A stretch of DNA of 64,000 nt. It comes from Hysterangium stoloniferum. Taxonomy: Eukaryota > Basidiomycota > Agaricomycetes > Hysterangiales > Hysterangiaceae. Below the pieces are notes generated by a model, which did not search any database, had not been told where the DNA came from, and saw only the letters and a list, made by a program, of their open reading frames with translations. A program made the translations under genes and the position numbers. Positions 1 through 64,000 of the stretch are shown piece by piece (positions within the stretch are counted from its first letter, which is position 1; every line of letters starts with the position of its first letter). The stretch is from the NCBI GenBank assembly GCA_015178975.1, contig WHVD01000138.1:124001-188000 (forward strand), in the 5' to 3' direction.

Positions 1-72
1 ACATGGGTGCAAGCCCCGCGTGGCGGCCAGTCCGACAGTAGGTTTCTTGAAAAAGTTAGGTAACGGCGAGGC

Positions 73-332
73 TTACTTCTCAGGCAGTATGATCTCTTGC
101 GCCTCATCATTGTCCTCCTCCGCATCACCAGCATGCTCGTCACAACATCTCCGTTTCTGCAAGAAATAGTGACATTGGTCCCCGGAGACAGCGATGCCGA
201 CTCACCCTTGAAGGACGCGCCACTGCACCCGCACCCCTACCACGTCCTCGCCCTCCTCTTGGCCGCTGCTGCTGCCAACTTCCTATCGTCCCTTTCTTTT
301 TTAGAGTTGCCACTACGGACCGTTAAAGGCAT
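73..332 (-). CDS. possible small two-exon gene or gene fragment
   Basis: This is a weak candidate. On the minus strand an ATG at 332 opens a basic, Ala/Lys/Arg-rich exon that includes SKKERDDRKLAAAAAKRRAR. Splicing from GTGGTA to an acceptor in CTTGCAG would join an acidic exon (CCDEHAGDAEEDNDEAQEI) that ends at a TAA at 73-75. The basic-then-acidic composition resembles the tail of a nuclear protein, but no domain is recognisable. The opposite strand has an open frame of similar length (97-369) with a hydrophobic start, so the coding strand is uncertain. Local base composition is GC-rich with normal CpG, unlike the repeats further right, which favours host sequence. Confidence 0.22.
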
Positions 333-399
333 GGCGAATGACGGAGGACTCCTGGAGCGCAAATGGTGAATCGCGAAAACCGAAGGGCAACACTGCGGG

Positions 400-2070
400 G
401 GTCACCCGGTGCCCCCCCCCCCCCCCTTCCTTCCCCAGTGTATGTAGCTCTGCAGGATGGTTGAGTGTGTTTACATGGGATTGACGAGACTATAGGCTGA
501 AAAGTGACAAAAGGGAAGAGGCCACACCCCTGGACCAAAATAAACAGATGCGGCCTTTTTGCGAGACAGTCAATCGGGGTGATGGAGATGCGTTGTTCAA
601 GTTAATTCGTGTGGGGACACCAGTACAAGCATTACACACGTGTCAGCACAGAGGGAGTGGTGCAAACACGCAGTGGGAGCAAAATGATGGGAGTTATCCA
701 AAGCCCTTGGCTCCATTGGATCCCTCAACCAACTGCCTGCAGGCTTTGGACATGTGTGCCGACGCCGAGCAGCTCAGCTCAGAGCTTTCAAGAGGCTTGT
801 GAACTTCCGGCGAGGAGATAAGACTTAATCTTTAATGTCAAGTTCGAATGAAGACAGAACAACAACAGCAGCGACTTGCTGCTGTGTTGGGTAGAGGCGC
901 ACGAAGATACAAGTACATGACGGAATCGGTGGCACTCACGGTCGACACTCCAGGCTAGCCGCACCGGGTTGAGGAATCTAGCTCCAGCGTTCAAACCCTT
1001 TGTCCGGCGATGCATCCCCGCACATTGCTTACTTATTTGATGTTGGGCCCTTGTGGCGAACATAGCCTCCGCCCAGTATTTCAAACTACCTCATTTGTGT
1101 CATAGTTCTTCGTGCTTAGCGATGTTAAGTACTAATGTATATAGTTTGGCACTACTTGCTCTCTTATAGTTTTTGTCAGTACATACGCATCTATACGAAA
1201 TTAAAAGTTGCTGGATAACACTGTAGAAATCCCACCACTATATTTGGATATTTGGACGAACAAGATAAGTGCAGGGTTAGAATAACAAGGGACCACATGT
1301 GAAAGCCTGTCGTCAAATAGGCTCACTGGGCCCGGATCGCACAGGTTGGTAGGACCACAGTGTATTGCTCGACGAACTAACGAACAGGTACATGGCTGGA
1401 CAGCAGGAAAAAACAGGATTATGTAAGTAACTTGAGGTGCCAGGCTTACAGCATTTATACTCGGCTGGGATTATTGAAAGGATCTTGCTTTCTAACAAAA
1501 GTGACTTACCATGACCTCTTGAGTGACGTCGCGCGTTGGCTCGACGACTCGTACACAATCGTCCCTAGTTAATTAGCTTAATTCAGGGACAGATGGGTTG
1601 CATCCAGTTTGGCTGGGGGTGGTCAAAAAATCTTTTAATATGAATATCAAGATTTCTGAAAAATAAGGTTTTAGCCAACTTGATATCATTGACAAAGGCA
1701 TGTCAATGGCCCCCGCCGATATACTCACATTTATCGTAGCAATTACGGATCACCCGCAGACTATAGTAGAGATGATATATTAGTTAGACAATAGATTAAT
1801 TATACAGGTGGTTTCAGCGGAATTCATGGAGCTAAATGCTATTATATATTCAAGCATCCCACTTTCGAGCATTTGCCAGGTTGTCACCTCGGGTTTGCTC
1901 ACGACACGAGGCCAATTCCTCTTTCAGTGTAACGGGAACCATGAGCGAATGCCCAACTGAGCTGCCCAAGAGTCAAGAATTGCTTTAAGATCAGTTTATT
2001 GCCTTTGACAAACTCGCTTGCATAGTACATTCGGCTTGGTATAGATATGGATGGCGATTAGGCTTAGTAA
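400..2070. other. mostly non-coding flank with a copia LTR scrap
   Basis: No convincing gene is visible. A run of 16 C's lies near 411-427. Positions 1209-1310 (TGCTGGATAACACTG and then GGACCACATG) resemble the start of the copia LTR at 5882, so a decayed LTR fragment is likely there. Open frames of 60-100 codons on both strands lack any recognisable motif. Confidence 0.4.
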
Positions 2071-3794
2071 CTAAAATGAATCGTCGTCTGTAAGGAAGAA
2101 CTCTCCAGATTTTTGTATGTCCGGGACAGCGACACATGGTAACTGAATGTCGACGTTTTCTCTGAGAGCGGTCTGCTTGAGCAACACGTCCCATTGCTCT
2201 CGGGTGAAAGAGTCAATGTACAGCAGGCTTTGATGTTCCATTATTCTCATGATGAGATATTGGTGTTCAGATAGATCGCTCCCATCGATCACAAAATTTC
2301 CCTCCAACTGAACGAGATCTTCCAACTTGAAGAGACTGCTGATTAATATATCCTGAAAGTGATCCTGTAAAATCGATGTCAATCTTATTATACATGAGCT
2401 CAATGTGTCGAAGTAGACGTACGCCTTCAGAAGGGGCACTGTGCCTCTCACACCAAGCCCGGTAAGGGATACGAAGTTGTTGAATATGTGGGATAGCCTC
2501 AACAAGATGTTGAAATGTCTCCAAATCTATATCAAGGGCGCTGAAGACACGTAATGATGTCATTGCTCGGAGGGTAGATAAGGATTCTGTTGAGATCGAA
2601 CATTGCAGGTACTGTATTCGTTGAGCAATATCCAAAGGGAACCAGTTTCCAATTGGCTTAGCAATGGAACGACACGCGTCAAGTATTAGGGAACGAAGTT
2701 GAGGTACGGTCTGTGGGGGGATACACCCTGAGCAGTCGGAATCAGTGCAAATTCGCAAACGTTCGAGGGTTGGATGATTGCGGAGAAAGGCTTCGAATTG
2801 GCCCTTGGCACTCGGGTTGTAGTCATTATCGCTCTCCGAGTCTGACCCATCTGGAAAATCTGGGAATAGGCCAAAATCCCCTTCGAGTGATAATTCAACT
2901 AGTGAAGGCCAATGTGCACGTTGGAATATAACCAGAAAATCAAATGCAATTGTAAAATCGTCTGAAAACTTTAGCTGTAGAATCTTCAATTTTGTAAATT
3001 GCATCATGCAATCTTGAATGAGACTCTCCGGTTCATCGGCGCGCCAAGGGCCATCATAGACGGTTAGACAAAATGTTGTAACATTGTGAAGATTTCCCAA
3101 CTAAATACGTATAAGAGTCAAGAGTAAGTTGAACAAATTAAGTCAGACTTACTGCTGGAGAAAGAGACCGAAGTTTTACAGGTACCCATTTATCATTGTC
3201 ATCGAATGCGAAAGACAGATTCAATGACTCCTGTAAAAAACGAAAACTGAATTCATTTATACTGTTTGGTTGTGCAAGACTGATAAACAGAGATTCGAAG
3301 GCATATGCAACGGGTAGCTCGCCACCCCATCGAAAACTGCGCAGATCTGTCATAAGCATTACGGCTGCGGCCAACGACAACACACTGTTCTCGTAGAACT
3401 CTCGCCCCCCGAGTATATCGAAACCTTGTGAGAAAGAAGATGGTATAAGGGCTTTATCATCGATGAGCCTGCGTTTCTCGTCAATCTCATCAACTAATTC
3501 GAGTGTCCGAGTTCTCAGAGCGAGATGGGGCTGTGAAGCAATCCATTGCCATAAGTCGGTTCGGCGAGGGTCGCAGCGAATATGGATAACATCGAGAAAT
3601 GATGGAATGATTATACGTTTAAAAATCCGGGATGTCAGCGCCAAATTCAGGAGATCATGACGGTCCTCGATGTGAGAGATAATGATAACAACGATTTCTT
3701 CGGGACGAGTGAAAAGTGGGCCGTTAGACATGGGGGGTGATGGTTCTGCGCGCGGACACGCCATACACATGAGGGAAAGACCACCCACTAGCAC
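2071..3794 (-). CDS. F-box-like / LRR-type protein, three exons
   Basis: The gene model is exon 1 3794-3153, exon 2 3100-2394 and exon 3 2338-2071, with GT-AG introns of 52 and 55 bp. The exons total 1617 nt, giving 538 aa with the frame kept across both junctions. An F-box-like segment lies at about residues 25-70: RPEEIVVIIISHIEDRHDLL, then NLALTSRIFKRIIIPSFL. The remainder has irregular leucine-rich segments such as LQLKFSDDFTIAF and SLVELSLEGDFGLF, as in the large fungal families of F-box substrate adaptors of SCF ubiquitin ligases. The true start may be the second ATG (MCMACPRAEP) or MSNGPLFTRPEE, closer to the F-box. No TE insertion interrupts it. The function is inferred from the fold only and the substrate is unknown. 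Confidence 0.8.
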
Positions 3795-4099
3795 GCTTCA
3801 TATCTCCCAGGCGAGCCAGAAGCGCCTGTATAGCCGACATCGCCTCCGAGATCTATATAGGAGCTGTTAACTACTTTATCGAGGTCTTACATCAGCTTCT
3901 CTCGCATAAAGCAAACAAAGGGAGGCAACCAGTTTAAGTCAGTCCATCAGAAGGAGTGCACTGACAATGTCGGCCGACCCCAGTCACTAGCGACATCGGT
4001 CGCAATCCCTAGCATTCCAGCAACATCCTCTCAACACCTACACCTTCAAAGAAGATATGCTTGATTGTGTAAAAAGGGCTCTTTCAAGGTGTTCTTGAC

Positions 4100-5410
4100 C
4101 TGTTGTTGAAGTCTGCCTGTAATGCAAACTTTTTTTTAAAAATTGCGGAAAAGGTCATGTCATGCTTCAAACCGGCTGAACATGTAATCAAATACTATAT
4201 TAGTTTCATCTTTTCCTTGTAACTTAGATATCCTATTGTTTCACATATACAAATCTTAATTATCTATGATTCGGAGCAGGAGCACTCAGAGGTGATTGGC
4301 TGACCATTTAGGCTCATATGTGTTCTCAGTCTTTACTAGCTTGCAGTCAGCGGGTTTCAAGATGTCTTCAGAGTTTAACTTGATATCCACCATCACTAAA
4401 CTAGACTCACCCAACTCCTTATTCTTTGTCTCCAACACAGCTACTCAAGTATTGAAGGAATGCTATGTAGAGTGGAAAACTTCAAAGACTACATCTTGTA
4501 TGCACTGATTGGCTTAGGAGCTGGCACAAATAATGGCCCCCTTTCCATCTATTGCAGTTGGAACATCTGTTGTACATACAAGAGAGAAACCAGATGACAA
4601 AAACATGGAATGTCCCGAGTCTTCTATATTAACCCGGGAATGCCCATTATGAGAGGAGAGGGGTGAGTCACTAACTATGGTTAGTCCACAATGTGATGCT
4701 GGGAGTGGCTCCTCACAATTGACAATGGAGGGTGAGTTGCCTGAGGATCATGTAAAATTGTTCTCAGATTTTCCATTAGTAGAGGGTCACCCAGGAGTGG
4801 ATCTTTCAGAAGCCTGCAATATGGTTCAGACAATTTCTTCTCTAAGATATGGGCAGTGCCACTGGAGTATAAGGGCTTTACATCACAGGATGGTCTTCTG
4901 TTTTTGAATCTGGAGGATGTCAAACTACTTTGTATCCCTGATATTATCATCAGGAAATGATGGGTGAGGGAAATGGTGATCTCACATGGCCACAGATCTG
5001 TGAACCAGTGTGTGGTGGCCTTCATTGACCAAGGATGTTGAGTCTTTTTGCAAGTCATGCAGTGTATGTGTGTTAGAACTCCTATAGTGTTGCATGTTGT
5101 TGATTTATCTCAATGCTCAGTTAAGATGTACTTTACAGTAGCTTAGTCATAAATAAAAACTTTGTCTGTCAACCAATGTATGACAAATGATTACTTTCAA
5201 ACCCCATCTTTCTGGCAGGATTCAGACACTTGAATTAATTAATGCATTTATTGTGGAACAAGGTGGCATCTGTAAAGTGATTATACTTTCTCACAAAGTT
5301 TCAATCCACTCAATGAATGAGAGGTTTACAAGAGTAGCTCTTGAGAATGAGAGGTTGGATGTGTCTGAGTTTGGTGGTAATGAGTTGAATTCTGACCAAT
5401 GGCATTGAGA
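4100..5410. other. CpG-depleted degenerate repeat, not identified
   Basis: The stretch is AT-rich and almost without CpG, with short open frames on both strands (4296-4508 plus, 4681-5058 minus, 5187-5408 plus). None carries a motif I recognise. Base composition matches the decayed transposons to the right, so I read it as an old mobile-element remnant rather than a host gene. Confidence 0.4.
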
Positions 5411-5430
5411 TGTGGACTAGTTCTTACTTT

Positions 5431-5595
5431 ACAGCTGTTCTGAGTACCTAAGGCAGAGTTCAAAATTTAAAAAAAGTCCCACCACAGACAAATTGTGCCA
5501 TATCTCCAGAATGAGTGGCAATTAAGACATAATCACATGCTATGTGTATTATATTGTATGGATATATATATATATATGTATATATTTGGCCTTAT
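5431..5595. repeat. MITE fragment related to the palindrome at 61262
   Basis: The start TTACAGCTGTTCTGAG, the following AGTTCAAAATTTAAAAAAAG and the later ATATATATATAT tract parallel the left arm of the palindromic element at 61262-61953 in the same order. Only one arm is evident here, so it is a broken or solo arm. Confidence 0.5.
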
Positions 5596-5881
5596 GACAG
5601 GCTATTTAATATTCAGTGAAATATCATTGCAATAGTTCCCCTTCATTCAATTTTCCCTATATTTGCATATAATCTGGTGGAATTAATACTATGTATTGTA
5701 TCTAAACATAACCTGAGTTGTGAGGCCTAATACTATTGAGAACTTGCACAGACCACAGTATAAGTTGGCTTGTATTTATGAGTAAACCACCAGGGATTAT
5801 ATATATCTACAGGGAAGAAGATTCTGGAAGGGATGACAGAGATATTACTAAAGCTATGTTAAGTATATTCCAAGATATTCT

Positions 5882-6240
5882 TGTTGGATAACACCATAAA
5901 ACCTCTTGCTATATTTAGATGAACAAGAGTATGCAGGGTCAAGGGACCACATGAACACATAAGGAACCAAGGTGTGGTCCGCATGTCTCATTGCTCTCCT
6001 TGCCTCATATTCCCCTTACTACATATCACCTTTGTTCCTATCACTAATTACTGTTCTTAGTATATATACTATAGCCAGAATACCCTCAGTCCGTTATATC
6101 TATTATATGAGACTGAGGTGAGCCATTTTTTATTATTATGTATTCCAATATGCTTACATATACTATAGTTTACTATTAGGTATTTTATATATTAGTCCAT
6201 TATATCTATTATACAAGACTGAGTTTACTACTTTCTAACA
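5882..6240 (+). repeat. copia-type LTR, 359 bp
   Basis: It begins TGTTGGATAACACC and ends CTTTCTAACA (TG...CA). A primer-binding-like GGTTATGGGCC follows directly at 6241, and a decayed copia gag starts about 60 bp later. The same end-plus-PBS arrangement occurs at 9068/9069. CpG is very low. Confidence 0.65.
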
Positions 6241-6303
6241 GGTTATGGGCCTATAATTCTAAGTAGGACTAACATTATCAACATCTTCCTTTAAACCCTA
6301 AAA

Positions 6304-7511
6304 ATGACTACACCTACTTCTACAGATATGCTTGCACCCTCTATAACCCTTATCCATTCCAATATCACTTACATATACCGGATCTAAACTTGACAAACTT
6401 AAGTCCAACTATTGTCTTTGGCTTTGCGCTGCAGATCTTTTTCTTACCCTCACTGGCCTCTTTGGTTATGTCGATGGCACCATCCCTGAACCCAGTACTA
6501 CTGAACCCTGTGCCAAAACTAACTGGTTGGCTAATAACTCCCTGGCCACAGCACTCATTGCATCAACTGTTGAAACAACTGAGCAGGAATACCTTGACCA
6601 AAAACTAGTGCAAAGGCCTGCTGGGAAACTATTTGGCAATGCCATCAAAGTGAGGGGCCTATTCGCCAAGTACAACTATCACAGGAGGCTCTCACAACCC
6701 ATTGTGCTCATTCTACCCCTTTACCAGTAACAGCTGAGAAGATTTGTTCCCTCATTGATTGTGCTTATGATATGGGTACTATTTCTAAAGGTCTCCTGAA
6801 GTGTATTGCCCTTTTAGGCTCCCTTGGCAATGATTTGGGAACATCTGATCCATCATCACTTGCAATATCTCTGTATCTACTGACTTCAACCCCTTCACAT
6901 CCACTGAATTCCATGTCTATTTGGATAATGAACAAAACCTCCTCAACTCTCACAAGGTGCAACCTGCTGAGTGGATCACCATGTCCACCCAACATCCTTT
7001 GAAACCTGCCTCTGTGATTTGCTCAAACTGCAAATGCAAATATCATGAGGCCAAATTCTGTATCTGACCTGGTGGGGGCATGGCAGGAAAAACTCTGAAT
7101 GAATCCAAACAGGCATGACACCTTGCCCGTAGTTCAAAATTGGGTAATTCCACTGCCCCACCTGCCAACCTCATTACTCCTACATCCCCTGCACTGAGAA
7201 TCCTTGTTAAATTGCAGGGTGCTGATGGTTGTGTCTACATCGTCAACATGGTGTCATCAGATTTTTCCTCTTCAGCACCCCCTGTTGCCAATTTGGGTGT
7301 CCCATCCTCTACTACCATTGCCACATCTTCTATGTCACTGTCTGATACTGTCAAATATGATGGGTGGCTCATCATTGAGGAGGAGTTAATAACTAATTTA
7401 GACTGGTCCAAACACAGCCAATCTACAATGGCTGCCATTAATACCACTAATATCAATGCCGTATCCCAATCTAACAGAACACCCATTTCCACTGACTTAC
7501 ACCCATTTTAG
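6304..7511 (+). pseudogene. decayed Ty1/copia gag
   Basis: Across several frames the translation follows a copia Gag (UBN2-like) protein. Near the start is LDKLKSNYCLWLCAADLF, then LTLTGLFGYVDGTIPEPST and WLANNSLATALIASTVETTE. A zinc-knuckle-like segment with ICSNCKCKYHEAKFCI is followed by the PGGGMAGKT motif common after copia knuckles. A later open part (7140-7511) carries the linker towards the protease. Multiple stops and frameshifts make it a pseudogene. It lies directly downstream of the LTR at 5882-6240 in the same orientation, so it is the 5' end of that element; protease, integrase and RT are missing. Confidence 0.65.
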
Positions 7512-7580
7512 ATGGATCCTAACACAAGGTTTCTAGAACAAACACTGGGAGTCCTACTGGAAGTCCAGGCCAGAAAATGA

Positions 7581-8483
7581 CTAGGGACATGTGGAAGACT
7601 CAACTGTCAAAGGGCAGAATCCAATGAGTTCTGAGTCATAACAGGAGGCGTCTAGTTGAGGGCAGAATACCAGAAGGGGATTTGGATTGAAGGGTACTTG
7701 AGGGATGAAGGTTGGGTTCCAGTGGATTCTGGATCTTGATACTGGTCTGGAAGATGGTTCAGAACCTGATATGATTTCTGGGAAATACTCCATGGAGTCT
7801 CTGGGAATGGAACTTCACACTGGGGCATGTTATTGACATAAAATGCAGTAATATGACCTGGATGACCACAATGGTGACAGTGACACCTTCATTGGTAGGA
7901 TCACACCAATGAAAACCTTTGTCACCTTCTAAAATGGGTGGTGGAGTAGTGCCTGACCTAGAGAACTGACCAGGTTGTTTCCAAACATTCCCATGCTTCG
8001 GACCAGCTGCACATGCAACATCAACCAACTCAGATTTGATGGCAATGATGGAGGAAGCTGAACCAATGAGAATCCCTTTGATGTCAGAAAGAGGGTTCAT
8101 ATTTGGCAGTGAGAATGGAAGTACAAATGGTGTGATAGGAAGGGTGAAGGTTCATGAGGAGGACATCCAATGTTTGACAATCATTGATGGCACAACCCAA
8201 AGATATGAGGTTCTGGTGAGCACTTTTGATAGCATGGATGTAAATGTTGATGGATTTAGAAGGATCATGCTCAATATGATAAAAATCCTCATAACATTTG
8301 AAACAACAAGCCATTGTAGATCTTTGGAAGTGTTCCCTCACTGCTTTCTGAGTAGCTAAACCTGAAGTTGTCCTATAACCAAATACTGTAACTCAACCCT
8401 AATAACAGACCAGATGATGGCTGTCATTTGCTTATCTGTTTGCACAGCAGCAGCTGATAGCCAGAGGGCCGGTGTGTGAGATT
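7581..8483 (-). pseudogene. second copia gag remnant, opposite strand
   Basis: On the minus strand a Gag-like frame runs from about 8483 to 7760. It includes AAAVQTDKQMTAIIWSVI, the helical core HDPSKSINIYIHAIKSAHQN and LMNLHPSYHTICTSILTAK, then SDIKGILIGSAS. This is the UBN2 core of copia Gag with stops and frameshifts. It faces the gag at 6304-7511 tail to tail, so two elements of opposite orientation are joined near 7.55 kb by insertion or rearrangement. No LTR for this copy is identified. Confidence 0.6.
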
Positions 8484-8688
8484 TAGAAATATAATAACAA
8501 CTCAGTATCTGTAAATAGTGTGCCAAATAGAGTAATGGCTAGGTAATAGAAATAAGTAAGAGTATTAAATAAAGGGTAATGGTAATTATCTCATCTCAGT
8601 ATGTAGGGTGCCAAATAGCTGAGATGACACTAAGATTGCTTGTATGTATTTAAACTATGTAGGAACCAAATAAAAATATTGTGAAACA

Positions 8689-9068
8689 TGCTAGGAATGT
8701 CCTACAACCATATAGTGGTGAAACAAGGGTATGTATAAGGTACATCTTATCTGTGGTCATATGGCTGTATGGCTGTATGGCCATATCTGGCTATTGTATG
8801 CTATAGCATGCTAATATGGGGACTGTTGCATGCTTGCTATTCCAACACAGAGTCTAAGATTGATGATGATTAGAGCCTTGGACTTGCCAAAGACTACAAA
8901 GACACTAATTAATAACAGAACTGGGAATACCTAAGTCAATATTTGAACTTAGGAATAGTAGAGTACAGGTAGAAACTTTATACCAACTAAGTATGCACTT
9001 GTTCATGTCCATGTCTGTGTCTGAGTTCTTGCACTTCTAGTGCATCACCTTGCTATCTTATTCTAACA
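8689..9068 (+). repeat. probable copia LTR
   Basis: The right boundary is clear: TTCTAACA followed by the PBS-like GGCTATGGGCCC at 9069. The left boundary is proposed at TGCTAGGAATGTCC because it gives a TG...CA unit of 380 bp, close to the LTR at 5882-6240. Confidence 0.45.
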
Positions 9069-9166
9069 GGCTATGGGCCCTGGCTCTAACTAAATAACAC
9101 CAAATTTATCACCAATCTTCTTCTTATTAATTCACCATCACTTGCAGTTTCACTCCACCAGCATCA

Positions 9167-9412
9167 TGTCTTTGCCCAACTTCCTCACTTCTATCATAGC
9201 CAAAGTTCTCTCCTCATGGAAGACTATTATTCCAAATGGAAGGATGCAATGTCCATGGTCTTTTTAGGTGTTGGTGCTTTTTGGATTACTGATGATGATG
9301 ATGATGTTGCTCCCACATCCCCTGCACAGGGTCACTTGGATGTTGTCCAAGCACTACTTGCCCATGGTGCTGATCCTAATGTCCAGGATGGGACAGCACT
9401 TTCAAAGAGGAG
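9167..9412 (+). pseudogene. copia gag start fused to an ankyrin-repeat scrap
   Basis: Just after the PBS at 9069 an open frame gives YSKWKDAMSMVFLGVGAFW, a typical copia Gag N-terminal pattern, and then a run of Asp. The same frame passes into GHLDVVQALLAHGADPNVQD, one nearly perfect ankyrin repeat, before entering an LTR at about 9413. The frame nominally continues to 9569 through LTR sequence. The ankyrin piece is probably a host-gene fragment joined by recombination, not a functional protein. Confidence 0.5.
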
Positions 9413-10535
9413 ATTAGAGTGGAAAATATACTTGAGATTACTGGGGAGAATTCAAGCTGATTTTCTGACTGGATTGTATGTACAGCATCTGCCAGACTAT
9501 ATAGACTGTGGAATGTATAACATACCAAATCCAGTAATAATGAAAACTAAACTAGCAAACATGAAATGAGATAAGTAAACACCAAACTTGGTGTTAGGAA
9601 TGGGACAGAGCAGAGTGGAGTCTGAATTGTGACAGATCATTAAACCATAATAGGAATGGGGCAGGAGCAGAGTCCAAATAGTGACAGGTCATTAGACCAT
9701 AATGGGAATGGGGCTCAGTTAGAGAGCTGTTGGGTTTTCTGAGTGGGGTCCAGTGACTGTTGCATGCGACAGGGTCAGAGATAGACAGGAGCGGAGTCCG
9801 GCAGTGTTACGACCCGTTCCCAGATGTTTCAATATCCAACTTCCGATCTCCGACTTGCGACTTCCGATCCCTGACTACGGAACATCACAGTTACCGTATC
9901 ATCCGCATTCTTCCCTTGTTCCACATTTGGTAATTTGTCCGTTGACAAGTATTCACTCATTTGTTTGTTGTATTCCCGTTTCGGAATATTGTCTCCCTAA
10001 TATGTCTTATTGTATTTCTGTTTTAAAGAACACTTCCGTTTCCATCTTATTATGGTCTTAGTTTGTAGTACAATAACGAGTAGACTTATATTAGTTTCTG
10101 CGAATTTGTACTTTACCTTAGATCTGATATCGACTTAGTTTCTTATTCCTCCTCCCGTCTTTCTGTACGCTCGATATTCGGAACTCTTCGGAACTCTGAA
10201 TATCCATATCTTCCGTTGTAAGTTTTACTTCCGAAATTAAGGACATTGAGCGTTTGCGTAGAGGTGCAGCACATAAGCTGAAGCCGACGTCCTGACCCTA
10301 TCCACGAGTTTCCGACTTCCCGGTGACTTTCCGATAGTTCCGGAATAAGTTCCCGACACGGCACTTAACAGGCAGGTATTCTGGTGACTGATACATGAAG
10401 TAACAAAGGTCAAGCATGGACAGGTCTGATGTCTGGAGTCTGGTGGGTATTCCGGTAAACTGATAATTGGTGCATGTGGGGTGCAGGTGCATATAAGTTA
10501 GTGCCCAGAGTCCAGCGGGATTTCTGGTCATAACA
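9413..10535 (-). repeat. 5'-truncated gypsy LTR hosting another LTR
   Basis: Positions 9413-9804 and 10371-10535 align in order with the solo LTR at 32656-33495. Shared points are GATTACTGGGG, CATCTGCCAG with a TATAGACTGTGGAATG run, and the terminal GGTCATAACA. The copy is missing its first part and is split by a separate LTR at 9805-10370. The sense strand is minus (TGTTATGACC start). Confidence 0.65.
9805..10370 (+). repeat. nested solo LTR with perfect TSD GGCAG
   Basis: It starts TGTTACGACCCG and ends GGCACTTAACA (566 bp), and is flanked by GGCAG at 9800-9804 and GGCAG at 10371-10375. Internal retrotransposon sequence is absent, so this is a solo LTR left by LTR-LTR recombination. CpG is retained, so it is younger than its surroundings. 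Confidence 0.8.
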
Positions 10536-11285
10536 CTATACTCCCTTCCCCATCTTTTTCCAGCCACCCAATTCCTCTCTGCTTGCCTTTTTGGCCCATG
10601 TTAAGGTGTTGAGAAGCAGAAGTGGTTAAGGTGGAAGACCAGGAAGCCATACATACTTAACTGGGAGGTCCAGTTCTAGAGACCAGTGGAGCTTGCTTCA
10701 ACTTACATATGCATTGCACTCTGACATGAACTGTCTGAGGTACTCTAGTATTTCAAAACAAGCAAGAAGTATGTTTTAGATAAAGTAATCAACATTTAGC
10801 TAATAATTGGAGGGCCAGAGTCTAAGAAGGACAGTCACAATTTATTGAATATACAAAATTTTATGAAAAAGTCCTCATACTTTTAAGTGAGACTATTTCC
10901 TCTGGCTATGACTACATGTTTTATATTTCATTACCCCAAAATTTCATCTTTAAGACTTGTATGCTCTTTTAAAATATGCATAAATATCATGGTTAAACAA
11001 AATTATCTGGGTTGTTACCTAGTCTTTGGGATAAAATGCATTCTCTAGTATCTCTGTGACTTTTAAAATATCCACAAACATCATGGTTAAACAATATTAT
11101 TTGGGTTATGACTTAATCTTTGGGATAAGATGCATTCTCTTGTATATACTGTACAATATGTAAAATTTCAAAAATAGTTCATATAATTTAAATTTATTTG
11201 ATTTAGAAACTTAACCAGAACTATCTGGCCAACCAATCCATGTTGAGGAATTTATCCCCAAAAAGATAATCTACATGTTTGTTTG
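10536..11285. other. AT-rich repeat-derived spacer
   Basis: No gene is visible. Positions 10830-10930 (CACAATTTATTGAATATAC onward) reappear at 45650-45760 in the same orientation, so part of the block is a dispersed repeat. A short imperfect duplication (AACATCATGGTTAAACAA type) occurs near 10990 and 11080. Confidence 0.45.
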
Positions 11286-11833
11286 ACACATCAGGAGTTA
11301 CAACATTTAAGGCGGCACTAAAATATTATCTAAACCTGTTTACAAAACTTTAAGTCCTAAAATGGATTTGAACTCAGTTATTACTTCAATTTTAGACGTG
11401 ATCTGAACTTGTTGTTTAGGACACACTTTTACCAGAGTTTTTATTCTAAGTCCAGACAAATGTTTACTCCTTATAGAAACCTCAAGTCTGAACATAGGTT
11501 TAAAAATAAAATAAAACCCTAAGTTTTGTAATGACCTTAAACTAATTGCCTGCATGGGCGGGTGATGAGTGGGCAATTAGTTTAAGGTCATTACAAAACT
11601 TAGGATTTTATTTTATTTTTTAACCTATGTTCAAACTTGAGGTTTCTATAAGGGGTAAACATTTGTCTGGACTTAGAATAAAAACTCTGGTAAAAGTGTG
11701 TCCTAAACAACAAGTTCAGATCATGTCTAAAATTGAAGTAATAACGTTCATATCCATTTTAGGACTTAAAGTTTTGTAAACAGGTTTAGATAATATTTTA
11801 GTGCCGCCTTAAATGTTGTAACTCCTGATGTGT
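11286..11833. repeat. 548-bp near-perfect palindrome (foldback MITE-like)
   Basis: The left arm 11286-11550 (ACACATCAGGAGTTAC...AAACTAATTGCC) is the reverse complement of 11572-11833 with only a few mismatches. The loop is 21 bp. There is no coding capacity; the longest frame simply reads through one arm. I found no clear target-site duplication. Confidence 0.8.
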
Positions 11834-13010
11834 GACTAACTTTTGTCAGATTCAAGATAAATATTAATTCTACAGCAAACAATATAAATATATACATACT
11901 TTAGTGGATAAATAACTTTTAAAGTTTTTGGTTATCCTCCTAAGGTCAAAGGTCTCAGACTTGCCAAAGACCAGAGTATGAGTGTAAGGTTGACAATGAG
12001 ACTAGAATGTTAAGGTGTCAAGGACAAAGAAGGTTAAGATCTAAGTAAAGAGTGTCTCTTTGCCATCTCATTCTCCTTCTTCTTCTGTATGACAGTTGTG
12101 GGGTCACCATCAGCATCAGTATCAACATCCACATCTGCCAGGCTCTCCTCAGAGGGCAATTTCAGCACACTTGGGTTCCATGCCACCCACAGCTGCCCTT
12201 CTACACTGGCACTGGGATATGGAAAGCCAGAAGGTGGGCAGGAGCTATTGTACATATATGGCTGCTATATCTGCCAAGGTGGCAGAGTCAGGCATATTCA
12301 ACATGTCTTTTAACAGCCTCAACTGTTGGGCACTGAGATCATGTCATTCCATGGAGGTATGCCATTGCATAGGGTTTGGTGGGCTGGCCTGAGAGGGGTC
12401 AGAGGATTTACCATTTGCAACCACACTCTTGAGGATAGGCCCAGGGTCCAATGTGGATGGGGTATGGTTGCCAGCATGGGGATTGACTCCTCCACCTGGG
12501 CATAGATGTTCAATGCCAATGCTGAAGAAGACAAATGCATGCATTGATAGATTTGGATTTGACACAGTAGCAATACCTGCATTAGCCATCATTCCACCTA
12601 GTTCAACCAGCAGTTCCACACATTCCCACCATATCCCATGCAATTTCATGATTTAGATCATTGGACCCCTGCGAGATGCATGTGCCTTCATTGGAGAGTT
12701 GAGTAAGAGTGGCAGAGGTTGCACTTTTTGTGCTGGTGTCTGTTGGTGTATGCTGTGCATAGAAGTTAATTATCAATGACTGTATTTTATAGATGATATT
12801 AGTAAGTTTTAAAAGGCTGACAGGGAGTATGGAGCATACCAATAAGAAAAACTGTTGCATTGTGGGAAATTGTCGACACAGGCTGCCAAAAAAATTAACA
12901 TATTCTTAGTTGATGCCATGAAATAGTCATGATAATAAAGCAGAATTTTCCAGTCCACATTTCACAAATATGCATACTGATGTTGACTGTGTGGAGTGGC
13001 GGAGAGTCTG
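11834..13010. other. unidentified CpG-poor remnant
   Basis: Several overlapping frames of 75-100 codons occur at 12034-12860 on both strands. The minus-strand set (12344-12649, 12603-12860) is the most protein-like (HEIAWDMVGMCGTAG, STLDPGPILKSVV), but frames change repeatedly and no family is recognised. It is probably a decayed mobile element or pseudogene. Confidence 0.35.
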
Positions 13011-13642
13011 TGTGAAGAGTCATGGAAGTTCTGACTGCTCAATATATGAAGAATATTCACTGTCTAGGTATGACATGATAATATATTGACTGTTGAAGTA
13101 CAATATAGAAATAGAATGAGCTTTAGTCAACTTAAGTAACCGTAAGATAACTAAGATGGCTAAGAGATAATGGAATTGCCCTTGCAGTACAATTCCAAAG
13201 AGTGGGCTAATGAAATAAGAGTAAGAGGAAAGGTTGGTATGAGTAAGGCCAGATGTGAGTAGTAACTGATGAGAGTTTGAGCTTCGACTATTCAGTGCAA
13301 AACTAGATGATTGCAGTAAGTTCAAGTTGGAAGCTGTTCAAGACAGCTGAGATGATACCCCAATCACAACTTGCAGGATACTAAAAGGGTGTCTGTGCAA
13401 GTCATGGTTATGGGGTAAAAGTATCTGAGTTTCTCATTACACCCACTAATGTACATAAGTATACAGTATGTAAGTTCTCATAAGGTCTATGTACCCACAG
13501 GCATACATAGATCTTCGAACTAAGATAAATATGTGTAATTAGAGAATTAGATGATTTAGAAAATAGTAGAAAATAAGGAAGAAATATAGGGAATATAGTC
13601 TGACAAGATAGTTACATTCCCATGAAAAAGGTACCTCTCACA
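13011..13642 (-). repeat. 3' LTR of chromovirus X, 632 bp
   Basis: Read on the minus strand it starts TGTGAGAGGTACC at 13642 and ends ACTCTTCACA at 13011. It belongs to the LTR family found at 34044, 37578, 46019 and 46738. It lies directly after the end of the X post-pol ORF, as the Y LTR at 34044 does. Confidence 0.75.
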
Positions 13643-15960
13643 GTGCCCCCCAGTTCAAAGAGCTATGTTATATGAAGTCCTGAAGGACATCAGAAACTCC
13701 TCCCTAAGCTTCTCGAGATGAGCCTCCCAGGTTCAGGATGGCTTGAGCCCAATTCACAACAGAGATTCATGTATAAATGCATCATGTGTCACCCTTATGC
13801 ATTTAATCTGAAATGATGAGATGATGTCCTGCAGGTCTGCACTGTGGTGACCATATGAAGACTCTTGTATGTGGTGTATAGTGGAGACCCAGCACCCATA
13901 AGCCTTTTGCCTAGTTTGAATGATAGGCCAGACGTGATCAACAGGGTCTGTCATGATTTGAGCAATAAGAGGAGGTCAAGGCAAAGACTGCACCACTGTA
14001 TGGGAAGAGGAGGCTGAGGGTGGCAGAGTCTCTGAAGATGGCTGCCATAACTCCATGATATCATCTGTAGGATGAAGTTCAGACATGCTGGAGTCTGGTG
14101 AAATCTTCTCAAGCAGGTCCACGAGGTCACCAGCATGCAGTATATCTGCATCTCTCGGGGGAGTATGAGTTTGGTCTACCAGGAGTCACCAAAACTTTGA
14201 AAGCTCAATTCTTCTGATGTTCTCCACCAATTGTTCCCTTCCATGGCATCATTGACATGCAAATACAAGTTTGTCATAGGAGTTACCAGTACGAGCAGTC
14301 TACTGTAACCTTGTATGCCTCCTTTGAAAAGCAGTTGTTACATTGCTTGCCCCATTGTGTTAATACACTCCCCACTGTGAATTGTGCAGATGGGTAATTG
14401 ATGGATATGCACAACCAAACAGTTGGCATTGTCACTACTTTGTGAATCAGGAGTGGTGATGGAGGGGGTACATCGAGAATGTCAATGTAGATTGGGGTGG
14501 TAAGTAGAACATCTGGAGTTACAGCTTTCATTTTTCCTTTAGCTTTCTCACTCATTCAGGTGAGGTCCCTGAATGGATCCTCACTGGGAATGTTGACCTC
14601 CATCAGTTCCTTATAGGGGGGCAGATCAGGATACTGAGGGATATTCAGAGGGAAGGAGCAGGCTCTGGTGAAGAGATCAAGTTGACCATGAGTGGATGCA
14701 AAACCTCAAGGTCATTAGGGATTTCCAGCAAAGGTGCAGGATCGAGTCATGGAGAGGGAGGCAAGAGTGAGTCACCTATACAGGTGGAATTGTAGTGGAG
14801 GAAGTTTGTGTATTAAGGGGATTGGAATCAGAGGGGCAGGGTATCAGAGTAGTGTGTACTGGGACTGTCAGTGACCTATCTGGATGGTATAAGGAGATGG
14901 CAGAGGGTATGTGGCAGATGAGCGGAGTGAAATTGGGGGTGAGCAACATTGAGACTATGGGTGCTGTTGACAGTTCATGCACATGACATGAAGTGGTGGT
15001 AGGGGATCTGGCTGAGGCAAGAGAGATGGGATTTGGAGAATGTGATGTGAATGCAACTGGTGCTACTGTTGTTGATGGTGCATCTGGGCAGTATCCCCTC
15101 CAGACTTGGGTTGAAGGTTGCAGTTTCCTCCTTTGGTTGGGATCACTGGTTATGACGTGGATTCTTTTGGGTAATAAGAATCCCTTGTGGCAATCTCCAC
15201 CCAAGTGTTTGACCTTATACAAAGAGTTGTCCAACTGGCTTGCATCTGAATCAGATGACAAATCTGTGGGCCACATACAATAAGTCTTTTCTTCAGGGCC
15301 CCTTCACTTGATAGGTCTTGGAGGTAATTCAATCCCATCTCCTTGTTGCAATTCAATGCTCTGCAGTTTGATTCTCCTGATGAATTTCCAATCATAGAAA
15401 ACAACACTGTCCTTTCTTTCCTTCTCTTGTTCCTTACTGCTCATACACAAGGGGTACCTTTGTTGCTGGCATCAGTCTCAGTGAAATCCACCCATTTTTG
15501 TCCTGGAGGAGGGGAAATTATCCTTGGTAACCTCCCCTCCTTCTCAATTCTCATCTATTGTGCTTAGAAGGGACTCCTATCTTAGTGCCTCTGCTCCTCT
15601 GCTCCTCCTGGTATTCTGCCTTTCTTTTCCTGATTCACATTTCTTCCCACTTCTGCTCTTTCAAGGAAATCCTTGCTCCATTGTTGATGTTTGACTTCTT
15701 CCTCAGTGGAAGGGAATATGTATTGTGGCTTTGGGGGAAATTTGGGCCATTTGCCTTGGACACCACCCCAGGTGTGTCTACCAAAGGTTGCATCTTGATG
15801 TAGATGCCCCCCAGTTACCTGTATTGTGCTTGACATTTTCTGTATGAGACGAGGGATCAGGGCTTGCAATGATGGTGGGAAGAGGGGTAGTTGGTTGAGC
15901 CCAGGGGGTACTTCTTGAAGTTAGGGAGCATTGGTTTAGCCTGTTGATCTTGTGGCACAG
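13643..15960 (-). pseudogene. post-pol ORF of chromovirus X, decayed
   Basis: A coding relic lies between the chromodomain end of X pol and its 3' LTR. Blocks that match the Y copy (30974-34043) in order are: LPNFKKYP near the start; FPSTEEE; FYDWKFIRRIKLQ; LPPRP; WPTDLSSDSDASQL; CHKGFLLPKRIHVITSDPNQ; RRKLQPSTQVWRGY; MSEKAKGKMK; ISINYPSAQFTVGSVLT; and IIQTRQKAYGCWVS near the end. Stops and frameshifts are many and CpG is nearly absent. No transmembrane or signal segment is evident and the function is unknown. The position corresponds to env in env-bearing Ty3 elements, but nothing here looks like an envelope protein. Confidence 0.65.
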
Positions 15961-16219
15961 TGTAGGTGTTAAAATATCAAAGGGGGTAGATAATAGGATA
16001 GGTGAAGGAGGTAAAGAGAATTGTGAAAATATTTAGTGATTTTACATTTCTTTTATATTAATTTAAGTCCTGCTTGTTTGCAGATGTGAAGAGGTCAAGG
16101 GGGGGAAAAGAGATTAAGAAAGGAAGAATTAATTATGTTTTTGGTTTCATTTGATAAATAGAATATTGAATCTATTCATTTTTGATTGTGAGAAGAGAGC
16201 ATATAGTTGGTTAAATTCC

Positions 16220-16879
16220 ATAAATAGCCTTGTAAGCTCTGAGGAGTGCAGGGACATCTCAAAGGTCCTTGCTATTTAACTAAGCATCCTCCTCAGGCCC
16301 ATATCCTTTCCATTGAACTCGGAAGAGTAATCAATTTTGGTGCTTCTTATGGCCTACTATCACTTTGACCTTGTACTCTTTGTCCTGAGTGTTTAATTTC
16401 CTCAGGTTCTTGAGTCAAGTCCTTCATCCAAATTCTTCAGGAGAGAAAGGGTACTTTTTGAGATGCTCTCTATTGATAACTAAATGCATCTGATATTCAC
16501 AAGAAATTCTGAGTCAGAAAACCTGGGAATTGATCTTTTCTAGGACTTCAAACAGCCCTATCCACCTTTGGATGAGTTTCTGTCCACTGCCTTTGGCCTC
16601 AAAGAGTTCAAGAGAGTGGGGATTAATCAAGACATGGTCCCCTTCCCCTATTTCTTCTACTGGTCTCCATTTCTTGTTATAACTGTGAGCCTGGGTCTCC
16701 TGGGCTCATGCAATTGAGTCCTGGCAATGTCAGTAGTTTTCTAGTTCAAAAACCCACTGGTCAGTCATTGGGCTATCAGACAATTCTCTAGGGACTATGG
16801 GGTCATCTCCTCCTAAACAATGTGATATTCCCCTGGGTAGATATCCCATTAGCAGAAAGGCTGGCACATAGTTCATTGA
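16220..16879 (-). pseudogene. chromovirus X pol, C-terminal integrase and chromodomain
   Basis: The minus-strand frames read LMGYLPRGISHCLGGDDP, then EEIGEGDHVLINPHSLEL and VIVGHKKHQN followed by WKGYGPEEDA, matching the integrase C-terminus and chromodomain of copy Y. The segment stops at 16879, where a solo LTR with TSD ATTGA interrupts it; the same gene resumes at 17603. Confidence 0.75.
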
Positions 16880-17602
16880 TGTTAAGAACTAGAAACTGAC
16901 TAATGTCGGTGGCCGACGGGGACCGATCGGAAGGACTTGGCTTCAGCTTATATGCTGCGCCCTCGCAAATATCCGTAGGTTGTCCTTAAATTTCGGACAG
17001 GCGAAGACTAAATCCTAAGAAGAACTTTTCGGCAAGATACCGATCGGAACCGAAGGACAAGTCAGGTGTCGGGCCAAGGGGTTGGGGCCGAGAGTGGGCG
17101 AGCGCACGCGAAGGCGGAAGAGAGATTCTCCTAGTATGAGACTGCTACAGACGTATGAGGGTATTCTGAGTCGATATTCTGATTGCCTAGTAACTACAAT
17201 TACAGCGAGTTCATATACAAGTAACAGGCGTCTAGAAAGTACTAATGGGGAGGAGGGCGGAAAACGGCATTAACAATAAGCTTGACTAGGAACAGGAAGT
17301 TTATGATTAGTTCGGAGGCCGATGATAACCGAGAATGGAAATTACGATAAAAGGAAATAGTTCGAGGACTACAAATATAGTTAGACATATGTGGAACATA
17401 AGATGAGACGGATCAACATGATGAAAAGGACATATCAAAACATAACCAGACAGAAAGGCGTAGTCGGGTTTGATTGACCGGAGAGCATACGTCAGCGTCG
17501 GGGGTCCGACGGCTTCCGAGGTGTTGTATTGTCGGAGACGTATAACGAGGGTATTCCATCGGGGGCCGTCGGTTTGCGAAGGGTTACGACACGGTCGTAA
17601 CA
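16880..17602 (-). repeat. 723-bp solo LTR in X integrase, TSD ATTGA
   Basis: Its minus-strand start is TGTTACGACCGTG at 17602 and its end TTCTTAACA at 16880. The flanks are ATTGA at 16875-16879 and ATTGA at 17603-17607, a perfect 5-bp TSD. The host X element is CpG-depleted but this LTR is CpG-rich, so it inserted later. Truncated relatives lie at 19945-20319 and 63441-64000. Confidence 0.88.
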
Positions 17603-18800
17603 ATTGAAGTGTAAACTGTTGAGTTATACATGTGAACCACTATTTGAATCCATTTGGACCATTCTTCTTTTGAAAATGTGCAGTAAGCTCTCAGCATTTG
17701 TTCAATAATGGTGTTGGTATTCTCAGTTTGACCATCAGTCTGCAGGTGGTGGGAAGACGATACTGTGAGTGTGCTTCCATACACTTTACAAACTTCTCTC
17801 TCCAAAATTTACAGGTCCATCTCTTGTCTTGATTGCAAATTATTCTCAAAGGTAGCCCAAAAGGAGCAGTTACTTTGCTGACAAAGATTCATGTGAACCC
17901 TTCTGCTGATAAACTGGAGTAAGTAGATTTGCAAATAATGAAGCATGTTAGTTTATCGACTGCAATGAGAATCACAGAGTGAGAGTGTTCCCCAGAAGGG
18001 GGTAGCCCAGTTATTAAATCCATTGAGATGACCTCAAAAGGTCTGAGAGGTACATCTGCAGGTTGAAGTGCTCTTTGCCATACTATGTGATCAACTTTAG
18101 TCTTCTGGCATACATCACAACTGCAAGCATATGCTATACAATCCTGTAGCATCTTAGGCTAAAAGAAGTGATCTTTCATCAAGTTAAAGAATCACTGTCC
18201 TCCTGCATATGCCCCTTCAAATGGGTTATTGTGTATTAACTTCAGGATAACAGTGGTCATATTGTTAGGTATACAGATTTGACTTTTCCAGTCTGAATCT
18301 CTGAAATACAATAGTTTACTTCTGTCCACAAAATAATGGGATGGAGTGGTGACTGAGTTTGGAGAGGTAGATTTTGTAGCATAATGAACCCTGAATAAAG
18401 GATGCTTCTGGTACCCCTCACAAAATCCTTTTGCATAGTCTTTGTTAATTTCCAAGAGTAGCTGGGAGTTCAAGGTCATACAGCTCCATTCATCTGTTTC
18501 ATCATCTCTGGGAAGATTATAGGCATCCCATTCAGTTTGTGGGACATACAGTACTTTCTCATTCTGAGGGGTTCCACTAACTTGTGTTGGGTGACAAAGA
18601 CTGCTCTTTTGGCTGGTTTATTATCCCATAGTCTGTCATTAGCATCTTTGTTGAGGCAGCTTGATGCTATTGACAGTAGGTCATCCCTGATAGGATTCAT
18701 GAAGTCAGGTATTTGGGGGGGAGTCTGGATAAAGGATCCATGTTACTGTGGACTCATCCTGTGCAATGTAAGATTTCTAAACCAGGGTATGCAGCATATA
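17603..18800 (-). pseudogene. chromovirus X pol, integrase core
   Basis: The minus-strand reading gives a zinc-binding HHCC region (HNNPFEGAYAGGQ, then YACSCDVCQKTK), the catalytic-core start VISMDLITGLPPSGE, and the later HHLQTDGQTENTNTIIEQML with the core glutamate. Frames break several times by stops. The 3' continuation lies beyond the solo LTR (16220-16879). The 5' continuation lies beyond the Tc1/mariner element, whose TA target site splits the codons for W-G-A-V-Y. Confidence 0.75.
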
Positions 18801-19321
18801 AGGTAGGCATCACTTTAGTTTGGCACCTGTTTATGTAAGCAAAAAAGTGACCTACTCGCACTCCTTTCTGTGCTTCCACAACATAGATAATCTGTAATTA
18901 AAGCCCAGGGAAGTGGAGTTGGGATCCATTCCTCCAGTTCTCAGGTTTAAAACTTGAAAAATAATTCATCCTTGCCAAGTAGTAGGACTTACAAATTTTA
19001 ACTTTTTTTTTGAGTCTCTGAATGCTTAAAAACTCGTTTCCATGTGATTCTGAGATTTTCAAAATTTCGCAAGTGTCAGTATTGGCCACTTACATAATCA
19101 TCACATGATATATTGGGCAGCCTTGTTTTAAGGGCCTAAAATTGGGAAAGAAAACTGTATTAAATTCAAATATATGTGCTTATCTTACTTACATAAAAAT
19201 TCTCCTAAGAAAAAGAGGGTATAGCTGCACATGTACTTGTGCAGTAATCTGTGCACTTGATCACAGGCCACATTACATAAGCAGTGCAGTGGCAAACACG
19301 TGGTTGCACAGTTCTACTACC

Positions 19322-22300
19322 ATGCCTCAGAAGTCTAAAGCTGCACAATCTCACATCAAAAACTTTGGATCCAAGGCACAACAAAAGCCCTCAGTGACAA
19401 TCAAGGATGTCCCAGATGTGTTGAAATATAGTATATATTTAGTTAGTAATCTTGCATTCTTATGTAAATAGATAGGTAACTACTGTATAGCTGCTTAGTA
19501 ATACTAACACTTTTTGTTTGCATCCACGATGTATTGACACATACCTGCACTTTAATTCTAACAAGATGATGATGACTTCAATTGCAAACCAGTTTCTCTC
19601 AATCTAGATCAAAGCAATGAAAGGATGTATGAGGAAGCATTTATTGTGGATGAAGAAGATGGATCTCTCACCTTGGTAGGCTTTCTTGATGACTTTGAGG
19701 AAGAACCTCTACTAGATCTTGCTCATGATTTGGACTCAGATGATGAAAATGATAAAAATCCCAGAGATAATTACCCAGAGATTCAAGAACTCTCTGACCT
19801 GGAACTGTTCTCAAGGATACTTGCTGAGGCACAGAGGATAGCAGTTGAGGCTGAAGATGAGAGGTTAAAGGAAAACAAATGACCAAAGAAATATCTCAAA
19901 AACTCTGCACGAACAAAACGAAGGCATAAACAGATTGGAAAGGACTGTTACGACCGTGTCGCAACCCTATTGGTCCCGAGGTTATCACCACCTATCAACA
20001 TTTTTAAGTCACCACTTCGGAAATCATCGGCCCCGAAGTTGACGTATGTTTTCGTGATGATCAAACTCCGTTTACACCCACGTCAAAATAACTCGTATTG
20101 TCTGGTTAAACTTTTGGTATTGTCTGGTTAAACTTTTGATACGTCCCTTTTATTATGTTGATCCGTTCAATCCTATGTTTCACATTTGTCTATCTATATT
20201 TGTAGTCCTTGAACTATTTCTTTTTATCGTAATTCCACTCTCGGTTATCATCGGCCTCCGAACTAATCATAAACTTCCTGTTCCTAGTCAAGCTTATTGT
20301 TAATACCATTTTCCGCCCTTCAAGAGAACATATCTGCTGGAAAAAGTGACTCAGTGAGCTTGATCTTATGGACTGCTGTGGTTATTGTTCTACTGACCAA
20401 ATATTATTAGTCAATTGAAGAAATTGAAAGACTGGTTAACACTGAAATATATCCACCTTCCAAAGCTCATGAAAAGGTTGAAGAGCTCCTTCAGGCGCTA
20501 CGAGAAGGCCAAAAACCTGGGGACAACACTCTATCCACAGAATCTGATATCATACTGGATCAATTAAATTACAAGGACTTACCAAAGCTTTGGCAAGCCT
20601 GTGCAGCACTGACTGTGAAGAGCAAAGATAAGAAAATTGATGTTCTCTTTCAAGGACGGCTTACTGGGATGGTTGGGACATTGAACCTTTATCTTGACCC
20701 ACAGCTCTCATATACCTGGCATGAGGCTTCTCTTATTGCATCAAAATCACAAGGCCGTGGAGTTAGCCATGCACGCAATCTGCAAACATGGATACATCAG
20801 TTCCTGGGTTCTGGAAAATTACCTCTTCACAGATATGGAAAGCTATGGGGTACCCTTCTTGATGATGAGGACTTTTCACAAGCAATACAGATTCACCTGT
20901 CTGGAATTGCCAAGAACAACTATATCCAAGCTCAGGATATTGTTGACTTCATGCAGACACCAGAAATGCAAGAAAGGCTTGAGGAGATTGGTTCCAAGAA
21001 AAAGAAGATATCAATATGTACCACACAATGGTGGCTCCACAGGATGGGATGGCAATATGGGAGGAAAAGGAATGGTATGTATGTTGATGGCCATGAGAGG
21101 GAAGATGTTGTCAAATACTGGATGGAATTTATTGAACAGTGGAAAGTCTATGACAAGCGGATGTATTCATATGATAATGATGGAAACCATGAAGGTGAAC
21201 TCACTGGATTCCCTGTCCCACCTGGCCAACGTTTCCAGCTCATTCTTATCACCCATGATGAATCAACATTTTATGAGGCTGACCGTCAGAAAACCATGTG
21301 GGCCCATCAATCAGATAAAGCAGTCCCATTAAAGAAGGGGGAAGGTGTTTCTCTCATGGTCTCAGATTTTTTTGACCGTTGAATGGGGAAGATTGCAAAG
21401 TGAGGATGGCATGGAGTGAGTTAATCTTGCACTCTAAATTTAAAATTACTATTTAATCTATGAAATGCAGGTCAGCACGCATTGTCTTCAAAGCAGGAAA
21501 AAATCGTGATGGCTACTTCTCGTCTAATGACTTGATCACACAAGTTGACACAGCCATCGATATTTTTGAAGGACAGACAAATGGGTTTGCAACAGGTCTG
21601 TTCATTTTTGATAATGCACTGAGCCATCAGAAGTGTGCAGATGATGCACTTTCTGCAAGAAAGATGCCAAAGTATCCATCTGCAACCTGGGTTCATTGCA
21701 AAGGAGGCTCTCGCATGCGAAATACTGTGTTATCAAATGGAGACACCCAGTCCTTTTATTTCGAAGAGGACCACCCTACAATGCCTGGATGGTTTAAAGG
21801 GATGGAACAAATCATCTGGGAACGAGGCCTATGGAGGGAAAGTGGCTTACTTGCACAATGTGAAGGTTTTAAATGTGTACAAGGAAAAACTGACTGTTGC
21901 TGCCGTCACCTTCTTTTTACCCAACCAGACTTTGTGGCACAAAAATCTCAACTTGAAGAGTTCATCACATTGTGGGGTCACATCTGTGACTTCTACCCAA
22001 AATATCACTGCGAGCTTAATTTTATTGAGCAGTATTGGGGTGCAGCAAAGTTCCATTACCGAAACACCCCCAAAACCAATAACATTGTTGAGATGGAAAA
22101 GAATATGCTTACATGCTTGGATGATATCCCTTTGCTTCAAATCAGAAGGTATTTCTCTTATCCTTCTGCCCACTATCTGATCTCATTGTTTTCCCATGCT
22201 AGATATGCAAATAGGTCTGCCCAGTTCATATCAGGTTATGATCTCAGACTGTCAGGAGTGGAGACTGCATGGGTCAACAAAAGATACCATGGCCATTGTA

Positions 22301-22365
22301 CATTATCTCCAATCATGCTTGCACAAGTATGGCAAGCTCAAATTAATATACCTGTACCATTATAG
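19322..22365 (+). pseudogene. IS630/Tc1/mariner-type DDE transposase, disrupted
   Basis: The start is MPQKSKAAQSHIKNFG, followed by an acidic region, a helix-turn-helix-like part (TTQWWLHRMGWQYGRKRNG) and the DDE core. The first Asp lies in THDESTFYE, the second in FDNALSHQK and the Glu in ELNFIEQYWGAAK. The gap of about 140 residues between second Asp and Glu is far longer than in classical Tc1 and contains a Cys cluster (CEGFKC, then CCCR). An intron at 21416-21470 (GTGAGT...TGCAG) restores GMESARIVFKAG. Damage: a seven-T run at 21366-21372 holds one T too many and shifts the frame just before LTVEWGRLQ; there is a stop at 19880; and an LTR lies inside. The family is assigned from motifs together with the TA TSD. 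Confidence 0.75.
19945..20319 (+). repeat. truncated LTR inside the Tc1/mariner gene
   Basis: It begins TGTTACGACCGTGTCG like the solo LTR at 16880-17602 (opposite orientation) and follows it to ACCATTTTCCGCCC. It then stops about 350 bp short of the normal LTR end, where transposase sequence resumes. The 3' truncation leaves no TSD to compare. Confidence 0.7.
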
Positions 22366-22487
22366 TGACTCCAATTCATTTTTTGACTTCATAATAAATT
22401 TTTCAAAAATTTGATTTGCAAATTTGGCTGCTCTTGGCACTTAGTAATATGATTACATAAGGTGCTGAACTAAAGTGATGCCTACCT

Positions 22488-23702
22488 TACTGCCCCCCAG
22501 GTGGCTAGTCGACAATTAGTGTTCTCATATGACCTGGCCTATTGCAAGGCTGTGTGATCCATGATGAGGAAGGAGTATGTGTTCACCTTCTATGAATGGT
22601 TGAAAATGAACAATCCCTCCTTAGCTGCTAACACCTCACATTCCATGGCTGAGTAATTACATTCAGCTTTTTTGAGTGTGTGGCTCCAGTAGGCAATGAC
22701 ATGTTCAACAGTGATGTTAGTGTCATTGAAGTTTGAGGCCCAAGAGTCTGTCCAGGTGACTTCCAGTTCTTTAGTTTTGTAGAGAGTAACAAAGATGGGT
22801 ACTTCTCACAATTATTCAAAGGCAGATATCTTGCTTGAGCATAAATTTTAGTGTCCCTTAGATCCCATAGTGTCATCTTCTGGACCTGCTGGAGGCAACA
22901 TCCTAGGGCAAAATTGGAAGTGTCCATATACAGGTGATAGGGCATTCCACTAATAGGCTGTCCTAAAACAGGGGTGGAGCTCAATGCAACTTTGATGTCT
23001 TCAAAGGCTCTGAGTTGTGTTTAGAATCCTAGGTCCAGTGAGTCTCCTTTTTTAAGAGATTGAATAATGGGGAGACTGTCCAAGAGTAGAACAGTATATA
23101 AGCTGAAAAATATAAGACCATTCTGAGGAAGTGCTGTAGCTCTCCTATCTTAGTGGGTTGAGCTAGTTCCAATACCACAGTGACATTTTCTTGTTGGGTT
23201 GAGAATATTAGTCATGATACTTTATGTCCAAGCAACAGAATAGAGTTGTATCTGATGTAACATTTTTTTGGGGAGAGTGTTATGCCAGCTGAAATGATAG
23301 CTTGTAAAACTAGATCCAAATGTTTCCAGATGGTCGTCCCATGTCTTAGAAAAGATCATGATGTTATCTATGTAAAACAGGCAGAAAATCCATAGATACT
23401 GTAGGGTGCAAGTACAACCTACCTCACTCTCTGGAAAATAGAGGGCCCATTCCTTAATCTGAATGGCATTCTCTTAAATTGCCACAGTCCTCTGTGGGAT
23501 CTGAAGGTAGTCTTCAGTTTGTCCTCTTCTAGCATTTCAAGTTGGGTGAAGCCTGCCAGTACATTGAAGGAAGATAAAACATTTGATCTGGATAAGGCCT
23601 GCATTATTTCTGATTGACACAGCAATGGAAACTTGTCAGAGACAGTAAGGCTGTTTAGCTTTTGATAATCAGTTACCACTTGAGGTTTTCCATTGTGGTA
23701 GA
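22488..23702 (-). pseudogene. chromovirus X pol, RT and RNase H
   Basis: From 23702 downward the minus strand reads YHNGKPQVVTDYQKLNSLTV, FPLLCQSEIMQALSRSNVLS, MPFRLRNGPSIFQRV, then FYIDNIMIFS (RT active site with Asn in place of the second Asp), and after that the RNase H part GMPYHLYMDTSNFALGCCL and NYSAMECEVLAAKEGL. Stops and frameshifts are scattered. The left-hand end (22488) is the Tc1/mariner junction and the right-hand end (23702) is the foldback junction. The preceding codons of the same gene are found at 56993, on the far side of foldback copy 2. Confidence 0.8.
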
Positions 23703-24480
23703 CACTGGAGGCATCCCAAGATTTTTGGAGTTGGAAAACCTTCAGAAAATCTTGTTATTTGGCCAAATTTTCTAAGTGTTTTGTGAATTGAAAAACTCTT
23801 TGAAAATTCTGAGTTTTAGTAGGTTTTTCTGAGGCCAAAAATTGGATCTGAAAATTCTAAAAATTTGCATCAGGGAATTATAAGGAAATATTGTTGGAAA
23901 TAGCCTATTCTTTATGGATTTTCTGAATAAGAAAACTCTTAGAAGACCCTGTATTTTGTTAGGATTTTTCCACCTAACAAAATCCTATGAAAACTGTAAT
24001 AATGTACCTAGAGAAATCAATTGAAAACCACATATTTCTACTTAATTTTGCCCCTGAGGGAATTCAGTGAAAACTATGGTTTTCTGCCTGACAAAATCTT
24101 GAGCCAAGACAAAGTTTTTTTAATGTTTTGTCAATGGGAAAACCATGATGAAATTTACAATTTAATTATACATAAAATCATTGAATAATCATATATTTCA
24201 ACAAAATTTTCCTTGGTCATAAACACTATGGAAATTCAAAAAATCTGTTTGTGAAATCATGAAGAAATTGATGATTTTCCATGAGTTTCTTAGAGGTTTT
24301 TTAAGGTGAGAAACCCTGAACCGATGTTTTGCAATTCAGCACGATTTGCAAATATTCGAAAGGATACAGTGCAATTCAGTGCAATTCACAAATATTTGAA
24401 AAGATACAGTGTGATTCATTATAATTGGCAAGTGTTTGGAAATATTCAATGTGATTTGCAAGTTTTCAGGAGGCTAGAGT

Positions 24481-25340
24481 GCAACTCTTTTAGACTTTTT
24501 GCGACTATTCTAGACTCTTTGTGATTATTTGCGACTGTTTGCGACTCTGATAGACTGTTTGCGACTCTTTTGGACTTTTTGTGACTCTTTTGGACTTTTT
24601 GTGACTCTTTTGGACTTTTTGTGACTCTTTTGGACTTTTTGTGACTCTTTTGGACTTTTTGTGACTCTTTTGGACTTTTTGTGACTCTTTTGGACTTTTT
24701 GTGACTCTTTTTGTGACTCTTTTGGACTCTTTGTGACTCTTTTAGACTCTTTGTGACTCTTTTAGACTCTTTGTGACTCTTTTAGACTCTTTGTGACTCT
24801 TTTAGACTCTTTGTGACTCTTTTAGACTCTTTGTGACTCTTTTAGACTCTTTGTGACTCTTTTAGACTCTTTGTGACTCTTTTAGACTGTTTGTGACTCT
24901 TTTAGACTGTTTGTGACTCTTTTAGACTGTTTGTGACTCTTTTAGACTGTTTGTGACTCTTTTAGACTGTTTGTGACTCTTTTAGACTGTTTGTGACTCT
25001 TATAGACTGGTTACGACTGTTATAGACTCTTTGCAACTGTTATAGACTCTTTGTGACTCATGTAGACTCTTTGAGACTTTTTGTGACTCATTTAGATTCT
25101 TTGTGACTCTTTTAGATTCTTTGCGACTCTTTTAGATTCTTTGCGACTCTTTTAGATTCTTTGCGACTCTTTTAGATTCTTTGTGACTCTTTTAGATTCT
25201 TTGCGACTCTTTTAGATTCTTTGCGACTCTTTTAGATTCTTTGCGACTCTTTTAGATTCTTTGCGACTCTTTTAGATTCTTTGCGACTCTTTTAGATTCT
25301 TTGCGACTTTTTTGGACTCTTTGCGACTTACTCTTTGTGA
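24481..25340. repeat. 20-bp tandem array, left arm of copy 1
   Basis: Units of the type GACTCTTTTAGACTCTTTGT, GACTCTTTTGGACTTTTTGT and GACTCTTTTAGATTCTTTGC follow each other in three homogenised blocks. The same repeat in inverse orientation fills 27340-27780 of the right arm. Frames read through it are low-complexity Lys/Ser/Glu or Leu/Cys strings and are not genes. Confidence 0.85.
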
Positions 25341-26139
25341 CTCTTTGAAAAGTTGCAAAGTCGCACAAAGTCGCACAAAGTCGCAAAGTGTCACAAAGTC
25401 ACAAAGTCGCACAAAGTCACAAAGTGTCGCACAAAGTCGCAAAGTATCGCAAAAAGTTGTGTTGCAAAAAGTCGCAAAAGTGTCACAAAAAGTTGTGTTG
25501 CAAAAAGTCGCAAGTGTCACAAATCATAGCACAGTGTCTTCACACAATAATAATCTATGTAAAAAGCCTCCAAAATTTCTATTATCCTCTTTTCTCTATA
25601 ACCACAAACAATGATACACTATACACACAGCACATGGACAAAGGGAGGAAAAAAACACATCACTGTCAATTATATAGATAATCTATGTTAAGAAGAAGCC
25701 ACAGCAAACCTGATATACAGTAGGAGGTACACATTGCATGTGAATTTGAAGCTGGGGGATGATGGCATGGAACAAGAAAATGGGGCTTGGGGCAGGCAGT
25801 ATCCAAGATGGCGGCAGCGGCAGGGGGCAGGCTGGGGTGATGGTGGGTAGGTACAGGTAGTTGAGTATCGATACCAGTATCATCAGGTGCAGGATATAAA
25901 CAAGACATTGGTTATATTAAGTAGAATATACTTTTTACTTGTATAAATCTTGAAAGCTGGCGCAGTGCTGGCTGGGGCGGGGTGACAAGGCGGGGAGAGG
26001 TGCTGTGGGCATGATGGTGTGATATAATATGCTGAGCAAGAAAAAGGGAATCCAACTCCAAGTCTAGCTGGAGAGGATAGCAATAGAAGTGGGGGGGATA
26101 ACCAAAGGGAGCCGGCCAGAGGAGACGATGGCGAAACGT

Positions 26140-27165
26140 GATCACTCATCCATCCTATTCATATCTCCGTTTTCATCGTCCGCATACTGCTCCACAGACT
26201 GCCATGCTGCACATTTGCGGGGACAGCGCAAGCGTGGTCCCCAGGCCCGACGGGTGCTGGTACGACTGGCGCGTCGTCGACGTGTGCGGGTGATGCGAGC
26301 CAGTATACGACGTGTGGTGCGAGTCGCACGCCTCCCCGCGAGAAATGGCCTGGCCCCACCTCCGCGCCCGATCCGCCCCCCGCCGCACCGCTCGAGCTGG
26401 TCGTGGTGGTGCTCGGCGAGCCCCCAGGGCCCTGCGGGAAAAACGGCGCCGTCAGCGTCCCAAGCCCCAGCGTGCCGCCCCCACCCCTCCCGCCGCTGCC
26501 GCCCCTACTCGCGTTCCCCGCACCACTGCCGCCGCTGCCGCTCCCGCTGAGACTGCCGTATCTGCTCCCGCCGTTCCCCGCGGCGCCGCTACCAAGCCCA
26601 GGCGGGAAGCCCCCAAAGTCCGCGCTCGAGCCGGTCTCGTCGGACCAGTTCTGCGCGTGGTACGGGGGTGCGCGCCGCCGTGCGCGATCGGGTGCAGCGG
26701 CGCGGGGTGCAGCGTGTCCTAGGGCCCGTTCCCGTGTCCGTGTCCATCACCGCCGCCGCCGTGCGGCCCGTGCCCGTGCCCATGTCCCTGTCCATGGTCG
26801 TGCGGCCCATACCCGTGTCCTTGCGGCCCGTGGGGCCGGTGGCCGCCGTGTGTGTGCCCCAGCTTGGGGAAGGCGGGGTGCCATGTCGCGGCCGGGGGGA
26901 AGTGGTCGTCGGGGTCCGCGTGGATGGCGGGTCCGTTCAGCGCGGGCACGGCATCGGCGTAGTGGCTGCTGCTGGAGTAGTAGGCCGTGGCGAGCCCGTA
27001 GGGGAGGCGGTAGGGTGTGCCGTCGACGGGGGAGACGCTGCCGAACTCATCGGCGGGGAAGTCGTGCGGCGAGATGGAGGTGTCGTAGGGCGAGGCATCG
27101 GTGCGGCGCTTCTTGCAGCTGTTGTTGGGGCGGGGGCGGTAGATGTATCAGGGTACTTGGAGTTG
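26140..27165 (-). pseudogene. captured 3' end of a host gene (copy 1)
   Basis: A GC-rich block sits in an AT-rich transposon. Minus-strand frames give NNSCKKRRTDASPYDTSISP, then SPVDGTPYRLPYGLATAYYS, a His/Gly-rich tract (GPQGHGYGPHDHGQGHGHGH), and, after a frame break, YHAQNWSDETGSS, a Gly/Ser-rich tract and APHVVYWLASPAHVDD. In copy 2 the corresponding frame ends in ENGDMNRMDE and a stop, so this is the C-terminal coding part of a gene plus what looks like its 3' UTR (down to about 25560). The parent gene is not in the window and its family is not recognised. Frame breaks suggest it is not translated as a host protein. Confidence 0.6.
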
Positions 27166-28531
27166 AAGTTTTCCTTCAACTTTTTTGGCTTGGTCGAGCT
27201 GCTTGCGACACTTTGTGACTTTGTGCGACTTTGTGACTTTGTGACACTTTGCGACTTTGTGCGACTTTGTGCGACTTTGTGCGACTTTGTGCGACTTTGC
27301 AACTTTTCAAAGAGTCACAAAGAGTAAGTCACAAAGAGTCCAAAAAAGTCGCAAAGAATCTAAAAGAGTCGCAAAGAATCTAAAAGAGCCGCAAAGAATC
27401 TAAAAGAGTCGCAAAGAATCTAAAAGAGTCGCAAAGAATCTAAATGAGTCACAAAAAGTCTCAAAGAGTCTACATGAGTCACAAAGAGTCTATAACAGTT
27501 GCAAAGAGTCTATAACAGTCGTAACGAGTCTATAAGAGTCACAAACAGTCTAAAAGAGTCACAAACAGTCTAAAAGAGTCACAAAGAGTCCAAAAGAGTT
27601 GCAAAACGAGTCACAAAAAGTCCAAAAGAGTCACAAAAAGTCCAAAAGAGTCACAAAAAGTCCAAAAGAGTCACAAAAAGTCCAAAAGAGTCGCAAAAAG
27701 TTGAAAAGAGTCGCAAACAGTCTATCAGAGTCACAAACAGTCGCAAATAATCACAAAGAGTCTAGAATAGTCGCAAAAAGTCTAAAAGAGTTGCACTCTA
27801 GCCTCCTGAAAACTTGCAAATCACATTGAATATTCCCAAACACTTGCCAATTATAATGAATCACACTGTATCTTTTCAAATATTTGTGAATCACAGTGAA
27901 TCGCACTGTATCCTTTCGAATATTTGCAAATCGTGCTGAATTGCAAAACATCGGTTCAGGGTTTCTCACCTTAAAAAACCTCTAAGAAACTCATGGAAAA
28001 TCATCAATTTCTTCATGATTTCACAAACAGATTTTTTGAATTTCCATAGTATTTATGACCATGTATAATTAAATTGTAAATTTCATCATGGTTTTCCCAT
28101 TGACAAAACATTAAAAAAACTTTGTCTTGGCTCAAGATTTTTTCAGGCAGAAAACCATAGTTTTCACTGAATTCCCTCAGGGGCAAAATTAAGTAGAAAT
28201 ATGTGGTTTTCAATTGATTTCTCTAGGTACATTATTACAGTTTTCATAGGATTTTGTTAGGTGGAAAAATCCTAACAAAATACAGGGTTTTCTAAGAGTT
28301 TTCTTATTCAGAAAATCCATAAAGAATAGGCTATTTCCAACAATATTTCCTCATAATTCCCTGATGCAAATTTTTAGAATTTTCAGATCCAATTTTTGGC
28401 CTCAGAAAAACCTACTAAAACTCAGAATTTTCAAAGAGTTTTTCAATTCACAAAACACTTAGAAAATTTGGCCAAATAACAAGATTTTCTGAAGGTTTTC
28501 CAACTCCAAAAATCTTGGGATGCCTCCAGTG

Positions 28532-30771
28532 AAATACAGAAAATGACGCTTAAAGACCTTAAGGATACGAAAATTTATGCCCAAGCACGAGCAGCCTTTG
28601 ATCAATCACGAGACGTGCCCATCTTCGTTACTCGTTATAAAACCAAGGAGCCGGAATTCACCTGGACAGATTCCTGGGCCGCAGATTTTGACGACACCAG
28701 TGTCACGGTCGAACGTGTTATCGCCTATTGGAGCCGTACGCTCAAGAAAGCAGAATGTAACTATTCAGCCACAGAGCGAGAAGCGTTAGCCGCTAAAGAA
28801 GGATTAGTCCATTTCCAGCCCTTTATCGAAGGAGAACATATCCTTCTGATCACTGACCGTGCGGCGTTACAATGGGCCAGATCTTACGAGAATACTAATC
28901 GTCAACTGGCCGCATGGGGGGTGGTATATGCTGCATACCCCGGTCTGGAAATCCTACATAGAGCAGGACAAATACATAGCAATGTTGACCCACTGTCCAG
29001 ACTTCCTCGAGTACCGGACTATGCTAGCCCCGTGAGAGACGACCTTTTACCGATTGTAGCGGATTCTTATAACCGGAATAACGATGAGACATTATGGGAG
29101 AACAAACCAGCGGAAAAAGCCGTCTTTCTCACTCATCACGAGTTAGTCGAACCAGTCGGAACCATGGAAGAGGTCCCCCAAACGAAATGGGATTTGCACA
29201 ACCTCCCCAGAAATGATGAAAACGATGAAGCGAATTTTACTCTCTCTAATCCACAATTGCTTATAGAGATCGACAAAAATTATGCTAAGGAACTTCGCGA
29301 CGGATACCAGAAGGACCCTGCCTTCAGAAATTATTACGCCACCGATCCCATTTCTCCAAACATGGTAACTACTCCTTTGCATTATTTCATCGGCAAGAAT
29401 AAGCTATTGTTCTTTCGAGATTCAGACGGGAAAAGTTGGATCTGCATTCCTAGCAGCATGACGATGACCATACTCAAGCTGATACATGATAACCCTTTCA
29501 AAGGAGCTCATGCAGGCGGCCACAGGCTCTTTAATCTGATGAAAGACCGTTTCTTCTGGCCGAGGATGTTGCATGACTGCGTGGCATACGCTCGCAGCTG
29601 CGACATATGCCAGAAAACTAAAATTGATCATTCCGCTCGACAAGGAGCTCTTCGACCCGTGGATGTACCCCTAAGGCCATTTGAGGTTGTCTTGATGGAC
29701 CTGATTACCGGATTGCCTCCTTCTACAGAGGGTGCTTATTCCGCCATCTTCGTCACCGTGGATAAACTCATGCGTTTCTTAATCTGTGAACCCACCACTT
29801 CAGATCTATCTGCAGAAGGATTCACGTGAATCATCGTGAATAAAGTAGCCGCTCCTTTCGGTCTGCCTTCAAGGATAATCTGTGATCGAGACAAGAGGTG
29901 GACCTGTAGGTTCTGGAGGGAAGTCTGCAAAGTATACAGAAGTGCCCTTGCAGTATCCTCGTCCCACCCTCAGACCGATGGTCAAATGGAGAACGCTAAT
30001 GCTATTGTGGAGCAAATGCTCAGAGTGTACTGCGCCTCTTCGAAGGAGGAATGGTCTAAATAGACTCAAGTAGTGGCTCATACCTACAATTTGACGGTTC
30101 AAAGCTCAACAAGCTATGCACCAGCCTTTTTGCTGATGGGCTACTTACCAAGAGGAATGTCTAGCTGTCTGGGAGGGGACGACCCTGTGGTTCCCAGAGA
30201 ATTATCGGATAGCCCTGTAGCCGACCAATGGATCTTAGAATTGGAAAATCACCGACAAGTGGCACGGGATTCGATTGCGTGAGCACAAGAAACCCAAGCT
30301 CGCAGTTACAACAAGAGACGGAGATTGGTGGAAGATATCTCAGAGGGAGATTATGTTCTGATTAATCCCCATTCTCTCAAGCTCATCGAAGCCAAGGGAC
30401 CCGGAAGGAAACTTATACAAAGACGGATAGGGCCGTTTGAGGTCTTGGAAAAGGTCAATCCTCAAGTCTTCCGACTCCGCATTCCCTCGGAATATCAATT
30501 ACATCCAGTGATTAATCGAGACCATCTTAAAAAGTACCACCTCTCCCCTAAGAAATTCGGATCCAGGGAGCTACTCGAGAATCCTCGAGAACTCAATTGT
30601 AATGATGAGGAGTACGAAGTAGAAGCTATAGTAGGGCACAAAAAGCATCGTAATCGACTCCTTTTCCAGGTTCGATGGAAAGGATACGGACCGGAGGAGG
30701 ACACTTGGTTAAACGGCAATGACCTTTGTAATGCTCCCGCTCTCCTTAGAGCTTACAAGACTATTTATTGA
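28532..30771 (+). pseudogene. chromovirus Y pol: RNase H, integrase, chromodomain
   Basis: The frame enters at IQKMTLKDLKDTKIYAQA, the exact continuation of the Y RT at 52587. RNase H is seen in ERVIAYWSRTLKKAE and NYSATEREALAAKEGL. The integrase zinc region is HAGGHRLFNLM with CDICQKTK. The catalytic core is VLMDLITGLPPST, IICDRDKRW and TDGQMENANAIVEQML. A C-terminal chromodomain reads EYEVEAIVGHKKHRN then FQVRWKGYGPEEDTWL. In-frame stops occur at 29827 (TGA where FTRI is expected), 30061 (TAG for Trp) and 30280 (TGA). All are single transitions, so this copy is recently dead and otherwise well preserved. CpG is normal. Confidence 0.9.
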
Positions 30772-30973
30772 ATTTAATGATCATTTCACATCCTCATGAC
30801 GACAACACTGTTTATCTACTTCTAGCTCTACCCCCCCACTTTCTTCCCCCTCGGCTTTTCACTTCAATAACCAAGCGGAGCGTGAAATTAATATAAAATA
30901 CGTAAATTCGCTAAAGAAAATTTTATTCCCCCTATCTCTTCCCTCCACGTCAAACCTCTCTAATCAGTATACT

Positions 30974-33900
30974 ATGTCGCAGGAGCAGCAACCCAAACCC
31001 AAATTCCCCAACTTCAAAAGAATACCGCGACCTCAACCTATTAATACCTCTACCACGCTGTCTCGTACTGAACAAGTCGAGCACTCCACGAGCAACTCTG
31101 GAACGCCTTTGTCAATACCCTCCGCTGCGCAGGGCAACATCGCAGGAACGTCCACCAACTCGGGGAACGGAACCGCCTTTACTCCATACGCTCCTCTTTC
31201 CAGACCCCAATTTCCCAATTTCAAAAGAATACCTCGACCTCAAACTACAGTTCCTTCTGCCCCATCACCTCGAACAGAAACTGTTGAGCGCGTGGAGGAG
31301 ACCTTGTCATCCACGAATCCTATGCGGACGGACTCCATTTCAAAAGCTGCACCATGGTCCTCTAATACTTGGGGGGCTCCCTCGGGAACATGGAGTGAAA
31401 CCCCACCACCTTGTCATAGTATTTTCCCTTCTACTGAAGAGGAGATCAAAAGGAAAAGACGGGGTCACCTTCTACGATTGGGACAAAGTATGAAGGATCA
31501 AATTACAAAGCATTGCATTGCGACATGGAGATGGAGTTGCACTACCTCCCAGACCCCCTTTACGACGTGGACCTCAGGAATGGACCTACTGGATGGGGCC
31601 CGGTGATCTTTCATCTGACTCGGAGGACAACCAATCTCAATACCCCACCTACGACAGCAAGTACCTCAGTGCTGACTGCCATGAAGGTTTCCTACTCCCT
31701 GACAACATTCACTTCTTCACGAGTGATCCTAACCAACAACGAAAGCTACCAACTTCCATCAGAGTTTGGAGAGGGTATCGTCCAGCAGACTTTGCAACCC
31801 CATCCAGTTCCTCTCATCTCCCTCCACCTCCGCCGGTCTCTTCCGTACCCGCATTACAGTGCTTTACACCCTTTTCAGAGTTACCGGGAAGTCTTGTACC
31901 ATCCGCCGAGCTGCCTTCTCTTCCCCCTATACCACTACCCCTCCCCTTTGCAGGACATTCCCTGATATCACTGTCCTCATCCATACCCAAGCCTTCTCCA
32001 GCACCGCAGCCAATCTCACCCCTCCGCAGGTCACCTGACCCTCTCGTCACCTCCCACTCTACTCCGATGCCTTTAGTCCCTGCGGTGTCTAACATTCCCC
32101 TCACTTCCTTGACAACTCGGAGTCCACCGCCCGCCTCTCCCTACTCCCCTTGCATTTCTCTGGGAAGCCCCATTCAGCATCCTAACGATACATTAATGGA
32201 TATTGATCACCCTATCCCAGAAGTTCTCGCAACGCCTATGGAGGAAGTCCTCGAGGTGCCTCTCTCAGCCACAGACATCTCCAAAGAACCCCCCCCGGCA
32301 ATGGAAGTCTTTGAGGAGCCTCCCCCCTTAAGCGAAAAAGCAAAAGGGAAACGAAGAACTGATACTCAGGCCGACGAGCCCCTTGTCATTGACCCCCCCC
32401 CGGCCCACCCCATTCGCAGCCCCCCGCCGCAGCCATCCTCTCCCCTCCACTCTGAGGATATGGCTGGCCCCTCCCGTCCCTTCCAGTCAAGTTGAATGTG
32501 CATGTCCATTAATTACCCCTCCGACATCTTCACCGTGGGATGCACATTAACGCGACTGGGACCAACCCTGCGGCACCCCCTTCTTAAAGGGCATATCCAG
32601 GGATAAAGCAGGTCTCTCACGTTGTCAGACCGCATGAGTGCGTTTTATCTATGCGTGTTAGGATACACACACAGGCCGGGTTTCCGGAGAAACCCGCGGG
32701 ATATCCGGTAGGACTTGGCTTCAGCTTATAGGCTGCACCCTCGCTAGATCGTGTTGTCCAATTTCAAATGGACGGACGGGGATCCTGGGGAGAGTCCGGG
32801 CAGGGTTCGTAGGTCGTAGGTCGTAGGTCGGAGGTCGTGGGTCGTAGGTTGGGGGTCGTGGGTCGTGAGTCGAGTTGGTTGAGAGAGATAGATGCGCCGG
32901 AGCCCGTGGGCTCCGACTAGTGTGAGCGGTCTGATGAGAGTAGGGTTTTAGAGCGGAAAATATATTAGATTACTGGGGGGAATCTAAGCTAATTTTCTGA
33001 CTGGATTGTATGTACAACATCTGCCAGTTTATATAGACTGTGGAATGCATAACATACAAAATCCAGTAATAATGAAACGAAACTAACAAAACATGAAACG
33101 GGAATAGTAAACACCAAATTGGTGTTAGGAACGGAACGGAACGGAGCGGAGTCCGAATTGTGACAAAGCATAACCCATAACGGGAAATGGAGCAGGAGCG
33201 GAGTCCTAAATCATGACAGGTCATTTGACTAAAATGGGAATGGGGCTCGATTAGAGTGGTGACGGGATTCTAAGCGGGGACCGGTGACTGATGTGTGGGA
33301 CGAAGACGGACATAGACAGAGATGGAGTCTGGGGGAAGTCCGGTGACTGATATGTGTCGTAATGAGGTTGAACGTAACGAGTCTTGACATGATGGAGTCC
33401 GGGCGGGAAATCCTATAAACAGACAATTGGTGCTTGTAGCGTGTGGGGGCGTACGGGTTAGTGCCGGAGTCCGGCGGGATTGTCCGGTCATAACAACGCG
33501 TCAACGACCCTAAGGAACAGCTGCGTTTAGTGGAGGATATCAAATGGGTGGAACTCTCCATGTTTCGGTCCTTACTTGTCAACTCTTCTTGTGTTCTTCC
33601 TGACCACACACCAATCCACTCTGCAGTGGACCTCGTTGACTTGCTGGAGCAACTGTTGCCGGATTCGGACACCTCAAGAGGAATCCCCCCTGGGGGAGAC
33701 ATGAGCTCCACACCGCTCATGACTCCTACCCCGCCATCACTACACTCTCGACCCCCTCTCATTGCCCGTATTACCAACGCTTCCACTGATCGTGTTCGCG
33801 CCATAATTTGAACGCGCCAGAAGGCCTACGGTCGTTGGGTCTCGTCGATCCAAAAACTGGATGGGTTGACATCCACCAATGACGCTTCGAAGCGGGAGGA

Positions 33901-34043
33901 CATCGCTCTTTCCTTTCATGCCAAGCGTCTCGCCTGGGGCAATGCTATCCTACACCTTGGGGGTTCATTGCAGGACGCATGGGGAGGAGTTCCAAGCGTC
34001 CTTCGACATCTTCTTTGACATAGCTCTTCGACCTGGGGGGCAC
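30974..34043 (+). pseudogene. chromovirus Y post-pol ORF (ORF3), interrupted
   Basis: It starts MSQEQQPKPKFPNFKRIPRP, 200 bp after pol. The motif FPNFKRIPRPQ occurs twice about 70 residues apart. Downstream blocks are KDGVTFYDWDKV, a TGA, RIKLQSIALRHGDGVALPPR, MGPGDLSSDSEDNQ, CHEGFLLPDNIHFFTSDPNQ, RKLPTSIRVWRGYRP, a long Pro/Ser-rich stretch, SEKAKGKRR, SINYPSDIFTVGCTL, MSAFYLRVNDPKEQLRLVED and TRQKAYGRWVSSIQ, reaching almost to the LTR. A frameshift lies near 31450 and a solo LTR (32656-33495) splits the codons for YLRVN. The same blocks in the same order occur in X. It carries no known enzyme motif and no evident membrane segment; structural or accessory roles are possible but unproven. Confidence 0.7.
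32656..33495 (-). repeat. 840-bp solo LTR in Y ORF3, TSD aTGCG/ACGCG
   Basis: It starts TGTTAGGATACAC and ends GGTCATAACA; the sense strand is minus (TGTTATGACCGG). Flanks are ATGCG (32651-32655) and ACGCG (33496-33500), a 5-bp TSD with one C-to-T change. Removing the LTR and one TSD rejoins the frame FYLRVNDPKE. A minisatellite with GTAGGTC/GTGGGTC units lies at about 32808-32880. A truncated relative is at 9413-10535. Confidence 0.85.
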
Positions 34044-34672
34044 TGTGAGAGGTATGGTGAAATACACTCAGGAAATATAGTCGGATGAGCTCTTACTATA
34101 TCTCCTTTATTATTTCTATTTTCTCTCTTTTATTATATCTATAATTAGTTCGACGACCTATGTATGCGGTACATCGACTCTTGTGGGTGCACACATGCCA
34201 GACTTATGTATTCTAGCACCCGTAGTTTAGAACTCAGACACTTTTACACCGCAACCACGACTTACTCAGACACCTGTTAGTGTCCTGTAAGTTATGATTG
34301 GTGTATCGTCTCGACCGTCACAGACAGGCTTTAGCTACTCATTCAATCTGAGTTTCGAACTGTACCAGTCGAAACTCAATCCTTATCTCAACCCGCGTGG
34401 ACTACATCCACGCTATTCTATTATTCGACTCTCTAACTACTCTACTTGGACTCGAGCAGTCGTCCAGAATCGCACTTAACAGTCGATTCTACTTATTCGT
34501 TCTAGCTATCTACCTTACTTTAGATAGCTACTTCTCTCTACCATATTGAACTAAGTAGTCAATATGCGTTCGGTCTGTATTAGACTTAGACAGTCAATAC
34601 ATTGTGGTATCGTACCTAAATGGTCAATATTCTTCGTATATAGAACGGTTAGAACTTCTACCACACTTCACA
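34044..34672 (+). repeat. 3' LTR of chromovirus Y, 629 bp
   Basis: It starts TGTGAGAGGTATGG after a purine-rich ACCTGGGGGGCAC polypurine-like tract and ends CACTTCACA. It is the same family and orientation as the 5' LTR at 46738-47363. The base after it (34673) is already inside another element's gag, and its flank CAAGC does not match the CCAAC in front of the 5' LTR. Confidence 0.85.
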
Positions 34673-36742
34673 CAAGCGTTAATCAGAGCTTCTTGCAGGT
34701 TATTAGCATAAGTCTGCAAACTCATAATATCGTCGATGGGTTGTCCTTGAAGAAGGTAGAACCATTCCGTAGGCAGCGTGAGAATGAGTCTGCGTGTCTC
34801 ATCTCCTCTGGCCTCTGTCCTGGTGGGCCCCCGTACAGGAAACAATAGAGTTTAACTCTCTGCTGGATATAGTGGATGGGTGTCTCATGATCGTGACCAG
34901 CTTGTCGAAATTTCATGGCTTCCCATTCTAAGGCCAAGGATTCACGCCAGTGAGTTCCAAGCAATCCTTCCACAATGCCCCAGAGAAATGACCCATGAGA
35001 TTGACTGAATTCAGTACGATGCTCACAGTCTAGGGTGCTCCACCAGACCTTAGCGTTTCCCGTGAGTCATCTTGGCAGAGCAACTCCTAACATCACACTC
35101 AAAGAATCTGATATCTCCGCAAGACTCATGATGTCCATGATATAATCCAAGGCCTTGGATTGGGCTCCATCATATTCGGGGAGGTCAGACCATTTGATCT
35201 TAAGGTCGTTGGTGTTAAGAGTGATCTTCTTGTCCTTAGGTAAGTCATCAATAAGCGCGCTAGCTTGAGACCACATCGGAGTTCGAAAAGGGGTATTAGG
35301 CACTCCATTGTGGCACTCCCCACGTCCTGAGTTCCCTCCTCGGTCTGAAGTATTCGAACTCCCGGATGAATCACTAGGGGGTCCTCCTGATGGCAAGAAG
35401 GGATTCAAAGTGATCGGCAGAGAATGGTGGGGACCGTCTGGGTTCAGTGATCCTCGACCAGCAACTGGGCCAGCTATACCCTCAGTGAACGCTGTAGAGA
35501 AGGACGGTCGACCCTCGCTGGCGACCGATTGGTTTCTGACAGTGGTCACCTCGTTCCCGACATTAGGGCTGTTGGAAACTTCCTCAAACGCGACGCGAGA
35601 GCGAGGATCTCCCTGAAAAGGCGTGGACCAGGTTCCATCGCGATTTGTCTCTCGATCTCCATCGTGTTCAGGAGTCGACACCGCTGAGGTTGATGAAAGG
35701 GAGCAGAGACCTCAATCCTCTTTTCTTGAAGGTGTTCTATCACCTGCGTCCTCAAATCCAGCGGAAAGTCCTCCAATATCACAGGACGGTTGAGAGAACA
35801 TAGGAAACGAGTATCTGGAGACCCATTTAGGTTGCAAACGAACGAATTAGTCGTGGAGATAGGCAAATTGGGGACCTGAATCGAGTCATTATAGGGGAGG
35901 AGTACCTCTAAAACCATCTTATTGAGTCTTCTTTGATTTCGCTTCAGCCAACCCCTTAAAGTGAAGTATGCAAATGGCAGATTTGGCGTGACTCCATTGA
36001 GAGACTCCTCCAACATGCGGATGTACATGTACTGGTAGTCAACCTTAGGCACGACATGATGTCCGCCGAGCAGGACGTGCAGGATCTGCAACGCATCATC
36101 ATGTGTACGAAGTGCTTCAAGGAATAGAGAAAACACCTCCCCCTTGAGAATCCTTCTTCCTCCTTCCATAGCAGTAGTCACCTCGTTCGACCATTCGGGA
36201 ATCGATCGGGTCAAGTCCTCAAGGTTCCCTGGTCATGTGAATAAATCTCATGCCGATAAGATCGCCTGGTAACGACCTAGCCAAACTGCTACAGTCACTG
36301 GTAAAATGGGATAATCTGTATTGTACTCCTCTACAAAGGGAGTAACCAGATCCTTGGAGATTCGATCGGTGTAGTACATATCCCATTGTAAATTGATGGG
36401 CTGAGCATAAATCATATGACCTCCGAGGAACTGCTTGAGAATAACCTGTCTCAGAGGGAACTTGAGAACGGGCATGGGTGCTCGACCAGGCTCAACATTG
36501 GCTCCAGGGGCGTTCAACTGCCCGGGTGACGAGTGTTCTTCAGGTGGGTCGGGTGGAATGTTCGTTGACGATTCTGCTACTACTCCGGAAGGATCCTCCA
36601 GAGGAGTTGATCCTTGGAGAGTCAACGAAGACTTCCTCAAAGTGACGTTACGGGGTGGTTCCAAATTAGTGGATTTTTGACGAGGCATGGAGCTACTTGG
36701 AGCTGATGAAGACCTAGGTGTTTGGTTCTTGCCCATAGTCAT
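34673..36742 (-). pseudogene. chromovirus Z gag, minus strand
   Basis: It starts MTMGKNQTPRSSSAPSSS at 36742 and follows the Y gag through QVILKQFLGGHMIYAQPI, WLGRYQAILSA, THDDALQILHVLLGGHHVVP, FAYFTLRGWLKRNQRRLNKM and, after frame changes, IKWSDLPEYDGAQSKALDYI and AKVWWSTL to SLQTYANNLQEALINAC. There it is cut by the Y 3' LTR. Stops and frameshifts make it a pseudogene. A TGA follows LGVALPR at the same place as in Y. No pol of this copy is seen. Confidence 0.8.
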
Positions 36743-36819
36743 TCACGTGTTCGGGTTTTAGTAGTCCAATAATAAGATCTTTCTTCGTAGAAAAAGAATG
36801 GTCCTGCCCGGATCACCAC

Positions 36820-37415
36820 TGTGAAGAGTCGATAGATTCTGACCACTCAATGTACGAAGAATAGTATTTATTCAACTACTATTATTAAGTATTGACCGTT
36901 CTGTACAATACTGTAGCTTACTAGACTGATAGTACTAGTAAAGGATGCACTACACGTCACAAGAGCAACTGTACAGTTGCTCGTGACAATAAGGACTGGA
37001 GAAAAGAAGAGTTGACCTTTACGGTACAACTTGTAGCTAGAAGTAAGAAAGATAATCAGCGAAAGACTGAATATCAAAGGTAGAGATATAGCAGCGCGAA
37101 TCGACTAGAGTGTCGACAAGCGTAAAGACTTGAGAGTGGGACTTGACCTTCGCGGTTCGAGTCCAAAGATTATTAGTATGCAAGAAGTTGCTACTTTTAT
37201 AAGTAGCTGAGACGTTACCCTTGACACCTCTCGCTATTCGACGTCTGGGTCGTTACGAGGTGGTGTCTGCTGGGTAAAAAGGTGTCTATCTTTTGGCGCC
37301 GAGAGTGCCCATAGGTATACACAAGACTTCGAACTAAGAAATACAGGTATGCTCAAAGGATATAGAGAATTAAAGAAAAGGAATAGAAACTAGATAATAA
37401 AGTACTATAATATGC
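36820..37415 (-). repeat. LTR of element Z, 5'-truncated, divergent subfamily
   Basis: It is directly upstream (minus sense) of the Z gag and ends GACTCTTCACA before the primer-binding-like GTGGTGATCCGGGC. Its body differs from the other TGTGAGAGG LTRs except near the ends, and it stops without TGTGAGAGG near 37415, where a different element begins. Confidence 0.6.
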
Positions 37416-37418
37416 ATA

Positions 37419-37577
37419 TTATTCCACTGTCCAATCATGCATATATGCATACCCTTCACAGTGATTGTGTCGCCACCATTTCACATGCCATCTTTTGGGA
37501 TCAGAATCATGATCAAGTCGAATTAGCTGCACAGGATAATAATACTTCCCATGTTGGGCAAGGGCACCCAAACCAGG
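37419..37577 (-). pseudogene. C-terminal fragment of a zinc-finger transposon protein
   Basis: The minus-strand frame reads PGLGALAQHGKYYYPVQLIR and HDSDPKRWHVKWWRHNHCEG. I recognise this as part of a dispersed basidiomycete repeat protein, probably the same element as 38173-38980, but the assignment rests on memory of similar repeats and no enzyme motif is visible. An LTR directly abuts it at 37578. Confidence 0.45.
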
Positions 37578-38172
37578 TGTGAGAGGTATGGCGAAATACA
37601 CTCAGGAAATATAGTCGAATGAGCTCTTACTATATTTCCTTTATTATTTCTGTTTTGTCTCTTTTATTATATCTATAATTAGTTCGACCACCTATGTATG
37701 CGGTACATCGACTCTTGTGGGCGCACACACACCAGACTTATGTATTCTAGCGCCCGTAGTTTAGAACTCAGACACTTTTTACACCACAACCACGACTTAC
37801 CCAGACACCTTTTAGTGTCCTGTAAGTTGTGATTGGTGCATCATCTCGACCATCACAGACAGGCTTTAGCTATCTACTCAATCTGAGTTTCGAACTGTAC
37901 CAGTCGAAACTCAATCCTTATCTCAACCTGTGTGGACTACATCCACGCTACTCTATTATCCGACTCTCTAGTTACTCTACTTTGCACTCGAGCAGTCGTT
38001 CAGAATCGCACTTAACAGTCAATTCTACTTATTCGTTCTAGCTATCTACTTACTTTAGATAGCCACTTCTCTCTACTGTATTGAACTAAGGAGTCAATAC
38101 ATTGTGGTATCGTACCTAAACGGTCAATATTCTTCGTATATAGAACGGTTAGAACTTCTACCACTCTTCACA
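37578..38172 (+). repeat. solo LTR, Y family, 595 bp, no matching TSD
   Basis: It starts TGTGAGAGGTATGGCG and ends CACTCTTCACA. Flanks are CCAGG on the left and CATTG on the right. The flanking transposon sequence (YHNG on the right, PGLGAL on the left, minus sense) is not contiguous in the presumed parent, so the LTR probably marks ectopic recombination rather than a simple solo LTR. Confidence 0.75.
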
Positions 38173-38980
38173 CATTGTGATACATAATCCCATTCTTATA
38201 ATGAATAATTGTGGACAATACATTGAATATCACATGTTGTAAATTCCATCCACAGTCACAACTGCGGTTTAATTGTTTTTGAATACCAGTATCTCTAGTC
38301 TGAGGCCGAATGATAATATCACAGTCAGGATTTTTGCAATGTATGATACCCAAACATTTACATTTTGTATGCTTTCCATGATCTAAAGTTGGAGAATTTA
38401 TATCATGGTGTTTATCCCCACCTAGCACTACAGTTGCCCAGTGAACAGATAACTTGTTGAGGGCTTTATATTCAGAATGTGTAAACTGATGTGACCATTC
38501 ACCATCAGGCCATCCATCCCAGTCTTGAACCTTTTTATTCTCCATTGGTCTGATAGATGATTGTGGAGCCTTGAGATGGTGATAATTGCTCTAATTTTGG
38601 TAAAGGAACTGAGGGAGTAGCAATGGTAATGCTAGGCTTTGATGGCTTGGAAGTAACATCATCAGAAATAGTGTGAGGTGGGGCTTGGGAATTGAATATA
38701 GATGGAGTGATGTGATTTGGATTTAAAAAATAACCAAAAGGATTTCCTATCAATAATGAATTAATTATTCTGTATTAAATAATTGAGTATAACTTGTACC
38801 TTCCAGGTCATAACCAGGTAACATCCTAGGTGGATAAGGTCCATGATGGTATAGTTCAGCAACTACATATATAATTTAGTAAAACATAGAAATGATTAAA
38901 GGAAACTTGGCATACCTTTTCCAGGGGTAGATATTGTTGGTTCACAGTCTTTGATATTGATAATATCAGGCCTGGAATGA
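38173..38980 (-). pseudogene. GCM/WRKY-like zinc-finger transposon protein, fragment
   Basis: Spliceable minus-strand exons read DCEPTISTPGK, ELYHHGPYPPRMLPGYDLEG, and GNPFGYFLNPNHITPS followed by a Ser/Pro-rich linker. After one frame change comes DWDGWPDGEWSHQFTHSEYK and the Cys-rich core KCKCLGIIHCKNPDCDIIIR with SCDCGWNLQH. Introns with GT-AG ends at about 38870-38921 and 38756-38805 keep the frame. The Cys/His spacing resembles the WRKY-GCM1-type zinc fingers of fungal DNA transposons; this family call is an inference. It is cut at YHN by the LTR at 37578-38172. Confidence 0.5.
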
Positions 38981-40229
38981 AATCCAAATAACTTGTGAAA
39001 ATAATGGAACAGAAACTATATAAATAGTATATAAGAATTAATTCAAAAGGTATTATAATAATATACCATTAGAGAAATAAGAGAGATAGTTCCCAGATAA
39101 GAGGAATGGCTGAATAAATTTCAAAAAGTCTAATAAGCAGTGTAAGTGATCCAATAAGCCAAGACTTCCAAAGTATACATTCACAGGGATCCAAAGTGTC
39201 CACAGATGATGCTTCTTGACCGATATGATATTCCATCAGCAGAGAAGGAAAAGAGATGGCTATCTAAGAGAATGGATAGTATCTTTCCAAAGCAAGAGAT
39301 TCCCAAAACTCTTACAGAAGTGTAGAATAACTGGAAAGAAACAATGCTCTATAACACTGGATGAATAGAGAAGCTGATCAGAGTGTCACCAAAAGATATA
39401 GTGTGATTTGGCTCAAGAATTGGAGAGGTTGACTGTCGAGGCTCGAAAATATTTCAAACTCCGACATTGAATCTCACTGTAGGGGTGCCGCGAAAAGTGG
39501 ACAATTGCCGCGAATATACATTTTGGCTTCAAACTAAAACATAGCTATATTTTGAATGGTAATACTCAAAATACCATTTTAAATGATATATGCTCTTCAA
39601 AAAAGGACTATTTACAATTTTAAACATCCAAACCCAGTCTTAAAGTAAATTAACAGGGCCCCAATGAACAGATTGATATATTTATTAGAGTAAACTGCAA
39701 GCCTGGGGAGCAAGTTGAATGACTCTCTATGTAGGGCAGAGAATGCGACTTAGATAGAGCGGTGTAGAGATAAACCGATGCTATAACTAGGCTTCCAGTT
39801 GAGGTTTCTACTCCTCAACTGGGGCTAACTATATACTATATTACATGGTTAGTGCATGGGTCTGTGCTCACAAGGAACTCGGAACTCCGTCACTAAACTA
39901 ATAATACTATCACGGAAGTCCATGAACCGGCGATAACCTAAGCAGTCACAATACAAGGTATGAGGTCATACTAATAGATGATACCTCATATTCCAACAAT
40001 ATTATGAAGAACATAGACAAAACTATGTCTATTTTATGCTAGGTAAATGTGTCTTTGAAGGCATTTTGAGGTGTTCGCGGCAGTCGCGACACCTGCGCGG
40101 CACTTTCCCATGGCCCGAAGTAACTGTGGGAAAAGCCAGGTGACTTGTCACGCTTATCGGTCTTCAGTCTCCACCGCACGTTCGGACAAATTACACCAGC
40201 TTCCCTTACCACAAACAAATTTCCAAACT
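38981..40229. other. spacer upstream of the NLR gene
   Basis: Up to about 39100 it is probably still zinc-finger transposon introns and exons. From 39.4 to 40.1 kb I see no gene. The last 150 bp before the NLR start are GC-richer and open in the NLR frame, so they may be the 5' UTR or an N-terminal extension from the ATG at 40110. Confidence 0.4.
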
Positions 40230-43200
40230 ATGATTCCTATCTTTAAGCGTTTGAAACGAGCCTTTCTTTTATACCCTGCAGAGTCAGAACCTCTGGGTTC
40301 TTTTCTGATCCCTCCCCAGCAGTTACGGTCTAAAGGTTCCTTATCGCCTTCAGTGGGACTACTAAGTGATACATTCCAATCCAACGCCCAAGAACAAACC
40401 CGCTCTCAGGGTTTCGGCATCGAGGAGCTTGAACCAGGTATTTCTCCGTTAATCGAGTAAGCAATCAAACTTCGAATTTTATTGTCCACCAAGAGTCAAC
40501 TACGTCTTTTACAGCATCGTGGCCATCCACGGCTTGGATGGCCATCGTGAAGCATCGTGGACAGCAGACAACGGTAAACTGTGGCTTCGTGATCTCTTGC
40601 CCCGGGATGTACCGTCCGCTCGGATTTTGACATATGGGTATGATGCCTACACCGAGAGCACGGCTACATCATCCACACAGACCTTGGATGATCACGCAGA
40701 GAACTTCCTCGCACGCCTGGCTGCGTTAAGAGCAACTTCAGATACTACGGTTCGTACAATTCAAGTCTAGCGAACTTGTCGTTTCCTCATAAGAGGTGCT
40801 CCAGAAACGGCCCATAATTTTTATTGCGCACAGCCTTGGCGGGATTATTCTCAAACACGTAGGTTGATTTCTGTAATAATTATCCGGCTGTAATTCAATG
40901 TTGATGCCTGTCAGGCTTTGATACGAGCCAGTCAGGCACACAGAGGTCACCTGGTCGAACACAAATGGATAGCTTTGTCTACATATGGTATTCTATTCCT
41001 CGCCACACCACATCAAGGCACCACTGCCATTACCAACCCTGCTAATCAATTGCTGAAACTTGCATCGCTATCCAGCAAAACTAATAATGTGTTGTTGAAG
41101 CACTTGATTTCCAACTCTGAGTGGTTGCAGCAGCAGTCTTCTTCTTACAGTGCAATAAGTACAAATTTCCATACCAAATTCTTTCATGAGTCTCTTAAGA
41201 CCGTTCTTCCTGATAAAAGTTCTCAAATTGTAAGCCTCCATAAGCTTATGACCCTGTACAAATTTACAGTGCCACTTACAGATTGTTCCGAAATTTTCTG
41301 CGATGATTTCAGGGGCCAATATGGAGGCGGTAGGGATGGCTAAGGATCATAATGGGATGACCAAATTTGCATCTGAAAGTGATGATGACTTCATTTTCAT
41401 ATCAATGACAATTCAAGATATGATCAAGAAAGCACCACCCCCAATACAACTCCGGTGGACTAAGTTTGAGCATGCTGGTGAGAAATATTTATTAAATATT
41501 TGGGATATTGACATCAATTGGTACAATAGAGGTGGAGTCCACAGGAATGACATACAGGGCCAAACTTCGCCCTAGTCCAAGATTCTTGGGACAGGAGGAA
41601 TATCTTTCAACACTGAGGAAATTCTTTGGCCCTGATGATTCTCAGCCATGGAGGCACTTCCTTTTATATGGGATGGCAGGAGTTGGGAAGACTCAGATAT
41701 GTTTGAAATTTATTGAAGATGTGCTGGCCAATGATTAGTAAGTAACAAGTGACTTCAATTGGGTCTATTCTATAGGTTCTCATTAATGAATCAGTAACTA
41801 TTGGAGAATTGTCTGGATTGATGCCACAGACACAATGACCTTACAAAATGGCTTTGCCAGTATTGCAGATGATCCTGATGTTAGAGCACAAGGTGTTGAA
41901 AGGTCCAGTGATGCAGTTGTGGAATGGCTGTCTCATAATAGAAAGAAGTGGCTCCTTATATTGGATAATGCTGATGGGATGGATGATGAAATCCTTCAAT
42001 ATTTGGACAAAATCAGGTTGATTCATGCCCTGATTACAAGCCGGAGTCCTGTTCTTGGGGCCCATGTACAGTCATGCATTGAAATTCTACCAATGGATGA
42101 AGACAGTGCTATTTCTCTGTTTTGGATTGCAGGAAAGCTTCAAAAGGAATCTGATAGTACAATGGTTACAATGTCAAAACATATTGTAACAACATTAGGT
42201 TCCTTGCCCCTTGCTGTGGACATTGCAGGAGCAACAATATCTGCAGGACTATGCACACTTGATGATTATTTGAAAATGTACCAAACACAGACAGCAAACT
42301 TGTTGGATGCTAACCATCCTTCTCTGAAAGGAGCATCCAGATACAACCACACTGTGTATAGTGCATTGAATGTCTCATATAATCTCATTGAAACATCTGT
42401 CACCTTTTCTGAAACTGCACAGAATGCCTTATTCATCCTGAGAGTATTAAGTTACTTTCACCATCAGAATATCATGGAAACAATGTTCAAACAAGCTGCA
42501 GAGTCCATTCCCACAGTCATTAATGATGAACAACTGCAAACTACAACATCTGATCTTCCCACTCATTTGCTTAAATGTAATGAGGATGGAGAATGGACAA
42601 GCATGGAGTTTAGGCAGGCAATGCAAGTATTATGTGATTATTCCTTGCTATTTAAAGGTGATGATGCACATGGGTCTCTTTTTTGGACAATACATCCTGT
42701 GATTCATACATGGTGCAGAGACAGAGCTTTGAGGGGGAATAATTCTCTTTACATATGCACAGCAAGAGCTCTCTTAGTAGGAGCTATCCCAAGTGGAGAT
42801 AGTATAGAGGATATTATGAGACGAAGGAATATTTTACTCCACATTCAAGCATTTAGAAGTAGCAGCTGTGGTGGAAAGGATCTGAATGTTTATTATGATG
42901 ACATGTTTAGCAAATTTTCAATGATATTGAGAGAATTTGGCCACTGGGAAATTGCAAATGCTATGCAGAAAATTTTATTGACAAAGAGAGACAATGTATT
43001 AGGTGCACAGCACTCTGACACCATTGAAGCCAAGGCTAATTTGGCAAAAACCTACAGTGACCTGGGAAGGCTCAAGGAGGCAGAGGTGCTTCAGCTTCAG
43101 GTGTTGGAAGCCCAACAGCTTATATTAGGTCCAGAGCACCCTGACACCATTCTAGCCAAGGCCAATTTGGCAATCACCTACAGGGACCTGGGATGGCCCA

Positions 43201-45383
43201 AGGAGGCAGAGGTGCTTCAGCTTCAGGTGTGGGAAGCCCGACAGCTCATACTGGGTCCAGAGCACCCTGACACCATTCGAGCCAAGGCCAATTTGGCAAG
43301 GACCTACAGTGACCTGGGAAGGACCAAGGAGGCAGAGGTGCTTGAGCTTCAGGTGTTGGAAGCCCAACAACTCATACTAGCTCCAGAGCACCCTGACACC
43401 ATTCTGGCCAAGGCCAATTTGGCAAGCACCTACAGTGACCTGGGAAGGACCAAGGAGGCAGAGGTGCTTGAGCTTCAGGTGTTGGAAGCCCTACAGCTCA
43501 TACTAGGTCCAGAGCACCCTGACACCATTCTAGCCAAAGCCAATTTGGCAAGGACCTACATTGAGCTGGGAAGGCCCAAGGAGGCAGAGGTACTGTATCT
43601 TCAGGTGTTGGAAGCCCAACAGCCCCTACTGGGTCCAGAGCATCCTTACACTATTCAGGCCAAGGCCAATTTGGCAAGGACCTACAGTGAGCTGGGAAGG
43701 CCCAAGGAGGCAGAGGTGCTTGAGCTACAAGTGTTGGAAGTCCGACAGATCATACTAGGTCCAGAGCACCCTGACACCATTCAAGCCAAGGCCAATTTGG
43801 CAAGGACCTACAGTGACCTGGGAAGGCCCAAGGAGGCAGAGGTGCTGGAGCTACATGTGTTGGAAGCCCGACAGCTCATACTAGGTCCAGAGCACCCTGA
43901 CACCATTTTAGCCAAGGCCAATTTGGCAAGCACCTACAGTGACCTGGGAAGGCCCAAGGAGGCAGAGGTGCTTGAGCTTCAGGTGTTGGAAGCCCAACAG
44001 CTCATACTAGGTCCAGAGCACCCTGACACCATTTTAGCCAAGGCCAATTTGGCAAGCACCTACAGTGACCTGGGAAGGCCCAAGGAGGCAGAGGTGCTTG
44101 AGCTTCAGGTGTTGGAAGCCCAACAGCTCATACTGGGTCCAGAGCACCCTGGCACCATTCGAGCCAAGGCCAATTTGGCAAGGACCTACAGTGAGCTGGG
44201 AAGGCCCAAGGAGGCAGAGGTGCTTGAGCTACAAGTGTTGGAAGTCCGACAGATCATACTAGGTCCAGAGCACCCTGATACCATTCAAGCCAAGGCCAAT
44301 TTGGCAAGCACCCACAGTGACCTGGGAAGGCCCAAGGAGGCAGAGGTACTTCAGCTTCAGGTGTTGGAAGCCCAACAGCTCATACTGGGTCCAGAGCACC
44401 CTGGCACCATTCGAGCCAAGGCCAATTTGGCAAGGACCTACAGTGACCTGGGAAGGCCCAAGGAGGCAGAGGTGCTTCAGCTTCAGGTGTTGGAAGCCCA
44501 ACAGCTCATACTAGGTCCAGAGCACCCTGGCACCATTCTAGCCAAGGCCAATTTGGCAAGGACCTACAGTGACCTGGGAAGGCCCAAGGAGGCAGAGGTG
44601 CTCGAGCTTCAGGTGTTGGAAGCCCGACAGCTCATACTAGGTCCAGAGCACCCTGGCACCATTCGAGCCAAGGCCAATTTGGCAAGCATCTACAATAAGC
44701 TGGGAAGGCCCAAGGAGGCAGAGGTGCTCGAGCTTCAGGTGTTGGAAGCCCGACAGCTCATACTAGGTCCAGAGCACCCTGGCACCATTCTAGCCAAGGC
44801 CAATTTGGCAAGGACTTACAGTGACCTGGGAAGGCCCAAGGAGGCAGAGGTGCTTCAGCTTCAGGTGTTGGAAGCCCAACAGCTCATACTAGATCCAGAG
44901 CATCCTGGCATCATTCAAGCCATGGCCAATTTGGCAAGGACCTACAGTGACCTGGGAAGGCCCAAGGAGGCAGAGGTGCTTGAGCTTCAGGTGTTGGAAA
45001 CCCAACAACTCATACTAGGTCCAGAGCACTCTGACACCATTCTAGCCAAGGCCAATTTGGCAAGGACCTACAGTGACCTGGGAAGGCCCAAGGAGGCAGA
45101 GGTGCTTCAGCTTCAGGTGTTGGAAGCCCGACAGCTCATACTAGGTCCAGAGCACCCTGGCACCATTCGAGCCAAGGCCAATTTGGCAAGGACCTACAGT
45201 GATCTGGGAAGGCCCAAGGAGGCAGAGGTGCTTCAGCTTCAGGTGTTGGAAGCCCAACAGCTCATACTAGGTCCAGAGCATCCTGACACCATTCTAGCCA
45301 AGGCTAATTTGGCAAGCATCTACAATAATCTGGGAATGTACAAGGAGGCAGAGGTGCTGGAGCTTCATGTATTGGAATCCTGA
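40230..45383 (+). CDS. fungal NLR: SesB-like hydrolase, NB-ARC, TPR array
   Basis: The exons are 40230-40456, 40515-40749, 40796-40858, 40915-41229, 41282-41477, 41530-41737 and 41795-45383. They total 4833 nt, giving 1610 aa with every junction in frame. An alternative start is the ATG at 40110; 40230 has A at -3. Residues about 75-310 form an alpha/beta-hydrolase of the SesB type: IVAIHGLDGHREASWT, nucleophile Ser near 167 in FIAHSLGG, LFLATPHQGT, and a His in DHNGMTKF. NB-ARC: P-loop GMAGVGKT near 395-402, Walker B WLLILDNAD near 470, and GSLPLAVDIAG. Residues about 820-1610 are 19 TPR units of 42 aa. The architecture is that of fungal STAND receptors linked to non-self recognition and incompatibility-type cell death; the specific trigger is unknown. 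No frameshift remains after splicing, and it is likely an active gene inside a TE-rich segment. Confidence 0.85.
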
Positions 45384-45440
45384 CAGCTCATACTAGGTCC
45401 AGAGCACCCTCACATCATCCTGATCAAGGCCAATTTTGTT
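43018..45440 (+). repeat. 126-bp tandem TPR repeats, 19 coding plus a relic
   Basis: Nineteen AKANLA-type units (one reads AMANLA) are spaced by 126 bp, with the consensus TYSDLGRPKEAEVLELQVLE then LILGPEHPDTI. Most units are nearly identical at DNA level. Variation is concentrated at a few codons (R/S before TY, D/E before LG, E/Q before LQ, A/V and Q/R before Q, D/G before TI, and L/R/Q after TI). A twentieth unit continues after the stop (GPEHPHIILIKANF). Confidence 0.9.
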
Positions 45441-45770
45441 AGAATCAGAAATACAATATCTATACTAGGCAGACTGTTATAAGTCCCATTTGGCATCAGT
45501 AACTGGTTGTTACTGTTATATAACTATCTACTAATACTTGTGTTGGTACTTTGTTTTTTAAAAGCTAAATTGTACTTATTTCCTAGTAAAATACTGCATG
45601 TGAGATATCATTGGAGATTTTTCATCCTGTAGCTGTCTTTATTAAGGAGGATAGTCACAATTTATTGAATATACAAAATTTTATAGAATAGTCCTCATAT
45701 TTTAAGTGAGTGTATTTTTCCTGCCCATGCCCACATGTCCCAGGAGCCCATATTCCACCACCCCAAGACG
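45384..45770. other. NLR 3' flank and dispersed repeat
   Basis: No gene is visible. Positions 45650-45760 (CACAATTTATTGAATATAC onward) repeat 10830-10930. The stretch before it is AT-rich 3' flank of the NLR. Confidence 0.45.
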
Positions 45771-45942
45771 GTCCAGCTGCTGCTCCTGGGGAACTTCCAG
45801 GAGGAACTGGTTTTTGAAAAGTCAACGAAGACTTCCTCATGGTGACGTTACGGGGTGGTTCCAGACTTGCAGGTCTCTGGTGAGGTTTTGAACTACTTGG
45901 GGTTATCAAAGATCTTGGTGTTTGGTTCTTGCCAGTGGTCAT
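45771..45942 (-). pseudogene. chromovirus gag N-terminal fragment (copy W)
   Basis: The minus-strand frame starts MTTGKNQTPRSLITPSSS and reads LEPPRNVTMRKSSLTFQKP, matching the first about 60 residues of the Y gag, and then leaves the family near 45770. Confidence 0.7.
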
Positions 45943-46018
45943 TTATGTGCTTAGAAACTAATAGTCGTAAAGTAATGTTTTCTTCGTAGGGAAAGAGCGG
46001 TCTGGCCCGGATCACCAC

Positions 46019-46507
46019 TGTGAAGAGTGGTGGAAGTTCTAACTGTTCTATATATGAAGAATATCGACCATTTAGGTACGACATGTAGTTGTATTGACAG
46101 TCTAAGTCCAATACATGCTGAACAAGTATTGACTGTTAGTTCAATATGTCTGAGTGAAGTAACTATCTAAGGTAGAGTAGATAGCTAAAATGAATAAAGG
46201 GAATCGACCGTTAGGTATGATTCTGAATGACTGCTCGAGTGTAGAAAAGAGTAATGAGAGTCAAATGATAGAGTAGCACAGATGTTGTCCACGTGGGTGG
46301 AGATATAAGTGGAGTTTCGACTGGCACAGTTCAAAACTATGATCGTGTAGATAGTTGAAGCCCGTCTGTGATGGTCGAGATGATACCCCAATCACGACTT
46401 ACAGGACACTAACTATGTGTCTGGGTAAGTCGTGGTTGTGGGGTAAAAGGTGTCTAAGTTTTAACTACGGGCGCTAGAATACATAAGTCTGGTGTGTATG
46501 TGCCCAC
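46019..46507 (-). repeat. partial LTR of copy W, Y family
   Basis: It ends (minus sense) in CACTCTTCACA at 46019, next to the primer-binding-like GTGGTGATCCGGGCC, in front of the W gag. The upstream end is lost; at about 46507 the sequence passes into a pol fragment on the other strand. Confidence 0.7.
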
Positions 46508-46737
46508 AAGAGCTTTTGACCGTGTGCAGGATGTGCCATCCTTTGTTCATCGGTACAAAACCAAACAGCCCGAGATTGAGTGGTCAGATTCATGGGGACC
46601 CACTTTTGAGGCGACCGAAGTTACCATTGAACGAGTCATTGCATATTGGAGTCGCACACTGAAAAGCGCTGAACGTAACTATTCTGCCACTGAACAGGAA
46701 GCGTTAGCAGCAAAGGAGGGACTAGTCCACTTCCAAC
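46500..46737 (+). pseudogene. chromovirus pol fragment (RNase H)
   Basis: An open frame reads RAFDRVQDVPSFVHRYKTKQ, ERVIAYWSRTLKSAERNYSA and EQEALAAKEGLVHFQL, matching RNase H of Y with no stops. It is cut cleanly by the Y 5' LTR at 46738. It belongs to yet another copy of the family. Confidence 0.75.
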
Positions 46738-47363
46738 TGTGAGAGGTATGGTGAAATACACTCAGGAAATATAGTCGGATGAGCTCTTACTATATCTCCT
46801 TTATTATTTCTATTTTCTCTCTTTTATTATATCTATATTAGTTCAACGACCTATGTATGTGGTACATCGACTCTTGTGGGCGCACACGCAGACTTATGTA
46901 TTCTAGTGCCCGTAGTTTAGAACTCAGACACTTTTTACACTGCAACCACAACTTACCCAGACACCTGTTAGTGTCCTGTAAGTTGTGATTGGTGTATCGT
47001 CTCGACCGTCACAGACGGGCTTTAGCTACTCATTCAAACTGAGTTTCGAACTGTATCAGTCGAAACTCAATCCTTATCTCAACTCGCGTGGACTACATCC
47101 ACGCTTCTCTATTATTCGACTCTCTAACTACTCTACTTGCACTCGAGCAGTTGTCCAGAATCACACTTAACAGTCGATTCTACTTATTCGTTCTAGCTAT
47201 CTACCTTACTTTAGATGGCTACTTCTCTCTACCGTATTGAACTAAGTAGTCAATATGCGTTCGGTCCGTATTAGACTTAGACAGTCAATACATCGTGGTA
47301 TCGTACCTCAACGGTCGATATTCTTCATATATAGAACGGTTAGAACTTCTACCACTCTTCACA
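46738..47363 (+). repeat. 5' LTR of chromovirus Y, 626 bp
   Basis: It starts TGTGAGAGGTATGG and ends CACTCTTCACA. A primer-binding-like GTGGTGATCCGAGC follows at 47364. It pairs with the LTR at 34044-34672, although that one now lies to the left because of the rearrangement. Confidence 0.88.
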
Positions 47364-47381
47364 GTGGTGATCCGAGCTGGA
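47364..47381 (+). other. primer-binding site of chromovirus Y
   Basis: GTGGTGATCCGAGC directly abuts the LTR. The TGG start would pair with a tRNA CCA end; the tRNA species is not determined. The same sequence follows the LTRs of Z and W. Confidence 0.5.
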
Positions 47382-47439
47382 CCGCTCTTTCCCTATGAAG
47401 AAAAACATTTATTTCAACTATCAAATTCTAAGCACATAA

Positions 47440-49912
47440 ATGACCACTGGCAAGAACCAAACGCCGAGATCCTCTGTGACCCCGAGTAGTTCAAAGCCTC
47501 GTCAAAGACCTGCAAGTCTGGAACCACCCCGTAATGTCACCATGAGGAAGTTTTTGTTGACTTTTCAAAAACCAGCTCCTCCTGGAAGTCCCGTCGAAGC
47601 AGTAGCTGGACCGTCAACGGATGCCCCTCCAAGTCCACGAGAAGAACATCCGTCAACTGAGCAGTTGAACGTCCCTGGAGCTAAGGTTGAAATTACCTGT
47701 GCTTCTGAACCCGTTCTCTTGTTCCCACCTAAACAGGTCATCCTTAACCAATTCTTTAGGGGTCATATGATTTACGCCCAGCCCATCGACTTACAATGGG
47801 ATGCGTACTACGCCGATCGAATTTCTGCGGATCAGGTTACTCCCTTTGTGGAGGAGTACAATACGGACTACCCCCTCTTACCGGTGACTGTAGCAGTCTG
47901 GTTAGGTCGTTATCAGGCTATTTTATCAGCGCAAGATCTATTCACACGACCTGGAACCCTTGAGGATCTAACTTGCTCGATCCCCGAATGGTCGAGCGAA
48001 GTTACTTCTGTTATGGAAGGAGGGAGGATGGTTCTTAAACAAGAAGTGTTCTCTTCATTCCTCAAAGCGTTCCGCACGCACGATGACGCGTTACAAATCC
48101 TTCACGACCTACTCGGTGGGGATCACATCGTCCCCAAAGTCGACTACCAGTATATATACATTCAGATGCTGGAGGAGTCTCTTAACGGGATTACTCGGAA
48201 TTCTTCGTTTGCATATTTCACTTTAAGGGGTCGGTTAAGGCGAAATCAGAGAAGACTCGATAAGATGGTTTTGGAGGTGCTTTACCCTTATGGTGATTCC
48301 ATCCAGGTACCCGATTCGCCCATCTCCACAACAAGTTCGTTTGTTCGTACCCTGAATGGATCTCCCGACACTCGTTTCCTTCATTCGCTCAATCGTCCCA
48401 TTATTTTGCAAGACTTCCCGTCTGACATGAGGATGCAGGTTGCGGAATGTCTTCAGGAAAAAGGAATGGAAATATGCATCCCCCTCTATCAGCCTCAACC
48501 TCGTCGACCTTTGAATACGGTCAAAATCAAGAGAGGGATTGCGATGGAACCTAGCCCTACCCCCCATCAGGAAATTCACCGCTCTCGCGTCACGTTCGAA
48601 AGAATCCCTGGCAATACAAACATGCGTGATGAACCAACTACGACTAGATATTGATCAGTCGCCAACAGGGTCAACCGTCTTTCTCCACTGCATTCACCAA
48701 AGGTATAGCTGGTCAGGTTGCTGGTCGAGGATCGCCGAATCCAGTCGATCCTCGCCATTCCCTGCCGATCTCCTCCAACCCTTTTCTGCCATCAGGAGGA
48801 CCTCCTAGTAATTCATCTGGGAGTTCTAGTACCTCAAGCGATGGAGGGAATTCGGGACGTGGGGGCGTCACGGTAGAGTACCTAGCTCTCCCTTTTGAAC
48901 TCCGATGCAACCTCGAGCCAGCGGGCCTATCGATGACTTACCTAAGGATAAAAGGATCGCTCTTAACACCAACGACATCAAGATCAAATGGTCAGACCTT
49001 CCCGAATACGATGGGACTCAATCCAAGGCGTTGGATTACATCATGGATATTATGAGCCTCTCGGAGATCTCTGACTCCATGAGTACATTGTTGGGAGTCA
49101 CTCTGCCAAGATGACTCACCGGTGGTGCTAAGATCTGGTGGAGCACCCTAGACCGTGAACATCGCACTGAGTTTAGTCGATCTCACGGATCGTTTCTTTG
49201 GGGCATCGTAGAAGGATTACTTGGAACTCGTTGGTGTGAATCCTTGGCTCTAGAATGGGAAGCCATGAAATTTCGACAGGCTGGTCACAATCATGAGACA
49301 CCCATTCATTACATTCAGCGAAGGGTCAAGCTCTATTGATTCTTGTATGGGTTCCACCAAAACCGGAAGGACGAAATGCACAGACTTATCCTGACACTGC
49401 CCACGGAATGGCTTTATCTTCTACAGGGACAACCTATCGACGACATCATGAGCCTACAGACTTACGCGAACAATTTACAAGAGGCGTTGATCAATGCTTG
49501 GGTTCAAACACATCAAGAGCGTTATCGGTTCCAAAAGCCTAGAGTCATGATCGCCGAGCAAGACAAGTCGGATCCCTGGCATGAGGAAGAGCACTCTGGA
49601 AGAATCGACCCCACTAACCGAGGTCACGTCCTCCTTGGCGAACTCGAGGATAAAACCGTCCCTAGGAGATCGAACGCTAAGCAGGGTAAGAAACACGGCA
49701 AGTTCTTTTTTGAACAGAGTGACAAGAAAAGCATCGCCAAACCTCCGAAGGAGTGTTGGATTTGTGGGAGTTTAGAGCATTTCAAGATCGACTGCCCCCA
49801 TGCGGGCAGGATGTCGCACTATGTCTCTATTAACAAGTGCTCCGCGCAGAACCCAATGGAAGAGGCGGAGGATCAAAGGGCTTATGAAATGGTTTATGGA
49901 TTAAGTGTATAG
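47440..49912 (+). pseudogene. chromovirus Y gag with CCHC knuckle
   Basis: The first 404 codons (47440-48654) are open: MTTGKNQTPRSSVTPSSS, QVILNQFFRGHMIYAQPIDL, THDDALQILHDLLGGDHIVP, FAYFTLRGRLRRNQRRLDKM. A frameshift follows near 48650, another near 48890, a TGA at 49112 after LGVTLPR and a TGA near 49338. The Ty3-type Gag core is in IKWSDLPEYDGTQSKALDYI, WGIVEGLLGTRWCESLALEW and HYIQRRVKLY. The nucleocapsid knuckle is CWICGSLEHFKIDC (C-x2-C-x4-H-x4-C). The long N-terminal region ahead of the core is unusual for Ty3 Gag and is shared with Z. Confidence 0.82.
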
Positions 49913-49993
49913 GGACAAGTACATAACATTGATGAGGAATCGATTTTCATTTCTGTCTACCTTCCTCAGTCAGAGGACAGCATCGTTTCAGAT

Positions 49994-52587
49994 GTGAAAG
50001 CATCCTCGAATGAGAACGAGACATCGCAAGTGTATGTTTCTATATCAGACCATGATTTTCTCGAGAAAGGAGACTGGCTAGACGCTCATCGTCAGAACCG
50101 TGAAGGTCTGACTGAGACGAGAGTTTTATCGCGACCTGAACCTCCCACCATTGAGGAAATCGTCGATGAGGACGCATTTGCAAACCGATCTAAGGAAATA
50201 AGTCAGACCTACATTATAGAAGACCCCTCTGAGTCAGAGGGATCGGAGGAGGAGAGCTTCCCCTTTGACCCAGGGCAATTACCTGACTTAATTCCTTGCG
50301 ATGAGTCAGACTCTGAAGCAGACGACTCTATTTCGAACGCCACTCCCAAGGTACCTAACGGTAGATGTATCAGGAGGAACGTCAAACTGGCTGCAAGAAA
50401 AGAAAGCAAAAGACCTAGAGTTCAATACCCCCGATCCAGTCGACTTATGAAAGAGGATTCGACTATTATTTATCGCAGAAGGGACCCTCCGGGTGGATAT
50501 TCCAGTATTGGGATTTCAGCATTACACATCTACAGATGCATAGGAAATTCAGAAGCCTCAAATCCTATTAAAATCAGGCTGGATGCTGGGGCTGACCTCT
50601 CCTTAATCTCGGAGGATTTCTATAAGGAACTAGAGGACCGCCCTAAACTCAAGCAAGGACTCAAGCTGCATCTCATACAACTTACCGGTAATGCCAAAGT
50701 ATTAGGATACGTCAATGTCGGACGACACCGGTATACTCCTTAAATTTACCGCTGAAATGTATGTTGTCCGAGGTATGACCTTCCCGATCCTTCTTGGAGA
50801 AGACTTTCACGTGAACTATGAGATCGGGACATTGCGAGACCAACCGCTGGGTTCCAGATTGATTTTGCCTGGGAGAGCGGGATCTATCCCAGCCAGTTCT
50901 TCCAAGGAGCCGCAGCCTTTAACCTTTTCGATTAGCAAGATCCCCTTTGAGGAATTAGCCAATGACTCGCCTGAATTGACTTCCAAACCAGACAAAGGAG
51001 TGCATACTGAAAGAGTCGCACGGGCCTTACAAGATTGTACTATAGAACTGCAATCGGCTCGATTAGTACCAATCTTTGTAGGAGATCTTATTGGTGGCCA
51101 ATGGATAGTCGAGGGAGTTGTCTTGCAGAATGATGATGGGAGTATACTAGCTGCTCCCACCACCGCCATCTCTAGGGAACATGCCGCAATACCTCTCGCT
51201 AATCCCTCTCTGATGCCAAGAATCATCAGACGAGGGGAAACCGTTGGATTAATTCATGACGCGAACAAATGGGCCCAGACTCCTAGATCTTTGACTGAGA
51301 AAGCATCGATGCAGTCAATGGCAACCAAGATCACCCATCCCGTTGAGAGTCTATCAAAAATAGAAGAGGAGCGTGTCCTGAATCCTCAATCCTCTGGACT
51401 GCCCCCAGAACGGGAACTCGCAGACGATTTCGACCCGGCAGGTCCTAAAACGTCAGAGGTTGCCACCACGGAAACGTTTCATGCGGAAGATCTGCATAAG
51501 CTGGTTAACTTAGGACCTGACATCCCTACCGAGGTCTCCTCCCACTTGGAGTCGGTATTAACTAAGAATGTCCTAGCCTTCGGAGTAGACGGGCGACTGG
51601 GACAAGTGGATGTCAAGGTCAATGTCCCATTGAAAAAGGGTGCACAACCTATTTCAATGTCAATGTTCCCAACCTCCCCAGCTAATAGGAAAGTCATTGA
51701 TGAACAAATGGATACTTGGTTCCAACAGGGAGTAATTGAACTGTCCAAGAGTCCTTGGGGGGCGCCAGCCTTTGTTGTCTATCGCAACGGGAAACCACGA
51801 GTAGTGATCGACTATAGAAAGTTGAACAGTCTAACAGTTCCCGACGGATTCCCGCTGCCACACCAGTCGGAAATCATGCAAGCGCTTTCGGGCTCCAACA
51901 TCTTATCTTCCTTTGATGCACTAGCCGGTTTTACCCAACTTGAAATGTTAGAGGAAGACAAGCCGAAGACCACCTTCAGATCCCATCAAGGACTGTGGCA
52001 ATTCAGGAGAATGCCCTTTGGACTTCGTAATGGACCTTCTATATTCCAAAGGGTTATGCAAACCATACTTGCACCTTACTTATGGATATTCTGTCTGGTT
52101 TATATTGACAACATCGTGATATTTTCTAAGACATGGGACGATCATCTAGAACATTTAGATCAGGTTTTACAAGCCATAATTGCCGCAGGAATCACTCTCT
52201 CACCCAAAAAGTGCTATGTAGGGTATAATTCGATTCTACTACTAGGACATAAGGTGTCTAGACTCGGCTTTTTGACCCATCAAGAAAAGGTCGCCGCTAT
52301 ATTAGAATTGGCTACAGCTTCTAAGATAGCGGATCTTCAACGTTTTCTAGGAATGGTTCTGTATTTCTCTGCGTATATACCATTTTACTCCTGGACGGTC
52401 GCTCCACTTTTCAACCTCTTGAAGAAAGGAGTTCGTTGGAATTGGGATTCTGAACACACCCGAGCTTTTGAGGACATCAAGGTTGCGTTGAGCTCAGCTC
52501 CAGTACTCGGACACCCCGCAAACGGTATGCCTTATCGGTTATACACAGACGCTTCGGACTTTGTGCTAGGATGTTGTCTCCAACAAA
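49994..52587 (+). pseudogene. chromovirus Y pol: protease and reverse transcriptase
   Basis: An acidic linker is followed by the aspartic protease motif IRLDAGADLSLISEDF (D-A-G where D-S/T-G is usual) and then, after a frame change at about 50720, GMTFPILLGEDFHVNYE. RT runs from LKKGAQPISMSMFPTSPANR through WGAPAFVVYRNGKPRVVIDY, MPFGLRNGPSIFQRVMQ, VYIDNIVIFSKTWDDH (Y-I-D-N instead of Y-I-D-D) to RLYTDASDFVLGCCLQQ, where the foldback element begins at 52588. The missing RNase H onward is at 28532. Few stops are present, so decay is mild. Confidence 0.88.
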
Positions 52588-54471
52588 CACTGGAGGCATC
52601 CCAAGATTTTTGGAGTTGGAAAACCTTCAGAAAATCTTGTTATTTGGCCAAATTTTCTAAGTGTTTTGTGAATTGAAAAAATCTTTGAAAATTCTGAGTT
52701 TTAGTAGGTTTTTCTGAGGCCAAAAATTGGATCTGAAAATTCTAAAAATTTGCATCAGGAAATTATGAGGAAATATTGTTGGAAATAGCCTATTCTTTAT
52801 GGATTTTCTGAATAAGAAAACTTTTAGAAAACCCTGTATTTTCTTAGGATTTTTCCACCTAACAAAATCCTATGAAAACTGTAATAATGTGCCTAGGAAA
52901 ATCAATTGAAAACCACATATTTCTACTTAATTCTGCCCCTGAGGAAAATTCAGTGAAAACTACGGTTTTCTGCCTGAAAAAATCTTGAGCCAAGACAAAG
53001 TTTTTTTAATGTTTTGTCAAGGGGAAAACCATGATGAAATTTGCAATTTAATTATACATAAATCATTGAATAATTATATATTTCAACAAAATTTTCCTTA
53101 GTCACAAACACTATGGAAATTCAAAAAATCTGTTTGTGAAATCATGAAGAAATTGATGATTTTCCATGAGTTTCTTAGAGGTTTTTCAAGGTGAGAAACC
53201 CTGAACCGATGTTTTGCAATTCAGCACGATTCGCAAATATTCGAAAGGATACAGTGCGATTCAGTGTGATTCACAAATGTTTGAAAAGATACAGTGTGAT
53301 TCATTACAATTGGCAAGTGTTCGGGAATATTCAATGCGATTTGCAAGTTTTCAGGAGGCTAGAATGTGACTCTTTTAGACTTTTTGCAACTATTCTAGAC
53401 TTTTTGCAACTATTCTAGACTCTTTGTGATTGTTTGCGACTGTTTGCAACTCTGATAGACTGTTTGCGACTCTTTTGGACTTTTTACGACTCTTTTGGAC
53501 TTTTTGCGACTCTTTTGGACTCTTTGCGACTCTTTTAGACTCTTTGTGACTCTTATAGACTTGTTATGACTGTTATAGACTCTTTGCAACTGTTATAGAC
53601 TCTTTGTGACTCATGTAGACTCTTTGTGACTTTTTGTGACTCGTTTAGATTCTTTGCGACTCTTTTAGATTCTTTGTGACTCTTTTAGATTCTTTGCGAC
53701 TTTTTTAGACTCTTTGCAACTTACTCTTTGTGACTCTTTGAAAAGTTGCAAAGTTGCACAAAGTTGCAAAGTGTTCACATGAAGTCACAAAGTCACACAA
53801 AGTCACAAAGTATCGCAAAAAGTCGCGTTGCAAAAAGTCACAAAAGTGTCACAAATCATAGCAGTGTCTTCACACAATAATAATCTATGTAAAAAGCCTC
53901 CAAAATTTCTATTATCCTCTTTTCTCTATGACCACAAACAATGATACACTATACACACAGCACATGGAGAAAGGGAGGAAAAAAACGCATCACTGTCAAT
54001 TATATAGATAATGTATGTTAAAAAGAAGCCGCAGCAAACCTGATATACAGTAGGAGGTACACATCGTATGTGAATTTGAAGCTGGGGGATGATGGCATGG
54101 AACAAGAAAATGGGGCTTGGGGCAGGCAGTATCCAAGATGGCGGCAGCGGCAGGGGGCAGGCTGGGGTGATGGTGGGTAGGTACAGGTAGTTGAGTATCG
54201 ATACCAGTATCATCAGGCGCAGGATATAAACGAGACATTGGTTATATTAAGTAGAATATACTTTTTACTTGTATAAATCTTGAAAGCTGGTGCAGTGCTG
54301 GCTGGGGCGGGGTGACAAGGCGGGGAGAGGTGCTGTGGGCATGATGGTGTGATATAATATGCTGAGCAAGAAAAAGGGAATCAAACTCCAAGTCTAGCTG
54401 GAGAGGATAGCAATAAAAGTGGGGGGGATAACCAAAGGGAACCGGCCAGAGGAGACAATGGCGAAACGTGA

Positions 54472-54996
54472 TCACTCATCCATCCTATTCATATCTCCGT
54501 TTTCATCATCTGCATACTGCTCCACAGACTGCCATGCTGCACATTTGCGGGGGACAGCGCAAGCGTGGTCCCCAGGCCCAACGGGTGCTGGTACGACTGG
54601 CGCGTCGTCGACGTGTGCGGGTGATGCGAGCCAGTATACAACGTGTGGTGCGAGTCGCATGCCTCCCCGCGAGAAATGGCCCGGCCCCACCTCCGCGCCC
54701 GATCCGCCACCCGCCGCACCGCTCGAGCTGGTCGTGGTGGTGCTCGGCGAGCCCCCAGGGCCCTGCGGGAAAAACGGCGCCATCAGCGTCCCAAGCCCCA
54801 GCATGCTGCCCCCACCCCCTCCGCCGCTGCCACCCCTACTCGCGTTCCCCACACCACTGCCGCTCCCGCTGAGGCTGCCGTATCCGCTCCTGCCGTTCCC
54901 CGCGGCGCCACTACCAAGCCCAGGCGGGAAGCCCCCAAAGTCCACGCTCGAGCCGGTCTCGTCGGACCAGTTCTGCGCGTGGTACGGGGGTGCGCC
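54472..54996 (-). pseudogene. captured 3' end of a host gene (copy 2)
   Basis: The open minus-strand frame enters from the inverted arm and reads YHAQNWSDETGSSVDFGGFP, a Gly/Ser-rich tract, APFFPQGPGGSPSTTTTSSS, APHVVYWLASPAHVDD and ENGDMNRMDE with a stop at 54472. One G more than copy 1 in a G run near 54548 gives the longer frame. The His-rich part present in copy 1 is absent here and replaced by an inverted copy of the neighbouring 3' UTR-like sequence. Confidence 0.6.
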
Positions 54997-55440
54997 TGCC
55001 CCAAGCCCCATTTTCTTGTTCCATGCCATCATCCCCCAGCTTCAAATTCACATACGATGTGTACCTCCTACTGTATATCAGGTTTGCTGTGGCTTCTTTT
55101 TAACATACATTATCTATATAATTGACAGTGATGCGTTTTTTTCCTCCCTTTGTCCATGTGCTGTGTGTATAGTGTATCATTGTTTGTGGTCATAGAGAAA
55201 AGAGGATAATATAAATTTTGGAGGCTTTTTACATAGATTATTATTGTGTGAAGACACTGCTATGATTTGTGACACTTTTGTGACTTTTTGCAATGCGACT
55301 TTTTGCGATACTTTGCGACTTTGTGCGACACTTTGTGACTTTGTGTGACTTTGTGACTTCATGTGAACACTTTGCAACTTTGTGCAACTTTGCAACTTTT
55401 CAAAGAGTCACAAAGAGTAAGTCGCAAAGAGTCTAAAAAA

Positions 55441-55960
55441 GTCGCAAAGAATCTAAAAGAGTCGCAAAGAATCTAAAAGAGTCGCAAAGAATCTAAAAGA
55501 GTCGCAAAGAATCTAAAAGAGTCGCAAAGAATCTAAAAGAGTCGCAAAGAATCTAAAAGAGTCGCAAAGAATCTAAAAGAGTCGCAAAGAATCTAAAAGA
55601 GTCGCAAAGAATCTAAAAGAGTCGCAAAGAATCTAAAAGAGTCGCAAAGAATCTAAAAGAGTCGCAAAGAATCTAAAAGAGTCGCAAAGAATCTAAAAGA
55701 GTCGCAAAGAATCTAAAAGAGTCGCAAAGAATCTAAAAGAGTCGCAAAGAATCTAAAAGAGTCGCAAAGAATCTAAAAGAGTCGCAAAGAATCTAAAAGA
55801 GTCGCAAAGAATCTAAAAGAGTCGCAAAGAATCTAAAAGAGTCGCAAAGAATCTAAAAGAGTCGCAAAGAATCTAAAAGAGTCGCAAAGAATCTAAAAGA
55901 GTCGCAAAGAATCTAAAAGAGTCGCAAAGAATCTAAAAGAGTCGCAAAGAATCTAAACGA
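55441..55960. repeat. 26 x 20-bp array, right arm of copy 2
   Basis: The unit GTCGCAAAGAATCTAAAAGA is repeated 26 times; only the last unit differs, by one base. The left arm of the same element has only about three such units (53640-53720), so the array has expanded on one side. Confidence 0.95.
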
Positions 55961-56992
55961 GTCTACATGAGTCACAAAGAGTCTATAACAGTTGCAAAGA
56001 GTCTATAACAGTCATAACAAGTCTATAAGAGTCACAAAGAGTCTAAAAGAGTCACAAAGAGTCCAAAAGAGTCGCAAAAAGTCCAAAAGAGTCGCAAAAA
56101 GTCCAAAAGAGTCGCAAACAGTCTATCAGAGTTGCAAACAGTCGCAAACAATCACAAAGAGTCTAGAATAGTCGCAAAAAGTCTAGAATAGTTGCAAAAA
56201 GTCTAAAAGAGTCACATTCTAGCCTCCTGAAAACTTGCAAATCGCATTGAATATTCCCGAACACTTGCCAATTGTAATGAATCACACTGTATCTTTTCAA
56301 ACATTTGTGAATCACACTGAATCGCACTGTATCCTTTCGAATATTTGCGAATCGTGCTGAATTGCAAAACATCGGTTCAGGGTTTCTCACCTTGAAAAAC
56401 CTCTAAGAAACTCATGGAAAATCATCAATTTCTTCATGATTTCACAAACAGATTTTTTGAATTTCCATAGTGTTTGTGACTAAGGAAAATTTTGTTGAAA
56501 TATATAATTATTCAATGATTTATGTATAATTAAATTGTAAATTTCATCATGGTTTTCCCATTGACAAAACATTAAAAAAACTTTGTCTTGGCTCAAGATT
56601 TTTTCAGGCAGAAAACCATAGTTTTCACTGAATTCCCTCAGGGGCAAAATTAAGTAGAAATATGTGGTTTTCAATTGATTTCCCTAGGCACATTATTACA
56701 GTTTTCATAGGATTTTGTTAGGTGGAAAAATCCTAACAAAATACAGGGTTTTCTAAAAGTTTTCTTATTCAGAAAATCCATAAAGAATAGGCTATTTCCA
56801 ACAATATTTCCTCATAATTTCCTGATGCAAATTTTTAGAATTTTCAGATCCAATTTTTGGCCTCAGAAAAACCTACTAAAACTCAGAATTTTCAAAGAGT
56901 TTTTCAATTCACAAAACACTTAGAAAATTTGGCCAAATAGCAAGATTTTCTGAAGGTTTTCCAACTCCAAAAATCTTGGGATGCCTCCAGTG

Positions 56993-57482
56993 AGATGACA
57001 AATGCCGGGGTTCCCCAAGGGCTCTTGGATGGTTTGATAACTTCTTGCTGAAACCAGGTGTCCATTTATTTATCAATAACTTTCCTGTTAGCAGGAGAGG
57101 TCTGAAACATTGGCATTGAGATTGGTTGCACACCACTCTGCAATCAGATACTAACTTTAACATCCACCTCTCCTAGTCATCCATCCACTCCAAAAGCTTG
57201 AACATTCTTAGTTAGTATTGCACCACAATGAGGCAAAATGTCAGTGGGGATATCAGGTCATAAGTTAACTAGTTTCTGAAGATCCTCTGAGTGAAGCTTC
57301 TCTGTAGTGGTGACTTCAGAGGTTTTAGGGCCTGCTGGGTCGAAATCATCTACTGTTCTCTGCTCAAGGGATGACTCAAATGACTGGGGTTTAAGGATAC
57401 ATTCCTCCTTGATCCTTGAGAGACTCTCAATGAGATAAGCAATTCTCATCCCCATTGATTGCATAATCTCCCTTCAGTGTTA
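56993..57482 (-). pseudogene. chromovirus X pol, N-terminal RT part
   Basis: From 57465 down the minus strand reads MQSMGMRIAYLIESLSRIKE, DDFDPAGPKTSEVTTTEKLH, then QPISMPMFQTSPANRKVIDK and SPWGTPAFVI, directly followed by the foldback end. The next codons of this gene (YHNGKPQ) are at 23702. The element is 5'-truncated at about 57482, only about 120 bp from the end of the DUF2235 gene; no gag or 5' LTR of X is present. Confidence 0.8.
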
Positions 57483-57599
57483 ATCCTACTTGACATCCAC
57501 CGACAGCGTCCTTGCTAGTGTTAGTTATTAGGGTGACATCAAAGGAATCAAAAGAGAAAATCAGGCAGAATGTATATCATGACTTCATCACTTTCGGGG

Positions 57600-60018
57600 C
57601 TACCTCAAACCGTAGTCCTTCCTTATCCCTCCCTCGCTTCTCTCCTTCAAACTCCCACTCCCCTTCACTGTCCCTCTGCCAAGCCCAATCAAATCTCTCG
57701 CAGCCACAAAGACAGACTTCGATCTTTCACCAGCCCCTCCAAAGCTACTATTCCGTTTACTTTTTCCAGTACCCAGCTTCATACCGTTATCCACCTCAGA
57801 AGCCTCCGTCGAGTGTCGCTTAACCTCCTCGGCATTTTCCGATACCTCTTCTGTCCATAGTTTCTTGATCTCCTCTTCCAGTGGCAGCAATTTACATACA
57901 ATTCCTGGCTCCTTGGAAACGACCGCTTTTATGGCGGGAACTTTATCAAGTTGACAGAGGACCGAGGAATGGATTGATTCGTACGTCGGGAATGCAGGAA
58001 CGGATTGCGAGAGTGGGGAGAGGGATCGCTGAGTTTGAAATGTTAGTTGGAATATGCCTGTGCGGGGGCTAAGATAACACGGAGGATGAATTAATGAAGA
58101 AGCATTAGCTTTCCGAGGATTATAATGAACACCTACTTGTGTGGTACTTGTGTGCCCCATGCGCCTACGGGCTTGGGGTATGATTTCATGTAGCCAATGT
58201 CGAGAGACAACATTTGCTCGATGCTTGCCTGTTACGCAACAGATGTTATTGTTATGATACTATATGAACAAGTATCACGCATCGGCGCAACGTACCGCCA
58301 TCCAAGCCAGTGTGATATCGGATAGATCGTGAGTTTGGTATCCGCCACCAATCTAAATAATACTTTTAATATGATGCTTGCGTCTAACAGTGAGACCATA
58401 CTCACGTCCGAGTGACAACCTGGCCATCATCTTTCAGAGAAAACCAAGCCTTTCGACAGCTTATAAAAACACTCACCGGAGAACCAAACCTGCTTCAATA
58501 CCTGTCCCTTCTGCTTCCCCGTCTCTGTCTGAATAAATTTGACAACTCCCTAATATCACGACACAATAAGCACTCCAAACTGCACGGTGGGAGCCTTTTG
58601 AGGTGGCGAACTCACAAAATCAGTCCTAGCCTCGTCAATAGCCATTGCTTGAAATGCATACTCGATATGGTCCCCAAGCTTTGTATCCGGAAATCCATAT
58701 AATGTTTCGACTTGAGGTAAGAGGCGCATTTCGCGCGGTAAACCAAGTGCACCAACAGTGTCGAATACGCCAAGTACTCTTCAGATAAAGGAAGGGAATG
58801 GAAGTGGTGATATCAGTAGCAGGCCAGCGGCCGTGATTTACTCTTAAAGACCTACTTCACTGTAAATTTATCACCATCCGCGTCGGCTCTTAAACGACCT
58901 TTTGCGGTGGGACTTAAAAAGGGAGCTAGTTTCTCTGTTAGCTGCTCTTTTTCTGCGAATGAAGTAGATTAGAATCGTTATTGGGATGTACAAAGTTGTT
59001 TCGTTAGACAAGATACGACATGAGAGAAACATGAGTAAATAAACGGCTCCTACCTGTCTTATCTGTGGTATGTGCTCTTTTCTGGTAATTTAAAAACATA
59101 TCCGCAAAATGATCCATATCATTCTTGTCCAGGACCCCAATCTCCCCCTGTTTCTCGCGTTTTGAGAGACCATTATAATGAAGGAGAAGCTGAGCTTACT
59201 ATAAATGCAGCAACCATACGAGCTGTATAAGCACCTCGTGAAAACCCGAACATGTATATCTATTAATCATCATGATAAGGAACAAGAGATAACCAAACAT
59301 GGAGGCCAACTATGCGCACTTCGTCTCTTGGTTGGTAGTTTCTGGGAAAAGGAAATTAACGTAGAGGGATGGTATACAGCGAGACTTCTTGCTTACTGCG
59401 CGATAAACCCGTACGCATCTTGGACTTTTTCACGTAGAGATGCGCCCGTTGCACCTAACGGGCATCTCATATGTCGGATACTAAGAATAACTGGATATGT
59501 TTGTTACGAACCTGCGAAGAACCTGGTTATACCCGGATCAGTGCCGACACCGCGTTGATAGAAGACGATTTGAGGGATGGCCGGGTTTCTGAAATTGTCC
59601 ATTACGTATTTAATAATGTTGACAACTCAAAAGTGTAGGGCGATGCGTACGTGCGATTATCCTGCGCATTCATCATTCGTGATAACTACAGGAAAATCAT
59701 GTAAGCGTGAGCGAGTCATAGGAATAGGCGGAAGCTGTAGCTCCTAACCTTAAGAATATTAGTATATTTGGTCGGTATTTTTGTCACCAGGCCATCTTGA
59801 TATTCCTTGTCAGCCCTCCAGTCGAACGTAACACGAATACCGCAGAATTACATACCTTTCCATGTCCCATCACAGCAAACAATCAGCCTCTTAGGTATCT
59901 TTTCCCTCTCTCCATCGACACTGGCATGGGGTACTGTATGGGATCGACGGTGCGACGAGCTTGTTGAGGGTCGTTCCGGTTTCTCTGGGTTTGATGTTGA
60001 GCTTGCGTCTGGTGGCAT
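57600..60018 (-). CDS. DUF2235 alpha/beta-hydrolase, 15 exons, 499 aa
   Basis: The exons are 60018-59856, 59795-59749, 59685-59651, 59588-59533, 59454-59397, 59341-59320, 59259-59200, 59147-59054, 58952-58856, 58778-58616, 58549-58477, 58419-58406, 58352-58296, 58228-58137 and 58068-57600. They total exactly 1500 nt with all junctions in frame. Family landmarks in order: RLIVCCDGTWKDG (about 45-58), QIVFYQRGVGTDP, GATGASLREKVQDAYGFIA, the nucleophile elbow IYMFGFSRGAYTARM (Ser near 134), VLGVFDTVGALGLP, FPDTKLGDHIEYAFQAMAID, CHSDIGGGYQTHDLSDITLA. This is the fungal DUF2235 family, related to the catalytic domain of Tle1-type lipases; the substrate in fungi is unknown. Exon 5 has an alternative acceptor, so that junction is the least certain. 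The C-terminal about 100 residues are charged and low in motif content. Confidence 0.82.
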
Positions 60019-60829
60019 TTCGGGTCTCGTGAAATGTGTTGTTGTTGGTGTAGTAGTGTTTGTAATGGAGGCTTTGGCCGTTAATATAATATCTCCCGAG
60101 TCGTGAACTCGTCAGTGGTGTGTTGGGCAGGATTGGTGATGGTGGTTCAGATATCGTTAGGAACTGGGAATATGATGTAGAGTATAAGCAATGTCGTGGG
60201 ACCAAGGAAGGTGTACAGCACGGCGGCACGGCACAAGTACAGGTTATGTAAAGGGAGAGCTGGGGGAAGTGAACTCAGTCCAAGAAACAATACAATTCAC
60301 GGCACTAGTGATCACCATCTTCGTGCGCGTGCTAATTTAGACGTGTGGGCGCGATGCTGAGCAGCTTGTTTATTGAGGCGATTTACGTAACTAGGCACAG
60401 AGCCAATGATTTCGAGATATGTCAAGGAAAAATAGGAGTATTGGGTTGACAGTACCAGACAGCACTTATGCATTGGTAAATTTGACTCCGTATATTCATG
60501 CAGTTAGCATACCGATATCACTGAAAGCCAAACTTTAAAAAAAAAAAACACACACACTGGCGTTTATCTTTCAATTGAGCTATCATTTGCACCGCCACAA
60601 GATGTAAGGATGTACTGATCAGTGGGTAATAAATAATCACCATCAACGGCGGTATTATAACCATCGCCGGATGAGCGCCATTCTGTGCCAGAGCTAGTCA
60701 CGCGTGTAGTACTGCATGGCACAGTGGTTCCACGATGGAGCTAAAATGAAACATGCACTGATTCTAGTGCTGCCGAGATAGCCACTTCTACAGAAACGTG
60801 TTTTATCATGCACTGTCGGAAAAATCCGA
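60019..60829. other. intergenic, upstream of the DUF2235 gene
   Basis: No coding signal is seen. A short A-run followed by CACACACAC lies near 60540. CpG is normal, as in the adjoining gene, which suggests host DNA and probable promoter sequence for the minus-strand gene. Confidence 0.4.
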
Positions 60830-61090
60830 AAACCCTTGACCACAGGCCAATCAGACGCTCAGGTTGGTTGAACGGCTGATCAGGCCTGATTTGGTCAAGA
60901 GTTTAGAGGGAGGGCCCTGACCAGGGAACTGGATGCCTGATGCAAGCAATCAGCATGACGTATCCTGTCGAAGCCTGGACAGGTCACCTGACACACCTGT
61001 GCACTGTGCAGGTCACCTGATGAGCCTGGACAGCGTACTGTATGTCATGCTGATTGCCTGCACACAGGCAACATCAGCTGTTTAATAAAA
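60830..61090. repeat. inverted-repeat cluster
   Basis: GCAATCAGCATGAC (about 60946) pairs perfectly with GTCATGCTGATTGC (about 61037), with AGCCTGGACAG and CAGGTCACCTGA repeated in between. An outer pair, CTTGACCACAGGCC and TTTGGTCAAG, lies at 60835-60903. It could be a small MITE or foldback. Confidence 0.5.
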
Positions 61091-61261
61091 AAAAGAAGGT
61101 TGTGGGGTCTCGGACCCCATTCCCACTGGTAGAATAAATATTATTATTGTTTAAAGTGAGAATTGAATGTGCAACCAAGAGAGACTACTGATACAAAATA
61201 CATACAACAAAGTACCATTACAATTACACTACAGAACCTACACATGCTAGCCTTTCATTTA

Positions 61262-61953
61262 CAGCTGTTCCGGATACGTAGTGCGGAGTTTGAAAATCAA
61301 TAAAAAAATTCCGCTTTGGTCCCAAAAATAAATTGCCTTGTAACTCCATAACGGAGAGGAAGTAAGATATAATAATTTGTATTGAACATATATATATATG
61401 GGGCAAGCTATTCCTATAATCAGAATTTCTTATTTCCTGTTATTTAACATTTAGACCTCTGTCAAAGAATCAGCTCCTCCACCACAATTGAACACTTGTT
61501 TGAGTTGAAACCCGGGGAGAATAATATGACATATTATATATAAAAGTCTAAATAAGAATGGATGCTTATAAAGTATGGAATGTAGGGAATGGCGACACTT
61601 ATATGCTGCATTAGTGTAGGTCTGGCCTTTCCCTACATTCTGTCCTGTATAGGCATCCATTCTTGTTTATACTTTTATATATAATATACAATATTATTCT
61701 CCCCAAGTTTCAAACAGAAAAAGTAATTGTGGTGGAGGAGCTGATTCTTTAACAGAGGTCCAAATGTTAAATAAGAGGAAATAAGAAATTCTGAGTCTAG
61801 GAATAGCTTGCCCCATATATATATATGGTGAATACAAAGTATTATATCTTACTTCCTCCCCATTATGGAGTTACATGGCAATTTATTTTTGGGACCAAAG
61901 TGGAATTTGTTTTATTGATTTTCAAACTCTGCACTACATACCCGGAACAGCTG
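61262..61953. mobile_element. 692-bp palindromic MITE with TA target site
   Basis: The left arm CAGCTGTTCCGGATACG... to about 61588 is the inverse of about 61627-61953, with moderate divergence and a loop of about 40 bp. TA lies on both sides (61260-61261 and 61954-61955), as for Tc1/mariner-derived MITEs. There is no coding capacity. A related single arm lies near 5431. Confidence 0.78.
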
Positions 61954-61956
61954 TAA

Positions 61957-63440
61957 TCCACATAACCATCAACAACTGGCTCACTATTATTTAACAATAA
62001 CCAAGACATTGATATTAACCTGCTGCTTGCATGGATTTCAATTTCACCTGTGTAGGATTAGCATGACAATAGTATTTTTTATTCCACAAAATAAATAAAA
62101 AATAAATGAAAATAAACATTGTACAAACAATTTTAGAATGGCCAGTCCAAGCTGAAGGACCCAAAGGTGGATATAGGGTAACTTTTATGTAGAGAAAGAA
62201 GTGGAGTGTGACAAGGGGGGTCTGCATTACCTTGCCAATTGCACAATGGCTGGAGAGTAATCATGTCAATCCAAAGTATGTGTGATGATCTGTATTTTAT
62301 TCTATTTCCAACACACCTAACATGTTCATCTTTGACCACCTACTGAATGTCGAGGATGATGACAATTTGGGAATGGTGGAGGACCCTCAATAGGGTTCAT
62401 CATTTAGCTGGAGTCCATGGACACAATGTGGTGCAGAAAATTATTGAACTCCAGCCAATGCTTATTGGCAAGTTCTACAGAATGAACACTGGTAGATCTG
62501 ATGGAGAGAGTTTTAATGACACAGGTAGAAGTTTGAGTGGACTGAGGGAGAAAGCATGATGTTGATGATGTATCAGAAGGAACTCTGGGATTTGGGTGAG
62601 CCGACCCACATCTAGGTGCTAGGGGGTGAGTGGGATCCCATGAGGCAGAGAGATGGAGAGGGAGGATATAATAAAAAGACACTGGGTAGGTCAACAGGGG
62701 CATTTGAATGGCAAGTGTTGTACTTGAGGGGAAAGTCATTGATATGTATCAAAAGAGTAGGAGTGTTATAGGTGAGTATAATGCAGTGTCGACCACAGGG
62801 CCTAATCAAAATGTGACAAGATCTAGTGGTACCAATGGGAGGTTCCAATATGTATGTCCAACAAAAACACATGCAAAGTGCAGAAATAGATACAATGCCC
62901 AGTGAGATGTACATATGTACTGGCTCTCAATGCCACCCAATCCAACATGCACAGCAAGAATGGGTTGTCAGTTTTGATGGAATAATGTGGGCATTTGAGG
63001 GCATTATCCCACCATGAAGGCTGCATCTGTGATTCTTTGATCCTTGCCAGAAGACAGTCCTCATGCTCAACAAGGGTGCATGTCTACTTCAGTGTGTTAG
63101 AGTGGGGATGGGTTTAATAGGGAGAGGTTGTTGGAATTTATTCATATAGGTTGCAAGCTGTTGAGTATCTACACAGTCTTGCTCTCTTTTTCTGAATACA
63201 CTCAGCTATATAGTACATTACAATAGCTTAGTAATACTGAATAAACCCTGTCTGTTTTCTATGAACCATCAACATTTAATAGAGGTAAGTGTTGAGATTA
63301 TTTGCACAGTTCTAAATAATACTCTCAGTGAGTGATAAGCCTTCACTGAGTATGTATATTACTATATATGTACCTATTAAAAGACTAGTGAAGATAGTTA
63401 GTATTAATCATCACATATAAAACTAAGCTAATCATACCTC
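61957..63440. other. unidentified CpG-poor remnant
   Basis: Short frames occur on both strands (62133-62339, 62404-62739, 62612-62914 and 62823-63026 on the minus; 62347-62559 on the plus). The minus frames are Cys/His-rich in places, but I recognise no family. Low CpG suggests an old mobile element. Confidence 0.35.
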
Positions 63441-64000
63441 TGTTAAGAACTGAAAACTGACTAATGTCGGTGGCTGACAGGGACCGATTGGAAGGACTTA
63501 TGTGCTGTGCCCTTGCAAATATCCGTAGGGTGTCCTTAGATTTCGGGTGGGTGAAGACTAATCCTAAAGAGCTGCTTTCGGCGAGATACTGATCGGAATT
63601 GAAGGACAAGTCGAGCATCGGGCCAAGGGGTCGGGGCTGGGAGTGGGCGAGCGCACGCGAAGGTGGATGGGGGGGGTTCTTAGTATGGGACTGTTACAGA
63701 CGTATGAGGGTATTCTGAGTCGATGTTCTGATTGCCTAGTAACTACAACTACAGCAGGTTCATATACAAGTAACAGGTGTCTAGAAAATACTAATGAGGA
63801 GAAGGGCGGAAAACGGCATTAACAATAAGCTTGACTAGGAATGGGAAGTTTATGATTAGTTCGGAGGCCGATGATAACCAAGAGCGGGATTGTGATAAAA
63901 GGAAATAGTTCAAGGACTACAAATATAGATAGACATATGTGAAACATAAGATTGAACAGATCAACATAATAAAAGGGACGTATCAAAAGTTTGACCAGAC
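63441..64000 (-). repeat. LTR, family of 16880-17602, leaves the window
   Basis: It starts TGTTAAGAACTG and follows the solo LTR at 16880 for about 560 bp, with a small deletion in the conserved GGACTTGGCTTCAGC region near 63498. The other end lies beyond 64000. Confidence 0.75.

What the first reader, a model, noticed from the sequence alone, without database searches (positions are those of the whole stretch)
23700..56995. Two foldback elements with swapped target-site halves: 24 kb that looks like an integrated circle
Left of copy 1 is AGA and X pol (starting YHNGKP); right of copy 1 is AAA and Y pol (starting IQKMTL). Left of copy 2 is Y pol (ending CCLQQ) with AAA; right of copy 2 is X pol (ending TPAFVI, minus sense) with AGA. 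Joining 23702 with 56993 using one AGA, and 52587 with 28532 using one AAA, gives uninterrupted RT/RNase H frames. Both have exactly the length seen in the other copy. So the copies inserted once into X and once into Y, and later exchanged. The order X3'-T-Y3' ... Y5'-T-X5' cannot come from a simple inversion or a swap between two linear loci. It is what results when a circle carrying Y-T, the NLR gene and flanking DNA recombines with T inside X. This would be TE-mediated movement of an immune-type gene by extrachromosomal circular DNA.
Basis: partly seen in the sequence, partly recalled or inferred. Interest (0 to 1): 0.93.

Follow-up and report, generated by a model that had tools for sequence, protein, structure and literature searches.

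The report
Immune gene inside a recombined transposon
In a truffle-like fungus, 24 kb of DNA carrying an immune-type gene sits inside an old jumping gene in an order that is most simply explained by a DNA ring (or tandem copy) joining the chromosome at a shared transposon, although a linear route or an assembly error is not excluded.

Summary
T1 (23703-28531) and T2 (52588-56992) carry swapped 3-bp flanks (AGA|AAA and AAA|AGA). The Ty3-type element X is cut at their outer ends, the Ty3-type element Y at their inner ends. Joined with one AAA, Y aligns to 7 of 7 fetched Y copies in a single match. Each Y-T junction occurs once in the 111 Mb genome at up to 3 mismatches, so a hotspot is unlikely. 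The organism is Hysterangium stoloniferum. The 24 kb carries an esterase/NB-ARC/TPR NLR gene.

The order requires that Y3'-NLR-Y5' already existed as a closed block (circle or tandem unit), or that a second event made it. Y's two LTRs look like different insertions with unmatched flanks, but controls are few and the predicted excision scar was not found.

Their arms pair within each element at 15 of 16 two-against-two columns and never crosswise, so exchange fits only the outer ~172 bp. T1 and T2 are probably not sisters, which argues against duplication models.

Verdict: a clear fossil of transposon-mediated exchange; a circle is likely but unproven. New member of a known kind.

The parts
13009..13532 (-). 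LTR-like 3' end of element X
   Evidence: 67-79% identity to Y-family LTR pieces; 13349-13742 matches Y 33944-34312, which spans the start of the Y 3' LTR
16211..23702 (-). 3' part of Ty3-type element X (pol), with nested insertions; AGA at 23700-23702
   Evidence: Matches Y pol pieces at 69-74%; RT_RNaseH_2 in 22631-23020
23703..28531 (+). T1: 4829-bp long-TIR DNA element (CACTG ends, 20-bp subterminal arrays)
   Evidence: Termini and arrays; family with 168 + 173 ends in the genome at up to 3 mismatches
28532..34043 (+). 3' part of Ty3-type element Y (RNase H, integrase zinc-binding, chromodomain), begins with AAA
   Evidence: PF17917, PF17921, PF24626, PF00385; joins the Y 5' part at the site
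34044..34672 (+). Y 3' LTR; followed by caagc
   Evidence: 94.8% to the 5' LTR; preceded by tggggggcac as other Y 3' LTRs are
34673..36863 (-). gag part of a related retroelement abutting the Y 3' LTR
   Evidence: 75% to Y 47319-49503
37578..38172 (+). solo Y-family LTR
   Evidence: 88% to 34044-34674
38700..40117 (+). high-copy repeat next to the NLR gene; its left edge was not mapped
   Evidence: more than 20 places at 90-99% in the genome; homology of 5 NLR paralogues stops at 40117-40132
40230..45380 (+). NLR-type gene with introns (P0001, 1607 aa: DUF676 esterase, NB-ARC, TPR array)
   Evidence: P0001 maps here, residues 1-76 at 40230-40457 and 343-1607 at 41529-45380; Pfam; BU17DRAFT_98255
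45767..46735 (.). fragments of related retroelements (gag/LTR on minus, RNase H piece on plus) next to the Y 5' LTR
46738..47363 (+). Y 5' LTR; preceded by ccaac, followed by the gtggtgatcc stretch seen after other Y 5' LTRs
   Evidence: nearest of the LTRs compared is C88 (97.4%), its presumed partner is 95.5%
47364..52587 (+). 5' part of Y (gag region, zinc knuckle, RT, start of RNase H), ends with AAA
   Evidence: PF00098, PF00078, PF17919 positions 1-48 of 100
52588..56992 (+). T2: 4405-bp palindromic copy of the same DNA element family
   Evidence: right half is an inverted copy of the left half, arms 97%
56993..57464 (-). 5' side of X pol, begins with AGA
   Evidence: 71% to Y 51309-51775, contiguous with 23704 in X

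Best explanation
Two members of one long-TIR DNA transposon family had inserted, one in X (TSD AGA) and one in a copy of Y (TSD AAA) (shown by the split sites). The Y copy lay in a closed 24-kb block, either an excised circle or one unit of a tandem repeat, made by recombination between two direct Y copies flanking an NLR gene (inferred: LTRs that do not look like a pair, unmatched flanks). Homologous exchange between the two T elements, near a T end, put that block into X. It left two T elements in direct order with exchanged flanks and Y turned inside out (order shown, pathway inferred). A circle is judged somewhat more likely than a tandem unit.
For: Exchanged flanks and both empty sites. 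Family rule of 3-bp TSDs in 13 of 15. Y-T junctions found once each at up to 3 mismatches. Crossovers at T alone cannot make the order from two linear loci (logic). Y LTRs: 33 differences, 21 of them with both states seen in at least two other LTRs, 0 states private to the pair; the tree puts Y5 with C88 (0.865) and Y3 with solo, C511 and C24 (0.943). Y flanks are ccaac and caagc. T1 and T2 cores are nearer to C323, C246 and one half of C22 than to each other, so two independent insertions are expected. The outer tips hold exact blocks for exchange (93 + 78 bp left, 119 bp right). No near-identical donor NLR among the places scored (nearest 91%, 40 of 882 candidates scored), which fits movement rather than copying.
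Against: T1 and T2 do not look chimeric: 15 of 16 two-against-two columns pair the arms within elements, 0 pair crosswise, and the 16th is a gap column at the cut end; 9 and 0 in the family alignment; crosswise pairing is rejected (p 0.015 and 0.008). A crossover must sit in the outer ~172 bp (about 4-8% of T by length) or have been hidden later. Longer exact blocks exist inside T (161 and 150 bp). Scar search: LTR-CCAAC 0 of 30 near matches, CAAGC-LTR 0 of 4 (1 mismatch allowed). The LTR test is weak: only 3 control pairs; differences at segregating sites are 7 of 18, 10 of 19 and 15 of 28 in them against 21 of 33 here; C511b, with a matching TSD, also has 0 private states and is as close to C99 as to its partner; C24 has an unmatched TSD too. 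T1 and T2 arms as one clade is not quite rejected (p 0.051).
Confidence: 0.53

Rival explanations
1. Macrotransposition: T1 and T2 acted as the two ends of one 33.3-kb unit that inserted into X by transposase, giving AGA at both outer ends. The inner AAA flanks date from an earlier T pair inserted in Y within a closed or tandem Y block.
For: The outer ends T1-left and T2-right are flanked by AGA/AGA. T1 and T2 look intact and non-chimeric. Other units of 12, 23.8 and 32 kb bounded by outward T ends have matching 3-bp flanks (C442, C547, C172).
Against: It still needs a closed Y block and two T elements at the same Y base. C172 and C547 hold retroelement frames inside and may be single T elements enlarged by nested insertions; the inside of C442 is unassigned. 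No transposase domain in the 9 internal frames of C9, C442, C547 and C172 that I scanned, out of more frames listed.
Confidence: 0.17
2. Linear route: two successive rearrangements, or break repair copying from T through Y3' and the NLR and switching templates between Y copies, without any free circle.
For: The 24 kb is full of repeats that could host a second break or a switch. No excision scar was seen. Y's LTRs also fit a template switch between Y copies.
Against: It needs one more event. A simple linear Y would be expected to keep paired LTRs and a matching TSD, which is not seen, though the LTR test is weak.
Confidence: 0.16
3. Assembly artefact: X-T-X is intact on the chromosome and a separate circle or tandem copy Y-T-Y was threaded into it through the shared T.
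For: T1 and T2 are 4.4-4.8 kb and 96-98% alike in arms and core. Genomes of this set were assembled with ALLPATHS-LG (some patched with PBJelly), Falcon or Celera (PMC7550596, passages); which one for this species I did not see. No reads were available.
Against: A switch between reads would normally fall inside T and make T1 and T2 chimeric, which they do not look. No N in the window and 20-bp arrays of about 40 copies suggest long reads (inference). One misjoin still requires a real circle or tandem unit.
Confidence: 0.12
4. Cointegrate or hybrid-element insertion: one T in Y was duplicated while the block inserted into X at AGA, so T1 and T2 are copies of one element.
For: It explains outer AGA/AGA and inner AAA/AAA in one step. 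T1 and T2 lie in direct order. T1 and T2 arms as one clade is not quite rejected (p 0.051).
Against: T1 and T2 differ in structure (4829 against 4405 bp, T2 palindromic) and in core sequence (96.1%), and each core is nearer to other copies. PMC2775673 (passages) states that such copies should be identical.
Confidence: 0.02

Closest known systems
Galileo at the breakpoints of Drosophila buzzatii inversion 2z3 (PMC2775673; part of the abstract and passages seen)
   Same: Long-TIR, foldback-like DNA transposon; two copies with exchanged target site duplications mark an ectopic exchange.
   Different: There the copies are in opposite orientation, chimeric, and bound an inversion. Here they are in direct order, do not look chimeric, and bound a block in circular order.
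Wine-yeast region B integrated through an extrachromosomal circle (PMC3053389; part of the abstract and passages seen)
   Same: A gene-bearing block (17 kb) in circularly permuted order in the chromosome.
   Different: Insertion there is put down to nonhomologous recombination at several sites, with ARS activity shown. Here the junctions are a shared transposon, and one insertion was seen.
Human segmental duplications with A-B/C-D to B-A/D-C order (PMC7450558; abstract and outline read)
   Same: Reversed block order taken as the mark of a circular intermediate.
   Different: [quoted passage not shown] Transposon homology here, and no close donor NLR among the places scored.
Cattle colour sidedness, serial translocation by circular intermediates (terms seen in the listing; details recalled, paper not read)
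   Same: Block order explained by a circle (recalled).
   Different: Not marked by a transposon target-site swap (recalled).
Ty/LTR circles in yeast (PMC4751563; part of the abstract and passages seen)
   Same: Recombination between retroelement repeats can make circles in a fungus.
   Different: The passages seen concern circles of the Ty element and its LTRs, not a host-gene cargo.

Membership tests
Ectopic recombination between two transposon copies | Target-site duplications exchanged between the two copies | tested here: met
   AGA|AAA and AAA|AGA; 13 of 15 other T elements or units match with themselves
Ectopic recombination between two transposon copies | Both empty sites can be read by joining the exchanged flanks | tested here: met
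   Y join aligns to 7 of 7 Y copies (5 without any gap, one with a 3-base gap at the site); X join aligns to 7 of 7 at 73-75% with no gap within 10 bases of the junction
Ectopic recombination between two transposon copies | Both copies chimeric (published test, PMC2775673) | tested here: not met
   arms pair within elements; only the outer ~172 bp is uninformative. So I say that it works like such an exchange, not that membership is shown
Circle (eccDNA) integration | Circularly permuted block order | tested here: met
   X3'-T1-Y3'-NLR-Y5'-T2-X5'
Circle (eccDNA) integration | Donor locus or excision scar found | tested here: not met
   LTR-CCAAC 0 of 30 and CAAGC-LTR 0 of 4 near matches; no other Y-T junction; more diverged scars would be missed
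Circle (eccDNA) integration | Free circle observed | not testable with these tools
   needs reads or circular DNA enrichment
EnSpm/CACTA (CMCT) DNA transposons | 5'-CAC..GTG-3' ends and 3-bp TSD | tested here: met
   feature as given in PMC12730594 (passages)
EnSpm/CACTA (CMCT) DNA transposons | Related transposase in an autonomous member | tested here: inconclusive
   no transposase domain in 9 internal frames of larger T units; most family members were not read
Ty3/Gypsy elements (X, Y) | RT, RNase H, integrase order with LTRs | tested here: met
   Y: RT, RNase H, integrase zinc-binding, chromodomain (the stretch 29827-30282 was not scanned) and LTRs; X only in part
Fungal NLR | N-terminal effector-like domain, NB-ARC/NACHT, superstructure repeats | tested here: met
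   P0001: DUF676, NB-ARC, TPR array; definition recalled

The most novel reading that the evidence does not exclude
T-bounded closed blocks are a recurrent vehicle in this genome: long-TIR elements move or swap tens of kilobases, including NLR genes, through circles or as macrotransposons, and T1-NLR-T2 is a base-resolved case caught after one move.
Probability: 0.12. Interest if true: 0.8.

Novelty: new member of a known kind. Interest (0 to 1): 0.55.

Why it matters
In the precedents that I saw, circle re-integration is inferred from block order, with junctions that carry no marker. Here both the donor site (in Y) and the target site (in X) can be read to the base, because two nested transposon insertions tag them. 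The cargo is an NLR gene, a class that varies greatly among fungi (PMC12258605, start of abstract in the listing). If confirmed with reads and sister strains, it gives a concrete route by which transposons relocate immune-type genes in a basidiomycete, and it makes clear predictions (circle junction Y5'-T-Y3', an X-T-X allele without the 24 kb).

Tried and rejected
Hotspot idea (T hits the same Y base independently in two Y copies): disfavoured, each Y-T junction occurs once with up to 3 mismatches allowed; a more diverged one could be missed. Recent tandem duplication of one Y-T followed by movement: disfavoured, T1 and T2 cores are nearer to other copies, though p is only 0.051 in the arms. 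Allelic contig without the insert: the left flank 1-8000 has no second copy over its length among the 40 of 1547 candidates scored. Donor NLR copy: nearest 91% among 40 of 882 candidates scored; homology of the 5 paralogues compared ends at 40117-40132. Crossover point inside Y from similarity along Y to 7 copies: no clear switch. X 5' LTR up to 69000: not found. A first scar search with an 11-base pattern was too unspecific (63 + 37 hits) and is not used. LTR set: of 14 regions asked one did not exist and two (C544_5, C31_5) held no LTR and were dropped; the solo LTR was cut two bases out of register, which does not touch the Y5-Y3 counts. Print: the search (circle, NLR, fungi, transposable element; 12 of 457 papers listed) showed none whose title or abstract start reports a circle carrying a fungal NLR; this is no proof that none exists.
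Full report
What is there. The window lies in contig C44 (positions 124001-188000) of a 111.1 Mb, 554-contig genome. Protein names and the contig length of 220017 identify it as Hysterangium stoloniferum, an ectomycorrhizal basidiomycete (PMC7550596, passages; that it fruits underground is recalled). Two copies of a DNA element, T1 (4829 bp) and T2 (4405 bp), start CACTGGAGGC and end GCCTCCAGTG, with 20-bp subterminal arrays. The family has 168 + 173 ends in the genome at up to 3 mismatches.

Target sites. Of the T elements or T-bounded units whose two outward ends I fetched, 13 of 15 have identical 3-bp flanks (C246 gave no right end and is not counted; the choice was limited to the 100 ends listed of 341; the middles of C172 and C547 were not fetched). 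T1 and T2 do not match with themselves but match crosswise. AGA and AAA differ by one base, so I do not rest on the triplets. The stronger evidence is that X pol is cut at the outer ends and Y pol at the inner ends, each contiguous against the other element. The Y join with one AAA aligns to 7 of 7 fetched Y copies in one match each (5 without gaps; L021 has a 3-base gap at the site; L022's 45 gap letters lie away from it), and the X join does so at 73-75% with no gap within 10 bases of the junction. The joined X frame has stops further out.

Circular order. Left to right on the plus strand: X3'(minus)-T1-Y3'-12 kb with the NLR-Y5'-T2-X5'(minus). Crossovers at T change only what lies next to T, so they cannot create the run Y3'-NLR-Y5' from a linear Y. 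That run existed as a circle or tandem unit, or a second event made it. Each Y-T junction is found once in the genome at up to 3 mismatches, so a hotspot is unlikely and no other Y-T-Y copy was seen.

How the closed block may have formed. Y has a 5' LTR (46738-47363) and a 3' LTR (34044-34672). They differ at 33 columns; at 21 of these both states occur in at least two of the other LTRs, and no state is private to the pair. Control pairs: C511 (18 differences, 7 segregating, 12 private states, TSD gtctg/gtctg), C511b (19, 10, 0, ctcgg/ctcgg), C24 (28, 15, 2, atgac/atcag, unmatched); 101 non-pairs have a median of 51 and 22. Y's flanks are ccaac and caagc. FastTree groups Y5 with C88 (0.865) and Y3 with solo, C511 and C24 (0.943). 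This favours two different Y insertions, as left when two direct Y copies recombine and close the segment between them. It is not strong: three controls, and C511b, with a matching TSD, is itself no closer to its partner (97.0%) than to C99. The predicted reciprocal scar (CAAGC before an LTR, CCAAC after one) gave no match: 0 of 30 and 0 of 4 near matches.

Where the exchange happened. In Galileo (PMC2775673, passages) exchanged TSDs come with chimeric copies, and the rival hybrid insertion predicts identical copies. Here the copies are neither. In a four-arm alignment 15 of 16 two-against-two columns pair T1L with T1R and T2L with T2R, and 0 pair crosswise; the 16th is a gap column at the cut end. 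The first lies 173 bases from the tip. In the 700-bp family alignment the counts are 9 and 0. Holding T1L with T2R, or T1R with T2L, is rejected (p 0.0146 and 0.0083; 26 rows, 9 diverged or short rows dropped). T1 and T2 as one clade is borderline (p 0.0509), but their 1.1-kb cores are nearer to C323, C246 and one half of C22 (96.5-97.4%) than to each other (96.1%). So two distinct insertions, with exchange in the outer ~172 bp, is the simplest homologous reading; 93- and 78-bp exact blocks lie there on the left and 119 bp on the right, while 161- and 150-bp blocks lie inside. Mixed elements (C22, C9, C323) show that arms of different type can persist. An exchange between two such mixed elements, or later arm conversion, could also leave T1 and T2 looking pure.

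Transposase alternatives. T1-left and T2-right with AGA/AGA look like the ends of one 33.3-kb unit. Units of 12, 23.8 and 32 kb bounded by T ends with matching 3-bp flanks exist (C442, C547, C172). C172 and C547 hold retroelement frames and may be single T elements enlarged by nested insertions; the inside of C442 is unassigned. Macrotransposition remains possible but still needs a closed Y block.

Cargo. The NLR protein (P0001, 1607 aa) maps to 40230-45380 with introns and has DUF676 esterase, NB-ARC and TPR repeats. The nearest paralogue among the places scored is 91% over 2.8 kb and 89% over 4.3 kb. Homology of the five paralogues compared ends at 40117-40132, next to a high-copy repeat. 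No close donor copy was seen, consistent with movement, loss of the donor, or age.

Assembly. Genomes of this set were assembled with ALLPATHS-LG (some patched with PBJelly), Falcon or Celera (PMC7550596, passages); I did not see which one applied here. The window has no N. A threading error through T would still require a real circle or tandem unit and would be expected to make T1 and T2 chimeric.

Conclusion. Its circle-or-tandem reading leads at about even odds, but a crossover inside T is not supported, and routes without a free circle remain. It is a new case of a known kind, with unusually readable junctions and an interesting cargo.

Noticed in passing
L043/L044 (C172), L045/L046 (C547), L041/L042 (C442): Units of 32, 23.8 and 12 kb bounded by T ends with matching 3-bp flanks (TCA, CAA, TAT); retroelement frames inside C172 and C547; C442 arms are identical over 700 bp.
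   Followed up: partly
L028 (C22), L039/L040 (C9), L031 (C323): T elements whose left and right arms group with different lineages. C22 and C323 have matching flanks, C9 (14.7 kb) has taa/caa.
   Followed up: partly
window 43000-45436: TPR array of the NLR: 19.3 copies of a 126-bp unit at 91% matches, inside a frame open to 45380.
   Followed up: no
window 18799-22489: A further stretch inside X with about 40-bp inverted ends and two long open frames; no Pfam match for the first, the second not scanned.
   Followed up: no
window 40117: Homology of the 5 NLR paralogues compared stops at 40117-40132, where a high-copy repeat (over 20 places) lies.
   Followed up: partly
L051/L052 (C24 Y copy): Another Y element with unmatched flanks (atgac/atcag), possibly also a recombined copy.
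   Followed up: no
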